Part shown: piece by piece, positions 1 through 64,000 of the stretch
Layout of the letters: each line of letters begins with the position of its first letter
How positions within the stretch are numbered: position 1 is the stretch's first letter
Assembly (NCBI GenBank): GCA_025055285.1
Contig: JANWXM010000003.1
Location: 32,714-96,713 of the forward strand
Length of the DNA: 64,000 nt
Reading direction: 5' to 3'
From: Saprospiraceae bacterium
Lineage (GTDB): Bacteria; Bacteroidota; Bacteroidia; Chitinophagales; Saprospiraceae
Made by a program: the position numbers and the translations under genes
Notes under the pieces: model-generated
The model's database searches: none
The model's input: only the letters and a program-made list of their open reading frames with translations
Told to the model about the DNA's origin: nothing

Positions 1-714
1 CTCATTGAGCAGCGCCAGACGCACCTGGACAGTCTGGTGGACAAGATCAACGACCCGCGCGTGCGGCCCATTGTGATGGCCATCATCAGCGGCGAGAGCA
101 TTCACTTTGATGGCTTTGACGATGCGCTGCGCTACTGCCGCGATTTGGGCCTCATTACGCAGGACTCACCGGTGCGTTTTGCCAATCCGATTTACCGCGA
201 GATCATCACCCGAGTGCTGAACAGCAGTTTTCAAGAAGGTATCAACCCGGACATCGCCCAGGTGTCGTGGTATGTCCGTCCGGACGGTTCGTTGGACATG
301 GACAAGTTGCTGGAAGCGTTTGTGGACTTTTACCGCTGGCACTCGGAGTCGTGGTTGGAGCGCTACACGTACAAGGAGGCGGGTCATCAGTTGCTGTTAA
401 TGGCGTTTTTGCAGCGCGTGGTCAACGGCGGGAGGCGCCTGGAGCGGGAGATGGCTCTGGGCAACGGGCGGACGGATTTGGCGGTGGTGTGGCGGGATCA
501 GGTGATTCCCATAGAGGTCAAGATGAATCACGATGCGCGGTCGTTGCCGCAGGGATTGGAGCAGTTGTCGCGCTACATGGATCGGCTGGATCAGCGTCGG
601 GGGTATTTGGTGTTGTTTGAGAAGAAGCCCGTGTCGGAGTTGCCGTGGGAGGAGCGCATTCGCCGCGAGGTGCACGAGGTCAACGGCAAGGAGGTAGTTT
701 TGTTGCGCATGTGA
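1..714 (+). CDS. AAA-like ATPase / PD-(D/E)XK nuclease protein, 3' part
   Basis: The reading frame is open from base 1, so this is the C-terminal part of a longer gene whose start lies outside the window. The visible part contains a winged-helix-like segment with an ANPIYREII-type motif (about residues 55-65 of the visible frame), as seen in P-loop proteins of the AAA-like ATPase/PD-(D/E)XK group. A nuclease-like core follows, with an Asp in GRTDLAVVW and a downstream IEVK, which fits the D...ExK pattern. Such proteins are common, often multicopy, in Bacteroidota and are loosely linked to mobile-element or defence functions; their role is not well established. The N-terminal Walker A region is not visible. 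The family assignment is fairly sure, the function is not. Confidence 0.7.
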   Translation, partial: LIEQRQTHLDSLVDKINDPRVRPIVMAIISGESIHFDGFDDALRYCRDLGLITQDSPVRFANPIYREIITRVLNSSFQEGINPDIAQVSWYVRPDGSLDMDKLLEAFVDFYRWHSESWLERYTYKEAGHQLLLMAFLQRVVNGGRRLEREMALGNGRTDLAVVWRDQVIPIEVKMNHDARSLPQGLEQLSRYMDRLDQRRGYLVLFEKKPVSELPWEERIRREVHEVNGKEVVLLRM

Positions 715-1747
715 GGTCGACTTGTATTTGGGAACTTCGGTTTCTGGCCGCCTAGCAGGCATGAGGCAACTTTTCCCTAGGCGCTCTCGGCGGTTGAGAA
801 AAGAAAACTGCAGGGAGCCCTGCGCTCGTCCTTCTGATATACAGATGGTTACAAAAGAGTGGATGCACTTGCTGCAACGTACTATTCCCAGAGAGGGCAA
901 CGGCTTACCGGTCTAGTGCCTGAAGTCGTAGGCCAATAGGTTAGCACGTGAAACTCTAGCCGTGCTCTTCTACGATCCTGTAGCCTTTTGGTTTACTGAA
1001 GAGTAGGGCAAAGCTCCTCTTCTGATAGGGAGGATAGTGATTCATTTCATTAGGGCAAAAGAGAAAGAATTCAGGATGCTCAACTATACCTTTCAGCGAT
1101 TTCCAAGCCTGCCTGCATGAAATGCTGCTTTAAACAACGCTCTAATTTTCAATACCTAAAAAACCTCGAACGCCTTTCTCAAGTGTCGCTAGTTGTTGTC
1201 GACGCGCAGTACTTCCACAAACAAGTAATTGGCCGAGTTTTTGACGTATTTGCTGCCATCTTGAACGGCACAAAGAGAAATTGTATGCTTCTAGAAAAGT
1301 CGTCGTCTGACCTTCTGCGGACTACCTTTGCGCCGAAAAATGCTTGAGCGGCGCACACATGTTTGGGTCTAGAGGTCGGCCCAAGTTCTTTGAAATGTCG
1401 AAAAAGAGACACTCGCCCGCTACCTCGGGAGTAGAGCTTAGCGCTGTGCATTGAACCGCAGGCCATTTTAAGGGTCTCCACTTGCACAAGAGCGAAGCAG
1501 TTAGGATCATTGCGCAGTTGAGTATTGGGTTGCTTTCCTTGCGGCTGAAGTCGCCGGTTGGAAGATGCCTCTGAAGCCGTCCAATTTACCCAAATCTTGC
1601 TCGCAGGCCTGTGCAAAATCGCATTGCAACGCCGCGAAGAGTTTGATCGGCGCTGTAAGGAGAGTCCTCACTATTTCTTTTAATGGCTTAAAGAAGTTTT
1701 TGTATTTTTTGTGAATTGTTCTTTCCATCTTTTCAAAATTAGTTTTT
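715..1747. other. Gene-free stretch upstream of metE
   Basis: About 1 kb without a convincing gene. The short open frames on both strands have no recognisable motifs and unlikely composition. I looked for a cobalamin or SAM riboswitch ahead of metE and saw no B12-box-like or SAM-box-like sequence. The last 80 bases before metE are AT-rich (T-tracts), as expected for a Bacteroidota promoter and leader, but no clean TAnnTTTG box was found. Confidence 0.5.
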
Positions 1748-4078
1748 ATGGCTATTTCCAATCACATCTTAGGCTATCCGAGAATAGGCAAAAAACGCGA
1801 ACTTAAAAAGGCATGTGAGCTTTACTGGGCGAACAAAGCGGATCAAAGAACACTGTTGGATGTTGCCCGCGAAGTGAGAGTGCAAAACTGGCTCACTCAA
1901 AAGGAGATAGGTATAGACCTGATCCCTGTCAACGATTTTTCTCTTTATGACCAAGTGTTAGACATGACGCTGCTCTTGGGTGTTGTTCCAGAGCGGTATA
2001 AGCCATTGTTAGAGCGACTGTCTTTGTTAGACTTGTACTTTGCGATGGCACGAGGCTATCAGAAAGATGATTTTGACGTGATAGCCATGGAGATGACTAA
2101 GTGGTTTGATACCAACTATCATTACATAGTTCCTGAGTTCATTAAAGATCAAACATTTCGCATCTTAAGCACCAAGGTTTTTGATGAATTTTTAGAGGCG
2201 AAGCAATTGGGTATAAACGCAAAACCGGTTTTAATCGGTCCCATTTCTTACCTACTCTTGGGCAAGGAGAAGCAAGAGGGTTTCAGGCGAATAGACTTAG
2301 CAGAAGCGTTGTTACCAGTCTACATCCAGGTGCTCCAGAGGTTGAGGGCATTAGGAGCAGAGTGGGTGCAGGTAGACGAGCCCTATCTCGTTTTGGACCT
2401 AACAGAAGAGGAGCGCCAAATCTTCCGAGAGGTGTATGCTGAGCTCCATCGCCAAGTACCTGAGTTAAAACTCATTTTGGCAACCTATTTTGAAGGATAC
2501 GGCGATAATTTAGACACTGCAGTGAATCTGCCAGTGCAGGTATTACACGTAGATTTGGTTCGCTGCTCAAATCAGCTCGATGATATTTTATATCACTCCG
2601 CTCTTGACAATAAAATTCTGTCTCTAGGCGTCGTAGATGGCCGAAATATTTGGAAGAGTGACTTTCGTCAGTCCCTAGAATGGATTGAAAAAGCAGTGAA
2701 TGCGTTAGGCCGCGAACGCGTCTGGATTGCGCCTTCATGTTCGCTGCTTCACACGCCTTATGATTTGGACTTAGAGCAACAGCTCAATCCCGAAATCAAG
2801 CAATGGCTAGCCTTTTCTAAACAGAAATTGTCGGAGGTCGTCATCCTGTCTCGTCTTGCCCAAGGCGAAGACACGCCTGAGCTGAGAGCGGCTGTGGAAG
2901 AAAATGCGCAGGCGCATCAAAACCGTCGCACATCAGTCCTGATTCACAATCCACAAGTAAAAGAGAGGCTACAAAACATTCGCGAGAGCGATTTTGAGCG
3001 AAAATCCCCCTTCGCCGTTCGACAAAAGATTCAGAAAGAGCGCTTTAAATTACCGCTCTTCCCAACAACTACGATTGGTTCATTTCCTCAGACAAACGAA
3101 GTTCGTCAGTTGCGAGCGAGGCTTAAGAAAGGTGAGCTAACGCAGGCTCAATACGAAGCCGAAATTGAGAAGGCAATTGTAGATACCATTCTTCAGCAGG
3201 AGCGGTTGGGCCTCGATGTGTTGGTACACGGCGAGTTTGAGCGCAACGACATGGTGGAGTATTTCGGTGAACTTTTGGAGGGCTTTGCATTCACAGAAAA
3301 TGGCTGGGTGCAAAGCTATGGCAGCCGATGCGTTAAGCCTCCTATCATTTTTGGCGATGTCGCTCGCACTCAGGAGCTCTCCGTGCGTTGGAGCCGTTTT
3401 GCTCAGAGCAAGACGCAGAAGCTCATGAAGGGCATGCTCACAGGGCCGATCACCATTTTGCAATGGTCGTTTGTGCGCAACGACCAGCCTCGTAAAGATA
3501 CAGCTTTTCAAATTGCCCTGGCCATTCGCGACGAGGTATTGGCCCTGGAAGCAGCGGGCATAAAGGTTATCCAAATTGATGAGCCGGCTATCCGAGAAGG
3601 CCTGCCGCTGCGCAGAAAAGACTGGGAGGATTACCTAGACTGGGCCGTAAAAGCCTTCCGATTGGCTTCCTCCGGCGTCAGAGACGAGACCCAAATTCAC
3701 ACCCACATGTGTTACTCGGAATTCAACGACATCATCGAACATATTGCGCGTATGGATGCCGACGTGATCACCATAGAAACTTCGCGCTCCGAGATGGAAC
3801 TCCTCGAAGCCTTTGTCGACTTCAAATACCCTAATGAAATAGGTCCAGGCGTGTATGACATTCACTCACCGCGCATACCTCGAACTGAAGAAATGGTGCG
3901 CCTCCTGAGAAAAGCGTCAGAGGTGCTACCTGTGGAAAACATTTGGGTGAATCCCGACTGCGGTTTGAAAACACGCAGATGGGAGGAAGTAATCCCTGCT
4001 CTGCAGAATATGGTCGAGGCTGCGCGTCAGCTTCGCCGAGAAGTAGAGGCCGGAAAGGGCGTAGTTGCTCCTCATTGA
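1748..4078 (+). CDS. metE: Cobalamin-independent methionine synthase MetE
   Basis: This is 5-methyltetrahydropteroyltri-L-glutamate:homocysteine methyltransferase, which makes methionine in the cytoplasm without vitamin B12. The 776 residues match the usual family length (about 750-770). The N-terminal half begins with the conserved GYPRIGKKRELKK motif and the C-terminal catalytic barrel starts near residue 435 (FPTTTIGSFPQT). The zinc ligands align exactly with the E. coli enzyme spacing: His653 and Cys655 (HTHMCYSEF), Glu677 (ITIETSRS) and Cys738 (NPDCGLKTR). The QIDEPAIREG motif is also present. The ATG follows an AT-rich leader with no Shine-Dalgarno, as usual in this phylum. The gene stands alone with long flanking spacers. 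Confidence 0.97.
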   Translation: MAISNHILGYPRIGKKRELKKACELYWANKADQRTLLDVAREVRVQNWLTQKEIGIDLIPVNDFSLYDQVLDMTLLLGVVPERYKPLLERLSLLDLYFAMARGYQKDDFDVIAMEMTKWFDTNYHYIVPEFIKDQTFRILSTKVFDEFLEAKQLGINAKPVLIGPISYLLLGKEKQEGFRRIDLAEALLPVYIQVLQRLRALGAEWVQVDEPYLVLDLTEEERQIFREVYAELHRQVPELKLILATYFEGYGDNLDTAVNLPVQVLHVDLVRCSNQLDDILYHSALDNKILSLGVVDGRNIWKSDFRQSLEWIEKAVNALGRERVWIAPSCSLLHTPYDLDLEQQLNPEIKQWLAFSKQKLSEVVILSRLAQGEDTPELRAAVEENAQAHQNRRTSVLIHNPQVKERLQNIRESDFERKSPFAVRQKIQKERFKLPLFPTTTIGSFPQTNEVRQLRARLKKGELTQAQYEAEIEKAIVDTILQQERLGLDVLVHGEFERNDMVEYFGELLEGFAFTENGWVQSYGSRCVKPPIIFGDVARTQELSVRWSRFAQSKTQKLMKGMLTGPITILQWSFVRNDQPRKDTAFQIALAIRDEVLALEAAGIKVIQIDEPAIREGLPLRRKDWEDYLDWAVKAFRLASSGVRDETQIHTHMCYSEFNDIIEHIARMDADVITIETSRSEMELLEAFVDFKYPNEIGPGVYDIHSPRIPRTEEMVRLLRKASEVLPVENIWVNPDCGLKTRRWEEVIPALQNMVEAARQLRREVEAGKGVVAPH

Positions 4079-4342
4079 CCTTGCGCGAGCCTATTCTCTT
4101 GTGGAAGATGTTAGAGAACCTTAGAGGCGTCCCTTCACGCATTCTCACGCGTTGGCAGCAGATAGAAAGTAAAGCTTTAGCAGAGCGCGTCGGACTTTTT
4201 TTCACAGGAACATCTCGCTAAAGAGAAATGCCTGTTTTGGATAAGCTTTTGCCTACAAGAGGAAAAATGGGCTTTTGACTAAAACTAGCAAAACTACACG
4301 GTGGGGGTGGCGTTTCTCTATAAAGTCAAAACGTATGCTGCT

Positions 4343-6469
4343 ATGTCCATAAAATCATTTTTGCCGTTTTGGGTTGGCCTTCTAATGGGTTGGAGTTCGG
4401 TTGCTCAGACGTGGCAAGCGACCTACACAGGAACAGGCATACACGGTTCTTCCGACGATACCGCCTTAGAATGGGTGTGTCCGCTGGCTGGAGGCGGCGC
4501 CATAGTTTGTTCGTATGGCGCGCTTTCCCTTAACGAAGCCAACCTGTTCATTGGATTGAACTCGCAGGGCGATGTGGTCTGGTGGCGTCTGTACCGGGTT
4601 TCCAACCCGCCGGTGTCGGGTTCGTGGGTGGAGACGGTGTACCTGTACCCGCTTCCCAACGGCAATGCGCTGGCGTTGTTTCACATTAAAGTGCCGGGAG
4701 GCATTCTGGTGCGCAATCGCACGCTGATTGCCGAGATTTCGGCCAATGACGGCTCCATTGTGTGGCAACGTTATCCGGGGACGAACGACACTCCGATTTT
4801 CTACTCTTACGCTTTGATACGGCCGGATGGCATCTACTTGGGCGGTCGCGCAGGCAATGCTCTCAGCATCGCTAAACTAAATTTCTCCGGTGACTTGCTC
4901 TGGCATAGGACGTACAGCGACGACGAGAAAAATCTCGCCAGCGAAGTTACGCGTCTAGCATTTTCGCCCGATGGTCACCTATATGCGACAGTGCGGAATG
5001 TTGATAATTTTAACGAAGTCAACGACTACTTCTCGGTGCTCAAATTCACGGCCAATGGCGACTGGATATGGGCGAAGCGTTTCCGAATAGATAACGGCGT
5101 TCGGAAAGTCGCCTTGAGCGATTTGGCCGTCAGTAAAAGTGGCAATCCGCTCATTTTGGGCTACAGTTTCTTACCCGGCCCGGTGTCGTTCGTGCCTTTC
5201 TTCTTGCGCTTAGACAGCCAAGGCAACTTCGTATCGGCTTGGCGCAGACCCAGCAACCCAGGCGCAGGAACTACAACACAGGACATCATTCCGCTGGGCG
5301 ATGACGAGTATTTATTGTGTTTCGACATCTCAGATCGAATACAACAGTATGCACGCTATAACCTCGAACATGGCGTAAAGTGGGTGCGCAACTACGAAGT
5401 TCCCGACCTTGTCTACGTGCATTACAAGACAATGCTCGCTCCTGATGGCTATTTGTGGAGCGTCGGTCAGCGCCTCAATTTGAGTCCGCTAGGACGCATC
5501 TCCGTCGTGACGCGTTCTGACGAGTGGCTTTTTGAGCGGCCTTCGTGTTGTTTGAAAGAAGGGACGCTCTCCTTGACCGATTACGCAAGCGCCTTTCAGG
5601 CCACCTCAGTAACCTATTCGCCGCAGCCCAGCACCTGGCCGTTAGAGAGTCTATCGCTCACCTTTACCACACCCAACATCAACCGCCGATGGCTCTGTCA
5701 GACGCAAAGCCTAGCCATTTCTCTAAGCGACACCGTCGTGTGTACAGGCGGCTGCCTCACTGCTCGAGCCAGTGACCCGAACATCGGCACGATCACCTGG
5801 CAAGTGGTTGGCCAGACGCCTATAACCTCTGATCAGCCCGTGTCACTTTGTTTCAATCGCCCAGGGGAGCATTGGGTGACGGCTTGGAGCAAAAGCGACA
5901 GCTGTCGGCGCGGGATTGCCAAAGTCCGCGTGTTCGACTTGCCGACGCCGACGATCAGTGTTTCCGACTCGGCCCTTTGCCCGGGCGGGTGCGTGCGCTT
6001 TCGCTTAGACACAGTGCTGCCTAACTACACCTACCGATGGAGTTTTGAGGGCGGTAAGCCAGAGGCCTTCACAGGAGTTGAACCGCCGGAAGTCTGCTAT
6101 GCTCAGTCCGGTCGCTTCCAAACGCGCGTGCAAGTAGTGGGCTGTAATGCAGAAGGCGCCGTTTTGGTGACCCCCGATTACCAGCCTGCGCTGGTTGCGA
6201 ATGCTTTTACGCCTGATGGCGACGGAACAAACGACCGCTTCTTCCCTCGTCTGCGCTGTCCGGCTGACCCTTATCGCTTTGTTGTCTACAACCGCTGGGG
6301 GCAAAAAGTCTTCGAGTCCCTTCGGAGCGGAGAAGGGTGGGATGGCACTCAGAATGGCGCGCCAGCTCCCTCCGACGTTTACGTGTGGGTGCTCGAACTG
6401 CGCGATAGGCGCGACGACGGCCAACTCGTCAGCGAAATCCTGCGCGGCGAGGTAGTGTTGCTGCGGTAA
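4343..6469 (+). CDS. Secreted protein with PKD-like modules and a type IX secretion (CHU_C) C-terminal domain
   Basis: A 708-residue exported protein. I place the start at the ATG at 4343 because it directly begins a signal peptide (MSIKSFLPFWVGLL..., likely cleaved after SSVAQ); the GTG further upstream would add a non-signal extension. The N-terminal 400 residues look like a beta-propeller-type repeat region rich in W/Y and GD motifs. Two Cys-containing Ig/PKD-like modules follow (around residues 445-600). The last 90 residues form the gliding-motility-associated C-terminal domain: NAFTPDGDGTNDRF, then VYNRWGQKVFES, GWDGTQNG and a terminal VVLLR strand. That domain is the sorting signal of the type IX secretion system (type B), so the protein should be displayed or secreted at the cell surface. 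Its own ligand is unknown. Confidence 0.88.
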   Translation: MSIKSFLPFWVGLLMGWSSVAQTWQATYTGTGIHGSSDDTALEWVCPLAGGGAIVCSYGALSLNEANLFIGLNSQGDVVWWRLYRVSNPPVSGSWVETVYLYPLPNGNALALFHIKVPGGILVRNRTLIAEISANDGSIVWQRYPGTNDTPIFYSYALIRPDGIYLGGRAGNALSIAKLNFSGDLLWHRTYSDDEKNLASEVTRLAFSPDGHLYATVRNVDNFNEVNDYFSVLKFTANGDWIWAKRFRIDNGVRKVALSDLAVSKSGNPLILGYSFLPGPVSFVPFFLRLDSQGNFVSAWRRPSNPGAGTTTQDIIPLGDDEYLLCFDISDRIQQYARYNLEHGVKWVRNYEVPDLVYVHYKTMLAPDGYLWSVGQRLNLSPLGRISVVTRSDEWLFERPSCCLKEGTLSLTDYASAFQATSVTYSPQPSTWPLESLSLTFTTPNINRRWLCQTQSLAISLSDTVVCTGGCLTARASDPNIGTITWQVVGQTPITSDQPVSLCFNRPGEHWVTAWSKSDSCRRGIAKVRVFDLPTPTISVSDSALCPGGCVRFRLDTVLPNYTYRWSFEGGKPEAFTGVEPPEVCYAQSGRFQTRVQVVGCNAEGAVLVTPDYQPALVANAFTPDGDGTNDRFFPRLRCPADPYRFVVYNRWGQKVFESLRSGEGWDGTQNGAPAPSDVYVWVLELRDRRDDGQLVSEILRGEVVLLR

Positions 6470-6769
6470 AGGCATATGCGGAATTGAATTTGTATGGGCA
6501 GTTAGAATGCTCTTTTCCCAAGGCCGTGGCGTTCCGTTGTGGCAGGCATCTTCGACATGTTGTGACTGCCCAATTTATCGGGTGAAGCGAGCGGCCCATG
6601 CTTTGGTGCAAATACCCTATAGAATTCGTGGAAAAAACGGCGTTGCCTCGGATGAAGGCGATACAGGCGATACAGGTTCTTCTGTTTGAGAAGAGGCGGT
6701 GCAGTTGCTGAGGTTATTCTCCCACATGGCCTACGCGGGCTCGTTCCCTAAAACGCAGCCGGCCAACTA

Positions 6770-7048
6770 ACTATCGTCGACACACACGACTACGGCTTAG
6801 ACGTAGACCCGTTCGACCGCAGGGACGGCAACGACCTAGTGCTCAACTACTTGAACGAGTTCGCCCACATTCCGCGCCTGCAGCTGGCCAAGATCTGGCA
6901 CGGCATTTACACTAAAATGACGGACGGGAGCACCGAACTCGTTCTGCACCCTGAGCCGGGTGTAACCCTTGTCAACGGCTTGGGCGGTGCAGGCATGACG
7001 CTGTCGTTCGGGCTGGCAGAGGCAGTAATCAATGAGACATACCGATAA
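6770..7048 (+). pseudogene. Decayed 3' remnant of a FAD-dependent oxidoreductase (TIGR03364-like)
   Basis: An in-frame stretch bounded upstream by a TAA at 6767 encodes the C-terminal end of a DadA-like FAD oxidoreductase. It contains THDYGLDVDPFDR, then FAHIPRLQLAKIWHGIYTKM, then HPEPGVTLVNGLGGAGMTLS and FGLAEAVINE. This ending is characteristic of the TIGR03364 FAD-dependent oxidoreductase family, whose members are usually about 370 residues. Only the last 90 or so are here, with no start codon ahead of the conserved part and no N-terminal dinucleotide-binding fold in the 300 bases upstream (6470-6769, where I see only a short GCGATACAG direct repeat near 6658). I read it as the surviving tail of a deleted gene. 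Recognition of the family is from memory of its conserved ending. Confidence 0.72.
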
Positions 7049-7140
7049 GGCAGCCGCCATTTCGTGCGTTTTAAGTGCTTAAAATGTCAGACCTTGCAGC
7101 GCTTTCGGGCTGCTTTTCTCACTAAAAACATTTTTTGTTC

Positions 7141-8550
7141 ATGACCACCTACACCGTAGTTGCAGGCGACACGCTCTTCAGCATTGCCCGGCGCTTCAAC
7201 GTAACTGTGGCTGACCTTCGCCAGGCTAACAACTTGACGAGCGACCACCTGCGCGTAGGGCAAGTGCTGCGCATCCCAACTAGCTCTGCGCCTACGCCGG
7301 CTCCAAATCCACCTGTCCCTGCGCCACAGCCTACGCCACCAGATTCCTCTTCCGGAGGGGGAACGACCATCATTACTTACACTGTGGTGCGCGGCGATAC
7401 GCTGTCGAGCATTGCGCGCCGTTTTAACGTTACAGTGGACGCCATTAAACGCCACAACAACCTTAGAAGCCCTAGGCTGCGCGTCGGCCAAACGCTGCGC
7501 ATACCTGTGCGCTCGGAAACACCTTCGCCCGCTCCGCCTGCACCATCGCCTGCACCACCTCCCGCTCCAGCACCGTCGCCCGAGCCACCGCCGGTAAATC
7601 CTGCGCCGCCGAGCGACTACATCGCCGCACGCCAGCGTTTCTCGCTGCGCGTAATTCCGGACGTGGGCTTCCGACGCTTTGAGTTGACCGTACCGTTGCT
7701 CAACGGTTCGACTATTGTAGCGCGCATGCGCGATAATGTTACGCATTCTGCTCACATGCGCTACCCAGAAGGTATCCTCTATCCAGGACAGTCTACCCTT
7801 GATCTTCCGATTGAGCGCGTCGTCTCAGTGGGTCTGACGCGCCAGCAGGCTGCTGCTCTCGAGTTCGTCTCTACTCACGAGGGCAAGTACGATGCGATCA
7901 ACAGCTACGACATTGGCATCTTTTCTTACGGCTGCATTCAGTTTGTGGGCGCCGCAGCAGCAGGTGGTAGCCTCAACCGCCTGCTCATCAACATGAAACG
8001 CTTTGTGCCAGCGCGTTTTGTCCAAGTCTTTCAGCAGGTGGGCATCGACACCAACGGAACCACGACCACTGTGCTGGACGACAATGGCCGCACGCTTGCT
8101 GGCGACGACGCCTGGCTCTACATCCAGCGCAACATACCGCTCTACGGCGCTTTCATCCAGGCCGGTTTCGACCTCGACTTGGTGCTCGAACAACTGCGCG
8201 CCGCCAACGACCTCTATGTGCAGCCCGCGCTCAACGCGCGCCTACAGATCAACGTCGGAGGCATTACTCTGACGATACCGCGATTGAGCGACCTCATCAC
8301 CTCCGAGGGACTGCTTACGGCGCTCATCGCTATCGCTATCAACCGCGGCACCAGTGCTATGGGGCGTTTGGTCTCCGACGTAATGACTACGCTTGCCCAA
8401 GCCAAAGGCATTCGCACCCTCGAAGAGCTGCGCCAACTAGACGAGCGCCTCATCTGTCAAACGATCGCCGACTCCGCTACCGACCCGCGCATCCGAGATC
8501 GGGCTCAAGGCGCCATCAACGCAGGGCTGAGCTTTAGCAAAACGGCATGA
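7141..8550 (+). CDS. Double-LysM protein with lysozyme-like C-terminal domain
   Basis: The 469-residue protein begins straight in a LysM repeat (residues 3-46, YTVVAGDTLFSIARRFNVT...LRVGQVLRIP). A second LysM follows at about 78-121, and Pro/Ala/Ser-rich linkers come after each repeat. LysM modules bind N-acetylglucosamine-containing glycans such as peptidoglycan. The C-terminal 300 residues include ALEFVSTHEGKYDAINSYD and GIFSYGCIQF, resembling lysozyme or chitosanase-like hydrolases in which the Glu after TH would be the catalytic acid. I chose the ATG at 7141 over the TTG two codons earlier. There is no signal peptide with either start, and a stop at 7123 closes the frame upstream, so export would need a non-Sec route or the start of the gene has been lost. 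The LysM calls are certain; the enzymatic role is inferred. Confidence 0.85.
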   Translation: MTTYTVVAGDTLFSIARRFNVTVADLRQANNLTSDHLRVGQVLRIPTSSAPTPAPNPPVPAPQPTPPDSSSGGGTTIITYTVVRGDTLSSIARRFNVTVDAIKRHNNLRSPRLRVGQTLRIPVRSETPSPAPPAPSPAPPPAPAPSPEPPPVNPAPPSDYIAARQRFSLRVIPDVGFRRFELTVPLLNGSTIVARMRDNVTHSAHMRYPEGILYPGQSTLDLPIERVVSVGLTRQQAAALEFVSTHEGKYDAINSYDIGIFSYGCIQFVGAAAAGGSLNRLLINMKRFVPARFVQVFQQVGIDTNGTTTTVLDDNGRTLAGDDAWLYIQRNIPLYGAFIQAGFDLDLVLEQLRAANDLYVQPALNARLQINVGGITLTIPRLSDLITSEGLLTALIAIAINRGTSAMGRLVSDVMTTLAQAKGIRTLEELRQLDERLICQTIADSATDPRIRDRAQGAINAGLSFSKTA

Positions 8551-8893
8551 AGCCTCGCCTTGCGCTAAAATCGCATCGAAGTCGAGCTACCGAAAGGCTA
8601 CGGATGCGCTAAAAAGCCCTATTGCTTCGATTTTAAACATCCTCGTCGCCGTACCAATGTCGCAGGGAGATGCACTGCTATCTCCTCGCAGGGCTTCGCG
8701 CTGATAAGCATACTTTGGGCAATTGCCTCTATCGGCCTTTGGAATTTTGAATCGAGGCTAAGAACAACGAAGGTAGGCCAATTCCGCTGGCAACGCATCT
8801 GCTCGCTGGGCGCAACGCGTTAAACTCCCGCCCTTCAGAAGCCTCGTTGTGAAAAGGCGTCGCCTTCCTGTACTTATTGCAATGTGACCGACT
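8551..8893. other. Short intergenic region between convergent genes
   Basis: About 340 bases between the LysM gene (plus strand) and a lipoprotein gene (minus strand). I see no gene, RNA or clear terminator hairpin; the best inverted match (AAAATCG...CGATTTT near 8567-8635) is too loose to call. Confidence 0.4.
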
Positions 8894-9424
8894 CTAAAGG
8901 TCGTATTGTTCCATTCTAGAATACAGGTACTTATAATCGTACGGATAATGCGAGATCTTTCGATTTTTCCTGTCAACAAAGAAGCCAAACGGTACGCTGT
9001 TATCCTTGCGACTTACTTTTAAGCGCTTGGACAGTTTATTTATCAGAAGTCTATCTGCCCACCCATTCCCCTGCCATTCGTCTCTTATCAAATAATAGGG
9101 CTCTTTCAAGCCATTTTTCTTGGCGAACCTGGCTGCCGCCTCATATCCGCTGCTCAACACAACGAAAAAGTAAGATATGCGATGAAATCTTAAACTATCT
9201 GCGAGGGGGGGAATCTTTTCCTGGGCAAGCCACTTTGAACCAGAACACCACGTCGGCATCAGAATAACGACATATCTCTCTGATCTATTTATGCTGTCGA
9301 GCAGCTCCTCTAGGGTTACGAGAGAGACTTGAGCGTCTTTGTCCGCACCGCTCACGTCAGGAGAAGAGCAACTACTGAACATTAGGATGAATAACCAAAG
9401 AAAGAGGTGTATTCTCTGATGCAT
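8894..9424 (-). CDS. Small thioredoxin-fold-like lipoprotein
   Basis: A 176-residue predicted lipoprotein. The signal peptide runs from residue 1 to about 18 and ends in a lipobox (FSSC), so it should be anchored in a membrane. The segment YVVILMPTWCSGSKW (about residues 51-65), followed by a helix and a strand-rich C-terminus with VPFGFFVDR, looks like a thioredoxin fold. PTWCSGSKW has only one cysteine where a thioredoxin would have CxxC, so it is probably not a standard dithiol oxidoreductase. Thioredoxin-like lipoproteins of this kind are frequent in Bacteroidota and mostly uncharacterised. It is monocistronic, facing away from the defence operon. The fold assignment is moderate and no function can be given. 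Confidence 0.6.
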   Translation of the reverse strand: MHQRIHLFLWLFILMFSSCSSPDVSGADKDAQVSLVTLEELLDSINRSERYVVILMPTWCSGSKWLAQEKIPPLADSLRFHRISYFFVVLSSGYEAAARFAKKNGLKEPYYLIRDEWQGNGWADRLLINKLSKRLKVSRKDNSVPFGFFVDRKNRKISHYPYDYKYLYSRMEQYDL

Positions 9425-9880
9425 CTCAATGAAAAATTTTCTTATGGCCGGTGTTGAGCAAAGGTTTGGTGCAGCGAGTCTAGGTGCGTTCTGAGTCTCA
9501 GCATTTTTGTTTGCTCTTACAACGCTTTCGTTTCCGCTAGGGTAGGGAACGAGGCTAAAAATGATCGATGTGATTTGCGGCAGTTTACCTCACTTCACCA
9601 ATCGCAAATATACTTGAAAACGCTAGAGAGCAGGAAATGGGGCAAAAAGTCCTTGGCCAACAGGGCCAAGAACTGCCTGGCGGATTGCGAACGCATTTTC
9701 ATCCAAACTCACCGAAAGTGCTGTTGATCTGCCGGTGTCAACCCCTAGGTGTTGAAAAATGCCCAGACTCCACAGGTGAATGTTCTTTTCTGTCTTTGTA
9801 TCGTACGGCGAGGGATTGCAGCGGAACCTCCTGTTTGCACCGCGTCCGCTTTTTTTAGACTACTTGAGTGTCTGTACTTT
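9425..9880. other. Intergenic region downstream of the defence operon
   Basis: About 450 bases between the end of the methylase gene and the thioredoxin-like lipoprotein gene. The only open frames are short, run antisense or across both genes, and lack motifs. I see no terminator, tRNA or integration-site repeat here. Confidence 0.4.
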
Positions 9881-14104
<4,224 letters not shown>

Positions 14105-14111
14105 GGCTTTT

Positions 14112-16985
14112 CTACTTTACTTCGGGCAATAAAATGTAAATGCCCAATACGTCCATGGGCAAAACGGGTTCTACTACTTCATACTGGCTGCCGTTTACTA
14201 GCTTTCTAAAGCGGGTATGGCTTTCCACTAAGTGTTGGGCCCGCTGCAAGGCCACCGGGTCGGTTACCTGTCGGAACGTCGTTTCATCGGTTACCCATTG
14301 CATTTCCTCCTCGAGCCAGTATGCTTGTTCTGCTTTTTCCATGTTTTGGGTTGGCACAGCCTGCATCAAGAGGCTTTTTGCTGTTTCATAATTAATAAAC
14401 TGCTGTTGGCTTAAGTCTCCTTCGTATCCCCAGAGCCACATTTCTTCGGCTACGATTTGTTTGCTGCCGGATTTTTCGGCAATAACATTTCGCACACGGA
14501 ACTGAAACAGGACGGTTTTTTGCTGTACATGTTTTGTGCGTAGTACCGCTGCTCGCGCTGCGCGTTGTTCACGGCCGTGCAGTGCCTGGTTGATGACATA
14601 GTGGGCCAGGTGCTCGGTAAAGGGATGATTTCGACCGATGTATTGGTACCCGACAGGCGTGGGCGATTTAAAGGAAATGACGATTTCATTTTTATGCGTA
14701 AGTAAATCTTTTAGCCGCTGCGGGATATTAGTGGTATACACTGTGTAGCCTTCTTTCTTAGCATTTACCTGCACGCCCATGAAGCGCAGGGTATCTACCA
14801 CAAACTGTTCTACTGCTTTTGTATCGCCAATGGCTTCGTCCACCTCGCACAGGTCGGCTTCTATTTCATCGGCCTTGATGGCGTTTTGTGCAAATATGCT
14901 GCGCGACGCTTTTTCACGCTGTTCGGCTGCTTCAAAAGCTTTGGCCACGCGGTTTTTCTCCGCTTCGATTTCTTCGGCTTCAAACAACGAAAGCTGGCGA
15001 GAGACTTGTCTGACGGAGACGTTCGGCCTCAAAAGGATGGCGTTGGTAACGGCTTCCATTACCGAAGCGCTGTTTTCGGGGAAGGGAACCGAGATACCGA
15101 TGGAACGCCTGATTTCTCTGGCCTTTCGGAGCAGTACTTCCAGCACCACCCCGTCAATGGGGTTGTTGCTGCCGTAGAGCAAAGCTACTTGCACGATTTT
15201 GGAGGGTTGTCCGAAGCGATCAATTCGGCCTTCGCGTTGTTCCAATCGGTTAGGGTTCCAGGGCAGGTCGTAATGGAGCAGCGCATTAAAACCTTCTTGT
15301 AGGTTGATGCCCTCGCTGAGGCAGTCGGTAGCAATCAGGAGGCGCCTTTCCGATTTGTTCATTTCGGCGATTTTCTCCCTGCGCAGTTCATCGTTCAGCT
15401 CGCTGGTTACGATTTCGATGTGCAGGTTCTTGTATTCTTTATCGTTCAGGTTATCTTTAAAAATATCGCCTAAGTAATTGGCCGTTTGAATATATCGGCA
15501 GAACACAATAGGATTGTATCCCTCTTTCAAAAAGTTTTTGATGATCTGGAGCGCCTCTTTTGCCTTGTGGTCGTATGCGATGCCATAGAGCGCCTCCATG
15601 CGTTTGGCAAAGGCCCGCAGGCGTCTGGACTCAGCATCTCTCACTGGTTCCGCGTTGCCCAGCACCGACAGGGGGAGGTTGTCGTCCGTTGCGTAGTCGC
15701 TATCCAACACACTTTGCTCTTCGGCTTCGTTGGCCTGCTCAATTTCTTGTTCGGGACTGTCTTCTTCCTCTATGATTTGTTTCTTTTGGGCTTTTTTTAA
15801 GAGCATGGAAACACCTGCGGCGGGGCTGCTCATCACCCCTCGCAGCAGGGCCAAGGCATCCCAATAATTGTAGCGCTGTTTGCGCAGGTCGCCAGTCTGG
15901 TGGGCTATTGTTTCGCGAGCATAGGAGAGTATTTCATTAAATAGTTCAGCATAGGCTGCTCCCATTACATAGTCTCTGTCTATGGAATTTCGCTCCGGGA
16001 AGTGTGTTTCTTCATTGAGCCATTTCACTACATCCGCTCTTCGTCTCTGGATATAGTATTTGGCAATTTCTTTTCGTTCTGCTTCACTGGATGAAACGAC
16101 ATCTATTTTTTCAAAATCCTTTTTGAGCAAGCCCAATAGTGAGCGGAATTCCTCGTCTTTGCCACTGTGCGGAGTAGCTGTGAGCAGGACTAAATGTTGA
16201 TTTTCCTTTTTGGAGATGTCATGAATTAAGTGATAGCGCAACTGCTGGGCGTTGTTGGCGCCGGCTGGTTTGGCACAAGTGTGGGCTTCATCTACAATAA
16301 TGAGTTCGGGGCAATGATCAATAAAGACCTGGCGTTTGGCGCCTGTTTTGATGTATTCAATAGAAATGATTTGAAAGGGGAATGCACGGAAAATGTTCTC
16401 GTGTGTGCGTATCTGTCGCTCCAGCGCAGTGGCTGTACCGGAGCGTATGATTGCGGCTTCGATGCCGAATTTGCTTTTTAGTTCATCCTGCCACTGGTCG
16501 CACAGGTGCGGCAGGCACACTACGGCAAAGCGTTTGATTTCCTTTCGTTCGTAGAGTTCCTTGGCTATGAGTAAAGCTTCTATGGTTTTACCTACCCCCA
16601 CATCATCGGCAATGAGCAAGCGGGTTGTCCTTTGCTTAAGCGCCATGATCAGAGGAACCATCTGGTACGAGCGTGGTCGGAAAGAAAGTTTTCCCAGGCA
16701 GCGAAAAGGGCCTGCTGCATTGCGGAAAGAAAGACGGGCGGCGTTGAAGAGTAGTTTAGCCGAAGTAAAGTCACCTATGTCGCTGGCCGATGGTTTTATG
16801 AAATGATAGGGTTGCGGCTCTTCGTCCTTTTCGGCTACGGGAAGAAAGATTCCAGTGATTTCTTCGTCGGAACCCCCTAGTGGTTTCAATAGAAGCACGT
16901 CGGCCTCGTCGGATGGCAAAACTACCCAGGGTCTGTTGCGCAGCGTCACAAGACTTCCGGGTTTGAAATCAAATTTCGGTGTCAT
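14112..16985 (-). CDS. SNF2/RapA-type helicase, DrmD-like
   Basis: A 957-residue superfamily 2 ATPase. The N-terminus (FKPGSLVTLRNRPWVVLPS) is typical of RapA/DrmD-type proteins. Helicase motifs in order are Walker A ADDVGVGKT (about residues 125-133), DEAH in LIIVDEAHTC (about 232), LLTATPHSG, and the C-terminal lobe with LLIATDCLSEGINLQ and NRLEQREGRIDRFGQ. In class 1 DISARM the equivalent protein, DrmD, precedes the adenine methylase, as it does here. The ATG overlaps the stop of the helicase-nuclease gene by 4 bases (ATGA), which suggests translational coupling. It probably acts with its neighbours on incoming DNA. The SNF2 helicase assignment is secure; DrmD equivalence is inferred from similarity and gene order. 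Confidence 0.87.
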   Translation of the reverse strand: MTPKFDFKPGSLVTLRNRPWVVLPSDEADVLLLKPLGGSDEEITGIFLPVAEKDEEPQPYHFIKPSASDIGDFTSAKLLFNAARLSFRNAAGPFRCLGKLSFRPRSYQMVPLIMALKQRTTRLLIADDVGVGKTIEALLIAKELYERKEIKRFAVVCLPHLCDQWQDELKSKFGIEAAIIRSGTATALERQIRTHENIFRAFPFQIISIEYIKTGAKRQVFIDHCPELIIVDEAHTCAKPAGANNAQQLRYHLIHDISKKENQHLVLLTATPHSGKDEEFRSLLGLLKKDFEKIDVVSSSEAERKEIAKYYIQRRRADVVKWLNEETHFPERNSIDRDYVMGAAYAELFNEILSYARETIAHQTGDLRKQRYNYWDALALLRGVMSSPAAGVSMLLKKAQKKQIIEEEDSPEQEIEQANEAEEQSVLDSDYATDDNLPLSVLGNAEPVRDAESRRLRAFAKRMEALYGIAYDHKAKEALQIIKNFLKEGYNPIVFCRYIQTANYLGDIFKDNLNDKEYKNLHIEIVTSELNDELRREKIAEMNKSERRLLIATDCLSEGINLQEGFNALLHYDLPWNPNRLEQREGRIDRFGQPSKIVQVALLYGSNNPIDGVVLEVLLRKAREIRRSIGISVPFPENSASVMEAVTNAILLRPNVSVRQVSRQLSLFEAEEIEAEKNRVAKAFEAAEQREKASRSIFAQNAIKADEIEADLCEVDEAIGDTKAVEQFVVDTLRFMGVQVNAKKEGYTVYTTNIPQRLKDLLTHKNEIVISFKSPTPVGYQYIGRNHPFTEHLAHYVINQALHGREQRAARAAVLRTKHVQQKTVLFQFRVRNVIAEKSGSKQIVAEEMWLWGYEGDLSQQQFINYETAKSLLMQAVPTQNMEKAEQAYWLEEEMQWVTDETTFRQVTDPVALQRAQHLVESHTRFRKLVNGSQYEVVEPVLPMDVLGIYILLPEVK

Positions 16986-19900
16986 TTTTCTCTCACCTTT
17001 TTGAAAATATCGGGACGCTTAGCCACAAATTCTTCCAATGAGTCTCTGTAGTACCACGACAGCACTTGATATCCTGCATTTTTTAGCGCTGCTCTTTTTT
17101 CTGTGTCCTCTTTTTTGATAATTGGATCATCGTGTGGCGTACCGTCGCAGAAAACATAAATATTGGGTTTATAGAGAAAATCGGGCCGTACAAACATATT
17201 GTCAACTTTAGGCTGGGCTTCGTCGGGGAGTCTTAGACCGTTCTCATGCAGAAACTTCAGGAAGGATATTTCTGTGCTACTGTTGGGATCGCAGGCTGCC
17301 GCGATAAATTTGTAATGTTCATCGTAGCTATTGAAGGTTTTATTGGTAAGGATCTCCACCTTAGCCTGCATGAGTTGTTGCAGCGCGTGCTTGATCGTGT
17401 TCTTATCTATCTGTTGGTGATGCTGCTGATTGTAGTAGTTCAGTAAATCATCATAGGTAGCCGGTATGTACTTACCGCTTGCGTCCGGCTCAATTTCTTT
17501 TCCGTCTTTGCAGAAACAGATCTCATAAGCCTCCTTCATAATGGCAGCATACACATCGGGCCTTTCTACTATTTGCGACAGCACTCCCAGGCTTCCCTCT
17601 GATGCTTCGTAGATTAAAATATTGGGCGCCTCTTCTTCGCCCATGATGGTAGCGCCAATTTCATTTGGTTCTACCTGGAAGTAATTTTCAATGGCCCTCT
17701 TCATGGCATACATCAGCGTAATTACTCCCTTGCTACCCCCTTCCAGCGCTAATGCTTTGATGGGTTGTATGTACAGCGCATTGGCAGTATCAGAGGTAAA
17801 AAGTTTCACGTCTCTTACGCTGTCGCCATTTCCTTTTTCTATGAGTTCTTCTTTTTTCTTTTTGTTGAGCCAGTATCCATTGCTGAGGTTGAGCGTAAAT
17901 CCACTTTCTTTTGCGACTCGCCATTTCAAATTAAGCTTGAACAATCGGCAAGTGGGGATGTAGTGTATGTGCAACAGGTCTTCTCCGCTGACGTTTACCA
18001 GCCCTTCTATTACGTTGTCGAGGCCGCCATCAATAGCAAAATAGGTTTGAATGTCATAACCTTTTCTAATGCGCTCTTCTTCCTGGCAGGTAATGCGTTC
18101 TATTTGTTTTGACCTGGTTTCGCCCATTTCGAGCAGCGTAGTGTGTATGTGTTTGTTGGTGTCGAATTGTAGCGGCTCGTTGATGATGGGGTCTACCTCG
18201 TAGTTGTATTGGTCTCCGTAAAGAAAATATCCAGTTTTGGGACAAATTTTCCCTTTTTGCAGTTTAAGCTCGGGCTCAGTCATGATTAAGCGATCAACGC
18301 GATACTTGGCGCCGTCGTGGTAAATGATGTTTTGCGGGCCAAACTCACCTAACGCTACGAACCTGGCCCTTGAGATGAACTCGCCGCTCTCTTCACTAGT
18401 TTCCATGAAAGAACGAATGGGCAATCGGGTAAAATTGTAACCAGGCAAGAATCCCTCTGCTGCCAGATAGCGATAAGGATAAAATTCAGATTGTTCTTGG
18501 CTACCTGTATTTGCTTCTGCTGAGGCATTCAACAACAAGTCGCGCTGTCTTTCGGCCTGTTTCAGGATCTTGTAGGCTTCCTTTTTTTTCTCGTGATTGT
18601 CAGCATAAATTCTATTTTCAATGATGGAAGTGGCGGCTTTAATTTGCATTTGAGCGGCTCTATACAGTTTTCGCCAACGATTGAGCGAACTGTCGAAAGA
18701 GAGCAAGAAATTGTCAATGTGCTTCTTGATCCAATCGTCTGTAAACCAGGTCGGTTTTTTCCTTGCCAGATTGATTCTAAAATAAGAGTCTTCTATTACC
18801 TTTTTGTAGGAGTTCTGTATTTGTTCTTTATCCTTTTCGGTGAATTGTAAGGATTCAATGACCTCCTGCTTTAGGGGCAATCTTTCCAGGTCAGATTTTT
18901 CTACCAAATCACCGATGGAATTGTTTAGGACGCTTAACGGCCTTTTGCTCAGGATAGAGGCATTCAGGTGGCTCAACAACAGTTCTTCGTTCATCAAGTC
19001 TATTCGCGGAGGAGTAACGCTTCCCGCTACCATTAGTGCAGCGTGCTTGAAATAGTGTCGGTCGTGTGCACTGAAGTTAGAGCAATAGACCAACACCAAA
19101 GCTGCTTGACCGCTTCTACCCGCACGACCGCTGCGCTGTACGTAGTTGGCAGGTGAGGGAGGCACGTTGCGCATGTGAACGACGGAAAGGTCGGAAATAT
19201 CAATGCCCAATTCCATGGTAGGCGAACAGAAAAGGGCCCCGATTTTTCCTTCTCTAAATTCTTCTTCCCGTCGCTTCCTGGTTTCATTGCTAATCTGGCC
19301 GGTGTGCTCCCGGCCTTCGATAGGTTTAATATCCTGGAAGTTGGTCTTGTAAAATTTTTGGAAGTATGCGTTGGGCTTTTGCCTCGTGGTTTTGTAAGAA
19401 CGAGTCTTGATGAGGTCGGGAGTCAGGGTTTTGCCATCCCCCTTGCACCAAACGACGTTGTCAACTTTGAGTTGATAAATACTTGTTTCTTTCTCCTCTG
19501 CAGTTTTGGCAGATTTCTTCGAGAGCCATCCTCCTTCGACCAAAAGATCAAGTAATTGAGCTGTGAATTCAACGTACGCCCTTCTGTCTTTTACCAGGCT
19601 TTCCTGGCCAAACCTCTTGGCAACACTCCGCATATATCTTCCAAATACACTGCTATATCCTGCACTTACCGTGTACGCTATTTCTGTTAAAGAGGAAAGT
19701 TTCTCCAGGCGAATATGATTAGGACCTTCTAAAAGTTCATTTTCATCCAGCGTCCATGGCTTCTTGAGCTTTTCTTTAATTTTTCTGGCGTTAGATGAAA
19801 GAGCGCCTGCCTCGAGCATGGAAAATTTTAAGGCATAGGACTTTCGGAAAAAATCGAAGATTTGGTATAAAAACTCTTGCCTTTCGTCTGGGCTCATTGC

Positions 19901-22192
19901 GGCAAGTAAGCTATTCTCTCGCCATAAGGAATCATCTGAAACGGATTCTTGTAGGTATTTGTATTCAATTTTGAGCAAGGCACACTGCTCTAAGTTGGGC
20001 ATTACTACTCGCCAGCTTCTTCTCAAGTCATGCAGCAAGCGATACATGATGAAATCCCGGAAGGTCTCCTCATTTTCCTTTTTCGGCCCAGGAAAGGTTG
20101 ATGGTTGCTTAGCATACAGTTCTTGCGCAATGTTAAGGCATTCAGCCACTTTGTCGGCGATGTTGGTATAATCCAGCCTTTCATACTGCTCAAGTGCCTT
20201 TACAACAGCAGCACGCAATTGGCCAACCTGTATGAAGTCGTTGAAGTGGCCAGCCTGGAGAGACGCATCCTGTCGGTTGTCCGTGAAGCTCAGTAACTTC
20301 TGTTTTTCGGGCGCTTCACCAGAGGCATTCAGCTGAGTAATAGCCTCAAAAGATAAAACCGTCGTAGCCGTGCTTCGGCCCTCTCCACCGAGGGTCATCA
20401 ATTTTGTCCATTCTGCAGTTTTTGCATCAAAGATGGTTCCCGAGGTAGGATCAATCATCAAGGGAGTGGAAATAAACCAACCCTCAAACCATCCATTACC
20501 TTTATTTTCAGGAGGGCCTTCAAAAGAAAATTCGCCGGTTTGCTTGAACCAGATTTTTTGAGGCAATCTGCGCTCCCTTTCTTTTTTTAATTTGCGTATT
20601 CCGTCCTTTCTGGTTGAAGTGAACCAGGTGTCAGGCAACTCAGGGGTATCGCGTTCGGCATCCCAAACAGGTTCTTCATCTTCCGCGTGTTGAATGAAGA
20701 TATACCCCTCCTCGCTTCTAACTTCCTCCTCTTGATCTTCTTCCTCTATTATGTCATAAAATTTTCTCGGAGTTATGGTGGAGTCTTTGTAGTTGAGTTT
20801 AACGCAGTAGAATTCGTGCCCGGATGTTCTGCTGAATACTATGGGGAAGAGCATAGTATTCTTATCGTCGGCATACAGCCCGGCATCTAAAAATAGTTTC
20901 CGCGATTGCTGGTCACCTAATGTACCGTAAACCAAGCCAGTTTGCGCAATGAACTGGTGAATTCTATAAGGCAGGTAGTTCTTTTTTTTGTCAGGCGCTG
21001 TGTTTAGGCGGTTGGCCCATTCCAGAATTTGCCTTACATGGTTGAGGGTTTTTTCCAAGTCAGTGCCTGCATATTCCGATAGAAGTTCCGCTATTTTTTT
21101 AATTTCCATAGGTTTTCTACGCACCCATACGCCTTCCTTCCACTCCAGGGCGATGTTTTCCTCAATCCAGTTTGGTGTAGGATGTTTTTCAAAGTCATCA
21201 GCCGAGGCGTCCTTTGAGATGCCGTTTTCGATAGCCTTTTTTAGATCTTCCCGCGTAGGCGAAGTATTTCCACCGATACTTCGGATTAAATACTCATTTA
21301 CGACTTGGTCGGGCTGGATGTCCGTTCCAAAAATGATGGAAGCTACTTCTGCCACTTTTTGCCTCTGCTCCTGCAAGGTGGTAGCATCGCCAGAGACCAT
21401 GGTCGCGGATGTTCCCATGCAGATGACCTTATTTTTTGCTGCGGCCTTTATTCTTCTAATCAGCATAGATACATCCGATCCCTGTCGGCCGCGATAGGTA
21501 TGCAGTTCGTCAAAAACTAGATATTTGATGTTTTTCAAGAAATTCTCCCTGATTTCCGAGTCGCGTCCGCTCCTGGTCATCATCAACTCCAACATCACAT
21601 AGTTGGTAAGCAAGATGTGTGGAGGATTTTTCCTCAATTTTTCCCTCTGTTCTTCTGACTCCTGGCCCGTGTATTGGTCAAAAGTGATGGGAAAAGGCTT
21701 TTGATAGTTTTGCTCATATATCTTTTTAAATTTTTCAATTTCCTTGTACTGGGAATTGATCAAAGCATTCATCGGGTAGACTACCACTGCTAGGATCTTA
21801 TCTCTTGCAGACTCACCCTGATTAAGTACGTGGTTAAAAATAGTGGCCATGTAAGTTAGCGATTTGCCAGAGCCAGTTCCTGAGGTAACAATAAATTCCC
21901 TCCCAGACGTACCCAACCTTATGGCCTCCTCCTGGTGCCTGTACAGGTTTTTCCAGCCAGAAAAAATATTTTTAAATTCAGGGTCAAGCACACCTTCATC
22001 GCATAAGTCAGTTATTGGTTTAGAGCTCTCAAAGCTGGGATTGAATTGCACCAAAGGCTCGGGCCATAGTTTTCTATCCCCAATTTCAGACTCAACGAGT
22101 GCTGCAATCCTCGGGTCTTTTATGTTTTGAAAACTCTGGATATAAATTTTGTAATTATTGATTAAATTCTTGTGAAAATCAAGTATATTCAT
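16982..22192 (-). CDS. COG1205-type DEAD/H helicase with DUF1998-like region and C-terminal Vsr-like nuclease
   Basis: A 1736-residue protein, first gene of the operon. The N-terminal helicase core has Walker A TSGTGSGKS (about residue 103), a DELH box (about 227) and GTSATM; the second lobe has TMELGIDISDLSVVHMRNVP and YVQRSGRAGRSGQAAL (about residues 985-1030). This matches the YprA/MrfA/DrmA helicase group. A DUF1998-like region follows, with IGATIMGEEEAPNILIYEAS and a terminal LLNYYNQQHHQQIDKNTI segment. The usual cysteine pairs of that region are mostly absent (only CFC is seen). The last 80 residues (RPDFLYKPNIYVFCDGTPHDD...AGYQVLSWYY) look like a Vsr/DUF559-type PD-(D/E)XK nuclease. 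The protein may thus combine the DrmA and DrmB roles with a nuclease. Base composition is AT-richer than the surroundings, in keeping with horizontal transfer. Confidence 0.85.
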   Translation of the reverse strand: MNILDFHKNLINNYKIYIQSFQNIKDPRIAALVESEIGDRKLWPEPLVQFNPSFESSKPITDLCDEGVLDPEFKNIFSGWKNLYRHQEEAIRLGTSGREFIVTSGTGSGKSLTYMATIFNHVLNQGESARDKILAVVVYPMNALINSQYKEIEKFKKIYEQNYQKPFPITFDQYTGQESEEQREKLRKNPPHILLTNYVMLELMMTRSGRDSEIRENFLKNIKYLVFDELHTYRGRQGSDVSMLIRRIKAAAKNKVICMGTSATMVSGDATTLQEQRQKVAEVASIIFGTDIQPDQVVNEYLIRSIGGNTSPTREDLKKAIENGISKDASADDFEKHPTPNWIEENIALEWKEGVWVRRKPMEIKKIAELLSEYAGTDLEKTLNHVRQILEWANRLNTAPDKKKNYLPYRIHQFIAQTGLVYGTLGDQQSRKLFLDAGLYADDKNTMLFPIVFSRTSGHEFYCVKLNYKDSTITPRKFYDIIEEEDQEEEVRSEEGYIFIQHAEDEEPVWDAERDTPELPDTWFTSTRKDGIRKLKKERERRLPQKIWFKQTGEFSFEGPPENKGNGWFEGWFISTPLMIDPTSGTIFDAKTAEWTKLMTLGGEGRSTATTVLSFEAITQLNASGEAPEKQKLLSFTDNRQDASLQAGHFNDFIQVGQLRAAVVKALEQYERLDYTNIADKVAECLNIAQELYAKQPSTFPGPKKENEETFRDFIMYRLLHDLRRSWRVVMPNLEQCALLKIEYKYLQESVSDDSLWRENSLLAAMSPDERQEFLYQIFDFFRKSYALKFSMLEAGALSSNARKIKEKLKKPWTLDENELLEGPNHIRLEKLSSLTEIAYTVSAGYSSVFGRYMRSVAKRFGQESLVKDRRAYVEFTAQLLDLLVEGGWLSKKSAKTAEEKETSIYQLKVDNVVWCKGDGKTLTPDLIKTRSYKTTRQKPNAYFQKFYKTNFQDIKPIEGREHTGQISNETRKRREEEFREGKIGALFCSPTMELGIDISDLSVVHMRNVPPSPANYVQRSGRAGRSGQAALVLVYCSNFSAHDRHYFKHAALMVAGSVTPPRIDLMNEELLLSHLNASILSKRPLSVLNNSIGDLVEKSDLERLPLKQEVIESLQFTEKDKEQIQNSYKKVIEDSYFRINLARKKPTWFTDDWIKKHIDNFLLSFDSSLNRWRKLYRAAQMQIKAATSIIENRIYADNHEKKKEAYKILKQAERQRDLLLNASAEANTGSQEQSEFYPYRYLAAEGFLPGYNFTRLPIRSFMETSEESGEFISRARFVALGEFGPQNIIYHDGAKYRVDRLIMTEPELKLQKGKICPKTGYFLYGDQYNYEVDPIINEPLQFDTNKHIHTTLLEMGETRSKQIERITCQEEERIRKGYDIQTYFAIDGGLDNVIEGLVNVSGEDLLHIHYIPTCRLFKLNLKWRVAKESGFTLNLSNGYWLNKKKKEELIEKGNGDSVRDVKLFTSDTANALYIQPIKALALEGGSKGVITLMYAMKRAIENYFQVEPNEIGATIMGEEEAPNILIYEASEGSLGVLSQIVERPDVYAAIMKEAYEICFCKDGKEIEPDASGKYIPATYDDLLNYYNQQHHQQIDKNTIKHALQQLMQAKVEILTNKTFNSYDEHYKFIAAACDPNSSTEISFLKFLHENGLRLPDEAQPKVDNMFVRPDFLYKPNIYVFCDGTPHDDPIIKKEDTEKRAALKNAGYQVLSWYYRDSLEEFVAKRPDIFKKVREK

Positions 22193-22714
22193 ATATTAAT
22201 TTTTTAAAATATTTAATATGAAATTTGTTTCTAATCCCTATAAAGAGAGATATAAAAAAGCAATCGACTTGCCGAAACTGTGGATGCTAGAAGAGAGAAC
22301 AAAGTGAGGGTGTGTACCAAGTCCGACTAGGATAAACATTTTCCTATGCCGTTCGCGTTTAGGACAAAGATAAGCAATTCCTCTATCTATCAGGATCTTC
22401 TGTGTTATTTGCGCGAAAAGGAAGATAATGCTTAGGAGATCTTCGGCTCTTTTGAGTGACTTAGGATGGCTCTAAGCGGTCGGCGCTGGTACGTTTGTTC
22501 TAGAGGTCAACTGGGCCAGCTCTCCTATATTCTCATGCCAAAACTTTACCAGCAAAGCAGCACTTTTGCAGCGCGAGCGGCTGCATTTTGCTCCCGCACT
22601 AGAGGCGTTGCTGCGGCCCTGCCGGCTGCTGCGCGGCTTAAGTGCGCATTGAAGCTAACGAAAAGGTTGATTTTTTCGTTGTAATTAGACTTGACCATTC
22701 ATAACTTAAATTTC
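22193..22714. other. Divergent intergenic region between the defence operon and the aminopeptidase gene
   Basis: About 520 bases that must hold the promoters of both flanking transcripts. The first 70 bases next to the helicase start are very AT-rich. On the minus strand a TATCTTTG (complement of 22365-22372) matches the Bacteroidota -7 box TAnnTTTG but has no obvious -33 TTTG partner, so I only note it. No gene, repeat or RNA was recognised. Confidence 0.4.
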
Positions 22715-25417
22715 ATGAAGAAGACGTCCTTGTTGTGGGCTAGTGTGCTCATCTTTTTGTATGCCTTGGCTTGTTCGCCCAAGATGAGTGACAGAGCGGT
22801 CGGGGTACCGGTGAAGCCTGAGCCGCCTGTTCATTGGGATACCCTCGGCAAGCCTATCCTTGGCGCCGAGGCAGATACGCAAGACACAAGCGATCTTTCG
22901 GGCGATGATGAAGAGTGGATATACGACCCGGACGACGACGAAGCGGAAGCCGACACTGCAGCGCACTCCGACGTGCTGCCGCGCTACCATGCTGCGCACC
23001 CGCTCGTTTATGACCTCATCCATACGCGCTTGGATTTGTCCTTCGATTGGACGAAGCGGCACGTCCTTGGCAAAGCTACCTTAACCCTGCGCCCGTGGTT
23101 TTACGCCACCGATCGCGTCACGCTTGAGGCGAAAAACTTCGACATCCATTACGTGGGCTTTGCGGGTAAGCGGGATACGCTGCGCTATGAATACGACAAT
23201 GAACAGCTGCACGTCTTTCTCGGTCGCACCTTTACGCGCAAAGACACATTTCACCTCGTAGTGCACTACACAGCTAAACCCGAGGAGCGGGAAAACTTCA
23301 GTGGGAGCACGGCCATTCGTTCAGATAAAGGACTCTTTTTCATTAATCCCGACGGCAGCGACCCTAGCAAACCACGCCAAATTTGGACACAAGGGGAGAC
23401 GGAGCACAACTCTCGCTGGTTTCCTACGCTAGACAAACCCAATCAGCGCTGTACTCAGGAGATATTGTTGACCGTAGAAGACCGATACAAGACCTTGTCG
23501 AACGGCGTATTAAAGTCGTCGAAGAAAAATCCCGATGGCACGCGCACCGACCACTGGGTCCTAGACAAACCGCATGCTCCTTACCTGTTCATGATAGCCG
23601 TGGGCGAATACGCCATAGAGCGCGACTCTTGGCGCAACATTCCAGTAGAATACTATGTCGAACCCGAATATAGGGCGTATGCTCGCCGCATTTTCCCGCA
23701 TACTCCCGAAATGCTGGAATTTTTTAGCCAAAAACTAGGCTATCCCTATCCATGGCCCAAGTACGCTCAAGTGGTTGTACGCGATTTTGTCAGCGGCGCC
23801 ATGGAAAACACAACGGCGGTGGTGTTTAACGATTTCGTCCAGAAAAAGCCGCGCGCATTGCTAGACCAACATACGGAAAACGAGCGCATTATAGCCCATG
23901 AAATGTTTCATCATTGGTTTGGAAATTTAGTCACACTCGAGAGCTGGGCCAATTTGACCCTCAACGAAGGGTTTGCAAACTACGCTGAATACCTTTGGTT
24001 TGAACACAAGTACGGCCGCGATGAAGCAGATTTTCACCTCTTCAACGAGCACCAGAATTATCTTGTCGCAGCCCAGGACGGAGGGCATCCGCTCATCCAC
24101 TTCAACTACGAAGATAAGGAAGACATGTTCGATGTTCACTCCTACAACAAGGGCGGCGCTGTGCTGCATATGCTGCGTCACTATGTGGGCGACGAGGCTT
24201 TCTGGGCTGCCCTCAACGACTACCTCACGCGGCACGCTTACTCGTCCGTAGAGGTGCACGATCTGCGGCTGGCGTTCGAGCGGGTTACCGGTCAAGACCT
24301 CAACTGGTTCTTCAACCAGTGGTTTCTTAGCGCCGGGCACCCTAAACTCGACATCGCATACGATTGGGACGAAGAGGCAAGCCAGGCCATCGTCACCATT
24401 ACTCAAACTCAGGAGGCCAAGAACGGCGTGCCTTACGTCTTCGAACTGCCCCTCAAGGTGGATGTATACGAAGCCGCGGGCAAGCGTCCTAAGCGTCACG
24501 AGATTCGCCTGACGAAACGCCGCCAAACGTTTACCTTTGACGCGCCCCAACAACCGGCGCTCATCAACGTAGACGCCGAGAAAATGCTGCTGGCAGAAAA
24601 AAACGACCGGCACACTCCCGAAGAGTGGGCATTCATGTACCGCAACGCTCCGCTGTGGCAAGATCGCTTTGAGGCGCTCCAGGGGCTCATGATGCTCGAC
24701 GAATCGCTCTACGCGCAGATACTCCAGGAAGCCCTGCGCGATGCACATTGGGCCATACGCCTCTTTGCTCTTTCCCAAGCCAACATGAATAATTCAGAGG
24801 TGTGCACTGCTGTCGTGCAATTGGCGGAAAACGATGCTCACCCGCTAGTGCGGGCCCGCGCTATTGAAATTCTTGGAGAACTGGAAAATGCCGAATACAA
24901 AGCCGTCTTTGAAAAAGGAGTCAATCCCGACGTATCCTATCGCGTTTTAACGGCTTCCCTGTTGGCCCTGGCCAAAGTAGACAGGGCTGCTGCTCGGCAG
25001 GCGGCGTCTTCCTATCGCGAAGAAAAAGATGAAAATGTGGCCCTTGCACTTGCGCGCTTGTATGCGGAGGATGCTGACTCCGCACAGGCTAGGTGGTTCC
25101 TCGAAACGGCGCGTTGGATATACCACGAGGATGTCGTGTTTGACTTTTTTGACCAGTATGCCCAGTATCTCATCCGGTTAGATCATCTTCCTACCTTAAA
25201 ATCGGCGTGTGCATTCTTCCATACCACAGCCGTGTCACCTAGCGCTAACCTCTGGCGGCGGTTTTCGTGTGCGAAGGCTATCCATACGCTGCGGAATCAC
25301 TTGCGCGAGCATCATCGAGTCGCCGATGCAGAGGAGCTAACCCGTTTGCTGACCGATATTCGCAGCAAAGAAAAAGACGAACTTTTGCTGCTCTACTACG
25401 GCTCTTTTGATGAATAG
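22715..25417 (+). CDS. M1-family zinc aminopeptidase, lipoprotein
   Basis: A 900-residue metallopeptidase that removes N-terminal amino acids from peptides. The ATG at 22715 starts a lipoprotein signal peptide with lipobox ALAC, so the mature enzyme should be lipid-anchored in the cell envelope; the TTG at 22691 is rejected. After an acidic linker rich in Asp/Glu (about residues 48-80) comes the M1 fold with the substrate-binding GAMENTTA motif (about 361) and the zinc site HEMFHHW (His395, His399) with the third ligand Glu418 in LNEGFANY, at the canonical HExxH-x18-E spacing. The C-terminal 250 residues look like helical HEAT-type repeats. It stands alone, separated from the defence operon by a divergent spacer. 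Confidence 0.93.
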   Translation: MKKTSLLWASVLIFLYALACSPKMSDRAVGVPVKPEPPVHWDTLGKPILGAEADTQDTSDLSGDDEEWIYDPDDDEAEADTAAHSDVLPRYHAAHPLVYDLIHTRLDLSFDWTKRHVLGKATLTLRPWFYATDRVTLEAKNFDIHYVGFAGKRDTLRYEYDNEQLHVFLGRTFTRKDTFHLVVHYTAKPEERENFSGSTAIRSDKGLFFINPDGSDPSKPRQIWTQGETEHNSRWFPTLDKPNQRCTQEILLTVEDRYKTLSNGVLKSSKKNPDGTRTDHWVLDKPHAPYLFMIAVGEYAIERDSWRNIPVEYYVEPEYRAYARRIFPHTPEMLEFFSQKLGYPYPWPKYAQVVVRDFVSGAMENTTAVVFNDFVQKKPRALLDQHTENERIIAHEMFHHWFGNLVTLESWANLTLNEGFANYAEYLWFEHKYGRDEADFHLFNEHQNYLVAAQDGGHPLIHFNYEDKEDMFDVHSYNKGGAVLHMLRHYVGDEAFWAALNDYLTRHAYSSVEVHDLRLAFERVTGQDLNWFFNQWFLSAGHPKLDIAYDWDEEASQAIVTITQTQEAKNGVPYVFELPLKVDVYEAAGKRPKRHEIRLTKRRQTFTFDAPQQPALINVDAEKMLLAEKNDRHTPEEWAFMYRNAPLWQDRFEALQGLMMLDESLYAQILQEALRDAHWAIRLFALSQANMNNSEVCTAVVQLAENDAHPLVRARAIEILGELENAEYKAVFEKGVNPDVSYRVLTASLLALAKVDRAAARQAASSYREEKDENVALALARLYAEDADSAQARWFLETARWIYHEDVVFDFFDQYAQYLIRLDHLPTLKSACAFFHTTAVSPSANLWRRFSCAKAIHTLRNHLREHHRVADAEELTRLLTDIRSKEKDELLLLYYGSFDE

Positions 25418-25484
25418 CTCGGTTTAGCCAGGCGTGATGAGTGCAAGGCTGCATTGCTAATGTGCTGTTTATGAGCAAATTGGC

Positions 25485-26903
25485 TTAAAACCACCAGGGA
25501 GAGGCTACAGGCTCTTTCTTAATGAGGAAGGCGCGCTGGCGCAAAAAACGCTTGAGGGCTGCAGGACCCATGCGTGTGCCGCCGAGGCCCGACAGTTTAA
25601 AGGACTGCTTTTCGCCTTCGTGTACGATGGCCGTTAAGGCGCACTCGTTGACGGAGATTGCGCCTGCTTCTAGGCGTTGGCCAATACGCAGTGCAGTAGG
25701 CCAATCTCGCGCAAAGACAGCAGCGCTAAGACCGTAAGTGGTGTCGTTAGCCAAGGCAATTGCCTCTTCTTCTGTGCGGAACGCCATTACAGGAAGAATA
25801 GGCCCGAAAGTTTCCTCGGTCATTATCTTCATGTTGTGATTGACATTAGTCAGTATTGTAGGTCGGCAGTACCATCCGCCACCTAAGTTTTCGCATTGAG
25901 TGCTGCCCGTGAGCAGATGGGCGCCTTTTTGGAAGGCGTCGCGCAGGTGGTCGTTGATGATGTGCACTTGTCGCTCGGAGATGATAGGGCCTATCTGGCC
26001 ATCGTCCGGAGTAGGGTAGGCGAGCCGGACAGCCTCAGCGCGCGCCTTGAGTTTTTCTAGGAATGCCTCCAAGATGGTTTCCTGTACGTAGACGCGCTCA
26101 ATGGAAAGGCACGATTGTCCGCTGTTGACGGTTCCCCCCCAAAGGATAGCGGCTGCAGCATGGTCAAGATCGGCGCCTTCGAACACCAGCGCAGGGTCTT
26201 TGCCGCCCAATTCCAAAAAGCAAGGGATGAAACGCGCCGCACAAGCAGCGTATACCTTTTGGCCTGTGCTTACGCTGCCGGTAAAGCACACTAGGTCTAC
26301 GTTAGTGACAATGTGTGCCCCCGTGGAACCATCGCCCGCTAGGAATGCCAGGACTTCGGCGAGCAAGGGTACGTCGCGCACTGAGGCCATGAGCGGTTCA
26401 ATGAATCGCGGAGTGATTTCGCTAGGCTTCACTACCACGGCGCAGCCTGCCAGCAGCGCCGGCAGCGTGTCTATTAGCCCTAAGAGAAGTGGGAAATTCC
26501 ACGGGCTAATTACGCCTACTACAGGTATGGGCTGAACGTTTTGCCGGATGTGGATGAAGGGAATGGCGCTGACTTTGTCGTGACTTTCTTGGAAGAACGC
26601 CTCTGCCGTCGTACACCAGCGGTCAATGCTTTGCCCTACGAGTTGTGCCTCCAGAATGCTTTCGTGGCGTCGGCCCGTGTCAGCAATTAGCGCCTCGATG
26701 AGTTCGGGCAAGCGGCGCGTGAGCACTTCCTTCCACGCTTGAAGAGTTGCAATGCGCTGGTGCAGCGGCATTTGCGCCCATCGAGGCTGATGTTGTCGTA
26801 GTCGCTCGACCAGCTGCTGAACTTGAGCAGCTTCAGGCAAGTCGAAGAAATAGTCTATCACGCCAGTGCGTGGATTGCGGACAGGGTATTTCTCTTTGTG
26901 CAT
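25485..26903 (-). CDS. NAD(P)-dependent aldehyde dehydrogenase
   Basis: A 472-residue member of the aldehyde dehydrogenase superfamily, which oxidises an aldehyde to the acid in the cytoplasm. Conserved features are the PWNFP motif (VISPWNFPLLL), FTGSVSTGQ for cofactor binding, ELGGKDPALVF carrying the catalytic general base Glu, and NSGQSCLS with the nucleophile Cys265. A later EEIF-type motif reads EETFGPILPVM. It is the last gene of the long minus-strand catabolic operon, three bases after the stop of the exported CpcT/CpeT-like gene. It probably oxidises an aldehyde released by an aldolase/lyase or by the amine oxidase of this island. The substrate cannot be read from the sequence. Confidence 0.9.
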   Translation of the reverse strand: MHKEKYPVRNPRTGVIDYFFDLPEAAQVQQLVERLRQHQPRWAQMPLHQRIATLQAWKEVLTRRLPELIEALIADTGRRHESILEAQLVGQSIDRWCTTAEAFFQESHDKVSAIPFIHIRQNVQPIPVVGVISPWNFPLLLGLIDTLPALLAGCAVVVKPSEITPRFIEPLMASVRDVPLLAEVLAFLAGDGSTGAHIVTNVDLVCFTGSVSTGQKVYAACAARFIPCFLELGGKDPALVFEGADLDHAAAAILWGGTVNSGQSCLSIERVYVQETILEAFLEKLKARAEAVRLAYPTPDDGQIGPIISERQVHIINDHLRDAFQKGAHLLTGSTQCENLGGGWYCRPTILTNVNHNMKIMTEETFGPILPVMAFRTEEEAIALANDTTYGLSAAVFARDWPTALRIGQRLEAGAISVNECALTAIVHEGEKQSFKLSGLGGTRMGPAALKRFLRQRAFLIKKEPVASPWWF

Positions 26904-26906
26904 AAT

Positions 26907-27785
26907 TCACTCGCTGCTGATGAGCGTCCAACCTGAAGCGACCTTTCGAAGATTGATGCCAATACGGCGTGCTGCAGGATCGGCCCACGTGTATGCAATA
27001 GCGCGGCTATTCCAGTGTAGTTGCTCGGGCGGTTCAGCATAGATGGCTAATTTCAGGATAGGTATGCGGCGGCTATGGACCAATTGAGTCAGCTCTACCG
27101 TGTACTCGCCCAAAGTTTCATCGGGAAAGCGCAACTGGACTGCACCTCCTTGGTCGTGGAGGACAAGGCCAGAATAAAAATAGACGCTGTCTTTCCGGAC
27201 GTGCTCCATGGGGTATTGAATCCACCCTCGGAAGAAGCGACATTTGAGCAGGCGGTAAGGCTCCTGGTCAGCGTGTTGAAATAAGCCTTGATCGAGCCAC
27301 AAGAAAGTGTCCCTTTTGAGTACGAAGGAGGAGCGGGTGTTAGGGTCTTGCGCACTGAAGGCATCGTTGGCAAACGTCCATTCCAGGGAGGAGGGCAGCC
27401 CGCGGGGACTCAGACTATCGCCGGGATATAGCGGCTGAAAATCTGTCTGAAGCCGAGCATTAGCACTTTCGCGAAGGTACATGCGATATCGAGCCAGCAA
27501 GCGGCGCCGGTTGCCCTCATAGTGTTCGATGCGCCAGACCCATAGGCCCGCTCCAGTGTCGCGCGCGAATACGCTATGGACGTGTCGATGAGGGTGGGCT
27601 GTGTACACGCGATGACTTTCCGTGTGCGTGTTTTCCATCCAACACTGTTGGAAATTGTTCCACTCGCCGCTGAGGTAATGGGCGAAGCGCTCTGCTGCCG
27701 TCTGGGCCAATGCGCTTGCCGCAGGTGCAAGGCAGCCCACCGCTAATAACGTTTGCTTGACTAAGTTGCGCACCAGCATAGTCAT
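26907..27785 (-). CDS. Exported CpcT/CpeT-like (lipocalin-like) protein
   Basis: A 292-residue protein with a signal peptide (MTMLVRNLVKQTLL..., likely cleaved after ASALAQ). The start at 27785 is preferred because it opens the signal peptide directly after a GAAGAG purine stretch; the longer frame upstream has no such feature. The mature part (AERFAHYLSGEWNNFQQCW, later HPHRHVHSVFARD and LWVWRIEHYEG) resembles the CpcT/CpeT chromophore lyase family, calycin-fold proteins that in cyanobacteria bind and attach bilins. Known members begin with an L..L.G.fsN..Q pattern like this one. A periplasmic ligand-binding or ligand-handling role is inferred. It lies between the SnoaL-like gene and the aldehyde dehydrogenase. 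The family assignment is from the motif pattern and is moderately confident. Confidence 0.6.
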   Translation of the reverse strand: MTMLVRNLVKQTLLAVGCLAPAASALAQTAAERFAHYLSGEWNNFQQCWMENTHTESHRVYTAHPHRHVHSVFARDTGAGLWVWRIEHYEGNRRRLLARYRMYLRESANARLQTDFQPLYPGDSLSPRGLPSSLEWTFANDAFSAQDPNTRSSFVLKRDTFLWLDQGLFQHADQEPYRLLKCRFFRGWIQYPMEHVRKDSVYFYSGLVLHDQGGAVQLRFPDETLGEYTVELTQLVHSRRIPILKLAIYAEPPEQLHWNSRAIAYTWADPAARRIGINLRKVASGWTLISSE

Positions 27786-27864
27786 CTCTTCTTGTCGCGT
27801 AAGAGGTGATTTCCCGCGTGTTTCATAGCAAAAAATTGCCCGGTGTAAGGGACGCTTTCCCGTT

Positions 27865-28314
27865 CTACTCTTGTTTCTTGAGCCAGTCACCGATGCCATA
27901 GGGGTCAGGAAGTGCTCCGGAGACGTGTTCGTGTCGAATTCGCCATTGGCCAGTAGTTGCATCGGGTACGAGCACAAATGTGGCGCGGAAGATGTTGTCA
28001 AAACTTTGCTCGAGGACTGTCACGTGCAAGCGAATAATGCCCGCTACCCAGGCCATTGTTTCCGTTTGCTGATGAAACGGACCCTCCAACCACTCAATGC
28101 TTCGCAGGGCGATAGCAGACTGGCAAAAGTCAGCCCACCCTTTCTTAATTTTTTCAAAGCCGATGGTCGTCAGGCGCGGCCCTTCCAGGATGACGTAAGT
28201 TTCCTCCGAAGGAAAATACTTGTCTAAGATACCTGGCAGGTCTTTGTTTACAATGGCCTGATAGTGCTTGGCAACTGTCTCTAGAGCGTTTTGCATAGCC
28301 ATTCTGGAGCACAT
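27865..28314 (-). CDS. SnoaL / NTF2-like protein
   Basis: A 149-residue protein of the NTF2-like (SnoaL) type. The typical helix-rich opening ALETVAKHYQAIVNKDLPGILDKYF is followed by a curved beta sheet ending GQWRIRHEHVSG. NTF2-like proteins form cone-shaped pockets and include isomerases, hydratases and non-catalytic binding proteins. The start at 28314 overlaps the stop of the methyltransferase gene as TAATG, suggesting translational coupling; an ATG 12 bases further in is also possible. There is no signal peptide, so it acts in the cytoplasm. Its role in the catabolic operon is unknown, though hydration, isomerisation or substrate binding are reasonable options. Confidence 0.65.
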   Translation of the reverse strand: MCSRMAMQNALETVAKHYQAIVNKDLPGILDKYFPSEETYVILEGPRLTTIGFEKIKKGWADFCQSAIALRSIEWLEGPFHQQTETMAWVAGIIRLHVTVLEQSFDNIFRATFVLVPDATTGQWRIRHEHVSGALPDPYGIGDWLKKQE

Positions 28315-29537
28315 TAGCGAGGTTTCCACCCTCCAAAGACATTCCAGATAGGCGACCGTCCGTAGTCTTCGCGCGTCTGGACTCCGTTGGAGTTGTCCAG
28401 GTCGTTGACAGCACGTACGCCTACCTGGAGAAAATGCGACCGCGGAATGCCTGCCTCTTCAAGGAGGTCTTCTGGTTGTAGGTCGTGCATATGTCCCCAA
28501 TAAGGCTCGGCGTTGTAGTAGGCATCCCAGTCGCGCATGAACTGTTCGAAGTAGCTCATTTCCGGCGTGTATTGCGGCTGTTCGATATGGAGTGTGAGGC
28601 CACCAGGCGCCAACACTCGGCCGATTTCTCTAAAGATCTTGTGGATGGCCTTCCCACCTGTTTCGTGTAGGAACATTGTGGTTTGTACCCAGTCGAAGTA
28701 GCCATCCGGAAATTCGCTCATGTCTTCGGCGTCCATTTGGACGAAGCGCACGTTCTTGACGCCCAGAGCGATAGTACGGGCTGCGCCATATCGCAGCATA
28801 GGAGCAGCGGCATCTATGGCCCAAACTTCCGCTTCCGGGAAGGCCTCGGCAAGAGGCAAAGTATTGTGCCCTAAGCCACAGCCTACGTCTAAGATGCGTT
28901 TTGGTTTAAAGTCAGGGTAATTTTCGCGCACCCATTTAGCGATAGCCCGCCCGCCGCCGTCAGTGAGGCTGCCCAACATACCACCGCTGGTTACGAACAG
29001 TCCACTGTCGTAATTTGCCGCATTCGATACATCGCCCTCGAAGTACTCGGTGTGGTAGCTGCCAGGCATCAGGTGGTTGTCTACGTGGCGCAAGTAAGCA
29101 GGCACCACAAAACCTGGCTTCAGACGCAGGATAGCTTCGTTTCCTTCGAGGAGTTTTTCGACGCGTTGAGCCAGTTCCTCGGCTTGGCGCAGCACTGCAG
29201 CGCGCCCGTTTTGCTGGCGCATCTCCATCGTGCAACGGCGTAGCGCAGCCCAAAGCTGATAGTAAGGATCGCGGCTAATGGCATCGCGCAGTTCGTGTCG
29301 GCTCTGAAACGAACGGCCATGCTCTGCCTTGAAGGCTGGCTCCACTCGCTGCTCGTAGGCCACCTGTACTCCTGGCGCAATGACCGTAGCCAAGTAGCGG
29401 TTTAGGTTCGCTAAGAAATTGTACCGCGCGCGCTCGTCGTGGGTGAAACGAGGAAATGCCGCATGTTGCTTTAGTTTCGTCCAGACCGGCGGAAGTGAAT
29501 ATCCACTCATTACTTGCTTGTTGTCTCCCATATCCAT
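28314..29537 (-). CDS. SAM-dependent class I methyltransferase
   Basis: A 407-residue protein. The first 190 residues are helical and of unknown family. The rest is a class I methyltransferase with motif I ILDVGCGLGHNTLPLA (about residue 216), the acidic motif II EVWAIDAA, QMDAEDMSEFPDGYFD, and a post-motif LAPGGLTLHIEQP. This is a Methyltransf_11-like arrangement used for small-molecule methylation. The start is preceded by an A/T-only leader (AAAATTTAAAAATAAAA), typical of translation starts in this phylum. A methyltransferase in a degradation operon is unusual; it could activate, protect or detoxify an intermediate, or act as a demethylation partner. The substrate is unknown. Confidence 0.82.
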   Translation of the reverse strand: MDMGDNKQVMSGYSLPPVWTKLKQHAAFPRFTHDERARYNFLANLNRYLATVIAPGVQVAYEQRVEPAFKAEHGRSFQSRHELRDAISRDPYYQLWAALRRCTMEMRQQNGRAAVLRQAEELAQRVEKLLEGNEAILRLKPGFVVPAYLRHVDNHLMPGSYHTEYFEGDVSNAANYDSGLFVTSGGMLGSLTDGGGRAIAKWVRENYPDFKPKRILDVGCGLGHNTLPLAEAFPEAEVWAIDAAAPMLRYGAARTIALGVKNVRFVQMDAEDMSEFPDGYFDWVQTTMFLHETGGKAIHKIFREIGRVLAPGGLTLHIEQPQYTPEMSYFEQFMRDWDAYYNAEPYWGHMHDLQPEDLLEEAGIPRSHFLQVGVRAVNDLDNSNGVQTREDYGRSPIWNVFGGWKPR

Positions 29538-29577
29538 TTTTATTTTTAAATTTTATATAAAATAAAAAAATAAACTT

Positions 29578-30216
29578 TTATTTGGATTTTAAATAAATAA
29601 TAGGTGAGTCATAGGGTGTGAGTCGCTGACCGTCTTTTTCCAACAGTTCCATAACTTCCAATCGGCCGGGGGTGAATTTCTCAATAAGAGTGAAGCGCAT
29701 GCCGTTCCCCCAGTCGTTGGGCGCGTAAATGGTGAAGGTTTCTTTGCCGTCGAAGGTGTATTCAGCGGGTTTGAAGCGTGGGCTGATACGCAGATCGTTG
29801 TAGTCAATGCGTAAATTAGCGTTGTCATTAGTTAGTTGCTCCATGGGCAAGTAATCAGGCAGCTGGTAGGCATACAGGCGCACGGTTCGAGCATCTACTG
29901 CTTCGAAAAAGAAGAGGTGGTGGTTAATTTTGTGGGTGCCATTGGGCATGTCGTAGTAACTTTCTTCAATGAGCCAAAAGCCTGGGCGCTGAGGGGCGTT
30001 TTTGATGCGATGGTCAGCGATTCGGTTGATGTGGCGAGCAAAAGGATGGACTTGCTTTCCCGCAGCGCGCTCTGCCTCCACCTGCTGGCGATTGTCGAAG
30101 TCGCCCGTGATGTATTGTTTAAATAGTTCGATGGCGGCAATGGGTTTTTCCGGAGGATTTGCTCCCTTGCAGGCCCAGAATATCGCCAGCGCAGCGCTCC
30201 AGAATTGTCTTATCAT
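29578..30216 (-). CDS. CpcT/CpeT-like lipoprotein
   Basis: A 212-residue protein with a short lipoprotein signal peptide (MIRQFWSAALAIFWAC, lipobox FWAC), so probably membrane-anchored on the periplasmic side or in the outer membrane. The mature region starts IELFKQYITGDFDNRQQVEAE and contains WLIEESYYDMP and VRLYAYQLP, a pattern like CpcT/CpeT bilin lyases (L..yl.G.f.N..Q ... eqsy ... pyRqr.Y). It is related in design to the exported protein at 26907-27785, which makes two such proteins in one operon. It starts 4 bases after the stop of the small upstream gene. Ligand binding outside the cytoplasm is inferred; lyase activity is not shown. Confidence 0.65.
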   Translation of the reverse strand: MIRQFWSAALAIFWACKGANPPEKPIAAIELFKQYITGDFDNRQQVEAERAAGKQVHPFARHINRIADHRIKNAPQRPGFWLIEESYYDMPNGTHKINHHLFFFEAVDARTVRLYAYQLPDYLPMEQLTNDNANLRIDYNDLRISPRFKPAEYTFDGKETFTIYAPNDWGNGMRFTLIEKFTPGRLEVMELLEKDGQRLTPYDSPIIYLKSK

Positions 30217-30220
30217 TTGT

Positions 30221-30592
30221 CTACATCTCATTGATTTCGTTAGCAATTTGATGCATGGGTTTGTTGTTTTCAGGGAAGGCAACGGCATCGAATTCCTGTT
30301 TGACGATGCGCAGGATGCGCGAGGCATAGCGTGCGTGCCATAGCTGACGTTCTTCTGCTTGTTCATCGGTAGGTACGAATTCCTCAATTTCCGACTGCTT
30401 AAGCACGCCCTTTGCCTCTAGGAGTCGTTCGATGGTGTCTATGCGTTCGCGCAAGACGGCTACTTCGGCAGCTACAGCCATGGCGATATTCATGACTCTT
30501 TCGGTCATGGGATCGTCAAAAAAATAGGGCCGAGCGCCTTTGGCCTTGTCACTAGCCATAACAATATCATTGAGTTTCATAGCGTAAGGCAT
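30221..30592 (-). CDS. Small helical protein of unknown function
   Basis: A 123-residue cytoplasmic protein I do not recognise. It opens with a segment containing ARPYFFDDPMTERVMNIAMAVAAEVAVLRERID, continues with a likely helical IERLLEAKGVL, an acidic linker (EEFVPTDEQAEER) and a basic C-terminal helix. The AVLRERIDTIERLLEAKG stretch could form a short coiled coil. There is no signal peptide or metal-binding motif. The start may instead be the ATG at 30580. Its tight position (4 bases before the CpeT-like gene and 57 after the amidohydrolase) makes it a real operon member. A role as small subunit or assembly factor for a neighbouring enzyme is only a guess. Confidence 0.6.
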   Translation of the reverse strand: MPYAMKLNDIVMASDKAKGARPYFFDDPMTERVMNIAMAVAAEVAVLRERIDTIERLLEAKGVLKQSEIEEFVPTDEQAEERQLWHARYASRILRIVKQEFDAVAFPENNKPMHQIANEINEM

Positions 30593-30649
30593 TTATTATT
30601 TTGAAAGTAATGTGGTTTTTATTACAGGAATTTTTATCTATAAACGCCC

Positions 30650-32113
30650 TCAGACACGCCAGAGATACTGGCCGCGCGGTGGGCCTTGGATGACGCCGTT
30701 GTTGTAGATATGCATGCCGCGCAGGAAGGTGTGTTTTACGCGACCCGTGAGCGTCATGCCTTCAAAAGGCGTGTATCCCTGAGCGCTTTCCGACGCTGCA
30801 GCGCGCACCGTGAAGGTCTCGTTTGGGTCGAAAAGCACAATGTCGCCGTCGTAGCCCGGAGCAATATCTCCTTTTCGGCGCAAGCCGAAGCGTTGAGCGG
30901 GATTCCAACACAACAGCTCGGCCATGTGCTGGTAAGTCATACCACGCTTACTACCTTCAGAGAAAAGCCCTGACAACAAGTACTCTGTTCCTCCGAAACC
31001 CGATTTGGCTAAAAAGATGTTGTCTGGGTCGTTTTTGTCTAGCTTGAATTCATGGGAGCAGCAGGCGTGGTCGCTAACTACCCAATCGATTTTTCGCTCC
31101 AGAAGGCATTGCCACAAATACTCGACGTCTTCGCGCGAACGGATAGGCGGGTTTACTTTGGCATAATTTCCTGCAGGCGAGTCGTAGTCGAGCAGCAAGT
31201 GGCCAATAGTTACTTCGCGGCGGAAGTTAATGTGCGGGAACACTTGGGCCATCATGAGAGCAGCGTCAACGGCCTTGCGCGAGCTAAGATGTAACAGGTT
31301 GATATTCAGGCAATCTGTTTCATATGCTAGATAGGAGGCAATAAAGATGGCAAGTCCTTCGGAATGAGGCGGGCGGCTGGCCGAATAGGCGCGCAGGCCC
31401 TTGAGTTTGCCTTCGCGTTCTACAATTTCGGTGTAGGCGCGCATAATTTCCGGCGTCTCACAGTGCAAGCTTAAGCTAATGATGTCGCTTCTATCGGGAA
31501 AGGAGTCCATGGCCTTTCGGATGCCGCGCATAATGAACTCGAAGTGAGCAATGTCGTAGTGTTCGTTTTCAGGTATCATGAGAAATTCGTGTTGGCTGCT
31601 TTTGGAGGCCTTTCCGTGAAGGCCGTATGCGCCATAAAACATGAAGATTTTAAACGAAGTGACACCATAGAACTCGATGAGCATCTCCATTTCATCGATG
31701 TGGTCGTGCTGAATGGGTGCGATGTGGTAGCCGTAATCCACGTAAAAATTTTCGCGCGAGAGATGGAGGACTTCTGGGAAAAAGTCGCGGTATGGGCCGC
31801 CTTTGTTTAGGTAGTAGCGTCCCGTTCGGATGTAGTTGAGGCTACTGGTGACGCCTCCCATGGCGGCGGCGCGGCTTTCGGTGCGTGCGTCTTGGTCGAG
31901 CGGGTTGTAGATGCCGGTGTGCATGTGTGCGTCGGTTAGGCCGGGAAAGGCGAGAAGACCGTTAGCGTCGAAGATTTCGGCATCTGCTGAGCGAGGTAAG
32001 TTAGGGCCTACTTCTATGATTTTGCCTTCAATGATGCGAATGTCTGCCGTCTCTACGGTAGGTGCGTGTGGGCGTACGACGCGGGCATTAGTGATGAGTA
32101 AGTGATTGTCCAT
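30650..32113 (-). CDS. Hydantoinase/dihydroorotase-type amidohydrolase
   Basis: A 487-residue cyclic amidohydrolase of the dihydroorotase/dihydropyrimidinase/allantoinase group, which hydrolyses cyclic amide bonds with a binuclear metal centre. I chose the ATG at 32113 because it begins the typical N-terminal beta sandwich (DNHLLITNARVV). The longer frame adds 85 residues of Cys/Pro-rich antisense-like sequence lying over the CoA-transferase gene. Metal ligands are HxH at His63/His65 (DAHMHTG), the carboxylated Lys155 (TSFKIFMFYG), later histidines in LSLHCE and NLLHLSS, and Asp in VVSDHACC. With hydantoinase A/B in the same operon it suggests that opening a cyclic amide, imide or lactam is central to the pathway. 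The ring actually cleaved is unknown. Confidence 0.88.
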   Translation of the reverse strand: MDNHLLITNARVVRPHAPTVETADIRIIEGKIIEVGPNLPRSADAEIFDANGLLAFPGLTDAHMHTGIYNPLDQDARTESRAAAMGGVTSSLNYIRTGRYYLNKGGPYRDFFPEVLHLSRENFYVDYGYHIAPIQHDHIDEMEMLIEFYGVTSFKIFMFYGAYGLHGKASKSSQHEFLMIPENEHYDIAHFEFIMRGIRKAMDSFPDRSDIISLSLHCETPEIMRAYTEIVEREGKLKGLRAYSASRPPHSEGLAIFIASYLAYETDCLNINLLHLSSRKAVDAALMMAQVFPHINFRREVTIGHLLLDYDSPAGNYAKVNPPIRSREDVEYLWQCLLERKIDWVVSDHACCSHEFKLDKNDPDNIFLAKSGFGGTEYLLSGLFSEGSKRGMTYQHMAELLCWNPAQRFGLRRKGDIAPGYDGDIVLFDPNETFTVRAAASESAQGYTPFEGMTLTGRVKHTFLRGMHIYNNGVIQGPPRGQYLWRV

Positions 32114-32162
32114 TGCTTTTTCTTTTTCTGGCGTTAACGGATGAGGAGAAAAGTTCGGGAGT

Positions 32163-33284
32163 TCAGGCGAAACGTTTGCGGATTTCTTCGTTGTGTTCTC
32201 CGATTTCTGGTGGGTCGAGGCGTTTTTGCGCGCGTTGGTTGCCGTACAACAGGGGCAAATTGGGCAAGGGAGCAAAGCGGCCATCGGGCAATCGCACCTC
32301 GAGCAAATTTTGGCCCTGGCGCAGATGAGGGTCGTCGAACAAATCTTCAGGCCGGGCGATAGGAGCAAAGGGAATTCCTGCAGCCTCGCATTTTTCTATG
32401 ATTTGCGCTTTAGTGAATTGGGCAAAGCGCTCACGCAGAGCGGGTAAGAACCATTCGCGCTCAGCAATGCGCTGGTTGTTTGTAGACAGGCGAGGGTCAT
32501 GGAGCCAATCTGTCCAACCAAAAGATTGGCAGAGCCTTTCCCAGTGTTTTTCACTGATGACGCCCACAAACACGCGCTCTTGGTCGGCCGTTTCAAAGAT
32601 GGAATAAATGCTCCAGGCGCTGACGCGCGCCGGCATAGGAGGCACGGGTTCTTGGCTAATAGCTCCGTAGGCCATGTGTTGGCCCATGAGGAAAGCCGTG
32701 GTCTCAAAGAGCGACGCCTGTACAAACTTGCCTCGTCCAGTTTGCTGGCGCTCTAGCAGGGCAAGCAAAATACCAATGACGCCGAACATGCCGCCTGTGA
32801 TATCTACCACTGAACTACCTGCGCGCAGTGGATCTCCCGGCCGCCCTGTCATGTAGGCTAAGCCACCCATCATCTGAACGACCTCGTCCATCGCATGCCG
32901 TTTCTCATATGGACCTGGCATGAAACCCTTTAGAGAACAGTAAATTAGACGTGAATTTTGCACCGAAAGTGTCTCGTAGCCTAGTCCTAGTCGCTCCATC
33001 GTGCCAGGGCCGAAGTTCTCCACCACTACATCAGCATGGCGCGCCAAACGCAGAAAAAAGGCGCGACCATCTTCCGATTTGAGATCTATTGCCAAACTTT
33101 TTTTGTTTCGATTGAAAAATGTGAAATATCCTGTGCCAAATCCCTTCAGTCGGCGCGTAGGGTCGCCTTCAGGTGGTTCGACATGAATAACTTCTGCGCC
33201 CATATCGGCCAGCAAGAGGCTGGTCGTAGGGCCCATAACGGCATGTGTACAGTCCAGAACGAGCAGATCTTTCAGTACGTCCAT
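32163..33284 (-). CDS. CaiB/BaiF family (class III) CoA-transferase
   Basis: A 373-residue family III CoA-transferase, which moves CoA between carboxylic acids in the cytoplasm. The opening LLVLDCTHAVMGPTTSLLLADMGAEVIHVEPP is the standard family start, followed by FTFFNRNKKSLAIDLKS and VVVENFGPGTMERLGLGY. The catalytic aspartate is predicted at Asp161 (SSVVDITGG). It is 14 bases after the flavoprotein gene and 49 before the amidohydrolase. In this island it would activate an organic acid as a CoA thioester, and the HMG-CoA-lyase-like enzyme of the other arm could cleave such a thioester. The acid is not identifiable from the sequence. Confidence 0.9.
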   Translation of the reverse strand: MDVLKDLLVLDCTHAVMGPTTSLLLADMGAEVIHVEPPEGDPTRRLKGFGTGYFTFFNRNKKSLAIDLKSEDGRAFFLRLARHADVVVENFGPGTMERLGLGYETLSVQNSRLIYCSLKGFMPGPYEKRHAMDEVVQMMGGLAYMTGRPGDPLRAGSSVVDITGGMFGVIGILLALLERQQTGRGKFVQASLFETTAFLMGQHMAYGAISQEPVPPMPARVSAWSIYSIFETADQERVFVGVISEKHWERLCQSFGWTDWLHDPRLSTNNQRIAEREWFLPALRERFAQFTKAQIIEKCEAAGIPFAPIARPEDLFDDPHLRQGQNLLEVRLPDGRFAPLPNLPLLYGNQRAQKRLDPPEIGEHNEEIRKRFA

Positions 33285-33298
33285 AGCGCAGAAAAATT

Positions 33299-34759
33299 CT
33301 AGGCGTTTTTGAGGAAGGCTAAGTTTTGGCCGAGCAATCGGCCAAAACTAATGGCCGGCGTTAGGGCCATCCCACTGCAAAAGGCATTGCCACTAGTAGC
33401 ACCCAAGCCCAAGATTTCGCCAATGGCATACAATCCGGGCAAGGGTTCTCCGCTAGTATTGAGTACCTCAAAATGCGTGTTCACGCGAATGCCGCCAAAA
33501 GTCACAAGAGCGGCGGCGTTTATCTTGACGGCGTAGAAAGGCGGTTGCTTGACGGCGTTTTTTAGGTATTGCCGGCCCCATTTTTCGTCTTTGCCAATCG
33601 CAACGGCCTGATTGAAGGCAGCAATTTCCTCTTCAACGACCTGCGGAGGAAGTTGACACGCTCGAGCCAGTTCAACGAGGCTATTTGCCTGGTAAATGCC
33701 AGAGCCCTCTTGAGCACGGCGCAAAAAGCGCTCACGCGACCAGCCGATGAGCAGCGGACTCTCTGTGCCGTCTGCCGCACGCTCTTCTAAGGCTGCCTGG
33801 TCAAAAATAGCCCAAAAAAACCAACCAGGCTGTTGCATCACCCAGCGCTCGCGCCTATCGGCATTCGGCTCATCTTCAGCCATAAAACGGCGCCCATTAG
33901 CGTTCAGGTACACCTCTCTGGGAGGCCGGTACACACTGGTCAACACCATTGCCCAAGCATCGTTGAAGTCCGTAAATCCGCTCCCGGGCGACGTTTCTAA
34001 GCCGCCAAGGCTAGGCAAATGGTATTCAGCAAAGCGGAAGGCCGCGCCTTTCTGCTCGAGGATAGCTATGCCCTTGCCGTCGGCCGTAGGATAGGCTGCG
34101 CTTACGAGAGGAACGTCAGGATGCTTCTGGGCGAAGTAAGTATGCGAAGCTCCGTAGCCCCCTGTGGCAAAGACAATGTGTCGAGCCGAAAGGCGATCTT
34201 GAAAACTACCCGATGCCGACTCAATGACTACTGTGTCAAAGCGACCCGACCGAGCGGAGCTCAGCACGTCTACGACTTGTGTAGAAAATAGGGCATTCAG
34301 GCGGTTTTTTCGGACTAGGGCTTCCCATTGGCGCTTGAGCACCTCGTATACCGACAGGCCCTTCTTCGGGCCGTACACCGTGCGCGCAATCCGGTAAGGT
34401 GCATGGCCGTATATGATACGCGGACACTCCGGAGCAAACTCAAAACCATTGTCTTCCAGCCAATCTACGGTCTTCGGCGCCTCCTCGACGGCAAGTCGGA
34501 TGAGCTCGACATCACCCGTGCCACCGTTTATTTCCATGATGTCTTCAAAATGTTGTTCAGGAGTGTCTTCTATGCCGGCTTGCCGCTGTCGGCGACACCC
34601 GGCAGCGCTCAAATGACCTCCCGACCAGTGTAGTGCACCACCTGAGCGCTCCGAACGCTCGACGACTAACACCTCGAGGCCGTTTCCAGCGGCCTCAATT
34701 GCGCAACTCATTCCTGCTGCGCCAGCGCCCACGACGATCACATCCCATTCCTTTTTCAT
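33299..34759 (-). CDS. FAD-dependent oxidoreductase, fumarate reductase/KSTD-like
   Basis: A 486-residue flavoprotein of the fumarate reductase/tricarballylate dehydrogenase/3-ketosteroid-dehydrogenase superfamily. The N-terminal dinucleotide fold is VIVVGAGAAGMSCAIEAAG with ERSERSGGAL, the mid-protein motif is HIVFATGGYG, and the C-terminal FAD motif includes FGGIRVNTHFEVL and LYAIGEILGLGATSGNAFCSGMALTPAISFGR. Family members reduce or introduce C=C bonds next to carbonyl or carboxyl groups. No signal peptide or haem-binding domain is present, so it is a soluble cytoplasmic enzyme. It sits between the CoA-transferase and the degenerate alpha/beta hydrolase. Reduction of a side-chain or ring double bond of the island's substrate is plausible but inferred. 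Confidence 0.88.
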   Translation of the reverse strand: MKKEWDVIVVGAGAAGMSCAIEAAGNGLEVLVVERSERSGGALHWSGGHLSAAGCRRQRQAGIEDTPEQHFEDIMEINGGTGDVELIRLAVEEAPKTVDWLEDNGFEFAPECPRIIYGHAPYRIARTVYGPKKGLSVYEVLKRQWEALVRKNRLNALFSTQVVDVLSSARSGRFDTVVIESASGSFQDRLSARHIVFATGGYGASHTYFAQKHPDVPLVSAAYPTADGKGIAILEQKGAAFRFAEYHLPSLGGLETSPGSGFTDFNDAWAMVLTSVYRPPREVYLNANGRRFMAEDEPNADRRERWVMQQPGWFFWAIFDQAALEERAADGTESPLLIGWSRERFLRRAQEGSGIYQANSLVELARACQLPPQVVEEEIAAFNQAVAIGKDEKWGRQYLKNAVKQPPFYAVKINAAALVTFGGIRVNTHFEVLNTSGEPLPGLYAIGEILGLGATSGNAFCSGMALTPAISFGRLLGQNLAFLKNA

Positions 34760-34774
34760 GGAGAAACACCTCCT

Positions 34775-35593
34775 TTACGATGCGCATAGTGCTTGCTTAA
34801 TCGTCCGATAGCGCTCGTCTATGCCGCCTGCACACCGTACAAAGCGCACGTTGGGCGGCATAGGAAACGAAGCTAGCCGTTCAGCATAGGGCAAGACAAC
34901 ACTATGTTGCCAAAGGACAAACACTGCCGGCACGCGCAAGGCTTGAACATGCTCGGCCCGCTCATGCTCGAAAGCCGCTCGATAGGCGACGTGGTATTGC
35001 TCTCCAGCTAGAAGAGTATCGCGCACCATGGCCTGTACCCGCTCTATCGAAACACCCTCTGGTAGGAGGGAATTATTCGGAACGCGCGTCCATGGAAAAC
35101 CAATGCACGTCTTGTAACACATCTCCCATATCCGAAGCAAGTGGCCCCCATCAGGCTGAGGTTTCACGTCAGGAAAATATGCTGCGAGAAGGTCATCTCG
35201 CTCTGCAGCTTCAAAATGGCAGGCGTTTTCGCCCACTAAACGCTCGACCCTTTCTGGAAAAGCTAATGCAAAAGCAATGACCAATTGGCACCCCGTTGCC
35301 GTGCCGTAGAGATATACGCGGTCGAGCCGCTTCTTTCTCATGAAGTGAAGTAAAAAAGGCACGTAGTCAGCCATCCGACGCGGCTGTGGCTTCAGCGGCT
35401 CTGAGAGGCCGTAACCAGGTATGTCGAGCGCATAAACTTCGAAGGTGTCGGCCAGATAGTATCCTAGCGGCTCCACAAAAGCAGAGGACAGCGGCGAAGG
35501 ATGGAGCAACAGCACTGGTGGGCGGTCATTGGCCCCTCCCCAGTGGCGATAAAAGACTTCGCCCGTGCTCAACTGAATAAATCGCTTTTTCAT
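34775..35593 (-). CDS. Alpha/beta-hydrolase-fold protein lacking the nucleophile
   Basis: A 272-residue alpha/beta-hydrolase fold protein starting at the ATG at 35593 (a TTG start upstream adds only eight residues). The fold is clear: VLLLHPSPLSS after strand 3, YALDIPGYGLSEP, the elbow YLYGTATGCQLVIAFALAFPERV, and a terminal strand FVLWQHSVVLPYAERL. The elbow reads G-T-A-T-G, so the nucleophile position is Ala99 instead of Ser/Cys/Asp, and the usual His near the C-terminus (GGH) is replaced in CAGGIDERY. Related proteins with a GxHTG elbow are common and poorly studied. It is therefore unlikely to be a classical esterase; a binding role or a cofactor-free lyase-type reaction is possible. No signal peptide is present. 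Confidence 0.82.
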   Translation of the reverse strand: MKKRFIQLSTGEVFYRHWGGANDRPPVLLLHPSPLSSAFVEPLGYYLADTFEVYALDIPGYGLSEPLKPQPRRMADYVPFLLHFMRKKRLDRVYLYGTATGCQLVIAFALAFPERVERLVGENACHFEAAERDDLLAAYFPDVKPQPDGGHLLRIWEMCYKTCIGFPWTRVPNNSLLPEGVSIERVQAMVRDTLLAGEQYHVAYRAAFEHERAEHVQALRVPAVFVLWQHSVVLPYAERLASFPMPPNVRFVRCAGGIDERYRTIKQALCAS

Positions 35594-35650
35594 GGCCAAA
35601 TTACTGCTTTTGTCCAACCTTCGTCGGTGCAGGCGGAGCCAAATAAAATA

Positions 35651-36646
35651 TTAAACTTTTAAAACTACTTTTCCAAAATTTGTTCCCGTATACAATTTCA
35701 TTAAAGCAGGATAGAAATGTTCGATGCCTTCGACAAAATCTGTTCGGGTGTGCAGTTGGCCGCTGTTTAGCCATTGGGCCAATTGGCGCACTGCCTCTGG
35801 ATACTGCTCTTGAAAATCGAAGACAATAATGCCTGTAAGGGTAGCGCGAGCAGTAACGATTTTCATGTAGTTGCTCGGGCCGCGCATGCGAGGTTCGTTG
35901 TACTGCGAAATGGCGCCGCAGATCACAACGCGAGCACCGCGCGCTAAATGAGCCAGCCCAACGTCGAGGATGTCGCCGCCGACGTTGTCATAGAGAATGT
36001 CAATTCCCTCGGGGCATAGCTCTTTCAAGCGGCGGTCGACGTCTTCAGTTTTATATTGAATAGCGCCGTCAAAGCCGCATTCCTCGACGAGAAAGCGGCA
36101 TTTTTCATCGGAACCAGCAGAACCTACGACGCGACAGCCTTTGATTTTGGCGATCTGACCTGCCGTAGCTCCCACAATGCCGGCAGCACCCGTGACAAAG
36201 ACCGTTTCTCCAGCCTTGGGCTTTCCGCGCTCCAGCAGCCCAAAGTATGCCGTCATGCCTGGCATGCCCAACACACCCAAATGCCACTCAAGTGGGCCAA
36301 GCGATAAGTCGAGGCGGGTTAACTGCTCCGCTGGTACAATAGCATAAGTTTGGACGCCAAGCAAACCACTGACATAATCGCCTTCAGCCACTGCGGGATG
36401 CTGCGAATAAACGACGCGCCCTGCAGCAAAAGCCCGCATAACTTCGCCTAGCATCACTCCGCGGATATAGGTAGTTCCCTCGTTCATCCAGCCGCGCATG
36501 GCCGGATCTATAGAAATCATTTCGACCTTTACTAACACCTCCTCTGGGCCAGGTGAGGGCACAGGAACGTGCTCCAGCCGAAAGTTATCGGCTGTAGGCA
36601 TGCCCATAGGTCGCGAAGCTAGCACAATGCGTTTATTCTCCGTCAT
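35651..36646 (-). CDS. NADP-dependent MDR oxidoreductase (zinc-independent, PTGR/CurA-like)
   Basis: A 331-residue medium-chain reductase/dehydrogenase of the zinc-free branch that includes prostaglandin reductases and CurA, which reduce alpha,beta-unsaturated carbonyls. Visible features are the N-terminal RIVLASRPMGMPTADNF, ISIDPAMRGWMNE, and the Rossmann motif VFVTGAAGIVGATAGQIAKIKG with GSAGSDEKC, then IDILYDNVGGDILD. No zinc ligands are present. The ATG at 36646 lies inside the last codons of hydantoinase B (14-base overlap), so the two are translationally coupled. A double-bond reduction step on a conjugated carbonyl intermediate is the likely role. Confidence 0.9.
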   Translation of the reverse strand: MTENKRIVLASRPMGMPTADNFRLEHVPVPSPGPEEVLVKVEMISIDPAMRGWMNEGTTYIRGVMLGEVMRAFAAGRVVYSQHPAVAEGDYVSGLLGVQTYAIVPAEQLTRLDLSLGPLEWHLGVLGMPGMTAYFGLLERGKPKAGETVFVTGAAGIVGATAGQIAKIKGCRVVGSAGSDEKCRFLVEECGFDGAIQYKTEDVDRRLKELCPEGIDILYDNVGGDILDVGLAHLARGARVVICGAISQYNEPRMRGPSNYMKIVTARATLTGIIVFDFQEQYPEAVRQLAQWLNSGQLHTRTDFVEGIEHFYPALMKLYTGTNFGKVVLKV

Positions 36647-38327
36647 ATGCACGAGAACTGGAGGAAAGGTCAGCGTCGACTTTGACTTTTGAACGTCTTC
36701 GGCGGCTAGGAGGGCCGTAGCCCCCTCCGCCAGGCAATTCCATGACCAGCGTTTCGCCCGGCCTTAAGATGTCGTGCCCTTTAGGCGGAGTAAAGCGCCG
36801 TTTTCCCTGAGCAGTCAGAACGAATAGGCGCCCACGTCGCCCCGGCTCTCCGCCAAAAAGGCCATACGCTTGATGCTGAATTTTTTCAGTGACATTGCTG
36901 ATGTGTATTGGATTTTTACCGATGTTTCGGTAGGCAAAGCGTTGGCCCGCTCCTCCGGGATATTGACCTGCGCCTCCGCTGCGCGGAAGGAGTCTTTTTT
37001 CTAGGACTAAGACAGGAGCGTCGTTTTCAAACACTTCCACTGGGACGTTGGCGACGTTGGTAGGATAGCACAGCGTGGGAGCGCCGGGCAGACCTTTGCG
37101 CCCGCCGTAGCCACCGGCCAGGAAGAGGTATTCAACAAATTCGCGACCGTCGTCGTGATGTCCGCTTAAGACCATGACCCATACGGCCGCTCCGCAGTCT
37201 GCCTGGACGCGGTCAGGCACGGCTTGGCTCAGGGCCAACATCACGGGGGCGTAAAGCAAGTTGCCCGTGACGTTGCGCGCGCCCAACGGAGCGGGCTTTT
37301 TCGCGTTGAGGAGGCTTCCTTCTGGCGCCCACACGTGAATAGGGCGAAAGCTGCCTTCGTTGTTGGGCACCTCAGGGCTAAAGACGCATTTGATGGGGTA
37401 GGCCGTATAAGCAAAGACATAATTCAGTGCTGCGTTAATCGCCAGCGGATGCGCAGGAGAAGAGCCTGTGTAGTCTACCCAGATTTCATCATCGCGTATG
37501 GTTAGGGTGCACTTGAGCAAAACAGGCTGATGTAAGCCATCGCCATCGGCTTCATATTCGGCGCAATAAGTGCCATCAGGTGCCTGGCGTATGGCATCGC
37601 GCATAGCCTTTTCGGAGGCAGCAATGATGTGGGCGCCGAGTGTGTCGATTTCTCGAAGATCATACTCTTCCATCAGGCGTTGAAGGGAGCGCATTCCCTG
37701 CTCATTAGCAGCCACCTGCGCCATGATGTCCCCAATTGTCTGCTGAGGCGTGCGCACATTGGTCTCTATTAGGCGAAAGAGGGTCTCGTTGCGCCGCCCT
37801 GCATCAAACAATTTCATAGGAGGTATGTAAAGGCCTTCCTCGTAAAAATCGCGGGCGTTAGCTCCCCATAGCGTGCCGCCAATGTCGGGGCTATGGGCAA
37901 TGCAGCCGATGAAGCCAACAAGTCGAGGACGCCCCTTATCCGTTTGTCCGTAGAAGATGGGCGAGACAATGCCAATATCGGGTTTATGACCAGCACACAG
38001 CCAGGGGTCGTTGGTAATAACTACATCACCAGGCTGCCATTGGTCGAGAGGAAAATATTCCTGCAAGAGCGCTTTGACCAAAAACGGCAACACGCCTAAA
38101 AAGGACGGTACACTAACGGAACTCTGCGCCAGCGATTGGCCTTGGGTATCCATGAGCACTACGGCAAAATCAGCACTTTCGCGCGTAACGGAAGAAAAAG
38201 CAGTGCGCTGAAGCGTAGTACCGGCTTCATCCACGAGAGAGATAAGTCGCGCCCATAAGATGGACAGCTCTATGGCATCAAAGGTGCGCGAGGCGTGTGT
38301 CGCGGCAATAGGTGGTGTAACGGTCAT
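36633..38327 (-). CDS. Hydantoinase B / oxoprolinase beta-type subunit
   Basis: A 564-residue protein of the HyuB/oxoprolinase family (usual length about 520-600). The start has the family pattern DAIELSILWARLISLVDEAG, followed by RESADFAVVLMDTQG and VVITNDPWLCAGHKPDIGIVSPIF. The C-terminal part has GGYGGRKG, a Gly-rich SGGAGQYPGGAGQR and a final DILRPGETLVMELPGGGGYGPP. With hydantoinase A it forms ATP-dependent enzymes that open five-membered lactam or imide rings (5-oxoprolinase, N-methylhydantoinase) or carboxylate ketones (acetone/acetophenone carboxylase). A small VOC lipoprotein gene separates it from the A subunit gene, which is unusual. Overlap with the reductase gene downstream supports a single transcript. 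Confidence 0.93.
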   Translation of the reverse strand: MTVTPPIAATHASRTFDAIELSILWARLISLVDEAGTTLQRTAFSSVTRESADFAVVLMDTQGQSLAQSSVSVPSFLGVLPFLVKALLQEYFPLDQWQPGDVVITNDPWLCAGHKPDIGIVSPIFYGQTDKGRPRLVGFIGCIAHSPDIGGTLWGANARDFYEEGLYIPPMKLFDAGRRNETLFRLIETNVRTPQQTIGDIMAQVAANEQGMRSLQRLMEEYDLREIDTLGAHIIAASEKAMRDAIRQAPDGTYCAEYEADGDGLHQPVLLKCTLTIRDDEIWVDYTGSSPAHPLAINAALNYVFAYTAYPIKCVFSPEVPNNEGSFRPIHVWAPEGSLLNAKKPAPLGARNVTGNLLYAPVMLALSQAVPDRVQADCGAAVWVMVLSGHHDDGREFVEYLFLAGGYGGRKGLPGAPTLCYPTNVANVPVEVFENDAPVLVLEKRLLPRSGGAGQYPGGAGQRFAYRNIGKNPIHISNVTEKIQHQAYGLFGGEPGRRGRLFVLTAQGKRRFTPPKGHDILRPGETLVMELPGGGGYGPPSRRRRSKVKVDADLSSSSRAYDGE

Positions 38328-38368
38328 AACGTGGCATTTTCACAGTCTAGAGAGCAGGTAATAAGCCT

Positions 38369-38950
38369 TTACGGGAGTAGTTGGTACAAAACAATGAGGT
38401 GACCATCGTAATCTACGAAAGCCTGTTCGATAAAGGCGAATTTTCCGTCGGCCGAACGGGCAATTTTAGGTTCAGTAGTTTCTAAGCCCAGCGCTTTGAT
38501 TTTCTGAATGGTATTGGCTAAGTCGGGCACGCGGATGACTGCAGCGCTCATCAGCGGCTGGCTGGGTTTGGGCAAGGGAATTCCCGTCACCTCTGTCAGG
38601 GCGAGCGTGCGCTCTTGAGTCTTAGTGTCTAACGAGACAAAACGAATTTTCCCTTCCTTTGGAATTCGAAAGACTGGATAAGAGTAAGAGTCGGGCGAGG
38701 ATTCTGAGACGGGAGCATTCAGCGTGAACCCTAAGATGTCGCGGTAAATCCCGAGAGAGCGCTCTAAGTTCGACACGAGAAGAGTGACGCGCTTGAACAG
38801 CAGCCCGCTAGCATCGGAAGTAGGCGCACTAGAAGGACGTTGCGCGGTTTGACAGGCCCACCCTTGCAAGAGGAGGGTAAGCGCTATGACCATCGCGAAA
38901 GACCGCGGGCTCATGCCGCACCGTTTATGAAAAAGCAAGGGACGATTCAT
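38369..38950 (-). CDS. Lipoprotein with a VOC (glyoxalase-like) domain
   Basis: A 193-residue protein. The N-terminus is a lipoprotein signal peptide (hydrophobic VIALTLLLQGWAC with lipobox GWAC); the start could also be the internal Met at 38914. Residues from about 50 onward form one vicinal-oxygen-chelate domain: FKRVTLLVSNLERSLGIYRDILGFTL, VFRIPKEGKIRFVSL, AVIRVPDLANTIQKIKALGLET and a terminal FVDYDGHLIVLYQ. VOC proteins include isomerases, dioxygenases and binding proteins. Export of a VOC domain as a lipoprotein is uncommon. Its gene separates hydantoinase A (10 bases upstream) from B (41 bases downstream). A periplasmic binding role parallel to the VOC protein of the plus arm is inferred. 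Confidence 0.8.
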   Translation of the reverse strand: MNRPLLFHKRCGMSPRSFAMVIALTLLLQGWACQTAQRPSSAPTSDASGLLFKRVTLLVSNLERSLGIYRDILGFTLNAPVSESSPDSYSYPVFRIPKEGKIRFVSLDTKTQERTLALTEVTGIPLPKPSQPLMSAAVIRVPDLANTIQKIKALGLETTEPKIARSADGKFAFIEQAFVDYDGHLIVLYQLLP

Positions 38951-38960
38951 AATTATGTTA

Positions 38961-41042
38961 TTAGCACATTTCGATAATGAGGTTGTCGAAACAATCGCGC
39001 CAAACGGTAGCCTTATGTCCTACGACCGTTGTGCTTTCTCTCTCTTCCAAGATACACGGCCCTTGGAAGCGCTGAGCTTCGGGCAAGGCATACCGGTCGA
39101 ACACGGGCACTTCTTCCCAACCGTTTCCTAAGAAGACGAGGCGCTGACCCTTATGAGGTGTTGGGCTCAAAGACTTTTCGACGCGCTGATGGAGGGCAAA
39201 CTGAGGCGACGGGCCGCTAACTACTACGCGCCAGGTTACAGACTCAATAGGCATGTGGGGCAGCACATGGCCGTAGCGCAATGCATATTCCTCCTCAAAA
39301 TTGCGAGCAATCTCTGACACGGACGCCGGCGAAAGTGTTCCCGCTGGTAAACGCACCGTAATTTCATGCCCTTGTCCAGCGTAGCGCATTTCTGCTATGC
39401 GGCGCACGTGAATTTCTTGCGGCTCAACCCCGGCCTCTTGAAGGAACTGGCGCCTACTTTTCTCTAGCTCGTTTAGGCGGGCATTGAGACGAGGCCAATC
39501 CAGGTGCTCGAGTGGCGAGATGTAACTGAAGGTAGCCTCACTGGCAAGCGGGCTTACCAGGAAGCCCAGCGCGCTCAGGACTCCAGCAGCTCTCGGAACG
39601 ATGAGCCGCGACAAACCCAACAAGCGCGCCACAGCAAAAGCGTGTACTGGCCCAGCGCCGCCAAAGGCCAACATGGTAAAGGATCGAGGGTCGAAGCCTT
39701 TCTCCAAAATATGGACACGAGCAGCATTCGCCATATTCTCATTGACGACGCGGTGAATGCCCCAGGCCGCCTCCTCTAGTCGAATGCCTAACGGGCGAGC
39801 GATGTGCTTTTCGATAGCCTCCTCAGCTAAGTCGCGCCGCAACGTCATGGCGCCGCCCAAGAAATAGTGTTCATTGAGCAGGCCAAGGACTAAGTCTGCA
39901 TCGGTAACCGTGGGAAACTGACCTCCGCGGCCATAGCAAGCTGGACCCGGCTGCGAAGCGGCGCTGTCGGGCCCCACGGTGAGCAAGCCTAGAGAATCTA
40001 GCCGGGCTATGCTTCCGCCCCCTGCGCCAATTTCAATCATGTCAATTACCGGAATGCGCACGGGTAAGCCGCTACCTTTCTTAAAGCGTCGTTCGCGCGC
40101 CGCTTCAAAGTGGTGTGTGATCTCGGGCTGACCGTGCCTAATCACAGAGGCTTTGGCAGTGGTGCCGCCCATGTCAAAAGTTAACAAGTGGGAGACCTCC
40201 ATCCCCCCCTCATTCAATTGTCTTTGAAAGAACACGCCTGCCATTATGCCACCAGCAGGGCCACTCTCTAACAGCTGCACCGGAAAGCGACGGGCCTCCT
40301 CTAACGTAGTGAGGCGGCCTGCGGAATTCATGATGAGGATCTCGCCGCCAAAGCCTCGCCTTTCGAGCGCTTCCTTGAGTCGATGGGCGTATGTATGTGC
40401 AATAGGCTGCACGTAGGCATTCATCACGGTAGCCGACGTGCGCTCGTATTCTCGAATTTCAGGTAATACTTCCGAACTGAGCGAGACGGTGAGATGAGGA
40501 TACTTTTGGCGCAGGAATTCACCCACTGCACGCTCATGCTCGGCATTAGCAAAGGAATGCAGAAACGAAACCGCTACGCTTTGCACGCCGCGGCGCATCA
40601 GGCGGTCGGCAACCTCGGCTACTTGAGCCAAGTCCAAAGGCTCCAGCACCCGCCCGTCTTTGTCTATACGTTGGCGAATGCCAATGCGCAAAGAGCGCGG
40701 CACTAAGGGCTTGGGCATGGTCAAAAATAAATCGTAAATGTCGTAGCGCATCTCGCGGCCAATCTCTAGGACGTCTTCAAAACCCTTCGTAGTTAGAAGG
40801 GCTGTACGAGCGCCTTTGCGCTCAATGACCGCATTGGTGACCAACGTGGTGCCATGTACGATGACCTCTACTTCCGACAGCGGCACGCCGCTGTTTTGCT
40901 CCATTTGCTCCACGCCGTGAAGAATTCCCTCCAACGGATCCGGATAAGTAGTTAGCGTCTTTCCAAGGGTTATGTCACCACTCCTCTCATCCAATAAGAC
41001 CAGGTCGGTAAAGGTGCCTCCAATGTCAATTCCTAATTTCAT
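38961..41042 (-). CDS. Hydantoinase A / oxoprolinase alpha-type subunit
   Basis: A 693-residue ASKHA-fold ATPase subunit of the hydantoinase/oxoprolinase family (usual length about 680-720). Phosphate-binding motifs are clear: MKLGIDIGGTFTDLVLL at the N-terminus and LLTFDMGGTTAKASVI near residue 290, with EIGAGGGSIARLD and FGGAGPVHAFAVARLLG. It would use ATP to activate a cyclic amide or imide carbonyl (or phosphorylate an enol) together with the B subunit encoded at 36633-38327. It is 15 bases after the SDR gene. The family assignment is secure, but ring specificity is not. Confidence 0.94.
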   Translation of the reverse strand: MKLGIDIGGTFTDLVLLDERSGDITLGKTLTTYPDPLEGILHGVEQMEQNSGVPLSEVEVIVHGTTLVTNAVIERKGARTALLTTKGFEDVLEIGREMRYDIYDLFLTMPKPLVPRSLRIGIRQRIDKDGRVLEPLDLAQVAEVADRLMRRGVQSVAVSFLHSFANAEHERAVGEFLRQKYPHLTVSLSSEVLPEIREYERTSATVMNAYVQPIAHTYAHRLKEALERRGFGGEILIMNSAGRLTTLEEARRFPVQLLESGPAGGIMAGVFFQRQLNEGGMEVSHLLTFDMGGTTAKASVIRHGQPEITHHFEAARERRFKKGSGLPVRIPVIDMIEIGAGGGSIARLDSLGLLTVGPDSAASQPGPACYGRGGQFPTVTDADLVLGLLNEHYFLGGAMTLRRDLAEEAIEKHIARPLGIRLEEAAWGIHRVVNENMANAARVHILEKGFDPRSFTMLAFGGAGPVHAFAVARLLGLSRLIVPRAAGVLSALGFLVSPLASEATFSYISPLEHLDWPRLNARLNELEKSRRQFLQEAGVEPQEIHVRRIAEMRYAGQGHEITVRLPAGTLSPASVSEIARNFEEEYALRYGHVLPHMPIESVTWRVVVSGPSPQFALHQRVEKSLSPTPHKGQRLVFLGNGWEEVPVFDRYALPEAQRFQGPCILEERESTTVVGHKATVWRDCFDNLIIEMC

Positions 41043-41057
41043 CGGAAAGTCGCCATT

Positions 41058-41897
41058 TTAATGGTACTCCTCACCACCGCTTACGTTCATAGCTTCACCC
41101 GTGATATAGCTCGCTTGGTCGGAGGCTAAAAAAGCCACTGCATTAGCGATATCCTCGACCATGCCTGTGCGGCCCAGAGGATTGCGGTCGCGGATGCCTT
41201 GAAGGTAGGTGTCGTAGTCGAGGCCAAATTTTTCGCTAAAAAACTGATTTTGCCAATGGCCCAGCCCTGTAGTAATGTGGTTTGGGCAAATGGCATTGAC
41301 GCGAATTTTGTATTTGCCTAGCTCTACCGCATTAGAACGCGTAAGGCCCACTAAGCCGTGCTTAGAAGCCGTATAGGCAGCAGCATAGGGGAATCCCGAC
41401 TTTGCCGCCTGACTTGCGATATTGATGATCACACCGCCCGTTCCCTGGCGAATCATCTGGCGCACAGCATGCTTCGAACAGAGGAAAGCTCCCTTGAGGT
41501 TGACGTCAAGAACGGCATCCCAACTGCTCTCCTTGAATTCGGGGAACGGTTCCATGAGATAACCTACACCGGCGTTGTTGACCAAGATGTCTATTGCGCC
41601 AAAAGCCTCTACCGTGCGCGCCATTAGGTGCTCTACTTGCGCTTCGCTGCGCACATCGCAAACTACGGTAATGACTTGGGCGCCCAACTTTCGAGCGGCC
41701 TCAGCCACTTCTTCCATCTCCGTTGTCGTACCGATGTGCTCTGCGGCAAATTCCTCGCCTTTGGGCTCGCCTATGTCGCTGACCACAACGCGACAGCCCT
41801 CTGCCGCTAAGCGCAGCACGATGGCTTCACCGATGCCTTTGTGGCGCCCACTGCCCGTAACGATGGCTACTTTTCCTTGCAAATTATACATAGGCAA
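41058..41897 (-). CDS. Short-chain dehydrogenase/reductase
   Basis: A 279-residue classical SDR. The cofactor motif is TGSGRHKGIGEAI, the acidic residue VVSDIGEPKGEE favours NAD(H), the NAG motif is ILVNNAGVGYL, and the active site has INIASQAAKSG with YAAAYTASKHG (YxxxK). The C-terminal DQASYITGEAMNVSGGEEY is typical. It catalyses oxidation of a hydroxyl group or reduction of a ketone in the cytoplasm. It lies 15 bases before hydantoinase A and 21 after the RedY-like gene. In the proposed pathway it could oxidise a hydroxy acid formed by the hydratase. Confidence 0.92.
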   Translation of the reverse strand: MPMYNLQGKVAIVTGSGRHKGIGEAIVLRLAAEGCRVVVSDIGEPKGEEFAAEHIGTTTEMEEVAEAARKLGAQVITVVCDVRSEAQVEHLMARTVEAFGAIDILVNNAGVGYLMEPFPEFKESSWDAVLDVNLKGAFLCSKHAVRQMIRQGTGGVIINIASQAAKSGFPYAAAYTASKHGLVGLTRSNAVELGKYKIRVNAICPNHITTGLGHWQNQFFSEKFGLDYDTYLQGIRDRNPLGRTGMVEDIANAVAFLASDQASYITGEAMNVSGGEEYH

Positions 41898-41918
41898 TGC
41901 GTTTGTTCAGGTTTTAAC

Positions 41919-42233
41919 CTAGGCAATCTGTTCGGCAACGATAAACAAGGGATTGTCAGCAAATGCCTGAAATTGAGCAGCCACTTGTTTCATTGTATCG
42001 GTGGCAATGTCAGCAAAGAGACCCTCTAGGTTGTTAACCTCGATGACCTCACAGTACTGATAAGGCGCAGGCGTCTGGGTACCTAGTAGATGACCGCATC
42101 GGAAGAGGCGGAAGTCGTCTACAGAGCCCAGTCGCTTTACCGTAGGCACATCTACTGTTTTTGCCCATTCTTCGTACTGTTGTACGGCCGAATCTTTGTC
42201 TTTTAAGTTGAAAAGAACAATCAAGGTAGGCAT
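41919..42233 (-). CDS. RedY/HapK-like small alpha-beta barrel protein
   Basis: A 104-residue protein starting at the ATG at 42233 (the GTG three codons upstream is less likely). The sequence PTLIVLFNLKDKDSAVQQYEEWAKTVDVPTVKRL, then DDFRLFRCGHLL, YQYCEVIEVNNLEGLF and FIVAEQIA resembles the REDY-like/HapK family, a ferredoxin-like dimeric barrel group. RedY is encoded in prodiginine biosynthesis clusters and other relatives act in bisindole pathways. Members may bind or cyclise pyrrole- or indole-derived intermediates. Here it is embedded between an aldolase and an SDR gene. The family call rests on pattern memory and is moderate; an EthD/NIPSNAP-type dimeric barrel is the alternative. Confidence 0.6.
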   Translation of the reverse strand: MPTLIVLFNLKDKDSAVQQYEEWAKTVDVPTVKRLGSVDDFRLFRCGHLLGTQTPAPYQYCEVIEVNNLEGLFADIATDTMKQVAAQFQAFADNPLFIVAEQIA

Positions 42234-42295
42234 AGCGAACACAATATATTGACAGATAGAGAGTTAAAGATTGGCGAACGTATCACGACATGCTT

Positions 42296-43063
42296 TTATG
42301 AGTTTAAGAAGGCGCGAGCGCCAGCAGCAATGAGGCCCTGAACTGAATTGAGAATGAAGTGAACACCGCGTTGGATGAGTTTTTGCGCTTGTTCGGCAGT
42401 AGCAGCCACAGTACCAGCAATCTTGCCCGCTGCCTGAATTTTGTCAAAAACTTCGCTCATGAGTTGCTGAACCTGAGGATGAGCTGGGCCATCGTAGAAG
42501 CCCATGGCTAGGGCAAGGTCGCGAGGACCGACAACGAAGCCATCCACGCCTTCGACCTCGAGCATGCGGTCGAGATTTTCTACTGCTTGTAGGTCCTCGA
42601 TTTGAGGCAGTACCAAAGTTTGCTCGTTGGCGAAGCGAACATATTCCGCCTGAGGCATTTTCATCATGTATTCGGCTGCGCGCACGGGTCCTAGCCCGCG
42701 CTTTCCCAAAGGAGGGTATTTAACAGCGGCTACGAGGCGACGTACCTCGTCGGCCGAAGAACAGCCGGGCATTACGATGCCCAATACACCACTATCTAGG
42801 TACTGAAGGATGAGTTTTTCGTTTAAATCACCTACTCGAGCCAGCGGCGTGCAGCCTATCCCTTCTAGGGCGCGTACCATGTGCTGCACCTCAGAAGGGT
42901 TAGGAAAGCCGTGTTCAGCGTCGATAACATAAAAGTGAAAGCCCGAAAGTCCAACATATTCACATACAATTGGGTCGGTGGTAGGCGATATTACACCATA
43001 ACAGGGTTCTCGGTGCAGCAAGCGCTTTTTGAGCAGATTTTCCCTCATAAGACAATCGGGCAT
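42296..43063 (-). CDS. HpcH/HpaI family aldolase/lyase
   Basis: A 255-residue class II (divalent-metal) aldolase of the HpcH/HpaI/citrate-lyase-beta-like family, with a TIM barrel cleaving or forming C-C bonds next to a pyruvate- or oxaloacetate-type enolate. Conserved features are FYVIDAEHGFPN, PLARVGD, GIVMPGCSSADEVRRLVAAVKYPPLGKRGLGP, the metal ligand Glu in LVLPQIED and GVDGFVVGPRDLALAMGF. Its ATG follows directly after the TAA of the LeuD-like gene with no spacer, so the hydratase and lyase are coupled. A lyase acting on a substituted malate-type product of that hydratase is the simplest reading. Confidence 0.88.
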   Translation of the reverse strand: MPDCLMRENLLKKRLLHREPCYGVISPTTDPIVCEYVGLSGFHFYVIDAEHGFPNPSEVQHMVRALEGIGCTPLARVGDLNEKLILQYLDSGVLGIVMPGCSSADEVRRLVAAVKYPPLGKRGLGPVRAAEYMMKMPQAEYVRFANEQTLVLPQIEDLQAVENLDRMLEVEGVDGFVVGPRDLALAMGFYDGPAHPQVQQLMSEVFDKIQAAGKIAGTVAATAEQAQKLIQRGVHFILNSVQGLIAAGARAFLNS

Positions 43064-43597
43064 TTAGTGTAGGTCAGAAATCGTTCCCTCAGCGATGCGT
43101 TTTCGGATGAAATTCATCAATCCTCCTGCTTGGGCTATTTCAATAACAAAAGGTGCGAGAGGCACAGCCTGAAAGACTTTCCCATTAGTTAAATTTCGAA
43201 TTACGCCAGTTTCGCTATCCCACTCTAATTGGTCACCTGTGTGGCAGCCCTTGGCTATGTCTTTACACGTCACAAAAGGCAAGCCGTAGTTGATGGCGTT
43301 TCGGAATTGAAGGCGCGCGAAACTATCGGCAAAGACAGCTTTGATGCCGGCTCCCATCAGGCCCGTGATGACGTGTTCGATGCTTTTGCCACCACCGGCG
43401 AAGTTGTGTCCGGCGACGATAAAAGTATATCCCTGACTGGCAAAGCCATTTTCGCGGTTGAATTCCTCGGATACGCCAGCCATTACCCAGCGAGCATTTT
43501 CCTTAAGGTCAATTGGCGAAGTCCAAAACGGCTGGGTAATAATGTCGTAGGCCATAACGTAGCCTGAGGCAACCCAACATTTTCCTGTGATTTTCAT
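43064..43597 (-). CDS. Divergent aconitase-type small subunit (LeuD-like)
   Basis: A 177-residue swivel-domain subunit of the isopropylmalate isomerase/aconitase superfamily. The fold is recognisable (YTFIVAGHNFAGGGKSIEH, then IKAVFADSFARLQFRNAINYGLP and IEIAQAGGLMNFI). The usual substrate-binding loop GCGSSRE is replaced by AGGGKSIE, and the N-terminal NIDTDRIIPG motif is replaced by ASGYVMAYDII. These changes affect the residues that normally hold the substrate carboxylates, so the substrate should differ from isopropylmalate and from that of the second pair at 53992-55761. It lies 19 bases after its large-subunit gene and abuts the aldolase gene. Confidence 0.85.
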   Translation of the reverse strand: MKITGKCWVASGYVMAYDIITQPFWTSPIDLKENARWVMAGVSEEFNRENGFASQGYTFIVAGHNFAGGGKSIEHVITGLMGAGIKAVFADSFARLQFRNAINYGLPFVTCKDIAKGCHTGDQLEWDSETGVIRNLTNGKVFQAVPLAPFVIEIAQAGGLMNFIRKRIAEGTISDLH

Positions 43598-43616
43598 GTG
43601 TCACTCAAACATGTTT

Positions 43617-44891
43617 TTACGATAGAGACAGCCTACGCGGGTCAGTAATTTTGCCGTACAGTGCACTGGCTGCAACCACAGCAGGACTAGACAAGTAAAT
43701 TTCGGCCTTCTTGCTGCCCATGCGGCCTTGCATGTTGCGATTGCCGGCACTTAGGATAACATCGCCGTCGCCTGCTACACCTGTATGGATGCCTGCACAG
43801 GCAGCACAAGAGGGTGTATCGATAGCCGCTCCTGCCTCAACTAGGGTGGCCAGATAGCCCTTTTTCATAGCCTCCAGATACACACTTTGGCTGGCAGGTA
43901 CAACGAGCATGTTGACATCGGGATGAATACGTTTTCCCTTTAAGATTCGGGCCATGATGGCTAGATCCTCCACTCGCCCGTTGGTACAGGTACCTACGAA
44001 GGCCTTGTTGAACGGGATACCTTCTACTTCCTCAATAGGCACCACGTCGTCTAGCCGGTGAGGTCGGGCTACCATAGGGCCGATTTTGTTAAGGTCGAGC
44101 TCATAGACTTGTTCGTAGTTGGCATCGGGGTCGCTCTGCAAGGCGACGTATCGCTCGGTAGTTCGGCCGCGTAAGTATTTGCGCGTAACGTTATCTGGAG
44201 CGATAATGCCATTTTTAGCGCCCAAGTCTACTGTCATGTTACACAGGGTCATACGCCCAGCCATATCCAAGCGAGCAATACCCTCACCCGTGTATTCAAT
44301 CGCCTTGTATATAAGGTGTCCATTCCAGCGCATCATGCCCATGACGTATAGGCTTAGGTCTTTAGCCATTACGTAAGGGTGCCACTCGCCGCGAACGATG
44401 AATTGAACGCTTTCCGGCACGCGCAGCCAGCATTTGCCTATGGCCATCGCCACGGCTGCATCCGTGACGCCTACGGCATTGCCTAGAGCGCCCACGGCAC
44501 CGTAGGTATTGGCATGGCTATCGGTGCCGATGCTAATGGTGCCAGGAAGGACATGGCCCTTTTCTACCATGATCTGGTGTGCTATGCCCTGATTGCCCAA
44601 ATCGTAGAAGTGGACGATGTGGTGCTCGCGCACCAAGCGCCGCCATTCGTTGAGCATGGTAGCAAACTTTTCATTTGGCGGCGGCACCAAATGGTCTGAT
44701 ACACAGATGACCCGCCGGCGGTCAAAGACCTCTCGGACCCCCAATTCGTGCAGCTTAGCAAACGTTTGGGCACCCAAGTAGTCCATCGTCATTACGGTGT
44801 GCACGTTAGCCCATACGAGCTCGCCGGGTGTTACGCGTTTGCGGCCGCTGTTGCGTGCAATGATCTTTTCTGTAATCGTCATGCCTGGCAT
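43617..44891 (-). CDS. Aconitase-type large subunit (LeuC-like hydratase), first copy
   Basis: A 424-residue Fe-S hydro-lyase large subunit. I chose the ATG at 44891 (MPGMTITEKII) because it matches the start of the second copy (MRGMTTVEKIL) and gives nearly the same length; the longer frame overlaps the upstream gene. Cluster ligands are expected in AFVGTCTNGRVEDLA and TPSCAACAGIHTG; SIGTDSHANTYGAVGALGNAVGVTD and LSAGNRNMQGRMG are typical family motifs. Related heteromeric enzymes of this size act on isopropylmalate, homoaconitate, citraconate or dimethylmaleate. The context (catabolic, no leucine genes) argues for a substituted maleate-type substrate. Confidence 0.9.
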   Translation of the reverse strand: MPGMTITEKIIARNSGRKRVTPGELVWANVHTVMTMDYLGAQTFAKLHELGVREVFDRRRVICVSDHLVPPPNEKFATMLNEWRRLVREHHIVHFYDLGNQGIAHQIMVEKGHVLPGTISIGTDSHANTYGAVGALGNAVGVTDAAVAMAIGKCWLRVPESVQFIVRGEWHPYVMAKDLSLYVMGMMRWNGHLIYKAIEYTGEGIARLDMAGRMTLCNMTVDLGAKNGIIAPDNVTRKYLRGRTTERYVALQSDPDANYEQVYELDLNKIGPMVARPHRLDDVVPIEEVEGIPFNKAFVGTCTNGRVEDLAIMARILKGKRIHPDVNMLVVPASQSVYLEAMKKGYLATLVEAGAAIDTPSCAACAGIHTGVAGDGDVILSAGNRNMQGRMGSKKAEIYLSSPAVVAASALYGKITDPRRLSLS

Positions 44892-44931
44892 GGCGGAGAG
44901 ATTGTCTTTGTTCTGCGTGTAGGAGGAGCTT

Positions 44932-45438
44932 TCAATGGTCGCTCCGCGAGGGACCTGTAGTACGTAATTTCGGCAGTTCTTCCCAGAACTTCGGATCAAT
45001 TTCCTCTTGCGTTGCTACACGCCGTTCCTCGATCATGGTAATGCCTTGAAATTCGTCGCCCTCTGACCAGCGCCAGTTGCGGATGCGGTGCGTACCGTCG
45101 CCGATAAGGTCGATCATTTCAAATAGCTTAGAGCCAGGGCGATTGAGGTACGTCCAAACGAGGCAAACAGAGTCGCGGGTTTCCCAGGCGTAGCCTTTAA
45201 TGCGCGGAGTGTCGAAAACAAGAAGGCCTTCTTCGTTGAACTGGCACACGCCAAAGTCGTGGCATTCTGAATAGCCGTCGTCCCAAAAATATTGGTTGAC
45301 CTGGTGATACTTGTTTCTGTCGAAGAGTCGAATAGTTAAGCGACTCTTCCACCGATCGGTCATATTACCCTGAGCATCAATGCGGATATAGGTGCCTTCC
45401 CAGATACCTGTGTGCTTAGGAAAAAGTCGTAGTTCCAT
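44932..45438 (-). CDS. DUF3598-like lipocalin-fold protein, first gene of the minus operon
   Basis: A 168-residue beta-rich protein. The pattern HTGIWEGTYIRIDAQGN, SRLTIRLFDRNKYHQVNQYFWDDGY, LLVFDTPRIKGYAWETRD and a final MIEERRV agrees with DUF3598-type, calycin/lipocalin-like proteins that are frequent in cyanobacteria. Such beta barrels bind hydrophobic ligands. There is no signal peptide. It is the first gene after the promoter with the candidate operator, with an inferred 5' leader of about 14 bases. A substrate-binding or sensing role is possible. The family assignment is moderate. Confidence 0.6.
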   Translation of the reverse strand: MELRLFPKHTGIWEGTYIRIDAQGNMTDRWKSRLTIRLFDRNKYHQVNQYFWDDGYSECHDFGVCQFNEEGLLVFDTPRIKGYAWETRDSVCLVWTYLNRPGSKLFEMIDLIGDGTHRIRNWRWSEGDEFQGITMIEERRVATQEEIDPKFWEELPKLRTTGPSRSDH

Positions 45439-45458
45439 GTAGAAAAATTTTTTCGAGG

Positions 45459-45487
45459 CAAAAATAAAATTAACTCAGTTAATCAAA
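45459..45487 (-). promoter_or_regulatory. Bacteroidota-type promoter of the minus catabolic operon
   Basis: Read on the minus strand, TTTG (45487-45484) is followed after 17 bases by TATTTTTG (45466-45459), matching the phylum's consensus -33 TTTG and -7 TAnnTTTG at close to the usual spacing. The start codon at 45438 lies 20 bases further on, giving a short leader. Both boxes fit without mismatch. Confidence 0.7.
45469..45483. promoter_or_regulatory. Perfect palindrome between -33 and -7 boxes, candidate MarR operator
   Basis: ATTAACTCAGTTAAT is a perfect inverted repeat (7-base arms around a central C). It fills the spacer between the two promoter boxes of the minus operon almost exactly, so a bound dimer would block RNA polymerase. 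The MarR-family gene at 57043-57516 in the divergent operon is the natural candidate to bind it. The plus-strand TonB operon begins about 140 bases away and could be controlled from the same site. Confidence 0.65.
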
Positions 45488-45621
45488 ATAACTTCGCCAA
45501 AAAATTACGGTAGTCGGTTTTAACCCGAATATGTGTTCCATTCGGAGGGTTGAATGGAGTGCTTCAGAATTTTATTCTGAGTAGTGTGCAAAAGTTTTTT
45601 CCAAATAAAAAACGTGTAGTT

Positions 45622-48294
45622 ATGCTCAACTCTACTTTTGTTTTACGTCTGGCTTTGGCGTGCTCGTTGGCGATGTTAAGCGCCTTTGGAAGAGCACAAG
45701 TTACTGTGAGTGGTTCGATAGTTTCTGCATCGGACGGTAGTCCACTTCCTGGAGCAACCATTCTAGAGAAAGGGACCCGCAACGGAACGATCTCCAACGC
45801 GAATGGGGAATTTTCCTTATCTGTGAGCAGTAATGGTGCTGTTTTGGTCATCACGTACACGGGCTATGTCCGTCAAGAAGTAGCCGTCACAGTAGGTGGC
45901 CCTATGCGCATTGTAATGGAAGAAGACTTAAGTTCTCTGTCTGACGTGGTAGTTTCCACGACGCGTGTACCAGTTCGAAAGATCGAGGCAATCACAGCCA
46001 TAACGACGCTCAGTCCGCGTCAGTTAGAGGCGGCTCGGCCGGAAGGAGTCGCAGAAGCTGTCTTTGGAACGCCTGGTGTATACTCCTCCTTCGCGCAAGG
46101 GCGCTTCCGGGGTGCCATCTTTACGCGCGGCTTTCCCGATGGTACGGGCAATGGGTTGGTGTATACCAGTATCATGCTCGATGGTCTGCCTGCCCTGGCC
46201 TCTACCTCGCGCCCACCGGATTTTGCCTTTGGCATGGACCCCAACGTGGAGCGTATTGAGATCGTCCGCGGCAACGCTGCTACACTCTTCGGGCGCGCTG
46301 CTGCTGCCGGCGTAGTGAACATCATTACACGTACCGGTGGAACAAAATTAAGTGCCACCGTCCGTCAGACGTTTTACAACGACAATACGCCCGCTCAGCG
46401 CGGCATGGACTTTAAAACTGAAGTCAACGTCAATGGCCCTATTGGAAAGGCAAAAAACCTGCGGTTTAATATAGGTGGTTTTTACCTGAGAGACAATGGC
46501 TTTCGCGATTTAGGTGCACCTGACAAGGGCTATCAATTTCGAGCAAACTTCGATTATTTTCTACCTAAGCGTCTAGGCCGTATCCGGGTATATGGCCAGC
46601 TCATGGACATTACCATCCAGAATAACATAGATATTCCTTTCCGCGTCAGCGATCACCTGCCCAAGCCCGGCTGGAAAATAACGGACTCGTACTACCACCA
46701 GGCGCTGGATACTATTTTTTATACTGTTACCAACAAGCAGGGCCAACAAGAAAGGCGTAGCATTCGCAAATCTCACGAAGAAGGAAACTACGCTCGCGGC
46801 GGCAACGCAGGCGTCGAAGTTAACTTAGAATTAGGCGGTGGTTGGACGATCGTCAACCTCTTCCGTTACCAAAATTACGACCACGGTACAAAGTTTAACC
46901 TCGGGGTATCTGCCACTTATCGTGATGTTCCCTTTGGCCAAACACGCGTCCTGGTGGATGGCGATGGCAACGATACCGAACTCATGAATGAGTTGCGCAT
47001 TACAAAGGCCTTCGAGGGCAATTTTATGAGTCATCGCCTTACTCTCGGAGGTTTCTACACCGATGGCTTCTACACGCCAACAACCTACACTTTAGCAGGC
47101 TGGAGCAACGCTGATAGGAATAACCTCACCTTCCGCCGTTTCGGTCCTTCGCCTACCTTACCTGCTCCTTCTACAGGCAGCCAAGCGCGCATTGATGAAT
47201 ACGACGTTACGGTGGCCGCTGTCTTCTTTGGCGATGAAATAAAATTCGGCGAGCGCTTGAAAGTGAATGCCGGTGTTCGTTACGACCAAATTGACATGAA
47301 CATTAAAGGCTTCTACACCACAAATCCGCCTACACCCAACGTTAATCGCGACGAAAAACACTCCGACTGGAGTGCCTCAATAGGTGCAAATTACCTCCTC
47401 TCAGGCCGTTCGGCCGTCTACGGAAGTGTCGTGCGCGCTTATCGCATGCCCGACTACGACGCTTACTCACCTGCGCGTCCTACCTCCTTGAATACTAACC
47501 CGCGCATCGCCAAAAATGAAATCGTCTACAACGTCGAAGCGGGCTATCGCACTGGCATTGGCGACCTAAGCGCTGACATTGCCCTGTTCCATACGCGCAT
47601 TAACAATCGGCTTGCTACCATCTACGAAGGCGCTGTTGCAACTGTCAGACCGCTGGGTACCAACCGAATTCTCGGCGCAGAAATTGGCCTCACCTACGCA
47701 CCGCGCGCCGTGAGAGGATTGCTTGTTCAAGCCTCTTATACCCTTCAAAAGGGAACCTTCGTGGATTTCAAAATCCCTGTTTCCCTCAATGCTGCTAGAA
47801 AGCCCAACTTGAACGTAGATGGGCCGCTCTTTGGCAATAAGGTGAACTTTGAAGGTATCCTGAACGACACCGTAAAAATCTACTCTATTGACCTGCGCGG
47901 AAAGCAACTGCCTACGGTTCCTGCCCACATCTTTAACTTTACAGCAAACTACGATCATAAGTTCCTTAACGTCAACCTAAACGGCACGTGGAATGGCACT
48001 ATCTACGCCGATGCCACCAATGTCTTCAAAATGGAAGACTTCATTCTGGTAAACGCCGGCATTCTGTTCAAACTGCCTATCAAAGGCATCGGCTCGCTAC
48101 GCGCAGGGGTCTTGGGTAAAAACCTGCTCAACCGTCAAGAGGCGCTGCGCGCCCTGTATATACTCGACAACGACAGCGCCCTCGTCTTGCGTCAACGCAT
48201 AGCCGCAGGCACCGTAGACCCGAACAATACCTTCTTTACAGGTATTCCTGCTCAACCGCGCCGCTTCCTCTTTACCATAGAATATCGCTTCTAA
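45622..48294 (+). CDS. TonB-dependent outer-membrane receptor with carboxypeptidase-regulatory-like N-domain
   Basis: An 890-residue receptor. The ATG at 45622 opens a signal peptide (MLNSTFVLRLALACSLAML...GRAQ); the upstream GTG/ATG extension has no signal features. Domains in order are a CarbopepD_reg-like domain (about residues 28-110: VSGSIVSASDGSPLPGATILEKG), a plug domain with MLDGLPALAS and VERIEIVRGNAATLFGRAAAAGVVNIITRTG, and a beta barrel ending in the aromatic FLFTIEYRF. It imports large substrates across the outer membrane using TonB energy. No SusD-like partner is present, which points away from glycans and towards a siderophore-, tetrapyrrole- or other small-molecule ligand. It is the first gene of the plus arm. 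Confidence 0.93.
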   Translation: MLNSTFVLRLALACSLAMLSAFGRAQVTVSGSIVSASDGSPLPGATILEKGTRNGTISNANGEFSLSVSSNGAVLVITYTGYVRQEVAVTVGGPMRIVMEEDLSSLSDVVVSTTRVPVRKIEAITAITTLSPRQLEAARPEGVAEAVFGTPGVYSSFAQGRFRGAIFTRGFPDGTGNGLVYTSIMLDGLPALASTSRPPDFAFGMDPNVERIEIVRGNAATLFGRAAAAGVVNIITRTGGTKLSATVRQTFYNDNTPAQRGMDFKTEVNVNGPIGKAKNLRFNIGGFYLRDNGFRDLGAPDKGYQFRANFDYFLPKRLGRIRVYGQLMDITIQNNIDIPFRVSDHLPKPGWKITDSYYHQALDTIFYTVTNKQGQQERRSIRKSHEEGNYARGGNAGVEVNLELGGGWTIVNLFRYQNYDHGTKFNLGVSATYRDVPFGQTRVLVDGDGNDTELMNELRITKAFEGNFMSHRLTLGGFYTDGFYTPTTYTLAGWSNADRNNLTFRRFGPSPTLPAPSTGSQARIDEYDVTVAAVFFGDEIKFGERLKVNAGVRYDQIDMNIKGFYTTNPPTPNVNRDEKHSDWSASIGANYLLSGRSAVYGSVVRAYRMPDYDAYSPARPTSLNTNPRIAKNEIVYNVEAGYRTGIGDLSADIALFHTRINNRLATIYEGAVATVRPLGTNRILGAEIGLTYAPRAVRGLLVQASYTLQKGTFVDFKIPVSLNAARKPNLNVDGPLFGNKVNFEGILNDTVKIYSIDLRGKQLPTVPAHIFNFTANYDHKFLNVNLNGTWNGTIYADATNVFKMEDFILVNAGILFKLPIKGIGSLRAGVLGKNLLNRQEALRALYILDNDSALVLRQRIAAGTVDPNNTFFTGIPAQPRRFLFTIEYRF

Positions 48295-48306
48295 AGCAAT
48301 TAACGC

Positions 48307-48356
48307 AGGCAGCCGTCGGCATCGAAAAAGTCTCTGCCGATGGCTGCCTCTCTTTT
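48307..48356 (+). terminator. Rho-independent terminator after the TonB receptor gene
   Basis: A 15-base stem (48307-48321 with 48335-48349, one G-T pair) with a 13-base loop is followed by CTCTTTT. It lies 12 bases after the receptor stop codon. It probably reduces read-through so that the receptor is made in excess of the downstream enzymes, or ends the receptor transcript. Confidence 0.8.
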
Positions 48357-48375
48357 AAAAGTGCGCATTCTGTCT

Positions 48376-49272
48376 ATGCAGTACAAATTATTCATGCCCA
48401 TTTTGCTCGGCTTAACGATGTTCGCGTGCAACAGCGCTCAACGAGCAACCCCTGCAACATCGCAACCTACTTCCACGCTCGATCTATCCAAGCCCGAGGA
48501 CAATTTGACGGCCTTCGTCAAGGTGCGAGGGTCTACAGATGAAAAAGAAGAAGTTTTCTTCTATGCTTCGGGCATCATCTATTCATTTATCCCTGGCGAG
48601 CGCGACGTACCCCTCATGGGCTTCGAAATGTACAACGTAGGCAAAATGAAAAAAGTCGAAGGTGGTTATCACCTTCTTACCCGCGAAGTGGGTTTCTACA
48701 AAGATCTGAAAACCGGCCAAATTCTCGAAAAATGGTATAATCCCTGGATAAAGGACACTTGTGAGGTTGTTCAAGTGTGGAATGACCCAGTCAACCAGAG
48801 ATTTATGCTCCAATCGGAGCGAGGAACATGGGGTGTACCCTTCCAACAAGTGGGCGACCGAATCGTCATGTACACCGATGTTTTCTTGCACTATCCCTCT
48901 CCCTTAAAAATAGCAGAGTTTCCCGAAAATTCCGCTTCGGATACTTACGAGGCGGCCGAGCTGTTTCAATTTTTCTTTTCTCAAAAGGACTTGAACCGCT
49001 CCTCAACTACGACCATGCCCGTTGAAGTGGCTTGGACTCGGGTAGGACCTTTCCTGCCGTGGATGCGCATGGGACAACGGCCAGGAAACCTCGTTTATCA
49101 ATGCCGAGGCTATAAGATTGTCGGCCCCAATGCATGGGAACAGCTTCCCAAGCAAATGCGCGACTACGTTATGCAGCATCACCCAGAATTTGCCCATGCC
49201 CCCGATACCTTCCAAACTCCTAATGAGACGAGTTGGACGTATTTTAAGAAAATTAAAGGCAAGAAGCAATAA
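48376..49272 (+). CDS. DUF1838-family lipoprotein
   Basis: A 298-residue protein. The ATG at 48376 begins a lipoprotein signal (MQYKLFMPILLGLTMFAC, lipobox MFAC). The mature sequence matches DUF1838 closely: KPEDNLTAFVKVRGS, then EVFFYASGIIYSFIPGERDVPLMGFE, TREVGFYKDLKTGQILEKWYNPW and VVQVWNDPVNQRF. DUF1838 has no established biochemical function. It is found in bacteria that degrade complex organic compounds, but that link is weak. It lies just downstream of the terminator and 7 bases before the VOC gene. A periplasmic or outer-membrane-associated role in handling the imported substrate is inferred. Confidence 0.82.
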   Translation: MQYKLFMPILLGLTMFACNSAQRATPATSQPTSTLDLSKPEDNLTAFVKVRGSTDEKEEVFFYASGIIYSFIPGERDVPLMGFEMYNVGKMKKVEGGYHLLTREVGFYKDLKTGQILEKWYNPWIKDTCEVVQVWNDPVNQRFMLQSERGTWGVPFQQVGDRIVMYTDVFLHYPSPLKIAEFPENSASDTYEAAELFQFFFSQKDLNRSSTTTMPVEVAWTRVGPFLPWMRMGQRPGNLVYQCRGYKIVGPNAWEQLPKQMRDYVMQHHPEFAHAPDTFQTPNETSWTYFKKIKGKKQ

Positions 49273-49279
49273 AGAAGGG

Positions 49280-50395
49280 ATGCTTTACTCTTTTCTGCGC
49301 TGCGCAGGGCTTAGCATCCTGTGGTTTGGCGCGGCTCTTTATGCAATAAAAGCGCAACAATTGCCACCAAACGACTCGCGCTGGATAGAACAGGATTGGC
49401 TCGCTCCGTGCTCGAAACCAGAAGAGGCACTTACCCTGCGTCTAGCTGAAATCTCGCTGTCTACCAATTCCTTGGATAGTATTCAACTCTTTTACGTTCA
49501 GGGTATGGGAATGACCCTGGAAGGGCCACGCCCTATGAGTCGCAGAGAGCGGCGCCTTTACCGTCGGTTGTGGGGAATCCCCGATACACTATCGTGGCGC
49601 CAGTATCGGCTGCACCGACCCGAAATAAAAGGCGAAATTGAGCTTCGCGTGTTGGTTTTTGACAAGCCTGTGCCGGCTATTCATGCCAACCACGATCCGC
49701 TGGAACTAGGCCCGCTCTCCATCGGTTTTCCCAACCTCGACCAGCGAAAGTTAGACGCGCATCTGCGCCGCTTAGGCTTTGGGTCGCTCGCTCCTTTGGA
49801 CTCCAACGAAATTCCACGGCCCAATGGAACGCGTTATCCCATCTACGAAACTATTTTTAAAGCCCCAGACTATACTCATGCTGTGGGCATTACGCGCGGT
49901 GGCGGCATGCGCCAACTGGGCCCAGTAGACTCAATTACTGGCCTTGGCGGGCCCGGCTACTCAGCCCAAGTAGTGCATCGCGCTGATGAAGTGCTGGCAT
50001 TCTACACCGGCGTTTTAGGCCTCGAATTGCGCTCCGACCGCCAGTGGCGCTCCTCCTCAGGGTCGGCGCTTGGCCTGCCAGAGGGTGTGCCCTTTCGATT
50101 TTCCATCGTTTATCCACAGGGAGCGCGCAGTGGACAATTGCTCTTCTTGGACTTCGAGGACGAGCGCGAAAAGCCATCGGCTAATCCACCGCGCTTGCCC
50201 TATCGCGGCATAGGCATGTGGACATTTGAAACTCGACAATTAGACGAAATAGAGCGACGCGCAAAAGCTGCTCGCACGCCCATATTGCATCCGCGTGTAC
50301 GGGTAAAGAGCCCTGTACTAGGCCTTATTGAGACCATGACGCTTCTTGCTCCTAACGGCTTTCCAGTTGAAGTTTTTCAAAGTATAGCGCAATGA
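49280..50395 (+). CDS. Exported two-domain VOC (glyoxalase-like) protein
   Basis: A 371-residue protein. The start at 49280 begins a signal peptide (MLYSFLRCAGLSILWFGAAL...IKAQQ); the longer frame overlaps the DUF1838 gene and is rejected. Two vicinal-oxygen-chelate modules are seen: an N-terminal one around DSIQLFYVQGMGMTLEGP to PLSIGFPNLDQRKLDAHLRRLGF and a C-terminal one around SAQVVHRADEVLAFYTGVLGLELRSDR to the end (MTLLAPNGFPVEVFQS). Two-module VOC proteins often form a complete metal or ligand site. The stop overlaps the HMG-CoA-lyase-like gene as ATGA. Together with the VOC lipoprotein of the minus arm it makes a second exported VOC protein in the island. Confidence 0.8.
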   Translation: MLYSFLRCAGLSILWFGAALYAIKAQQLPPNDSRWIEQDWLAPCSKPEEALTLRLAEISLSTNSLDSIQLFYVQGMGMTLEGPRPMSRRERRLYRRLWGIPDTLSWRQYRLHRPEIKGEIELRVLVFDKPVPAIHANHDPLELGPLSIGFPNLDQRKLDAHLRRLGFGSLAPLDSNEIPRPNGTRYPIYETIFKAPDYTHAVGITRGGGMRQLGPVDSITGLGGPGYSAQVVHRADEVLAFYTGVLGLELRSDRQWRSSSGSALGLPEGVPFRFSIVYPQGARSGQLLFLDFEDEREKPSANPPRLPYRGIGMWTFETRQLDEIERRAKAARTPILHPRVRVKSPVLGLIETMTLLAPNGFPVEVFQSIAQ

Positions 50396-51297
50396 CGATG
50401 CCCGAAGTGGTTTTAGAAGAACAAGGGTTGCGCGACGGCCTACAGACGGTGCGCACAATTATCCCTACGGAGAAAAAGTTAGAGTGGATAAGACGACTGG
50501 TTAATGCCGGTTTGCGCCGCATCCAGGTGGCGTCATTTGTGCACCCGCGCTTAGTGCCGCAGATGGCGGACGCAGAAGCGCTTTTTGAATGCTTAGACAA
50601 GCAGCCTGGCGTAGTTTATTCTGCCTTAGTGCTCAATCAGAAAGGCGTAGAGCGGGCCATAAACGCGGGAGTACAGCATTTGGCCATTTCCCTATCCGCT
50701 AGCGACACCCACAGCCAACGAAATACGCGCATGACCCTAGAGGAAGCTAAAGCCGACTTTCGCCACAATGTGCGTCTGGCGCGCGCGCAAGGTATACGTG
50801 TGCGAGGAGGCATTCAGTGCGCCTTTGGGTGTCGCTATGAGGGCGCTATCCCTGCCGAACGCGTATGGGATTTGATCAAACATCACCTAGACGCCGGGGC
50901 AGATGAAATTGCTCTGGCTGACTCTACGGGTATGGCTCATCCCGTCCAGGTGCGCCACATCGTCGAGCGCGCCCTCGAACTATGCGGCTCAGTGCCCTTA
51001 GCGCTGCACTTACACAATACGGAAAACAAGGGTTTGGCCAACCTCTTTGCTGCCTACGAGGCAGGAGTACGCCAATTCGATACAGCCTTTGGTGGACTAG
51101 GCGGCTGTCCATTTATTCCAGGTGCAACAGGCAACATCGCAACAGAAGATACCGTGCACTTCTTTCACCAAATGGGCGTGGAAACGGGTATCGATCTCGA
51201 AAAGGTAGCTGCCATAAGTCATGAAGTCGCGTCTTTAACAGACGCAGTGCTTTCTGGTGCCTTGTATAAATTGCCAAGCCGGTTGTCTGTGTCATGA
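50392..51297 (+). CDS. HMG-CoA lyase-like enzyme
   Basis: A 301-residue TIM-barrel lyase of the HMG-CoA lyase/DRE-TIM family, which cleaves 3-hydroxy-3-methylglutaryl-CoA or similar thioesters into acetyl-CoA plus a keto acid. Conserved elements are LEEQGLRDGLQ (residues 8-18), the metal-binding LALHLHNTENKGLANL, and the loop GGLGGCPFIPGATGNIATED carrying the catalytic Cys. It overlaps both neighbours by ATGA junctions, so VOC, lyase and transporter are translationally coupled. In this island it probably cleaves a CoA ester made by the CaiB-type CoA-transferase rather than HMG-CoA from leucine breakdown, because no other leucine genes are present. Confidence 0.9.
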   Translation: MTMPEVVLEEQGLRDGLQTVRTIIPTEKKLEWIRRLVNAGLRRIQVASFVHPRLVPQMADAEALFECLDKQPGVVYSALVLNQKGVERAINAGVQHLAISLSASDTHSQRNTRMTLEEAKADFRHNVRLARAQGIRVRGGIQCAFGCRYEGAIPAERVWDLIKHHLDAGADEIALADSTGMAHPVQVRHIVERALELCGSVPLALHLHNTENKGLANLFAAYEAGVRQFDTAFGGLGGCPFIPGATGNIATEDTVHFFHQMGVETGIDLEKVAAISHEVASLTDAVLSGALYKLPSRLSVS

Positions 51298-52508
51298 AGC
51301 CGTCCTCCTACGTGATAGGCATTGTAGCCGCTTCGCTCGGCTTTTTCGTGGACTTGTACGATATCATCATCGTCAGTGTGGTGCGCCAAAGCAGTTTGCT
51401 CGGCATAGGAGTTCCCGAAGATGAGTTGCTCTCTAAGGGCGTGTGGCTGCTCAACGTTCAAATGCTGGGCATGCTAATTGGTGGTTTCGTATGGGGCATT
51501 TTAGGAGACAAGCGCGGACGGCTTTCGGTATTGTTTAGCTCTATTTTCCTATATTCCATCACTACGCTAGCCACTGCTTATGCCCCCAATTATCCAGTTT
51601 TTTTAGCGCTGCGTTTTTTGGCAGGTATTGGTCTATCGGGCGAGCTAGGCGCGGGTATCACGTTGGTTAGCGAGCAAATGCCGCAACACAAGCGCGGCAT
51701 AGGGCCGGCTATCATTGGTTCCTGTGGAATGTTAGGGGCGCTGTTGGGTGCCTGGGTCGGCGGGCATTATTCGTGGCAGTTCACATACCAATTGGGCGGC
51801 CTGATGGGTTTTGCGCTGCTCTTCTTAAGGCTAGGCGTATTGGAAAGTGGCCTTTTTGAGGCAATGAAGAAAACCCAACAGTCTTCTACGCGAGGCAATT
51901 TAGCCATTCTCGTAAACAATCCCTATCATTTAAGGCGATATGTGGCCGTGATCCTCATGGGCTTCCCGGGCTGGTTCGTCAATGGCATTGTTATGACTTT
52001 TACGCCAGAAATTGCCCGCAATATGGGCATGAGCCAGATTCCTTCTGTGGCTACGGTGTTCTCCCTGTTTTTTCTAGGGTTTACGTTTGGCGATTTGTCG
52101 TGTGGGTTGGTAAGTCAGTGGCTGCGAAGCCGAAAGCGCGCTATTTTACTATACCTGTGCGCTTTTTCTCTCCTTACTGTAGCTTATTTCACCATCGGCC
52201 GGCTATCGCTGCAATTATACTACGTGCTGTTCCTCTTGATGGGAGTAAGCGTTGGTTACACCATTGTGCTCTTGACAAATGCAGCAGAGATGTTTGGTAC
52301 CAATATTCGTTCAACAGTAACGACCTCTGCGCTCAACCTGTTAAGGGCCTCAGTAATTCCGCAGTCTCTGCTCTTTAGTGCGCTTACTCCTGCCGTTGGA
52401 GCGGCGCCTGCGGCCGCTATCACGGGCTTTTGCTCGTTAGCTCTGGCCTTCTGGGCATTCACCCAATTGGAGGAGACTTTCTACAAAAATCTGGATTTTG
52501 TTGATTAG
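51294..52508 (+). CDS. MFS transporter (metabolite:H+ symporter-like)
   Basis: A 404-residue inner-membrane protein with about 12 hydrophobic segments. The motif A signature between helices 2 and 3 reads GGFVWGILGDKRGRLSVLF, and helix 4 has ALRFLAGIGLSGELGAGITLVSEQM, typical of the sugar/organic-acid symporter branch of the major facilitator superfamily. The N-terminal GFFVDLYDIIIVS carries acidic residues in helix 1, as in aromatic- and organic-acid:H+ symporters. It overlaps the lyase gene by 4 bases. It should import or export a small acid of this pathway. Confidence 0.9.
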   Translation: MKPSSYVIGIVAASLGFFVDLYDIIIVSVVRQSSLLGIGVPEDELLSKGVWLLNVQMLGMLIGGFVWGILGDKRGRLSVLFSSIFLYSITTLATAYAPNYPVFLALRFLAGIGLSGELGAGITLVSEQMPQHKRGIGPAIIGSCGMLGALLGAWVGGHYSWQFTYQLGGLMGFALLFLRLGVLESGLFEAMKKTQQSSTRGNLAILVNNPYHLRRYVAVILMGFPGWFVNGIVMTFTPEIARNMGMSQIPSVATVFSLFFLGFTFGDLSCGLVSQWLRSRKRAILLYLCAFSLLTVAYFTIGRLSLQLYYVLFLLMGVSVGYTIVLLTNAAEMFGTNIRSTVTTSALNLLRASVIPQSLLFSALTPAVGAAPAAAITGFCSLALAFWAFTQLEETFYKNLDFVD

Positions 52509-52517
52509 AAGACTTTT

Positions 52518-53918
52518 ATGAACAGACGTGCATTTCTTCGCCAAACATCCATGGCATGCGGCAGTTTGTTGTTAGGCCGCTATGCGTTTGCAGCAGAAGA
52601 GACCACTGATGTACTGGTCATAGGTGCAGGCATTTCGGGCCTTTATACGGCTTACATGCTGCAAGAAAGGGGTATGACGGTGCGCGTGCTAGAGGCATCG
52701 CAACGGATTGGCGGACGCCTGCATACGCTATACGATTTGCCTTGGAAACCCGAGGCAGGTGGTACTGAAATCGGCAATGGCTATCGGCTTTTCTTAGACC
52801 TGGCGGAAAAGACAGGGGTATCTGTCGTAGAACCTCAGGGTGAAGATCCTCGGCGTACGCCTACCCTTTATGTCGTGCGTGGACAGAAAATTTTGGACAA
52901 AGATTGGCCTTCTTCTCCGCATAATCTGCTGGCCGAGAATGAAAAAAGACATGTTCCCGCTGCTTTGGAGTCGGCTTTGCTCACTCCCTTGAATCCGCTT
53001 CAAAAGACGGAAGATTGGTACGACCCTCGCTTTTCCGATTTCGACATCGCTGTGTCAGCGCTGCTGCGTCGTTGCGGCGTTTCAGAGGAGGCCATTCGCC
53101 TCATCGGAGCCAATGCAAACACGAACGACTTAAGTACGACGTCGGCTTTACACTTCTTTCGCTCCCTCACTTTTCGTCAGAAGGGAGGCAGCCGCAAGGT
53201 GTTGCGTGTTCAGGGCGGCAGCCAGCGGTTGCCGGAAGCAGTGGCGGCTCGCCTGCGGAAAGCGGTTGAGCTTGGCAAAAGCGTAGTACGCATCCACGAC
53301 AGAGGACGCCGTGTCAGTGTGCGCTGTGCCGACCGCTCCCAGTATCAGGCCCGTCATGTCGTAGTATCCGTACCCATGTCGGTGCTGGGAGAGATTCACT
53401 TTACCCATGGGTTGCCCTCAGTGTATCAAGATGCTGCGAAGCACTTGCCCTACACGCGCATTACCCAGCTGCACGTGGCTTTTCGACGTCCCTTCTGGGA
53501 GGAAGACGGACTGCCTATCACTATGTGGACGGATGGCCCATTTGGACGCCTTTTCCTCAACCGCGGTCAAGATGGTCAGCAAGGCCTGATTTGTTGGGTG
53601 AATGGCGCTCAAGCCGCTGCTTTAGACCGAAGCACTGACTCGGAAGTCGCCAACGCCTTTCTGCACTACATGAAGACTGTGCGACCAGCCTCTGAGGGTC
53701 AATTGGAGGTGCTTAAGATTCACTCCTGGGGGAAAAACCCCTGGGCTCGCGGCGCCTACTTCCATCTCGCTCCAGGGCAGGCGTACCGTTTTTTCCCAGC
53801 TCTTTGTAACCCTGTAGGACGTATCCATTTCACTGGTGAGCATTTGGGTCTGAAAAACAACGGCGTTGAAGCCGCCTGTGAGAGTGCCGCTGCTGTAGTG
53901 AATCGACTGTCTCGGTAA
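52518..53918 (+). CDS. Tat-exported flavin amine oxidase family protein
   Basis: A 466-residue flavoprotein of the monoamine/polyamine/L-amino-acid oxidase family. The N-terminus MNRRAFLRQTSMACGSLLLG fits a twin-arginine signal (RRAFLR), so the folded FAD enzyme should be exported to the periplasm. The FAD motif DVLVIGAGISGLYTAYMLQERG is followed by EASQRIGGRLHT and, at the C-terminus, GRIHFTGEHLGLKNNGVEAACESA. Such enzymes oxidise C-N or, in some cases, C-C bonds using oxygen or a quinone. The gene is 9 bases after the MFS gene. It is a candidate first oxidative step on the substrate outside the cytoplasm. Confidence 0.9.
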   Translation: MNRRAFLRQTSMACGSLLLGRYAFAAEETTDVLVIGAGISGLYTAYMLQERGMTVRVLEASQRIGGRLHTLYDLPWKPEAGGTEIGNGYRLFLDLAEKTGVSVVEPQGEDPRRTPTLYVVRGQKILDKDWPSSPHNLLAENEKRHVPAALESALLTPLNPLQKTEDWYDPRFSDFDIAVSALLRRCGVSEEAIRLIGANANTNDLSTTSALHFFRSLTFRQKGGSRKVLRVQGGSQRLPEAVAARLRKAVELGKSVVRIHDRGRRVSVRCADRSQYQARHVVVSVPMSVLGEIHFTHGLPSVYQDAAKHLPYTRITQLHVAFRRPFWEEDGLPITMWTDGPFGRLFLNRGQDGQQGLICWVNGAQAAALDRSTDSEVANAFLHYMKTVRPASEGQLEVLKIHSWGKNPWARGAYFHLAPGQAYRFFPALCNPVGRIHFTGEHLGLKNNGVEAACESAAAVVNRLSR

Positions 53919-53991
53919 GCTTTTTTGCCGTTCAAGCGCGAAGAGCAGCGCCGTAAAAGATTAGCATATAAATATAAAATAAAAATAAAAT

Positions 53992-54486
53992 ATGACACTT
54001 CTTTTGCGCGGGCGAGCCCACGTCTATGGTGATAACATTGATACAGATCGCATTATTCCGGGAAAGTATACCAAGACCCTGGATGCTTCAGCCTTAGCGG
54101 CGCACGTGATGGAAGATCTGGATCCAGACTTCCGGGAGCGCCTAAAACCGGGCGACTTTGTTGTAGCGGGCAATAATTTCGGCTGTGGTTCTTCACGGGA
54201 ACAAGCGCCTGTTGCGCTGCAAACGGCCGGCGTCTCGGCCGTTATTGCCCGATACTTTGCCCGTATCTTCTTTCGCAACGCCATCAACATCGGTTTGCCT
54301 GTCTTAGAGATTCCCGATCACGACATTTCCATGGGTGATGAGCTGGAAGTAAACCTAAGCACCGGAAGAGTACACAACTACACTACGGGCCAAACTTACT
54401 GGGCAAAGCCCTTGCCCGACATCATGCTGCGCATCCTGCAGGCTGGTGGGCTGGTCAATTACTTGCGCACACACAAAACCTTCTGA
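53992..54486 (+). CDS. Aconitase-type small subunit (LeuD-like), second copy
   Basis: A 164-residue small subunit of the isopropylmalate/homoaconitate/dimethylmaleate hydratase group with all standard motifs: YGDNIDTDRIIPGKY, AGNNFGCGSSREQAP and FARIFFRNAINIGLPVLE. It is thus the conventional counterpart to the divergent small subunit at 43064-43597. The start follows an A/T-only leader (ATAAAATAAAAATAAAAT), typical of this phylum. Its gene precedes the large-subunit gene by 9 bases, the reverse of the order in the minus arm. Confidence 0.92.
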   Translation: MTLLLRGRAHVYGDNIDTDRIIPGKYTKTLDASALAAHVMEDLDPDFRERLKPGDFVVAGNNFGCGSSREQAPVALQTAGVSAVIARYFARIFFRNAINIGLPVLEIPDHDISMGDELEVNLSTGRVHNYTTGQTYWAKPLPDIMLRILQAGGLVNYLRTHKTF

Positions 54487-54495
54487 AGTTGGGCT

Positions 54496-55761
54496 ATGAG
54501 AGGAATGACTACCGTGGAAAAAATCCTTTTTCAGAAGACAGGGCAGCGCGTGCGCCCTGGCGATATCGTCATTGCACCTGTAGACGGTCTCATGGCTACC
54601 GACACTACAGCGCCAGGAGCCCTGCGCGCGTTCGAAAAGATGGGCGGCCAACGCGTGTGGGCACCAGAAAAGTGTGCCTTCGTAATTGATCATGCCGCTC
54701 CTGCGCCCAACGAACGTATTGCTAATCTGCACCAAATGATGCGCGAGTTCGCTCGTCAGCAAGGCATTCGTCTGTTCGAAATCGGCGAAGGCATCTGTCA
54801 TCAGGTTATTGTAGAGCACGGATACGTGCGACCCGGATACCTCTTCATAGGTGCCGATAGCCATACACCCACCTACGGAGCGCTCAATGCCTTTGCTTGT
54901 GGTGTAGGTTCGACTGATTTGGCTGCCGTATTGCTTACAGGTAAAATTTGGCTCAAGACTCCTGCTACCCTGCGCATCCGTTGTCATGGTCAGCTGCGGG
55001 CGGATGCAAGCCCAAAAGATTTGATTCTCTATTTGACAGGTAAAGTGGGCATCTCTGGAGCTACTTACATGTCAGTGGAATTTGAAGGAGAAGTCTTTGA
55101 GCGCATGTCGTTGGCAGGTCGTATGTGTGTAGCCAACATGACAGCAGAAATGGGAGCCAAGACCGGTTTTGTTCACCCGCGAGGGCTAAAATTGCCATAT
55201 CCCTTCGAACCGGTAGAACCTGACCCTACGGCGGAATATGCGCGCACGATAGATGTGGAAATAGGTGAATTACCTCCTCAGGTAGCAGCACCTGAGTCGC
55301 CCGACAACGTACATCCTATAGACCGCTATGTTGGTACGCCTGTGCACTATGGCTTCATCGGCACCTGTGGAAACGGCCGTCTGGAGGATTTACAGGCTGC
55401 AGCGCGTATCTTGCGCGGCAAACGCCTCCCTGAGGGAGTTCGGTTGGTCATCGCACCAGCTTCGCGCTCGGTCTTACTCGAGGCTATGCTCGATGGCACC
55501 GCCCATACCTTGGTTGCTGCCGGCGCCACCTTGATCACTCCAGGATGCGGCCCCTGCGTAGGCAGCCACGAAGGCGTCCCTGCCGATGGCGAGACGGTCA
55601 TTTCCGCAGCGAATCGCAATTTTCGCGGTCGAATGGGCAATCCGCGCGCCCAGATCTTTTTAGCCTCACCCGCTACCGTAGCCGCATCCGTACTAGCAGG
55701 TTACATTACGCCACCCCCACCCGATGAAGCGCATAACACCGAAGCCATCAGCACTCTTTAA
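54496..55761 (+). CDS. Aconitase-type large subunit (LeuC-like hydratase), second copy
   Basis: A 421-residue Fe-S hydro-lyase large subunit, pairing with the preceding small subunit. Motifs are LFIGADSHTPTYGALNAFACGVGSTDLA, FIGTCGNGRLEDLQ, TPGCGPCVGSHEG and ISAANRNFRGRMGNP, which contain the three expected cluster cysteines. By size it belongs to the archaeal/clostridial-type LeuC branch that includes isopropylmalate, homoaconitate and 2,3-dimethylmaleate hydratases. No leuA or leuB is nearby, so a catabolic hydratase is more likely than leucine synthesis. Confidence 0.92.
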   Translation: MRGMTTVEKILFQKTGQRVRPGDIVIAPVDGLMATDTTAPGALRAFEKMGGQRVWAPEKCAFVIDHAAPAPNERIANLHQMMREFARQQGIRLFEIGEGICHQVIVEHGYVRPGYLFIGADSHTPTYGALNAFACGVGSTDLAAVLLTGKIWLKTPATLRIRCHGQLRADASPKDLILYLTGKVGISGATYMSVEFEGEVFERMSLAGRMCVANMTAEMGAKTGFVHPRGLKLPYPFEPVEPDPTAEYARTIDVEIGELPPQVAAPESPDNVHPIDRYVGTPVHYGFIGTCGNGRLEDLQAAARILRGKRLPEGVRLVIAPASRSVLLEAMLDGTAHTLVAAGATLITPGCGPCVGSHEGVPADGETVISAANRNFRGRMGNPRAQIFLASPATVAASVLAGYITPPPPDEAHNTEAISTL

Positions 55762-55793
55762 CCCGTATCCCTTCGTCAGTTACTGCGAAACAG

Positions 55794-57053
55794 ATGTTTA
55801 TGAAAAAACCCTTTTACGGCTGGTACTTACTCGCTTCGCTTACCTTGGCTTATACAGTTTCAAATGGACTGGTGCTCAATTCGTTGCCTATTTTTTATCC
55901 GGAACTTGTGCGCGAATTTGGGTGGAATCAAAGTGAAGTGACGCGGCCGGCGCAATTACTCTTTCTCCTGGTAGCAGTGCTTTCGCCCTTTGCCGGCATA
56001 TTGTTGGATCGCTTCAGCACGCGCCACATTTTGCTTACTGGGGCAGGACTAATGACCCTGGGCATTTTTGCCTTTTCGCGCATGAGTACGCTAATGGGCA
56101 TGAGCGCTATCTATCTTCTGTTCTCAGTGAGTTTGGTGCTGTGTGGCATAATTTCGAGCATGTACCTTCTCACGCGTTGGTTTGTGCGGTATCGCGGAAT
56201 TGCAGTGGGCATTTTTTTGTTAGGCTCGAGTTTGGGCGGAGCGATTTTCAATCCTCTGGCTGCCTATTTCATCCAAACCATGGGCTGGCGTTCGGCAGCG
56301 ATGACCTTGGCAGTCCTTGCCGTCGGGTTCCTCGTCTTGCCTCTATTCTTGTTCGTGCGCAACACGCCTCAAGAGATGAATCTTCAACCCGATGGCTTAG
56401 AACCCGCTCTCCTGCCAGCAACAAACGGTTCCACGGCTTCAAATTCTGCAGAACAGCAAGGCCCAACGCTGCAGCAGATCATTCGTACTCCTACGTTTTA
56501 CCTCATCTTGATTGCTACCGCCGCTATGTGGTTTACCATCCTCGGCGTAGTGCAACATCAAGCCCTGTATCTTAAAGATCTAGGCGGAAGCTTGCCTGTA
56601 GGGTCTATCTTAGGGCTTTTCTTTGCCTGTAGTCTCGTAGGTAAAGTTTTCTTTGGTTGGCTTAGCGACCGCTTCGAAAAAAGGTACATCATGCAGCTAG
56701 CTACCCTCAACATGGTTCTTGGCTCCCTTTTGTTGTATCTGTCGCATCGCAATCCTCAGGTGCTTACGTGGGCGTACGCTGTAGTTTTTGGCATCGGCTT
56801 TAGTGGAACCTTTACCATCATTCAAGTGCTTATCGCTGATTTCTATAGCGGGCGCGATTACGGCAAAATTTTAGGGACTTATACCATGATCGACACGCTA
56901 GCTGGCGTGGGCGGCATCAGTTTTCTCGGTTTTGTGCGGTCTTCAAGTGGTTCTTACCAACAAGGTTTTTTAGTCATGCTGATTTTATGCACTTTAGCGG
57001 CGATTTGTATTCCCTTCCTTCGCAAAAGTACACTCGCCGCTAATGAACATTGA
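55794..57053 (+). CDS. MFS transporter (monocarboxylate/OFA-like)
   Basis: A 419-residue inner-membrane transporter with 12 predicted helices. The N-terminus KKPFYGWYLLASLTLAYTVSNG and the sequence FGWNQSEVTRPAQLLFLL resemble the oxalate:formate antiporter/monocarboxylate transporter branch of the MFS; RWFVRYRGIAVGIFLLGSSLGGAIFNPLAAYFI in helices 4-5 is typical. A second conserved signature is FFGWLSDRFEKRY between helices 8 and 9. It overlaps the MarR gene by 11 bases. It is the second MFS carrier of the plus arm and probably takes a carboxylate. Confidence 0.9.
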   Translation: MFMKKPFYGWYLLASLTLAYTVSNGLVLNSLPIFYPELVREFGWNQSEVTRPAQLLFLLVAVLSPFAGILLDRFSTRHILLTGAGLMTLGIFAFSRMSTLMGMSAIYLLFSVSLVLCGIISSMYLLTRWFVRYRGIAVGIFLLGSSLGGAIFNPLAAYFIQTMGWRSAAMTLAVLAVGFLVLPLFLFVRNTPQEMNLQPDGLEPALLPATNGSTASNSAEQQGPTLQQIIRTPTFYLILIATAAMWFTILGVVQHQALYLKDLGGSLPVGSILGLFFACSLVGKVFFGWLSDRFEKRYIMQLATLNMVLGSLLLYLSHRNPQVLTWAYAVVFGIGFSGTFTIIQVLIADFYSGRDYGKILGTYTMIDTLAGVGGISFLGFVRSSSGSYQQGFLVMLILCTLAAICIPFLRKSTLAANEH

Positions 57054-57516
57054 AAAACGCCTCGAAGAGTCGCTTATTCTGCGTCTCATCGCCGTAGGGG
57101 AGGCCCTTAAACGCCGCCGCGACAAAATCTGCCAAGAGTTAGGTATTTCGGCGCAGCAGTGGCTTATCCTCTTGTACTTAGCCAAAGACCCTAACCTGGC
57201 CTTTTTTTCAAAGGAAAAGCACCGAAAACCTATGTTGGCCTCTGAAATAGCGCGCAGCCTCGATGTGTCGCGCCCAAACGTAACTAAGTTGCTCAATGTC
57301 CTTTTAGAAAAAGGTCTAATTCAACAAGTTAAAGATCGAAACGACCATCGCCGAAAGCGCATTGAGTTATCGGAAACAGGGCGTTCTTTGGTAGAGTCGC
57401 TCCAACCTATGCGCCTACAATTGAACGAGCAATTGTTCGAAAACTTCGACCGCCGACAAATGGAAACAGTGCTCCATTTCCTCGATGCTTGCCTGGATCG
57501 CCTGGAAGAATTTTAA
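57043..57516 (+). CDS. MarR-family transcriptional regulator
   Basis: A 157-residue winged-helix regulator. The DNA-binding region includes MLASEIARSLDVSRPNVTKLLNVLLEKGLIQQ (recognition helix SRPNVTKLLNVL) and the wing KDRNDHRRKRIELSETG with the family's D-x-R-D-x-R-like pattern. The N- and C-terminal helices form the dimer interface. MarR proteins in catabolic clusters usually repress and are released by the substrate or a pathway intermediate. The gene overlaps the transporter gene by 11 bases. The palindrome at 45469-45483 is the best candidate binding site in the window. Confidence 0.9.
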   Translation: MNIEKRLEESLILRLIAVGEALKRRRDKICQELGISAQQWLILLYLAKDPNLAFFSKEKHRKPMLASEIARSLDVSRPNVTKLLNVLLEKGLIQQVKDRNDHRRKRIELSETGRSLVESLQPMRLQLNEQLFENFDRRQMETVLHFLDACLDRLEEF

Positions 57517-57530
57517 TTAAATCGTTGAAT

Positions 57531-58406
57531 ATGAAATATGTTTTCTTCCTCTGCGCATTTCTTACTGCTATCCCTGCGTCTCTTGCTCAAGTACTCAAGG
57601 GAAAGGGCGAGCTTTTCTATCTAGGAAAAGAACACCTCTACTACGAAGATGCAGGAAAAGGAGAGCCTATTGTGTTTATTCATGGCTTCACCCTCGATGC
57701 TCGAATGTGGGAACCTCAATGGAAGGTGTTTCGCAAGCGTTATCGCGCTATTCGCTACGATGTGCGCGGTTTTGGGCGTTCCTCTAAAGTTGGCGGCCCT
57801 CACGACCCTGCAGCTGACCTAGCAGCGCTGCTCGACCACTTAAAAATCGAGCGCACGCATTTGGTCGGTTTGTCTATGGGAGCCAACATCGCTCTAAACT
57901 TCGCCGTCCGCTATCCTCAGCGCGTGCTCAAAATAGTAGCAGCCGATCCTAACATAGATGGTTTTAACGACTATACACCAGAGCTTTTCAGTGCCTTTGG
58001 CCAAGTTTTTGGCGCTGTAGCTCAAGGAGGTTGGAATGAAACGGCGCAGAGCCTCTGGCTTCGCATGCCTCTGCTTCGCCTCCAAAATCCCGACGCTGTA
58101 GCGGCGTACCAACGGCTGTTGGAAGAGGTGGTGCGAGCATATGACGGCGCGCAGTTTGTGAATCCGGCCAGTGCTCCTCAGTACGGCCAACCACCTACTT
58201 TGGAGCGTATTAGTGCATTAAACGTACCCACCCTGGTCATTGTAGGCGATAAAGACGAAGAAAGCATACACCGCATCGCCAAACAGATAGCTCAGCGAAT
58301 TCCCGGCGCTCAGCGGCTTATCTTAGCTGAAGCAGGTCATTTGAGTAATTTAGACCAGCCTAAGCGCTTTAATTTGGCCGTCCTACAGTTTCTAAAGAAA
58401 AAATAG
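57531..58406 (+). CDS. Exported alpha/beta hydrolase
   Basis: A 291-residue serine hydrolase of the alpha/beta fold. The ATG at 57531 opens a signal peptide (MKYVFFLCAFLTAIPASLAQ), so it should act in the periplasm. The fold has the oxyanion motif VFIHGFTLDARMW, RAIRYDVRGFGRSSK, the nucleophile elbow HLVGLSMGANIALNFA with Ser, the acid strand TLVIVGDKDEE and the catalytic His in LAEAGHLSNLD. Unlike the homologue at 34775-35593 it keeps the full triad. It lies 14 bases after the MarR gene and 5 before the nitrilase. Ester, lactone or similar hydrolysis of the incoming compound is likely. Confidence 0.9.
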   Translation: MKYVFFLCAFLTAIPASLAQVLKGKGELFYLGKEHLYYEDAGKGEPIVFIHGFTLDARMWEPQWKVFRKRYRAIRYDVRGFGRSSKVGGPHDPAADLAALLDHLKIERTHLVGLSMGANIALNFAVRYPQRVLKIVAADPNIDGFNDYTPELFSAFGQVFGAVAQGGWNETAQSLWLRMPLLRLQNPDAVAAYQRLLEEVVRAYDGAQFVNPASAPQYGQPPTLERISALNVPTLVIVGDKDEESIHRIAKQIAQRIPGAQRLILAEAGHLSNLDQPKRFNLAVLQFLKKK

Positions 58407-58411
58407 CGCCT

Positions 58412-59428
58412 ATGCGCTACAGGGCTTTAGCGCTTCAAACGACGTGTTTTGCTGTCAATCCAGCGCCAACGCCACAGGCGGCTCGCCAACGCATGCACCA
58501 AACTGCTGAGCGCATCGAGCGACAGATCCAAGCCGCTAAGCGTTTCCTGGGGCCAGACGTCCGACTGGTCGCCTTGCCAGAATACTTTCTGACGGGTTTC
58601 CCAATGGGCGAGAGCATTGCCCAGTGGCAAGAAAAAGCTTGCCTTTATCCCGACGACCCGCTGTGGACAACGCTTAGCCAGATAGCTCAACGCCAGGAAG
58701 TCTTTCTAGCAGGAAATGCCTATGAAGTGGATGCGCATTTTCCCGACCTCTACTTTCAGTGTAGTTTCGTCTTTTCACCTGCGGGAAAGCGCATCCTTCA
58801 TTATCGGCGGCTGAATAGCATGTTTGCGCCAACTCCTCATGACGTTTGGGACAGATATCTAGAAATCTATGGTTTAGAAGCAGTCTTTCCAGTAGTAGAT
58901 ACCGAAATTGGCCGGCTAGCATGCATTGCCAGCGAGGAGATTCTCTATCCGGAAATCGCTCGATGCCTCCTGATGCGCGGTGCTGAGGTCTTTCTTCATG
59001 CAACTTCAGAGGTGGGAAGCCCTCAGTTAACGCCTAAGAATGTCGCTAAACTAGCCCGCGCCATTGAAAACATCGCTTATGTAGTTTCTGCCAACTCTGC
59101 AGGCATAGCAGACATCGATATTCCTTTTGCTAGCGCGGATGGCGGCTCAAAAATCATTCACTACGAAGGATATGTACTAGCAGAAGCAGGATATGGCGAG
59201 AGCATGGTAGCAAACGCTACTATAGATATTGCCGCTTTGCGCGCGTATCGAGCGCGGCCAGGGATGAATAATTATATTGCGCGTCAACGCTTCGAACTGT
59301 TTGCTGAAAGCTATGCGAAATACAGCATTTATCCGCCCAATACCTTCCTCAACAAAAAACCCGACCGAGCAGACTTTCTAGAAAACGTCCGTCGAGCAGT
59401 TGATCGCTGGACCTCCTCAGAAACATAA
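58412..59428 (+). CDS. Nitrilase/amidase superfamily protein (CN hydrolase)
   Basis: A 338-residue carbon-nitrogen hydrolase, last gene of the plus arm. The catalytic Glu57 lies in ALPEYFLTGFP and the nucleophile Cys171 in IGRLACIASEEILYPEIAR. The position of the catalytic lysine (usually YRK) is occupied by Arg133 in HYRRLNSMF. Length and the C-terminal NYIARQRFELF segment suggest the aliphatic amidase/nitrilase-like branches. Members hydrolyse nitriles, linear amides or carbamoyl groups. Here it would fit deamidation of an open-chain acid amide produced by the ring-opening hydantoinases. The Lys-to-Arg change leaves its activity uncertain. Confidence 0.85.
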   Translation: MRYRALALQTTCFAVNPAPTPQAARQRMHQTAERIERQIQAAKRFLGPDVRLVALPEYFLTGFPMGESIAQWQEKACLYPDDPLWTTLSQIAQRQEVFLAGNAYEVDAHFPDLYFQCSFVFSPAGKRILHYRRLNSMFAPTPHDVWDRYLEIYGLEAVFPVVDTEIGRLACIASEEILYPEIARCLLMRGAEVFLHATSEVGSPQLTPKNVAKLARAIENIAYVVSANSAGIADIDIPFASADGGSKIIHYEGYVLAEAGYGESMVANATIDIAALRAYRARPGMNNYIARQRFELFAESYAKYSIYPPNTFLNKKPDRADFLENVRRAVDRWTSSET

Positions 59429-60168
59429 TACTCGGCAATCCCGTACGTTCGTCATCGGGCACAGAGGAAGCGCTTGGACTTGAAAAAAGCATCGCTAAGC
59501 ATGGGCTTTTGTCTCCAAACTCAGGTATGAGGCCTGTGAATGAAAGGTAGAAAATTAATTACCAGCTCTTCTTATAACACATGAAGTCTAAGTAGCTCCT
59601 GTCTGTAGGCAAGTGCTTCAACTGATGCATAACCATCACCTTTTTACGATGAAAGATGCACTCTTTCGCCCCTCCTGAATAGGGCTTTTGCACCCAGGCA
59701 AGAGAATGCAGCCGTTCATCATATCAAAGGGCATTGCAACTCGGACGAAATGCCGTCGCAAAGCGCTCGAGGGAGGCGGTTTTCTGATTTTCTAACTAGC
59801 AAGAACACCGAGAAATGCCGAGAGATAACACTTGGCGCCGATAAAAAGCCCCTAATCCAAAAACTCATTAAACATCTTGCAACTGTCTGGTTCATCGAGT
59901 GGATGAGTAGACAACCGACCAACTTCTCGAAAAAACGTGAATACTTGATGAGGACAACTAAGAAAAAGCGGGCGACTAAGCGCGTGTTTTCACACTAATT
60001 CAAGAATTTTTCTAGAGTTGGTCGGATAAAGGTAAAAAATTGCTAGACCCTAAGGGCTCACGTAACGTCGATTTCTGTAATAACGAACCTCAAGCAGGAG
60101 CTTCGAAATCGAGCAGTCGCTTCTTTTTCCCTGACCGGGCAAACAGGTCTACGCTCTTATAGAAGCTC
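59429..60168. other. Gene-free region after the catabolic island
   Basis: About 740 bases between the nitrilase gene and the convergent YceI gene. One 82-codon frame (59750-59998, plus strand) is open but has no recognised motif, and its reverse strand is also open. I see no terminator with a clear T-tract, no tRNA and no repeat that would mark the island's edge. Confidence 0.4.
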
Positions 60169-60723
60169 TTACCGGTTGAGAGGAACTAGAGTAGCCTCTA
60201 CTCGAACCATCACTTCTTTTGCAATGTTGTCGCGCACAACTGCAGGAATAGTGATGTTGTAATCAGCACAAGCTACCTTGAACTCCGAGGAAATATTTAA
60301 TTTATCGCCAACGACAACGATCTTGCCCGGTACTTCAATGTCGCGTTCAACGCCGTGGATGGTCATTTTGCCCTTTGCCCGCACGTCGTAGGAGCCATCC
60401 TTTTTCCATTGAACGTTTTGAACGTTGACAATTTCACCCTTGAAGGTAGCATTTGGATATTTGTGCGATTCCATGTAGTTTTCATTGAAGTGCTCCTGCA
60501 TGAGCTTTTTCTCAAAGATAAAATTTTTAATAAGCACCTTCCACTCCATACGTCCACTTTGAGCATCGAGCACAGCTGAGCCACTCTTGTTTATAGCCTC
60601 GATTTTTTCCAAAGGTGCTTCGGACAGGAAAGAAACACGCGCATCGCGCGTCATGAACTTCTGAGCAGAAGCGGCTGAAACAAGCCAGCATATGGCTATA
60701 GCAATCAAATAGACGCCTCTCAT
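60169..60723 (-). CDS. YceI-family lipid-binding protein
   Basis: A 184-residue exported protein (signal peptide MRGVYLIAIAICWLVSAASA, cleaved before QKF). The mature part matches the YceI lipocalin-like fold: ARVSFLSEAPLEKIEAINKSGSAVLD, KNFIFEKKLMQEHFNENYMESHKYPNATFKGEI, then GKMTIHGVERDIEVPGKI. YceI proteins bind isoprenoid quinones or other amphiphiles in the periplasm. It belongs to a three-gene same-strand group with an OB-fold protein and a cytochrome c. Confidence 0.9.
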   Translation of the reverse strand: MRGVYLIAIAICWLVSAASAQKFMTRDARVSFLSEAPLEKIEAINKSGSAVLDAQSGRMEWKVLIKNFIFEKKLMQEHFNENYMESHKYPNATFKGEIVNVQNVQWKKDGSYDVRAKGKMTIHGVERDIEVPGKIVVVGDKLNISSEFKVACADYNITIPAVVRDNIAKEVMVRVEATLVPLNR

Positions 60724-60823
60724 AGTCAGTAGTTTATTTAAAAAAGCGTAAGAGCATTTTTAAGACGAAGCAACGGTAGCCAGTGGTTTGACAAAAGCAC
60801 GCAGCCTCGCTCGCTGTTTGCGG

Positions 60824-61246
60824 CTATTTATCTACCACGGCGCAACGCGCCAGTAAGACATCGAAGTTAAGACCAGCACACTCTCCCTTGACAATAAGGC
60901 GCTCTCCCGTTTTGAAAGTAGTGCGCTTGTGTTGTGTATTGGGATCTAATTCGCAAAGGACGCCGAAGTCTTTTGCTTCACCAGTGTCGAGCAAGATCTT
61001 TACTGTTCCGTCGGGTAGCGTACGCGCTTCGCGCACTATACCCTCGACAGCCAATATCTTGCCTAAATAGCGAGCATTAGCAGCATTTTCGTCGGCTTCG
61101 AAAGCGGCGTACAGTTCCGCTGCAGATACCGTCATATCAGCCTTCTGATGGGCCATACTAGGCATTTTTTGGTAATAGAGAAAAAGCCCAATGCCAACTC
61201 CTACCGCAGCGGCCAAAGCAATTAAGAGAAGGTATTTTCCTTTCAT
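60824..61246 (-). CDS. Membrane-anchored OB-fold (tRNA_anti-like) protein
   Basis: A 140-residue protein starting at the ATG at 61246, with one N-terminal membrane segment (YLLLIALAAAVGVGIGLFLYY). The soluble part (VSAAELYAAFEADENAANARYLGKILAVEGIVREARTLPDGTVKILLDTG, ending CAGLNFDVLLARCAVVDK) is the tRNA_anti-like OB-fold that is common in Bacteroidota envelope proteins. It lies between the YceI and cytochrome genes. Its function is unknown. Confidence 0.8.
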   Translation of the reverse strand: MKGKYLLLIALAAAVGVGIGLFLYYQKMPSMAHQKADMTVSAAELYAAFEADENAANARYLGKILAVEGIVREARTLPDGTVKILLDTGEAKDFGVLCELDPNTQHKRTTFKTGERLIVKGECAGLNFDVLLARCAVVDK

Positions 61247-61280
61247 TCTGCACAATATTCGAGCGTATGAAGAAAGCTCA

Positions 61281-61661
61281 TTAATTATTCGGCGCTCCTG
61301 CTCGTACCCAAGCCTCGATGCGAGCGCGGTCGCAAGTAGCCATCAATCCACTTGGCGGCATAGGATTCGCCGTGCTGTTAATGCGGTTGACCAATTTGCC
61401 GCTCTTTGCAAAGGCTTCCATTTGAGCATGAGTATTCATCGGAATGCCTGAGTAAGAGGGCATGCCGGGCACATGACAACGTGCACAGTTGGCGTCGAAA
61501 ATGGCCTTTACCTCAACACTAAAGCGCATGTTGGTCGTATCGCATCCGGTTAGAGAGCCCCCGTAAAGGTCTTCTTCATTGTCATATACACATGCCGAGG
61601 GCAAAAACAACGTCCCAATAACAAGCAGAAGAAAAACCGCAATTGAATAAAAATTACACAT
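61281..61661 (-). CDS. Cytochrome c-like lipoprotein
   Basis: A 126-residue protein with a lipoprotein signal (lipobox LPSAC) and one haem c attachment motif, NCARCH, with PMPPSG downstream as probable axial methionine. It should carry electrons in the envelope. Together with the OB-fold and YceI genes it forms a small same-strand group (34 and 100 bases apart) that I take as one transcript. Confidence 0.85.
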   Translation of the reverse strand: MCNFYSIAVFLLLVIGTLFLPSACVYDNEEDLYGGSLTGCDTTNMRFSVEVKAIFDANCARCHVPGMPSYSGIPMNTHAQMEAFAKSGKLVNRINSTANPMPPSGLMATCDRARIEAWVRAGAPNN

Positions 61662-62086
61662 AGGAAAATCGACTGAATTAGGAAAACGGCAAATGCTCTA
61701 ATCGTGTTTCGCCTCTTGTCAACAAAAATATGGAGATATCGTTTAAGCCACTAGATACATAAAAACGCTGTAGGAGGTTTCGCCTTAATGGATGTTGTAT
61801 TCAATTTATACAGCATCTTTGCACGAGAAAGGCTGTTTTCGTAAGACGCCTCCTCTCTTTAACGCTTCTTTCTAGTAAAGAAGTAATTTGAAAAGGTTTT
61901 GACAATTTTTTCTGTTTCCATATCGAAAGGACTGGTAAGATCAAGAGGTCTAATAGGGTTGCTGCAACGAGAACAAAAAGGCCTCCGAGTTGCGGCACAT
62001 TGCTTTGTTTGCATGTGGTCTGTTGCTGAGGCAGCGCAACAACGAGGAGAAGAGTTACAAAAGCCATTCTTTCAGCAGATGTTGTT
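61662..62086. other. Divergent intergenic region, cytochrome c to GH53 gene
   Basis: About 425 bases upstream of two divergent genes. A hydrophobic 88-codon minus-strand frame lies at 61801-62067 but shows no recognised motif, so I do not call it a gene. No clear promoter boxes were found. Confidence 0.4.
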
Positions 62087-63190
62087 ATGTTCTCCTATCT
62101 CAAATTAGGTCGCTATTGGGCAAAGCGTGCGGGGATGCTTCTCTTTGTTCTTGCGTCCAGCTGCTACAAAAGTAGCGTACCTTCTGCGCCCGCTGCTTCT
62201 GTCCAGGAAGATGACTTTATTATAGCTGCTGATTTGTCTACCTACCCCGAGATAGAGCGAGGAGGCCTCACCTTCTACGCGGAAGATGGTCGAGCAGAAG
62301 ATTTCTTGAAGATTCTCCGCACCAGTGGCATCAATACTGTTCGTCTTCGATTGTGGGTGGATCCTCCCAACGGCCACTGCGGTCTGGAGGAGGTTCAGCA
62401 CTTTGCCAAGCGCTTGCGAAAAATGGGTTTTCGCCTGTGGCTTGCGCTCCATTACGCCGACACTTGGGCTGACCCTGCTCGTCAGCAAACACCCGCGCGC
62501 TGGCAATCGCTGAGTTTCACCGCCCTCAAGGATTCGGTGCATCACTACACTTGGCAAGTAGCTGAATGGCTAAAACCTGAGTTTATTCAGTTGGGCAATG
62601 AAATCAATGCGGGCTTTTTGCATCCACTAGGCCATTCGGCCCATTACCCGCAGCAATTTCGCCAATTCCTGTCTATAGCTGCCCAAGCCGTGCGAATGGC
62701 TTCTCCCACGACAAAAATTATCCTACATTTTGCTGGTCTTGAGAATGCTCTCGAATTTTATGCGTCATTAATCGATGTTGATTTCGACGTAATTGGCCTT
62801 TCTTATTATCCAATTTGGCACGGGAAAAGCCTTTACAAGCTTCAAACAACGTTGGCTCAATTGAGTCAATATAAGCCAGTCGTTGTCGCAGAGACGGCTT
62901 ATCCGTTCACGCTTGGGTGGAACGATTGGACGACAAACATCGTAGGTTTGCCAGAGCACCTCATTTTGCCAGATTATCCAGCCACTCCAGAGGGACAGCG
63001 GGCCTTTGTCGAGAGCATCCGATCCGTTGTTCGGCGAGTGCCCAAAGGCATAGGGTTCTGCTACTGGGGAGGCGAGTGGGTAGCTTGGAAAGGGCCGACT
63101 GCTACCGATGGTTCGCCTTGGGAAAACCAGGCCCTGTTCGACTTTAAGTATCGAGCCCTGCCAGCTTTGAAAGCCTTCAAGGAGGAATGA
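62087..63190 (+). CDS. Glycoside hydrolase family 53 endo-beta-1,4-galactanase, lipoprotein
   Basis: A 367-residue enzyme of family GH53, which hydrolyses beta-1,4-galactan chains of type I arabinogalactan. The N-terminus is a lipoprotein signal with lipobox ASSC. The TIM barrel begins DFIIAADLSTYPEIERGG and has INTVRLRLWVDPPNGHCGLEEV, LWLALHYADTWADPARQ, the acid/base Glu172 in QLGNEINAG, and the nucleophile Glu269 in VVVAETAYPF. The C-terminal GFCYWGGEWVAWKG and WENQALFDF are typical. It is likely surface-exposed or periplasmic. The following symporter gene may take up the released sugar. Confidence 0.9.
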   Translation: MFSYLKLGRYWAKRAGMLLFVLASSCYKSSVPSAPAASVQEDDFIIAADLSTYPEIERGGLTFYAEDGRAEDFLKILRTSGINTVRLRLWVDPPNGHCGLEEVQHFAKRLRKMGFRLWLALHYADTWADPARQQTPARWQSLSFTALKDSVHHYTWQVAEWLKPEFIQLGNEINAGFLHPLGHSAHYPQQFRQFLSIAAQAVRMASPTTKIILHFAGLENALEFYASLIDVDFDVIGLSYYPIWHGKSLYKLQTTLAQLSQYKPVVVAETAYPFTLGWNDWTTNIVGLPEHLILPDYPATPEGQRAFVESIRSVVRRVPKGIGFCYWGGEWVAWKGPTATDGSPWENQALFDFKYRALPALKAFKEE

Positions 63191-63272
63191 GTCTGTCGTG
63201 CTTGTTGGTACTCTGTGCGAACCAGACCACCGGATAAAAAGTTTATAATGCATCCTTTCTCTATTTGGACAC

Positions 63273-63280
63273 TACCTTTG
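63273..63280 (+). promoter_or_regulatory. Candidate -7 box (TACCTTTG) upstream of the symporter gene
   Basis: TACCTTTG matches the Bacteroidota -7 consensus TAnnTTTG and lies 31 bases before the start codon at 63312. A matching -33 TTTG at the right spacing is not evident, so this is only a candidate. Confidence 0.35.
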
Positions 63281-63311
63281 TCGCGCTACACCAGTTGATG
63301 TCTGACGCAAG

Positions 63312-64000
63312 ATGCAAAATGGAGTACTTCTGGCTTTTATCGTACTCTATCTGTTGGGTACGTTGGCCATAGGATGGTGGGCTGCCCGCCGAGTGAAAAC
63401 AACTGCTGACTTTGTGGTGGCAGGTAAAAATTTGCCCATGTTTATTGCCGCTTGTGCACTCTTTGCGACTTGGTTCGGCTCTGAGACGATCATGGGCGCC
63501 TCTTCGGAGTTCATTTCGCGCGGATTGCTGGGCGTTATTGAAGACCCGATGGGAGCCGCGCTGTGTCTATTTCTTTCTGGGCTGCTTGTTGCTCGGCCAT
63601 TGTACAAGCGCAATCTGTACACTTTTAGCGATTTTTTTCGCTTGCGCTACAATCGACAAACTGAGATTGTCTCGGCAATATTCATGGTGCCGTCCTATTT
63701 CAGTTGGATTGCTGCCCAGCTTGTAGCGCTGGCCATCATCCTTCAAGTAGTGAGCGGGCTAGAGAAAGTTTACGGTGTACTCATCTGCACCCTCCTAGTG
63801 TTGGGCTACACTTATGTGGGTGGCATGTGGTCAGTGACGATTACTGAGTTTGTCCAGACGATCCTCATCATTGTAGGCTTGCTCTTTCTAGCATTTAAAC
63901 TCTTCCTTCAAGTAGGCGGGCTGGAACCCATGCAGGCTGCTGCTCCAGAAGATTTTTTTCGATTTTGGCCGGAAGCTGAACCTATACCTATTCTGCATTG
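63312..64000 (+). CDS. Sodium:solute symporter (SSS family), 5' part
   Basis: The frame opens at ATG 63312 and runs off the window end (about 229 codons visible). It begins MQNGVLLAFIVLYLLGTLAIG and contains the family's ADFVVAGKNLPMFIAACALFATWFGSETIMGASSEF, a region forming helices 1-2 with Na+-site residues, and RNLYTFSDFFRLRYN, followed by further hydrophobic helices. This is the usual start of SSS (SLC5-like) symporters for sugars, amino acids or pantothenate. Its position 121 bases after the GH53 gene suggests, but does not prove, a link to galactose uptake. Confidence 0.9.
   Translation, partial: MQNGVLLAFIVLYLLGTLAIGWWAARRVKTTADFVVAGKNLPMFIAACALFATWFGSETIMGASSEFISRGLLGVIEDPMGAALCLFLSGLLVARPLYKRNLYTFSDFFRLRYNRQTEIVSAIFMVPSYFSWIAAQLVALAIILQVVSGLEKVYGVLICTLLVLGYTYVGGMWSVTITEFVQTILIIVGLLFLAFKLFLQVGGLEPMQAAAPEDFFRFWPEAEPIPILH

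Follow-up and report, generated by a model that had tools for sequence, protein, structure and literature searches.

In the nicotinate pathway of Aspergillus, a ring opener (HxnM) is followed by an amidase (HxnN), an HxnM deletion mutant accumulates a cyclic imide, and HxnM is a relative of PuuE, as described in the available part of PMC9304392. The gene cluster analysed here would use the same succession of ring opener and amidase but adds two aconitase-type hydratases, a CoA-transferase, two lyases and TonB-dependent uptake. Its HyuA and HyuB proteins are nearest to caprolactamase CapAB (NCBIfam alpha and beta subunits, respectively), yet their scores (543 and 209 bits, cut-off 1000 for each) make them non-members by that measure, and HyuB matches N-methylhydantoinase HyuAB in the PDB. 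Compared with the homoaconitase, isopropylmalate isomerase and DmdAB hydratases, the small hydratase subunit LeuD2 shows in alignments the loop KYTKT in place of YLVY or YLRT and has kept the GSSRE motif, which is missing in LeuD1. Members of the CpeT/CpcT family of phycobilin lyases are encoded in homologous clusters, whereas the copies in the present cluster are remote or below the cut-off. Routes that employ itaconate/mesaconate CoA-transferase and citramalyl-CoA lyase use first a transferase and then a lyase to form pyruvate and acyl-CoA; the cluster would follow the same CaiB-type transferase-then-lyase logic with a lyase of the HMG-CoA-lyase type (HMGL). The earlier note on this DNA had not recognised the combination from any described pathway and, likewise, no described pathway with this gene combination was found among the papers listed by full-text searches of the open PMC literature, nor, as judged by the titles and abstract beginnings of the papers listed, a bacterial catabolic pathway for bilins or tetrapyrroles. 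The most likely function of the cluster is a pathway, so far undescribed, in which rings that contain nitrogen (possibly the rings of light-harvesting pigments) are opened and the pieces converted to central metabolites.

The window, that is the whole 64-kb stretch of DNA analysed, harbors the cluster at 25485-59428 (about 34 kb). The ORF listing gives exactly 32 genes, where about 32 had been counted before, arranged as two divergent operons, with 20 genes on the minus strand (25485-45438) and 12 on the plus strand (45550-59428). Coordinates and families were taken from this listing and from Pfam/NCBIfam scans, which bore out the head-to-head arrangement and matched all families named in the earlier note: a TonB receptor, two MFS carriers, HyuA/HyuB, a metal amidohydrolase, a CN hydrolase, two LeuC/LeuD pairs, HpcH and HMGL lyases, CaiB, several oxidoreductases, an aldehyde dehydrogenase and MarR. 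Missing from that list were the methyltransferase at 28314-29537, the SnoaL-like protein, the small protein at 30221-30592 and two alpha/beta hydrolases. The features are:

25485..26903, minus: aldehyde dehydrogenase (PF00171)
26907..27785, minus: exported protein, remote CpeT/CpcT relative (profile comparison)
27865..28329, minus: SnoaL-like small protein (PF13474)
28314..29537, minus: class I methyltransferase (PF13649)
29578..30387, minus: putative lipoprotein, possible CpeT relative, start uncertain (CpeT E 0.048, below cut-off)
30221..30592, minus: small protein, often adjoining the methyltransferase and present with it in homologous loci
30650..32113, minus: metal-dependent cyclic amidohydrolase (hydantoinase/allantoinase type), proposed ring opener (PF01979)
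32163..33284, minus: class III CoA-transferase, CaiB type (PF02515)
33299..34759, minus: flavin oxidoreductase, fumarate/urocanate-reductase-like (PF00890; PDB 1qo8, 6t85)
34775..35617, minus: alpha/beta hydrolase (PF00561)
35651..36652, minus: medium-chain reductase, ADH_N_2 (PF16884)
36633..38327, minus: HyuB, lactamase/hydantoinase subunit (PF02538)
38369..38950, minus: VOC-fold putative lipoprotein (PF00903)
38961..41042, minus: HyuA, lactamase/hydantoinase subunit (PF01968/PF05378)
41058..41897, minus: short-chain dehydrogenase, SDR (PF13561)
41919..42242, minus: HapK/RedY-like protein (PF11639; PDB 2jdj)
42296..43063, minus: HpcH/HpaI-type aldolase (PF03328; TIGR02311 160 vs cut-off 369)
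43064..43597, minus: LeuD1, small subunit of divergent hydratase (PF00694)
43617..44891, minus: LeuC1, large subunit, Fe-S type (PF00330)
44932..45438, minus: DUF3598-like beta barrel, signature protein of the cluster (PF12204; model pLDDT 95)
45439..45549, no strand: divergent intergenic region, the gap separating the two operons
45550..48294, plus: TonB-dependent outer-membrane receptor (PF00593, PF07715, PF13715)
48340..49272, plus: DUF1838 protein, probably exported (PF08894, 1.2e-72)
49280..50395, plus: VOC-fold protein, probably exported (PF00903)
50392..51297, plus: HMG-CoA-lyase-type C-C lyase (PF00682; NF004283 306 bits vs cut-off 246, passed)
51294..52508, plus: MFS transporter 1 (PF07690; nearest aromatic-acid symporters, below cut-off)
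52518..53918, plus: FAD amine-oxidase-like protein, probably exported (PF01593)
53992..54486, plus: LeuD2, small subunit of second hydratase (TIGR02087, cut-off passed)
54496..55761, plus: LeuC2, large subunit, Fe-S type (PF00330)
55794..57053, plus: MFS transporter 2 (NCBIfam L-lactate and oxalate/formate types, below cut-off)
57043..57516, plus: MarR-type regulator (HpaR-like, below cut-off)
57489..58406, plus: alpha/beta hydrolase, probably exported (PF00561/PF12697)
58412..59428, plus: CN hydrolase (amidase), proposed half-amidase (PF00795)

Some mechanically called ORF starts look too early, and better starts would lie at about 32113 for the amidohydrolase, 44891 for LeuC1, 27785 for gene 26907 and 49280 for gene 49118. 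The model of the DUF1838 protein (pLDDT 91) had no convincing match in the PDB, the methyltransferase gave a weak PDB match to phosphoethanolamine methyltransferases covering the MT domain only, and for the small protein at 30221..30592 no Pfam match was obtained. To call the cluster an island, as had been done, is reasonable but unproven, since the aminopeptidase gene that flanks the cluster in the window lies on a different contig in the three cluster-bearing congeners (G002, G018 and G035). No tRNA gene was found within the window.

In congener G018, all 32 genes were present in identical order with 69-92% identity (longest aligned piece), and the conservation of the arrangement exceeds chance. 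DUF1838 and LeuC2 homologues each occurred in 6 of 100 relatives, and the six genomes were identical. A scan with the signature protein yielded 80 loci. In the 53 that belong to Bacteroidota or Kapaibacteria, homologues of LeuC1, LeuD1, HpcH, HapK, SDR and HyuA were encoded within 10 kb of the signature protein in 37-48 loci and a HyuB homologue in 23. LeuC2 was adjoined by HMGL, LeuD2 or CaiB homologues in 26 of 29 genomes. Co-occurrence of the gene set, the lack of which had been named as the first ground for refutation, was thus observed in other genomes (G018 and the signature-protein loci). Dozens of genomes of related bacteria carry the cluster in recognisable form; several are of red-seaweed origin and one, by its record title, comes from sheep duodenum. 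Carriers include the named strains Maribacter vaceletii DSM 25230 and Maribacter algarum RZ26. In many Actinobacteria, aldehyde dehydrogenase homologues adjoin a DUF3598-like gene and a CN hydrolase.

The metal hydrolase (30650-32113) scored best with allantoinase AllB (232 vs an NCBIfam equivalog cut-off of 358; D-hydantoinase, 179 vs 393). Its HxH, SFK, LHCET, HLSS and SDHA motifs, which we take to be the binuclear metal ligands including the carboxylated-lysine motif, were kept in 5/5 aligned sequences. Among 29 cluster genomes, 13 encoded this metal hydrolase and 15 a PuuE-type hydrolase, none had both and one had neither (naive chance of such exclusivity 2e-7), and each type occurs within Saprospiraceae, Chitinophagales and Cytophagales (taxa from record titles). 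In the neighbourhood stretches of these genomes, the 5 found with the CN hydrolase all belong to the metal type and the 10 found with an isochorismatase-type amidase all to the PuuE type. In Flavobacteria, an amidase and a pair of PuuE-type hydrolases are located downstream of the CoA-transferase, at the position of the metal hydrolase in the window. The two hydrolases are unrelated and mutually exclusive across cluster genomes, and because they replace each other, ring opening is very likely a required step; a nitrogen-containing cyclic compound, suggested earlier as substrate, is thereby strongly implied. The PuuE pair of a Maribacter locus (L118) stayed below the NCBIfam PuuE allantoinase cut-off (117.7 and 99.2 vs 424.6), and the Maribacter PuuE-type protein matches structures 3cl6 (PuuE) and 3qbu. 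In its available part, PMC9304392 links 3qbu to imidases and ties to HxnM the wider family to which the PuuE-type proteins of Flavobacteria belong. For the isochorismatase-type amidase, the nearest match is N-carbamoylsarcosine amidohydrolase, and the CN hydrolase is nearest to formamidase and N-carbamoylputrescine amidase in NCBIfam, below cut-off, with nitrilase/amidase matches in the PDB. None of the ring enzymes reaches any NCBIfam equivalog cut-off.

By their sequences, the two hydratases LeuCD1 and LeuCD2 are distinct. In LeuD1, GGGKSIE replaces the GSSRE substrate motif in 42/42 sequences, and its partner LeuC1 has kept the cluster cysteines in 47/47. In contrast, LeuD2 combines GSSRE with the positively charged KYTKT loop in 9/9 sequences, and its nearest solved structures are the small subunits of isopropylmalate/citramalate isomerase and homoaconitase. 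LeuCD2 passes the homoaconitase/IPMI subfamily cut-offs (TIGR02086, 497 vs 410; TIGR02087, 206 vs 109), and no NCBIfam equivalog cut-off for a named enzyme. According to the accessible portion of PMC7308503, this part of the small subunit determines which substrates are preferred in the aconitase-type family. For CaiB, formyl-CoA, succinate-glutarate and mesaconate CoA-transferases were the NCBIfam matches, each below cut-off. The GPRDLA motif of HpcH was present in 42/42 sequences, and GLGGCPF and LHLH[ND]TE of HMGL (50392-51297), presumably catalytic motifs, in 9/9 aligned sequences each. In Maribacter vaceletii, an AceE pyruvate dehydrogenase (TIGR00759, 1231 vs cut-off 860) is encoded inside the cluster region, and AceE homologues occur in the neighbourhood stretches of 8 others of the 29 genomes. 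The kept HpcH and HMGL motifs and this AceE support pyruvate as a probable product.

Starting from gene content, its conservation, the mutually exclusive ring openers and the intact motifs, we infer every reaction, the reaction order and the substrate of a catabolic system for a nitrogen-ring compound, with linear tetrapyrroles as the most likely ultimate substrate, a reading to which we give somewhat less than an even chance. Its users would be Bacteroidota and Kapaibacteria. The TonB receptor and the exported beta-barrel, VOC and FAD proteins would serve in substrate uptake and pre-processing, and bilins (phycobilins or others) would be oxidised to two kinds of maleimide, one alkyl/vinyl-substituted and one propionate-armed (hematinic acid). 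HyuAB would open a lactam in an ATP-dependent manner. The cyclic imide would be converted to a half-amide by the metal hydrolase, or by the PuuE-type hydrolase in other lineages, and the half-amide to a maleate-type acid by the CN hydrolase, or elsewhere by the isochorismatase-type amidase. Maleate-type acids would then enter two branches, each with an aconitase-like hydratase and a C-C lyase: in one, hydration by LeuCD2, CoA activation by CaiB and cleavage by HMGL; in the other, LeuCD1, SDR, aldol cleavage by HpcH and aldehyde dehydrogenase. Pyruvate would be common to both, with acyl pieces besides; the scheme gives no role to the methyltransferase or its small partner. In its most specific form, which is possible though somewhat unlikely, the cluster would be the first genetic system by which bacteria mineralise linear tetrapyrroles, comprising bilin uptake, oxidation to vinyl/alkyl maleimide and hematinic acid, ring opening by either of two unrelated imidases, two dedicated aconitase-family hydratases (one acting on hematinate as methyl-homoaconitate) and cleavage to pyruvate and acyl units.

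A serious if rather unlikely alternative is catabolism of hydantoin or another ureide, in which the ring opener would yield an N-carbamoyl compound, the CN hydrolase or isochorismatase-type enzyme would remove its carbamoyl group in the way known from the degradation of hydantoin or creatinine, and LeuCD, CaiB and the lyases would handle the carbon skeleton. Allantoinases are the best family matches of both ring openers, and N-carbamoylsarcosine amidohydrolase is the nearest match of the alternative amidase, so that these steps suit a hydantoin-like ureide equally well; HyuB is homologous to N-methylhydantoinase, and the Maribacter stretch has an aminotransferase-like gene at its edge. However, the ring-opener scores are far under the equivalog cut-offs, and such a route would yield an amino compound, yet an aminotransferase was not found among the 32 genes of the window (Pfam/NCBIfam). 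Also, two aconitase-type hydratases together with a CoA-transferase and lyases better suit a freed unsaturated diacid.

Linear tetrapyrroles (bilins) are our tentative best guess at the substrate, on fold-level and ecological grounds. Foldseek matched the signature protein to BFA1 and the DUF3598 protein 2o62 (E about 1e-6) and, more weakly, to nitrobindins and the bilin lyase CpeS, but also to luciferases, lipocalins and designed barrels; with modest TM-scores, the modelled fold is a generic barrel. In profile comparison, the product of gene 26907 matched the CpeT-type proteins of homologous clusters in a shared C-terminal part (prob 99.7, E 5.8e-27), with no Pfam match, CpeT included, at E<=0.01, and the product of gene 29578 gave 14 vs 21 bits with Pfam CpeT (E 0.048) and a match of 29 columns with the CpeT set (prob 21, E 0.001). 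CpeT was encoded in 49/395 Bacteroidia genomes and the marker protein of the cluster in one, the window's own. CpeT is thus common in Bacteroidia that lack the cluster, which makes the CpeT evidence for bilins weak, and as the search seed proposed earlier it is a weak marker, both window copies missing the Pfam cut-off. In an overview of annotated genes, neither heme oxygenase nor bilin reductase was noticed. In one macroalgal survey, 11/11 alga-derived MAGs with the marker came from red algae (naive p 0.007; Saprospiraceae alone 0.025; a small sample of related, de-replicated genomes). Against this stand three further marker-bearing MAGs of the survey, from sediment, and the carrier from sheep duodenum. 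The ring chemistry would be identical if chlorophyll catabolites or free maleimides/hematinic acid, taken up as mono- or dipyrroles, were degraded instead of phycobilins, which we regard as unlikely. In its available part, PMC7318184 describes hematinic acid and chlorophyll-derived dipyrroles in leaves and refers to earlier finds of maleimides and hematinic acid in senescent leaves and in lake sediments, and soil-type Actinobacteria hold part of the gene set. Yet chlorophyll is present in all algae, whereas 0/11 of the marker MAGs came from green or brown ones, and maleimides went undetected in the leaves that PMC7318184 itself examined, according to the same part.

Degradation of another N-heterocycle (pyridine, indole or alkaloid type) via an imide would follow the logic of Aspergillus nicotinate breakdown, an imide-opening hydrolase and then an amidase (PMC9304392, available part). 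It is improbable, as Pfam/NCBIfam scans of the 32 genes showed neither a molybdenum hydroxylase nor a ring-hydroxylating oxygenase. A biosynthetic or modifying cluster is very improbable: the methyltransferase, SnoaL-like and HapK/RedY-like proteins are also known from natural-product clusters, but the same scans revealed no assembly-line or scaffold-building enzyme, and the TonB receptor, hydrolases, hydratases, lyases and Maribacter pyruvate dehydrogenase indicate breakdown.

Chlorophyll is made and degraded at a scale of 10^12 kg yearly, as stated in the accessible part of PMC7318184. If bilins are indeed the substrate, the cluster would provide marker genes for tetrapyrrole breakdown as a step in the recycling of carbon and nitrogen. 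Whatever nitrogen ring is degraded, the cluster represents a widespread, apparently undescribed pathway, a clean example of an unrelated enzyme substituting for another at the ring-opening step and a branch of the aconitase family whose active-site motif is altered yet invariant, and the genomes of the two named Maribacter strains make the system testable.

ORF calling and Pfam/NCBIfam scans confirmed the two divergent operons that the earlier note had described at 25485-59428, with 20 and 12 genes, in an assembly of 3.6 Mb. In the congener G018 the gene order was identical for 32/32 proteins, whose longest aligned pieces are 69-92% identical. In the initial stretches compared, the congeners G002 and G035 have the plus operon as well as the beginning of the minus operon, and most of the remaining minus operon is found on a second contig of G002. 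The idea that G035 carries a smaller cluster due to gene loss was dropped, since part of its stretch is masked and absence is not readable there. Rearranged versions of the cluster occur in the same-family genomes G055 and G060. Among 100 relatives, DUF1838 and the hydratase subunit LeuC2 (E<=1e-100) were each found in six, and these were the identical six genomes. HyuA had matches in 11/100, the five that are at least 59% identical all belonging to these six, as did the three relatives with the metal hydrolase, the cyclic amidohydrolase proposed as ring opener.

Apart from the cluster, three very large adjoining genes resemble those for anti-phage defence proteins and probably form a defence system of mixed affinity:
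within 9881-22192, minus strand, DruE-like helicase, 1736 aa
within 9881-22192, minus strand, DpdE/DrmD-like helicase, 957 aa
within 9881-22192, minus strand, DrmMI/type IIG-like methyltransferase, 1407 aa

Genome contigs were scanned with an alignment built on the DUF3598-like protein of 168 aa (the marker), and the best 80 of 222 relatives were considered. By title, 53 of these 80 loci (L032-L084; a few genomes with two) are from Bacteroidota or Kapaibacteria. When neighbours were counted by tblastn (>60 bits, a threshold at which LeuC1 and LeuC2 may cross-match) over 10 kb on each side, less at contig ends, LeuC1 was present at 48/53 of them, LeuD1 at 46/53, HpcH at 41/53, HapK and SDR at 40/53 each, HyuA at 37/53 and HyuB at 23/53. 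The remaining 27 come mainly from Nonomuraea and other Actinobacteria and contain fewer of the genes, with aldehyde dehydrogenase at 21/27, CN hydrolase at 18/27 and metal hydrolase at 5/27, at a threshold that lets in paralogues. Recurrence of the gene set in other genomes, a point raised in the earlier note, is thus borne out by G018 (32/32) and by the 53 Bacteroidota/Kapaibacteria loci among the best 80 of 222. The marker is generally rare, the only carrier among 395 Bacteroidia genomes being the window's own. A second marker copy was seen in Bernardetiaceae and a Cytophagales MAG (L074, L077, L082), adjoining a methyltransferase and its small partner and away from LeuCD1. The most compact locus, from Kapaibacteria, contains two additional ORFs without a match in the window and has the following order:
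first part, HMGL, FAD oxidoreductase, MFS, CN hydrolase, methyltransferase, small protein, SnoaL, CaiB, LeuCD2
second part, CpeT-like, marker, LeuCD1, HpcH, HapK, SDR, HyuA, HyuB, aldehyde dehydrogenase

For 29 of the 53 Bacteroidota/Kapaibacteria loci, one per genome, whole genomes were searched for both types of ring opener. The metal hydrolase was detected in 13/29 (E<=1e-60) and a PuuE protein in 15/29 (E<=1e-40); no genome had both and one (G492) had neither, the chance of zero overlap being 2e-7 in a naive calculation that ignores kinship. By record titles, 5 genomes of the metal type and 4 of the PuuE type are Saprospiraceae, 3 and 1 respectively are Chitinophagales and 3 of each are Cytophagales, while a further 2 of the metal type are Kapaibacteria and a further 7 of the PuuE type are Flavobacteria, with Arcicella, Sediminibacterium and Bernardetiaceae counted in the families to which we take them to belong. 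Since both types occur in Saprospiraceae, Chitinophagales and Cytophagales, the exchange of ring openers is more than one event. In Maribacter vaceletii (L118-L120), which is without metal hydrolase, the operon HMGL-LeuC2-LeuD2-CMD-CaiB goes on to encode a DUF4440 protein, then an amidase of the isochorismatase family and a pair of PuuE-type proteins from the polysaccharide-deacetylase family. In LeuC2 neighbourhoods, the metal hydrolase comes immediately after CaiB, as in the window, in G493, G497, G498, G500, G501, G507 and also G517, and amidase-PuuE-PuuE follows CaiB in G502, G503, G504, G508, G509, G510, G511 and also G506; G494, G518 and G519 carry the metal hydrolase elsewhere. Within the cluster-region stretches of the 29 genomes, a CN hydrolase was found in 5, all of the metal type, an isochorismatase-type amidase in 10, all of the PuuE type, neither of the two in 14, and HyuA in 28. 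A count of LeuC2 in 29/29 had to be tempered, as the matches in G514, G515 and G516 (57-58%) are without an HMGL, LeuD2 or CaiB neighbour in the examined stretch.

Although the motifs of cyclic amidohydrolases are intact in the metal hydrolase, it scores below the cut-off of every named NCBIfam family; likewise, none of the NCBIfam equivalog cut-offs for allantoinase, hydantoinase, ergothioneine hydantoin hydrolase or caprolactamase was passed by the ring enzymes of the cluster. The PDB matches of the Maribacter PuuE-type protein were PuuE and 3qbu. According to the HxnM study, a deletion mutant accumulates a cyclic imide, which connects the PuuE family with imide opening (PMC9304392). The nearest relative of the isochorismatase-type amidase is N-carbamoylsarcosine amidohydrolase, and therefore the substrate of the ring-opening steps may instead be a ureide.

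We somewhat favour the imide-to-maleate logic, whereby an imide would be opened and then deamidated to a maleate-type diacid, on chemical reasoning a natural substrate for the aconitase family. LeuD2 can be aligned with homoaconitase and with isopropylmalate/citramalate isomerase, but its loop reads KYTKT in 9/9 sequences, in place of YLRT in the solved homoaconitase and YLVY in the isomerase. The region of this loop governs substrate preference in the family (PMC7308503). The triacid from hematinic acid is a methyl-homoaconitate and would suit a hydratase with such a positive loop. In LeuD1 (43064-43597), GGGKSIE replaces the substrate motif GSSRE in 42/42 sequences; we know of no characterised family member with this replacement, and from its sequence the LeuD1 subfamily possibly represents a new aconitase-family activity. 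The catalytic motifs of the lyases HMGL and HpcH are kept. The cluster region of Maribacter vaceletii includes AceE, a homodimeric pyruvate dehydrogenase (L119 715-3411), adjoined by a gene that we read as E2-like. Matches to AceE were present in the cluster-region stretches of 9/29 genomes, Maribacter vaceletii included; seven of the nine are Flavobacteria and two Saprospiraceae, with AceE located inside the cluster or next to it, and this occurrence is consistent with pyruvate as a main product.

Outside Bacteroidota, a loosely related set resides on plasmid pSA1 of Novosphingobium resinovorum (L025 8445-31892), typed as conjugative, where two methyltransferases, a small 30221-type protein, an FAD oxidase, DUF3598, DUF1838 and LeuC/LeuD were seen. 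A Nonomuraea plasmid carries the trio aldehyde dehydrogenase-marker-CN hydrolase, and two other plasmids with homologues have little else of the cluster. By annotation, the other cluster genes are absent from the neighbourhood of the DUF1838 matches in Streptomyces SGAir0924 and Novosphingobium P6W. Comparison of the DUF1838 protein with known folds gave no convincing match. As read from translations, the partial set at Nonomuraea loci (L098, L109 and others) lies among several ABC-transporter-like copies, which have nitrate/thiamine-precursor-type binding proteins.

With regard to bilins as substrate, the model of the marker (pLDDT 95) gave BFA1 and a DUF3598 protein as best fold matches, with weaker matches to nitrobindins and to an S-type bilin lyase; the barrel is a generic fold, as luciferases, lipocalins and designed proteins also match. 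Among candidate exported proteins of homologous clusters, 6/8 belong to the CpeT family (E 7.6e-16 to 1.4e-32), with which the product of the gene at 26907 aligns at 99.7% probability. CpeT as strong proof of bilins was dropped after a control in which it occurred in 49/395 Bacteroidia genomes versus 1/395 for the marker. Names of marker-bearing MAGs fit the naming code used in a survey of macroalgae (PMC10233909), and their origin in this survey is deduced from that code. Among the best 80 loci, 14 survey-coded MAGs carry the marker, 8 coded R, 3 coded H and 3 from sediment, and none of the 14 is from Ulva, Saccharina or seawater; R and H both denote red algae, the letters being assigned inconsistently in the survey paper. 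Given the survey's share of red algae (1,148/1,801 algal genomes; 74/125 MAGs in the 'Saprospiraceae unc' row; PMC10233909), the red-alga bias has a naive p of 0.007 for 11/11 alga-derived MAGs and of 0.025 for the 7 Saprospiraceae. One marker carrier comes from sheep duodenum, and the Actinobacteria and Alphaproteobacteria with partial sets have no tie to phototrophs, which counts against bilins. Set against the wide spread of CpeT, the sheep carrier, these partial sets and the generic barrel, the evidence for bilins makes a tetrapyrrole substrate possible, though less likely than not.

At the level of titles and abstract starts, open PMC full text (subscription papers and bioRxiv lying outside) yielded neither a described pathway with this gene combination nor a bacterial bilin catabolic pathway; within that literature and at that level, the view that the combination matches no described pathway holds. 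In summary, the cluster is real and conserved, its general mechanism is moderately well supported, and its substrate is a testable proposal.
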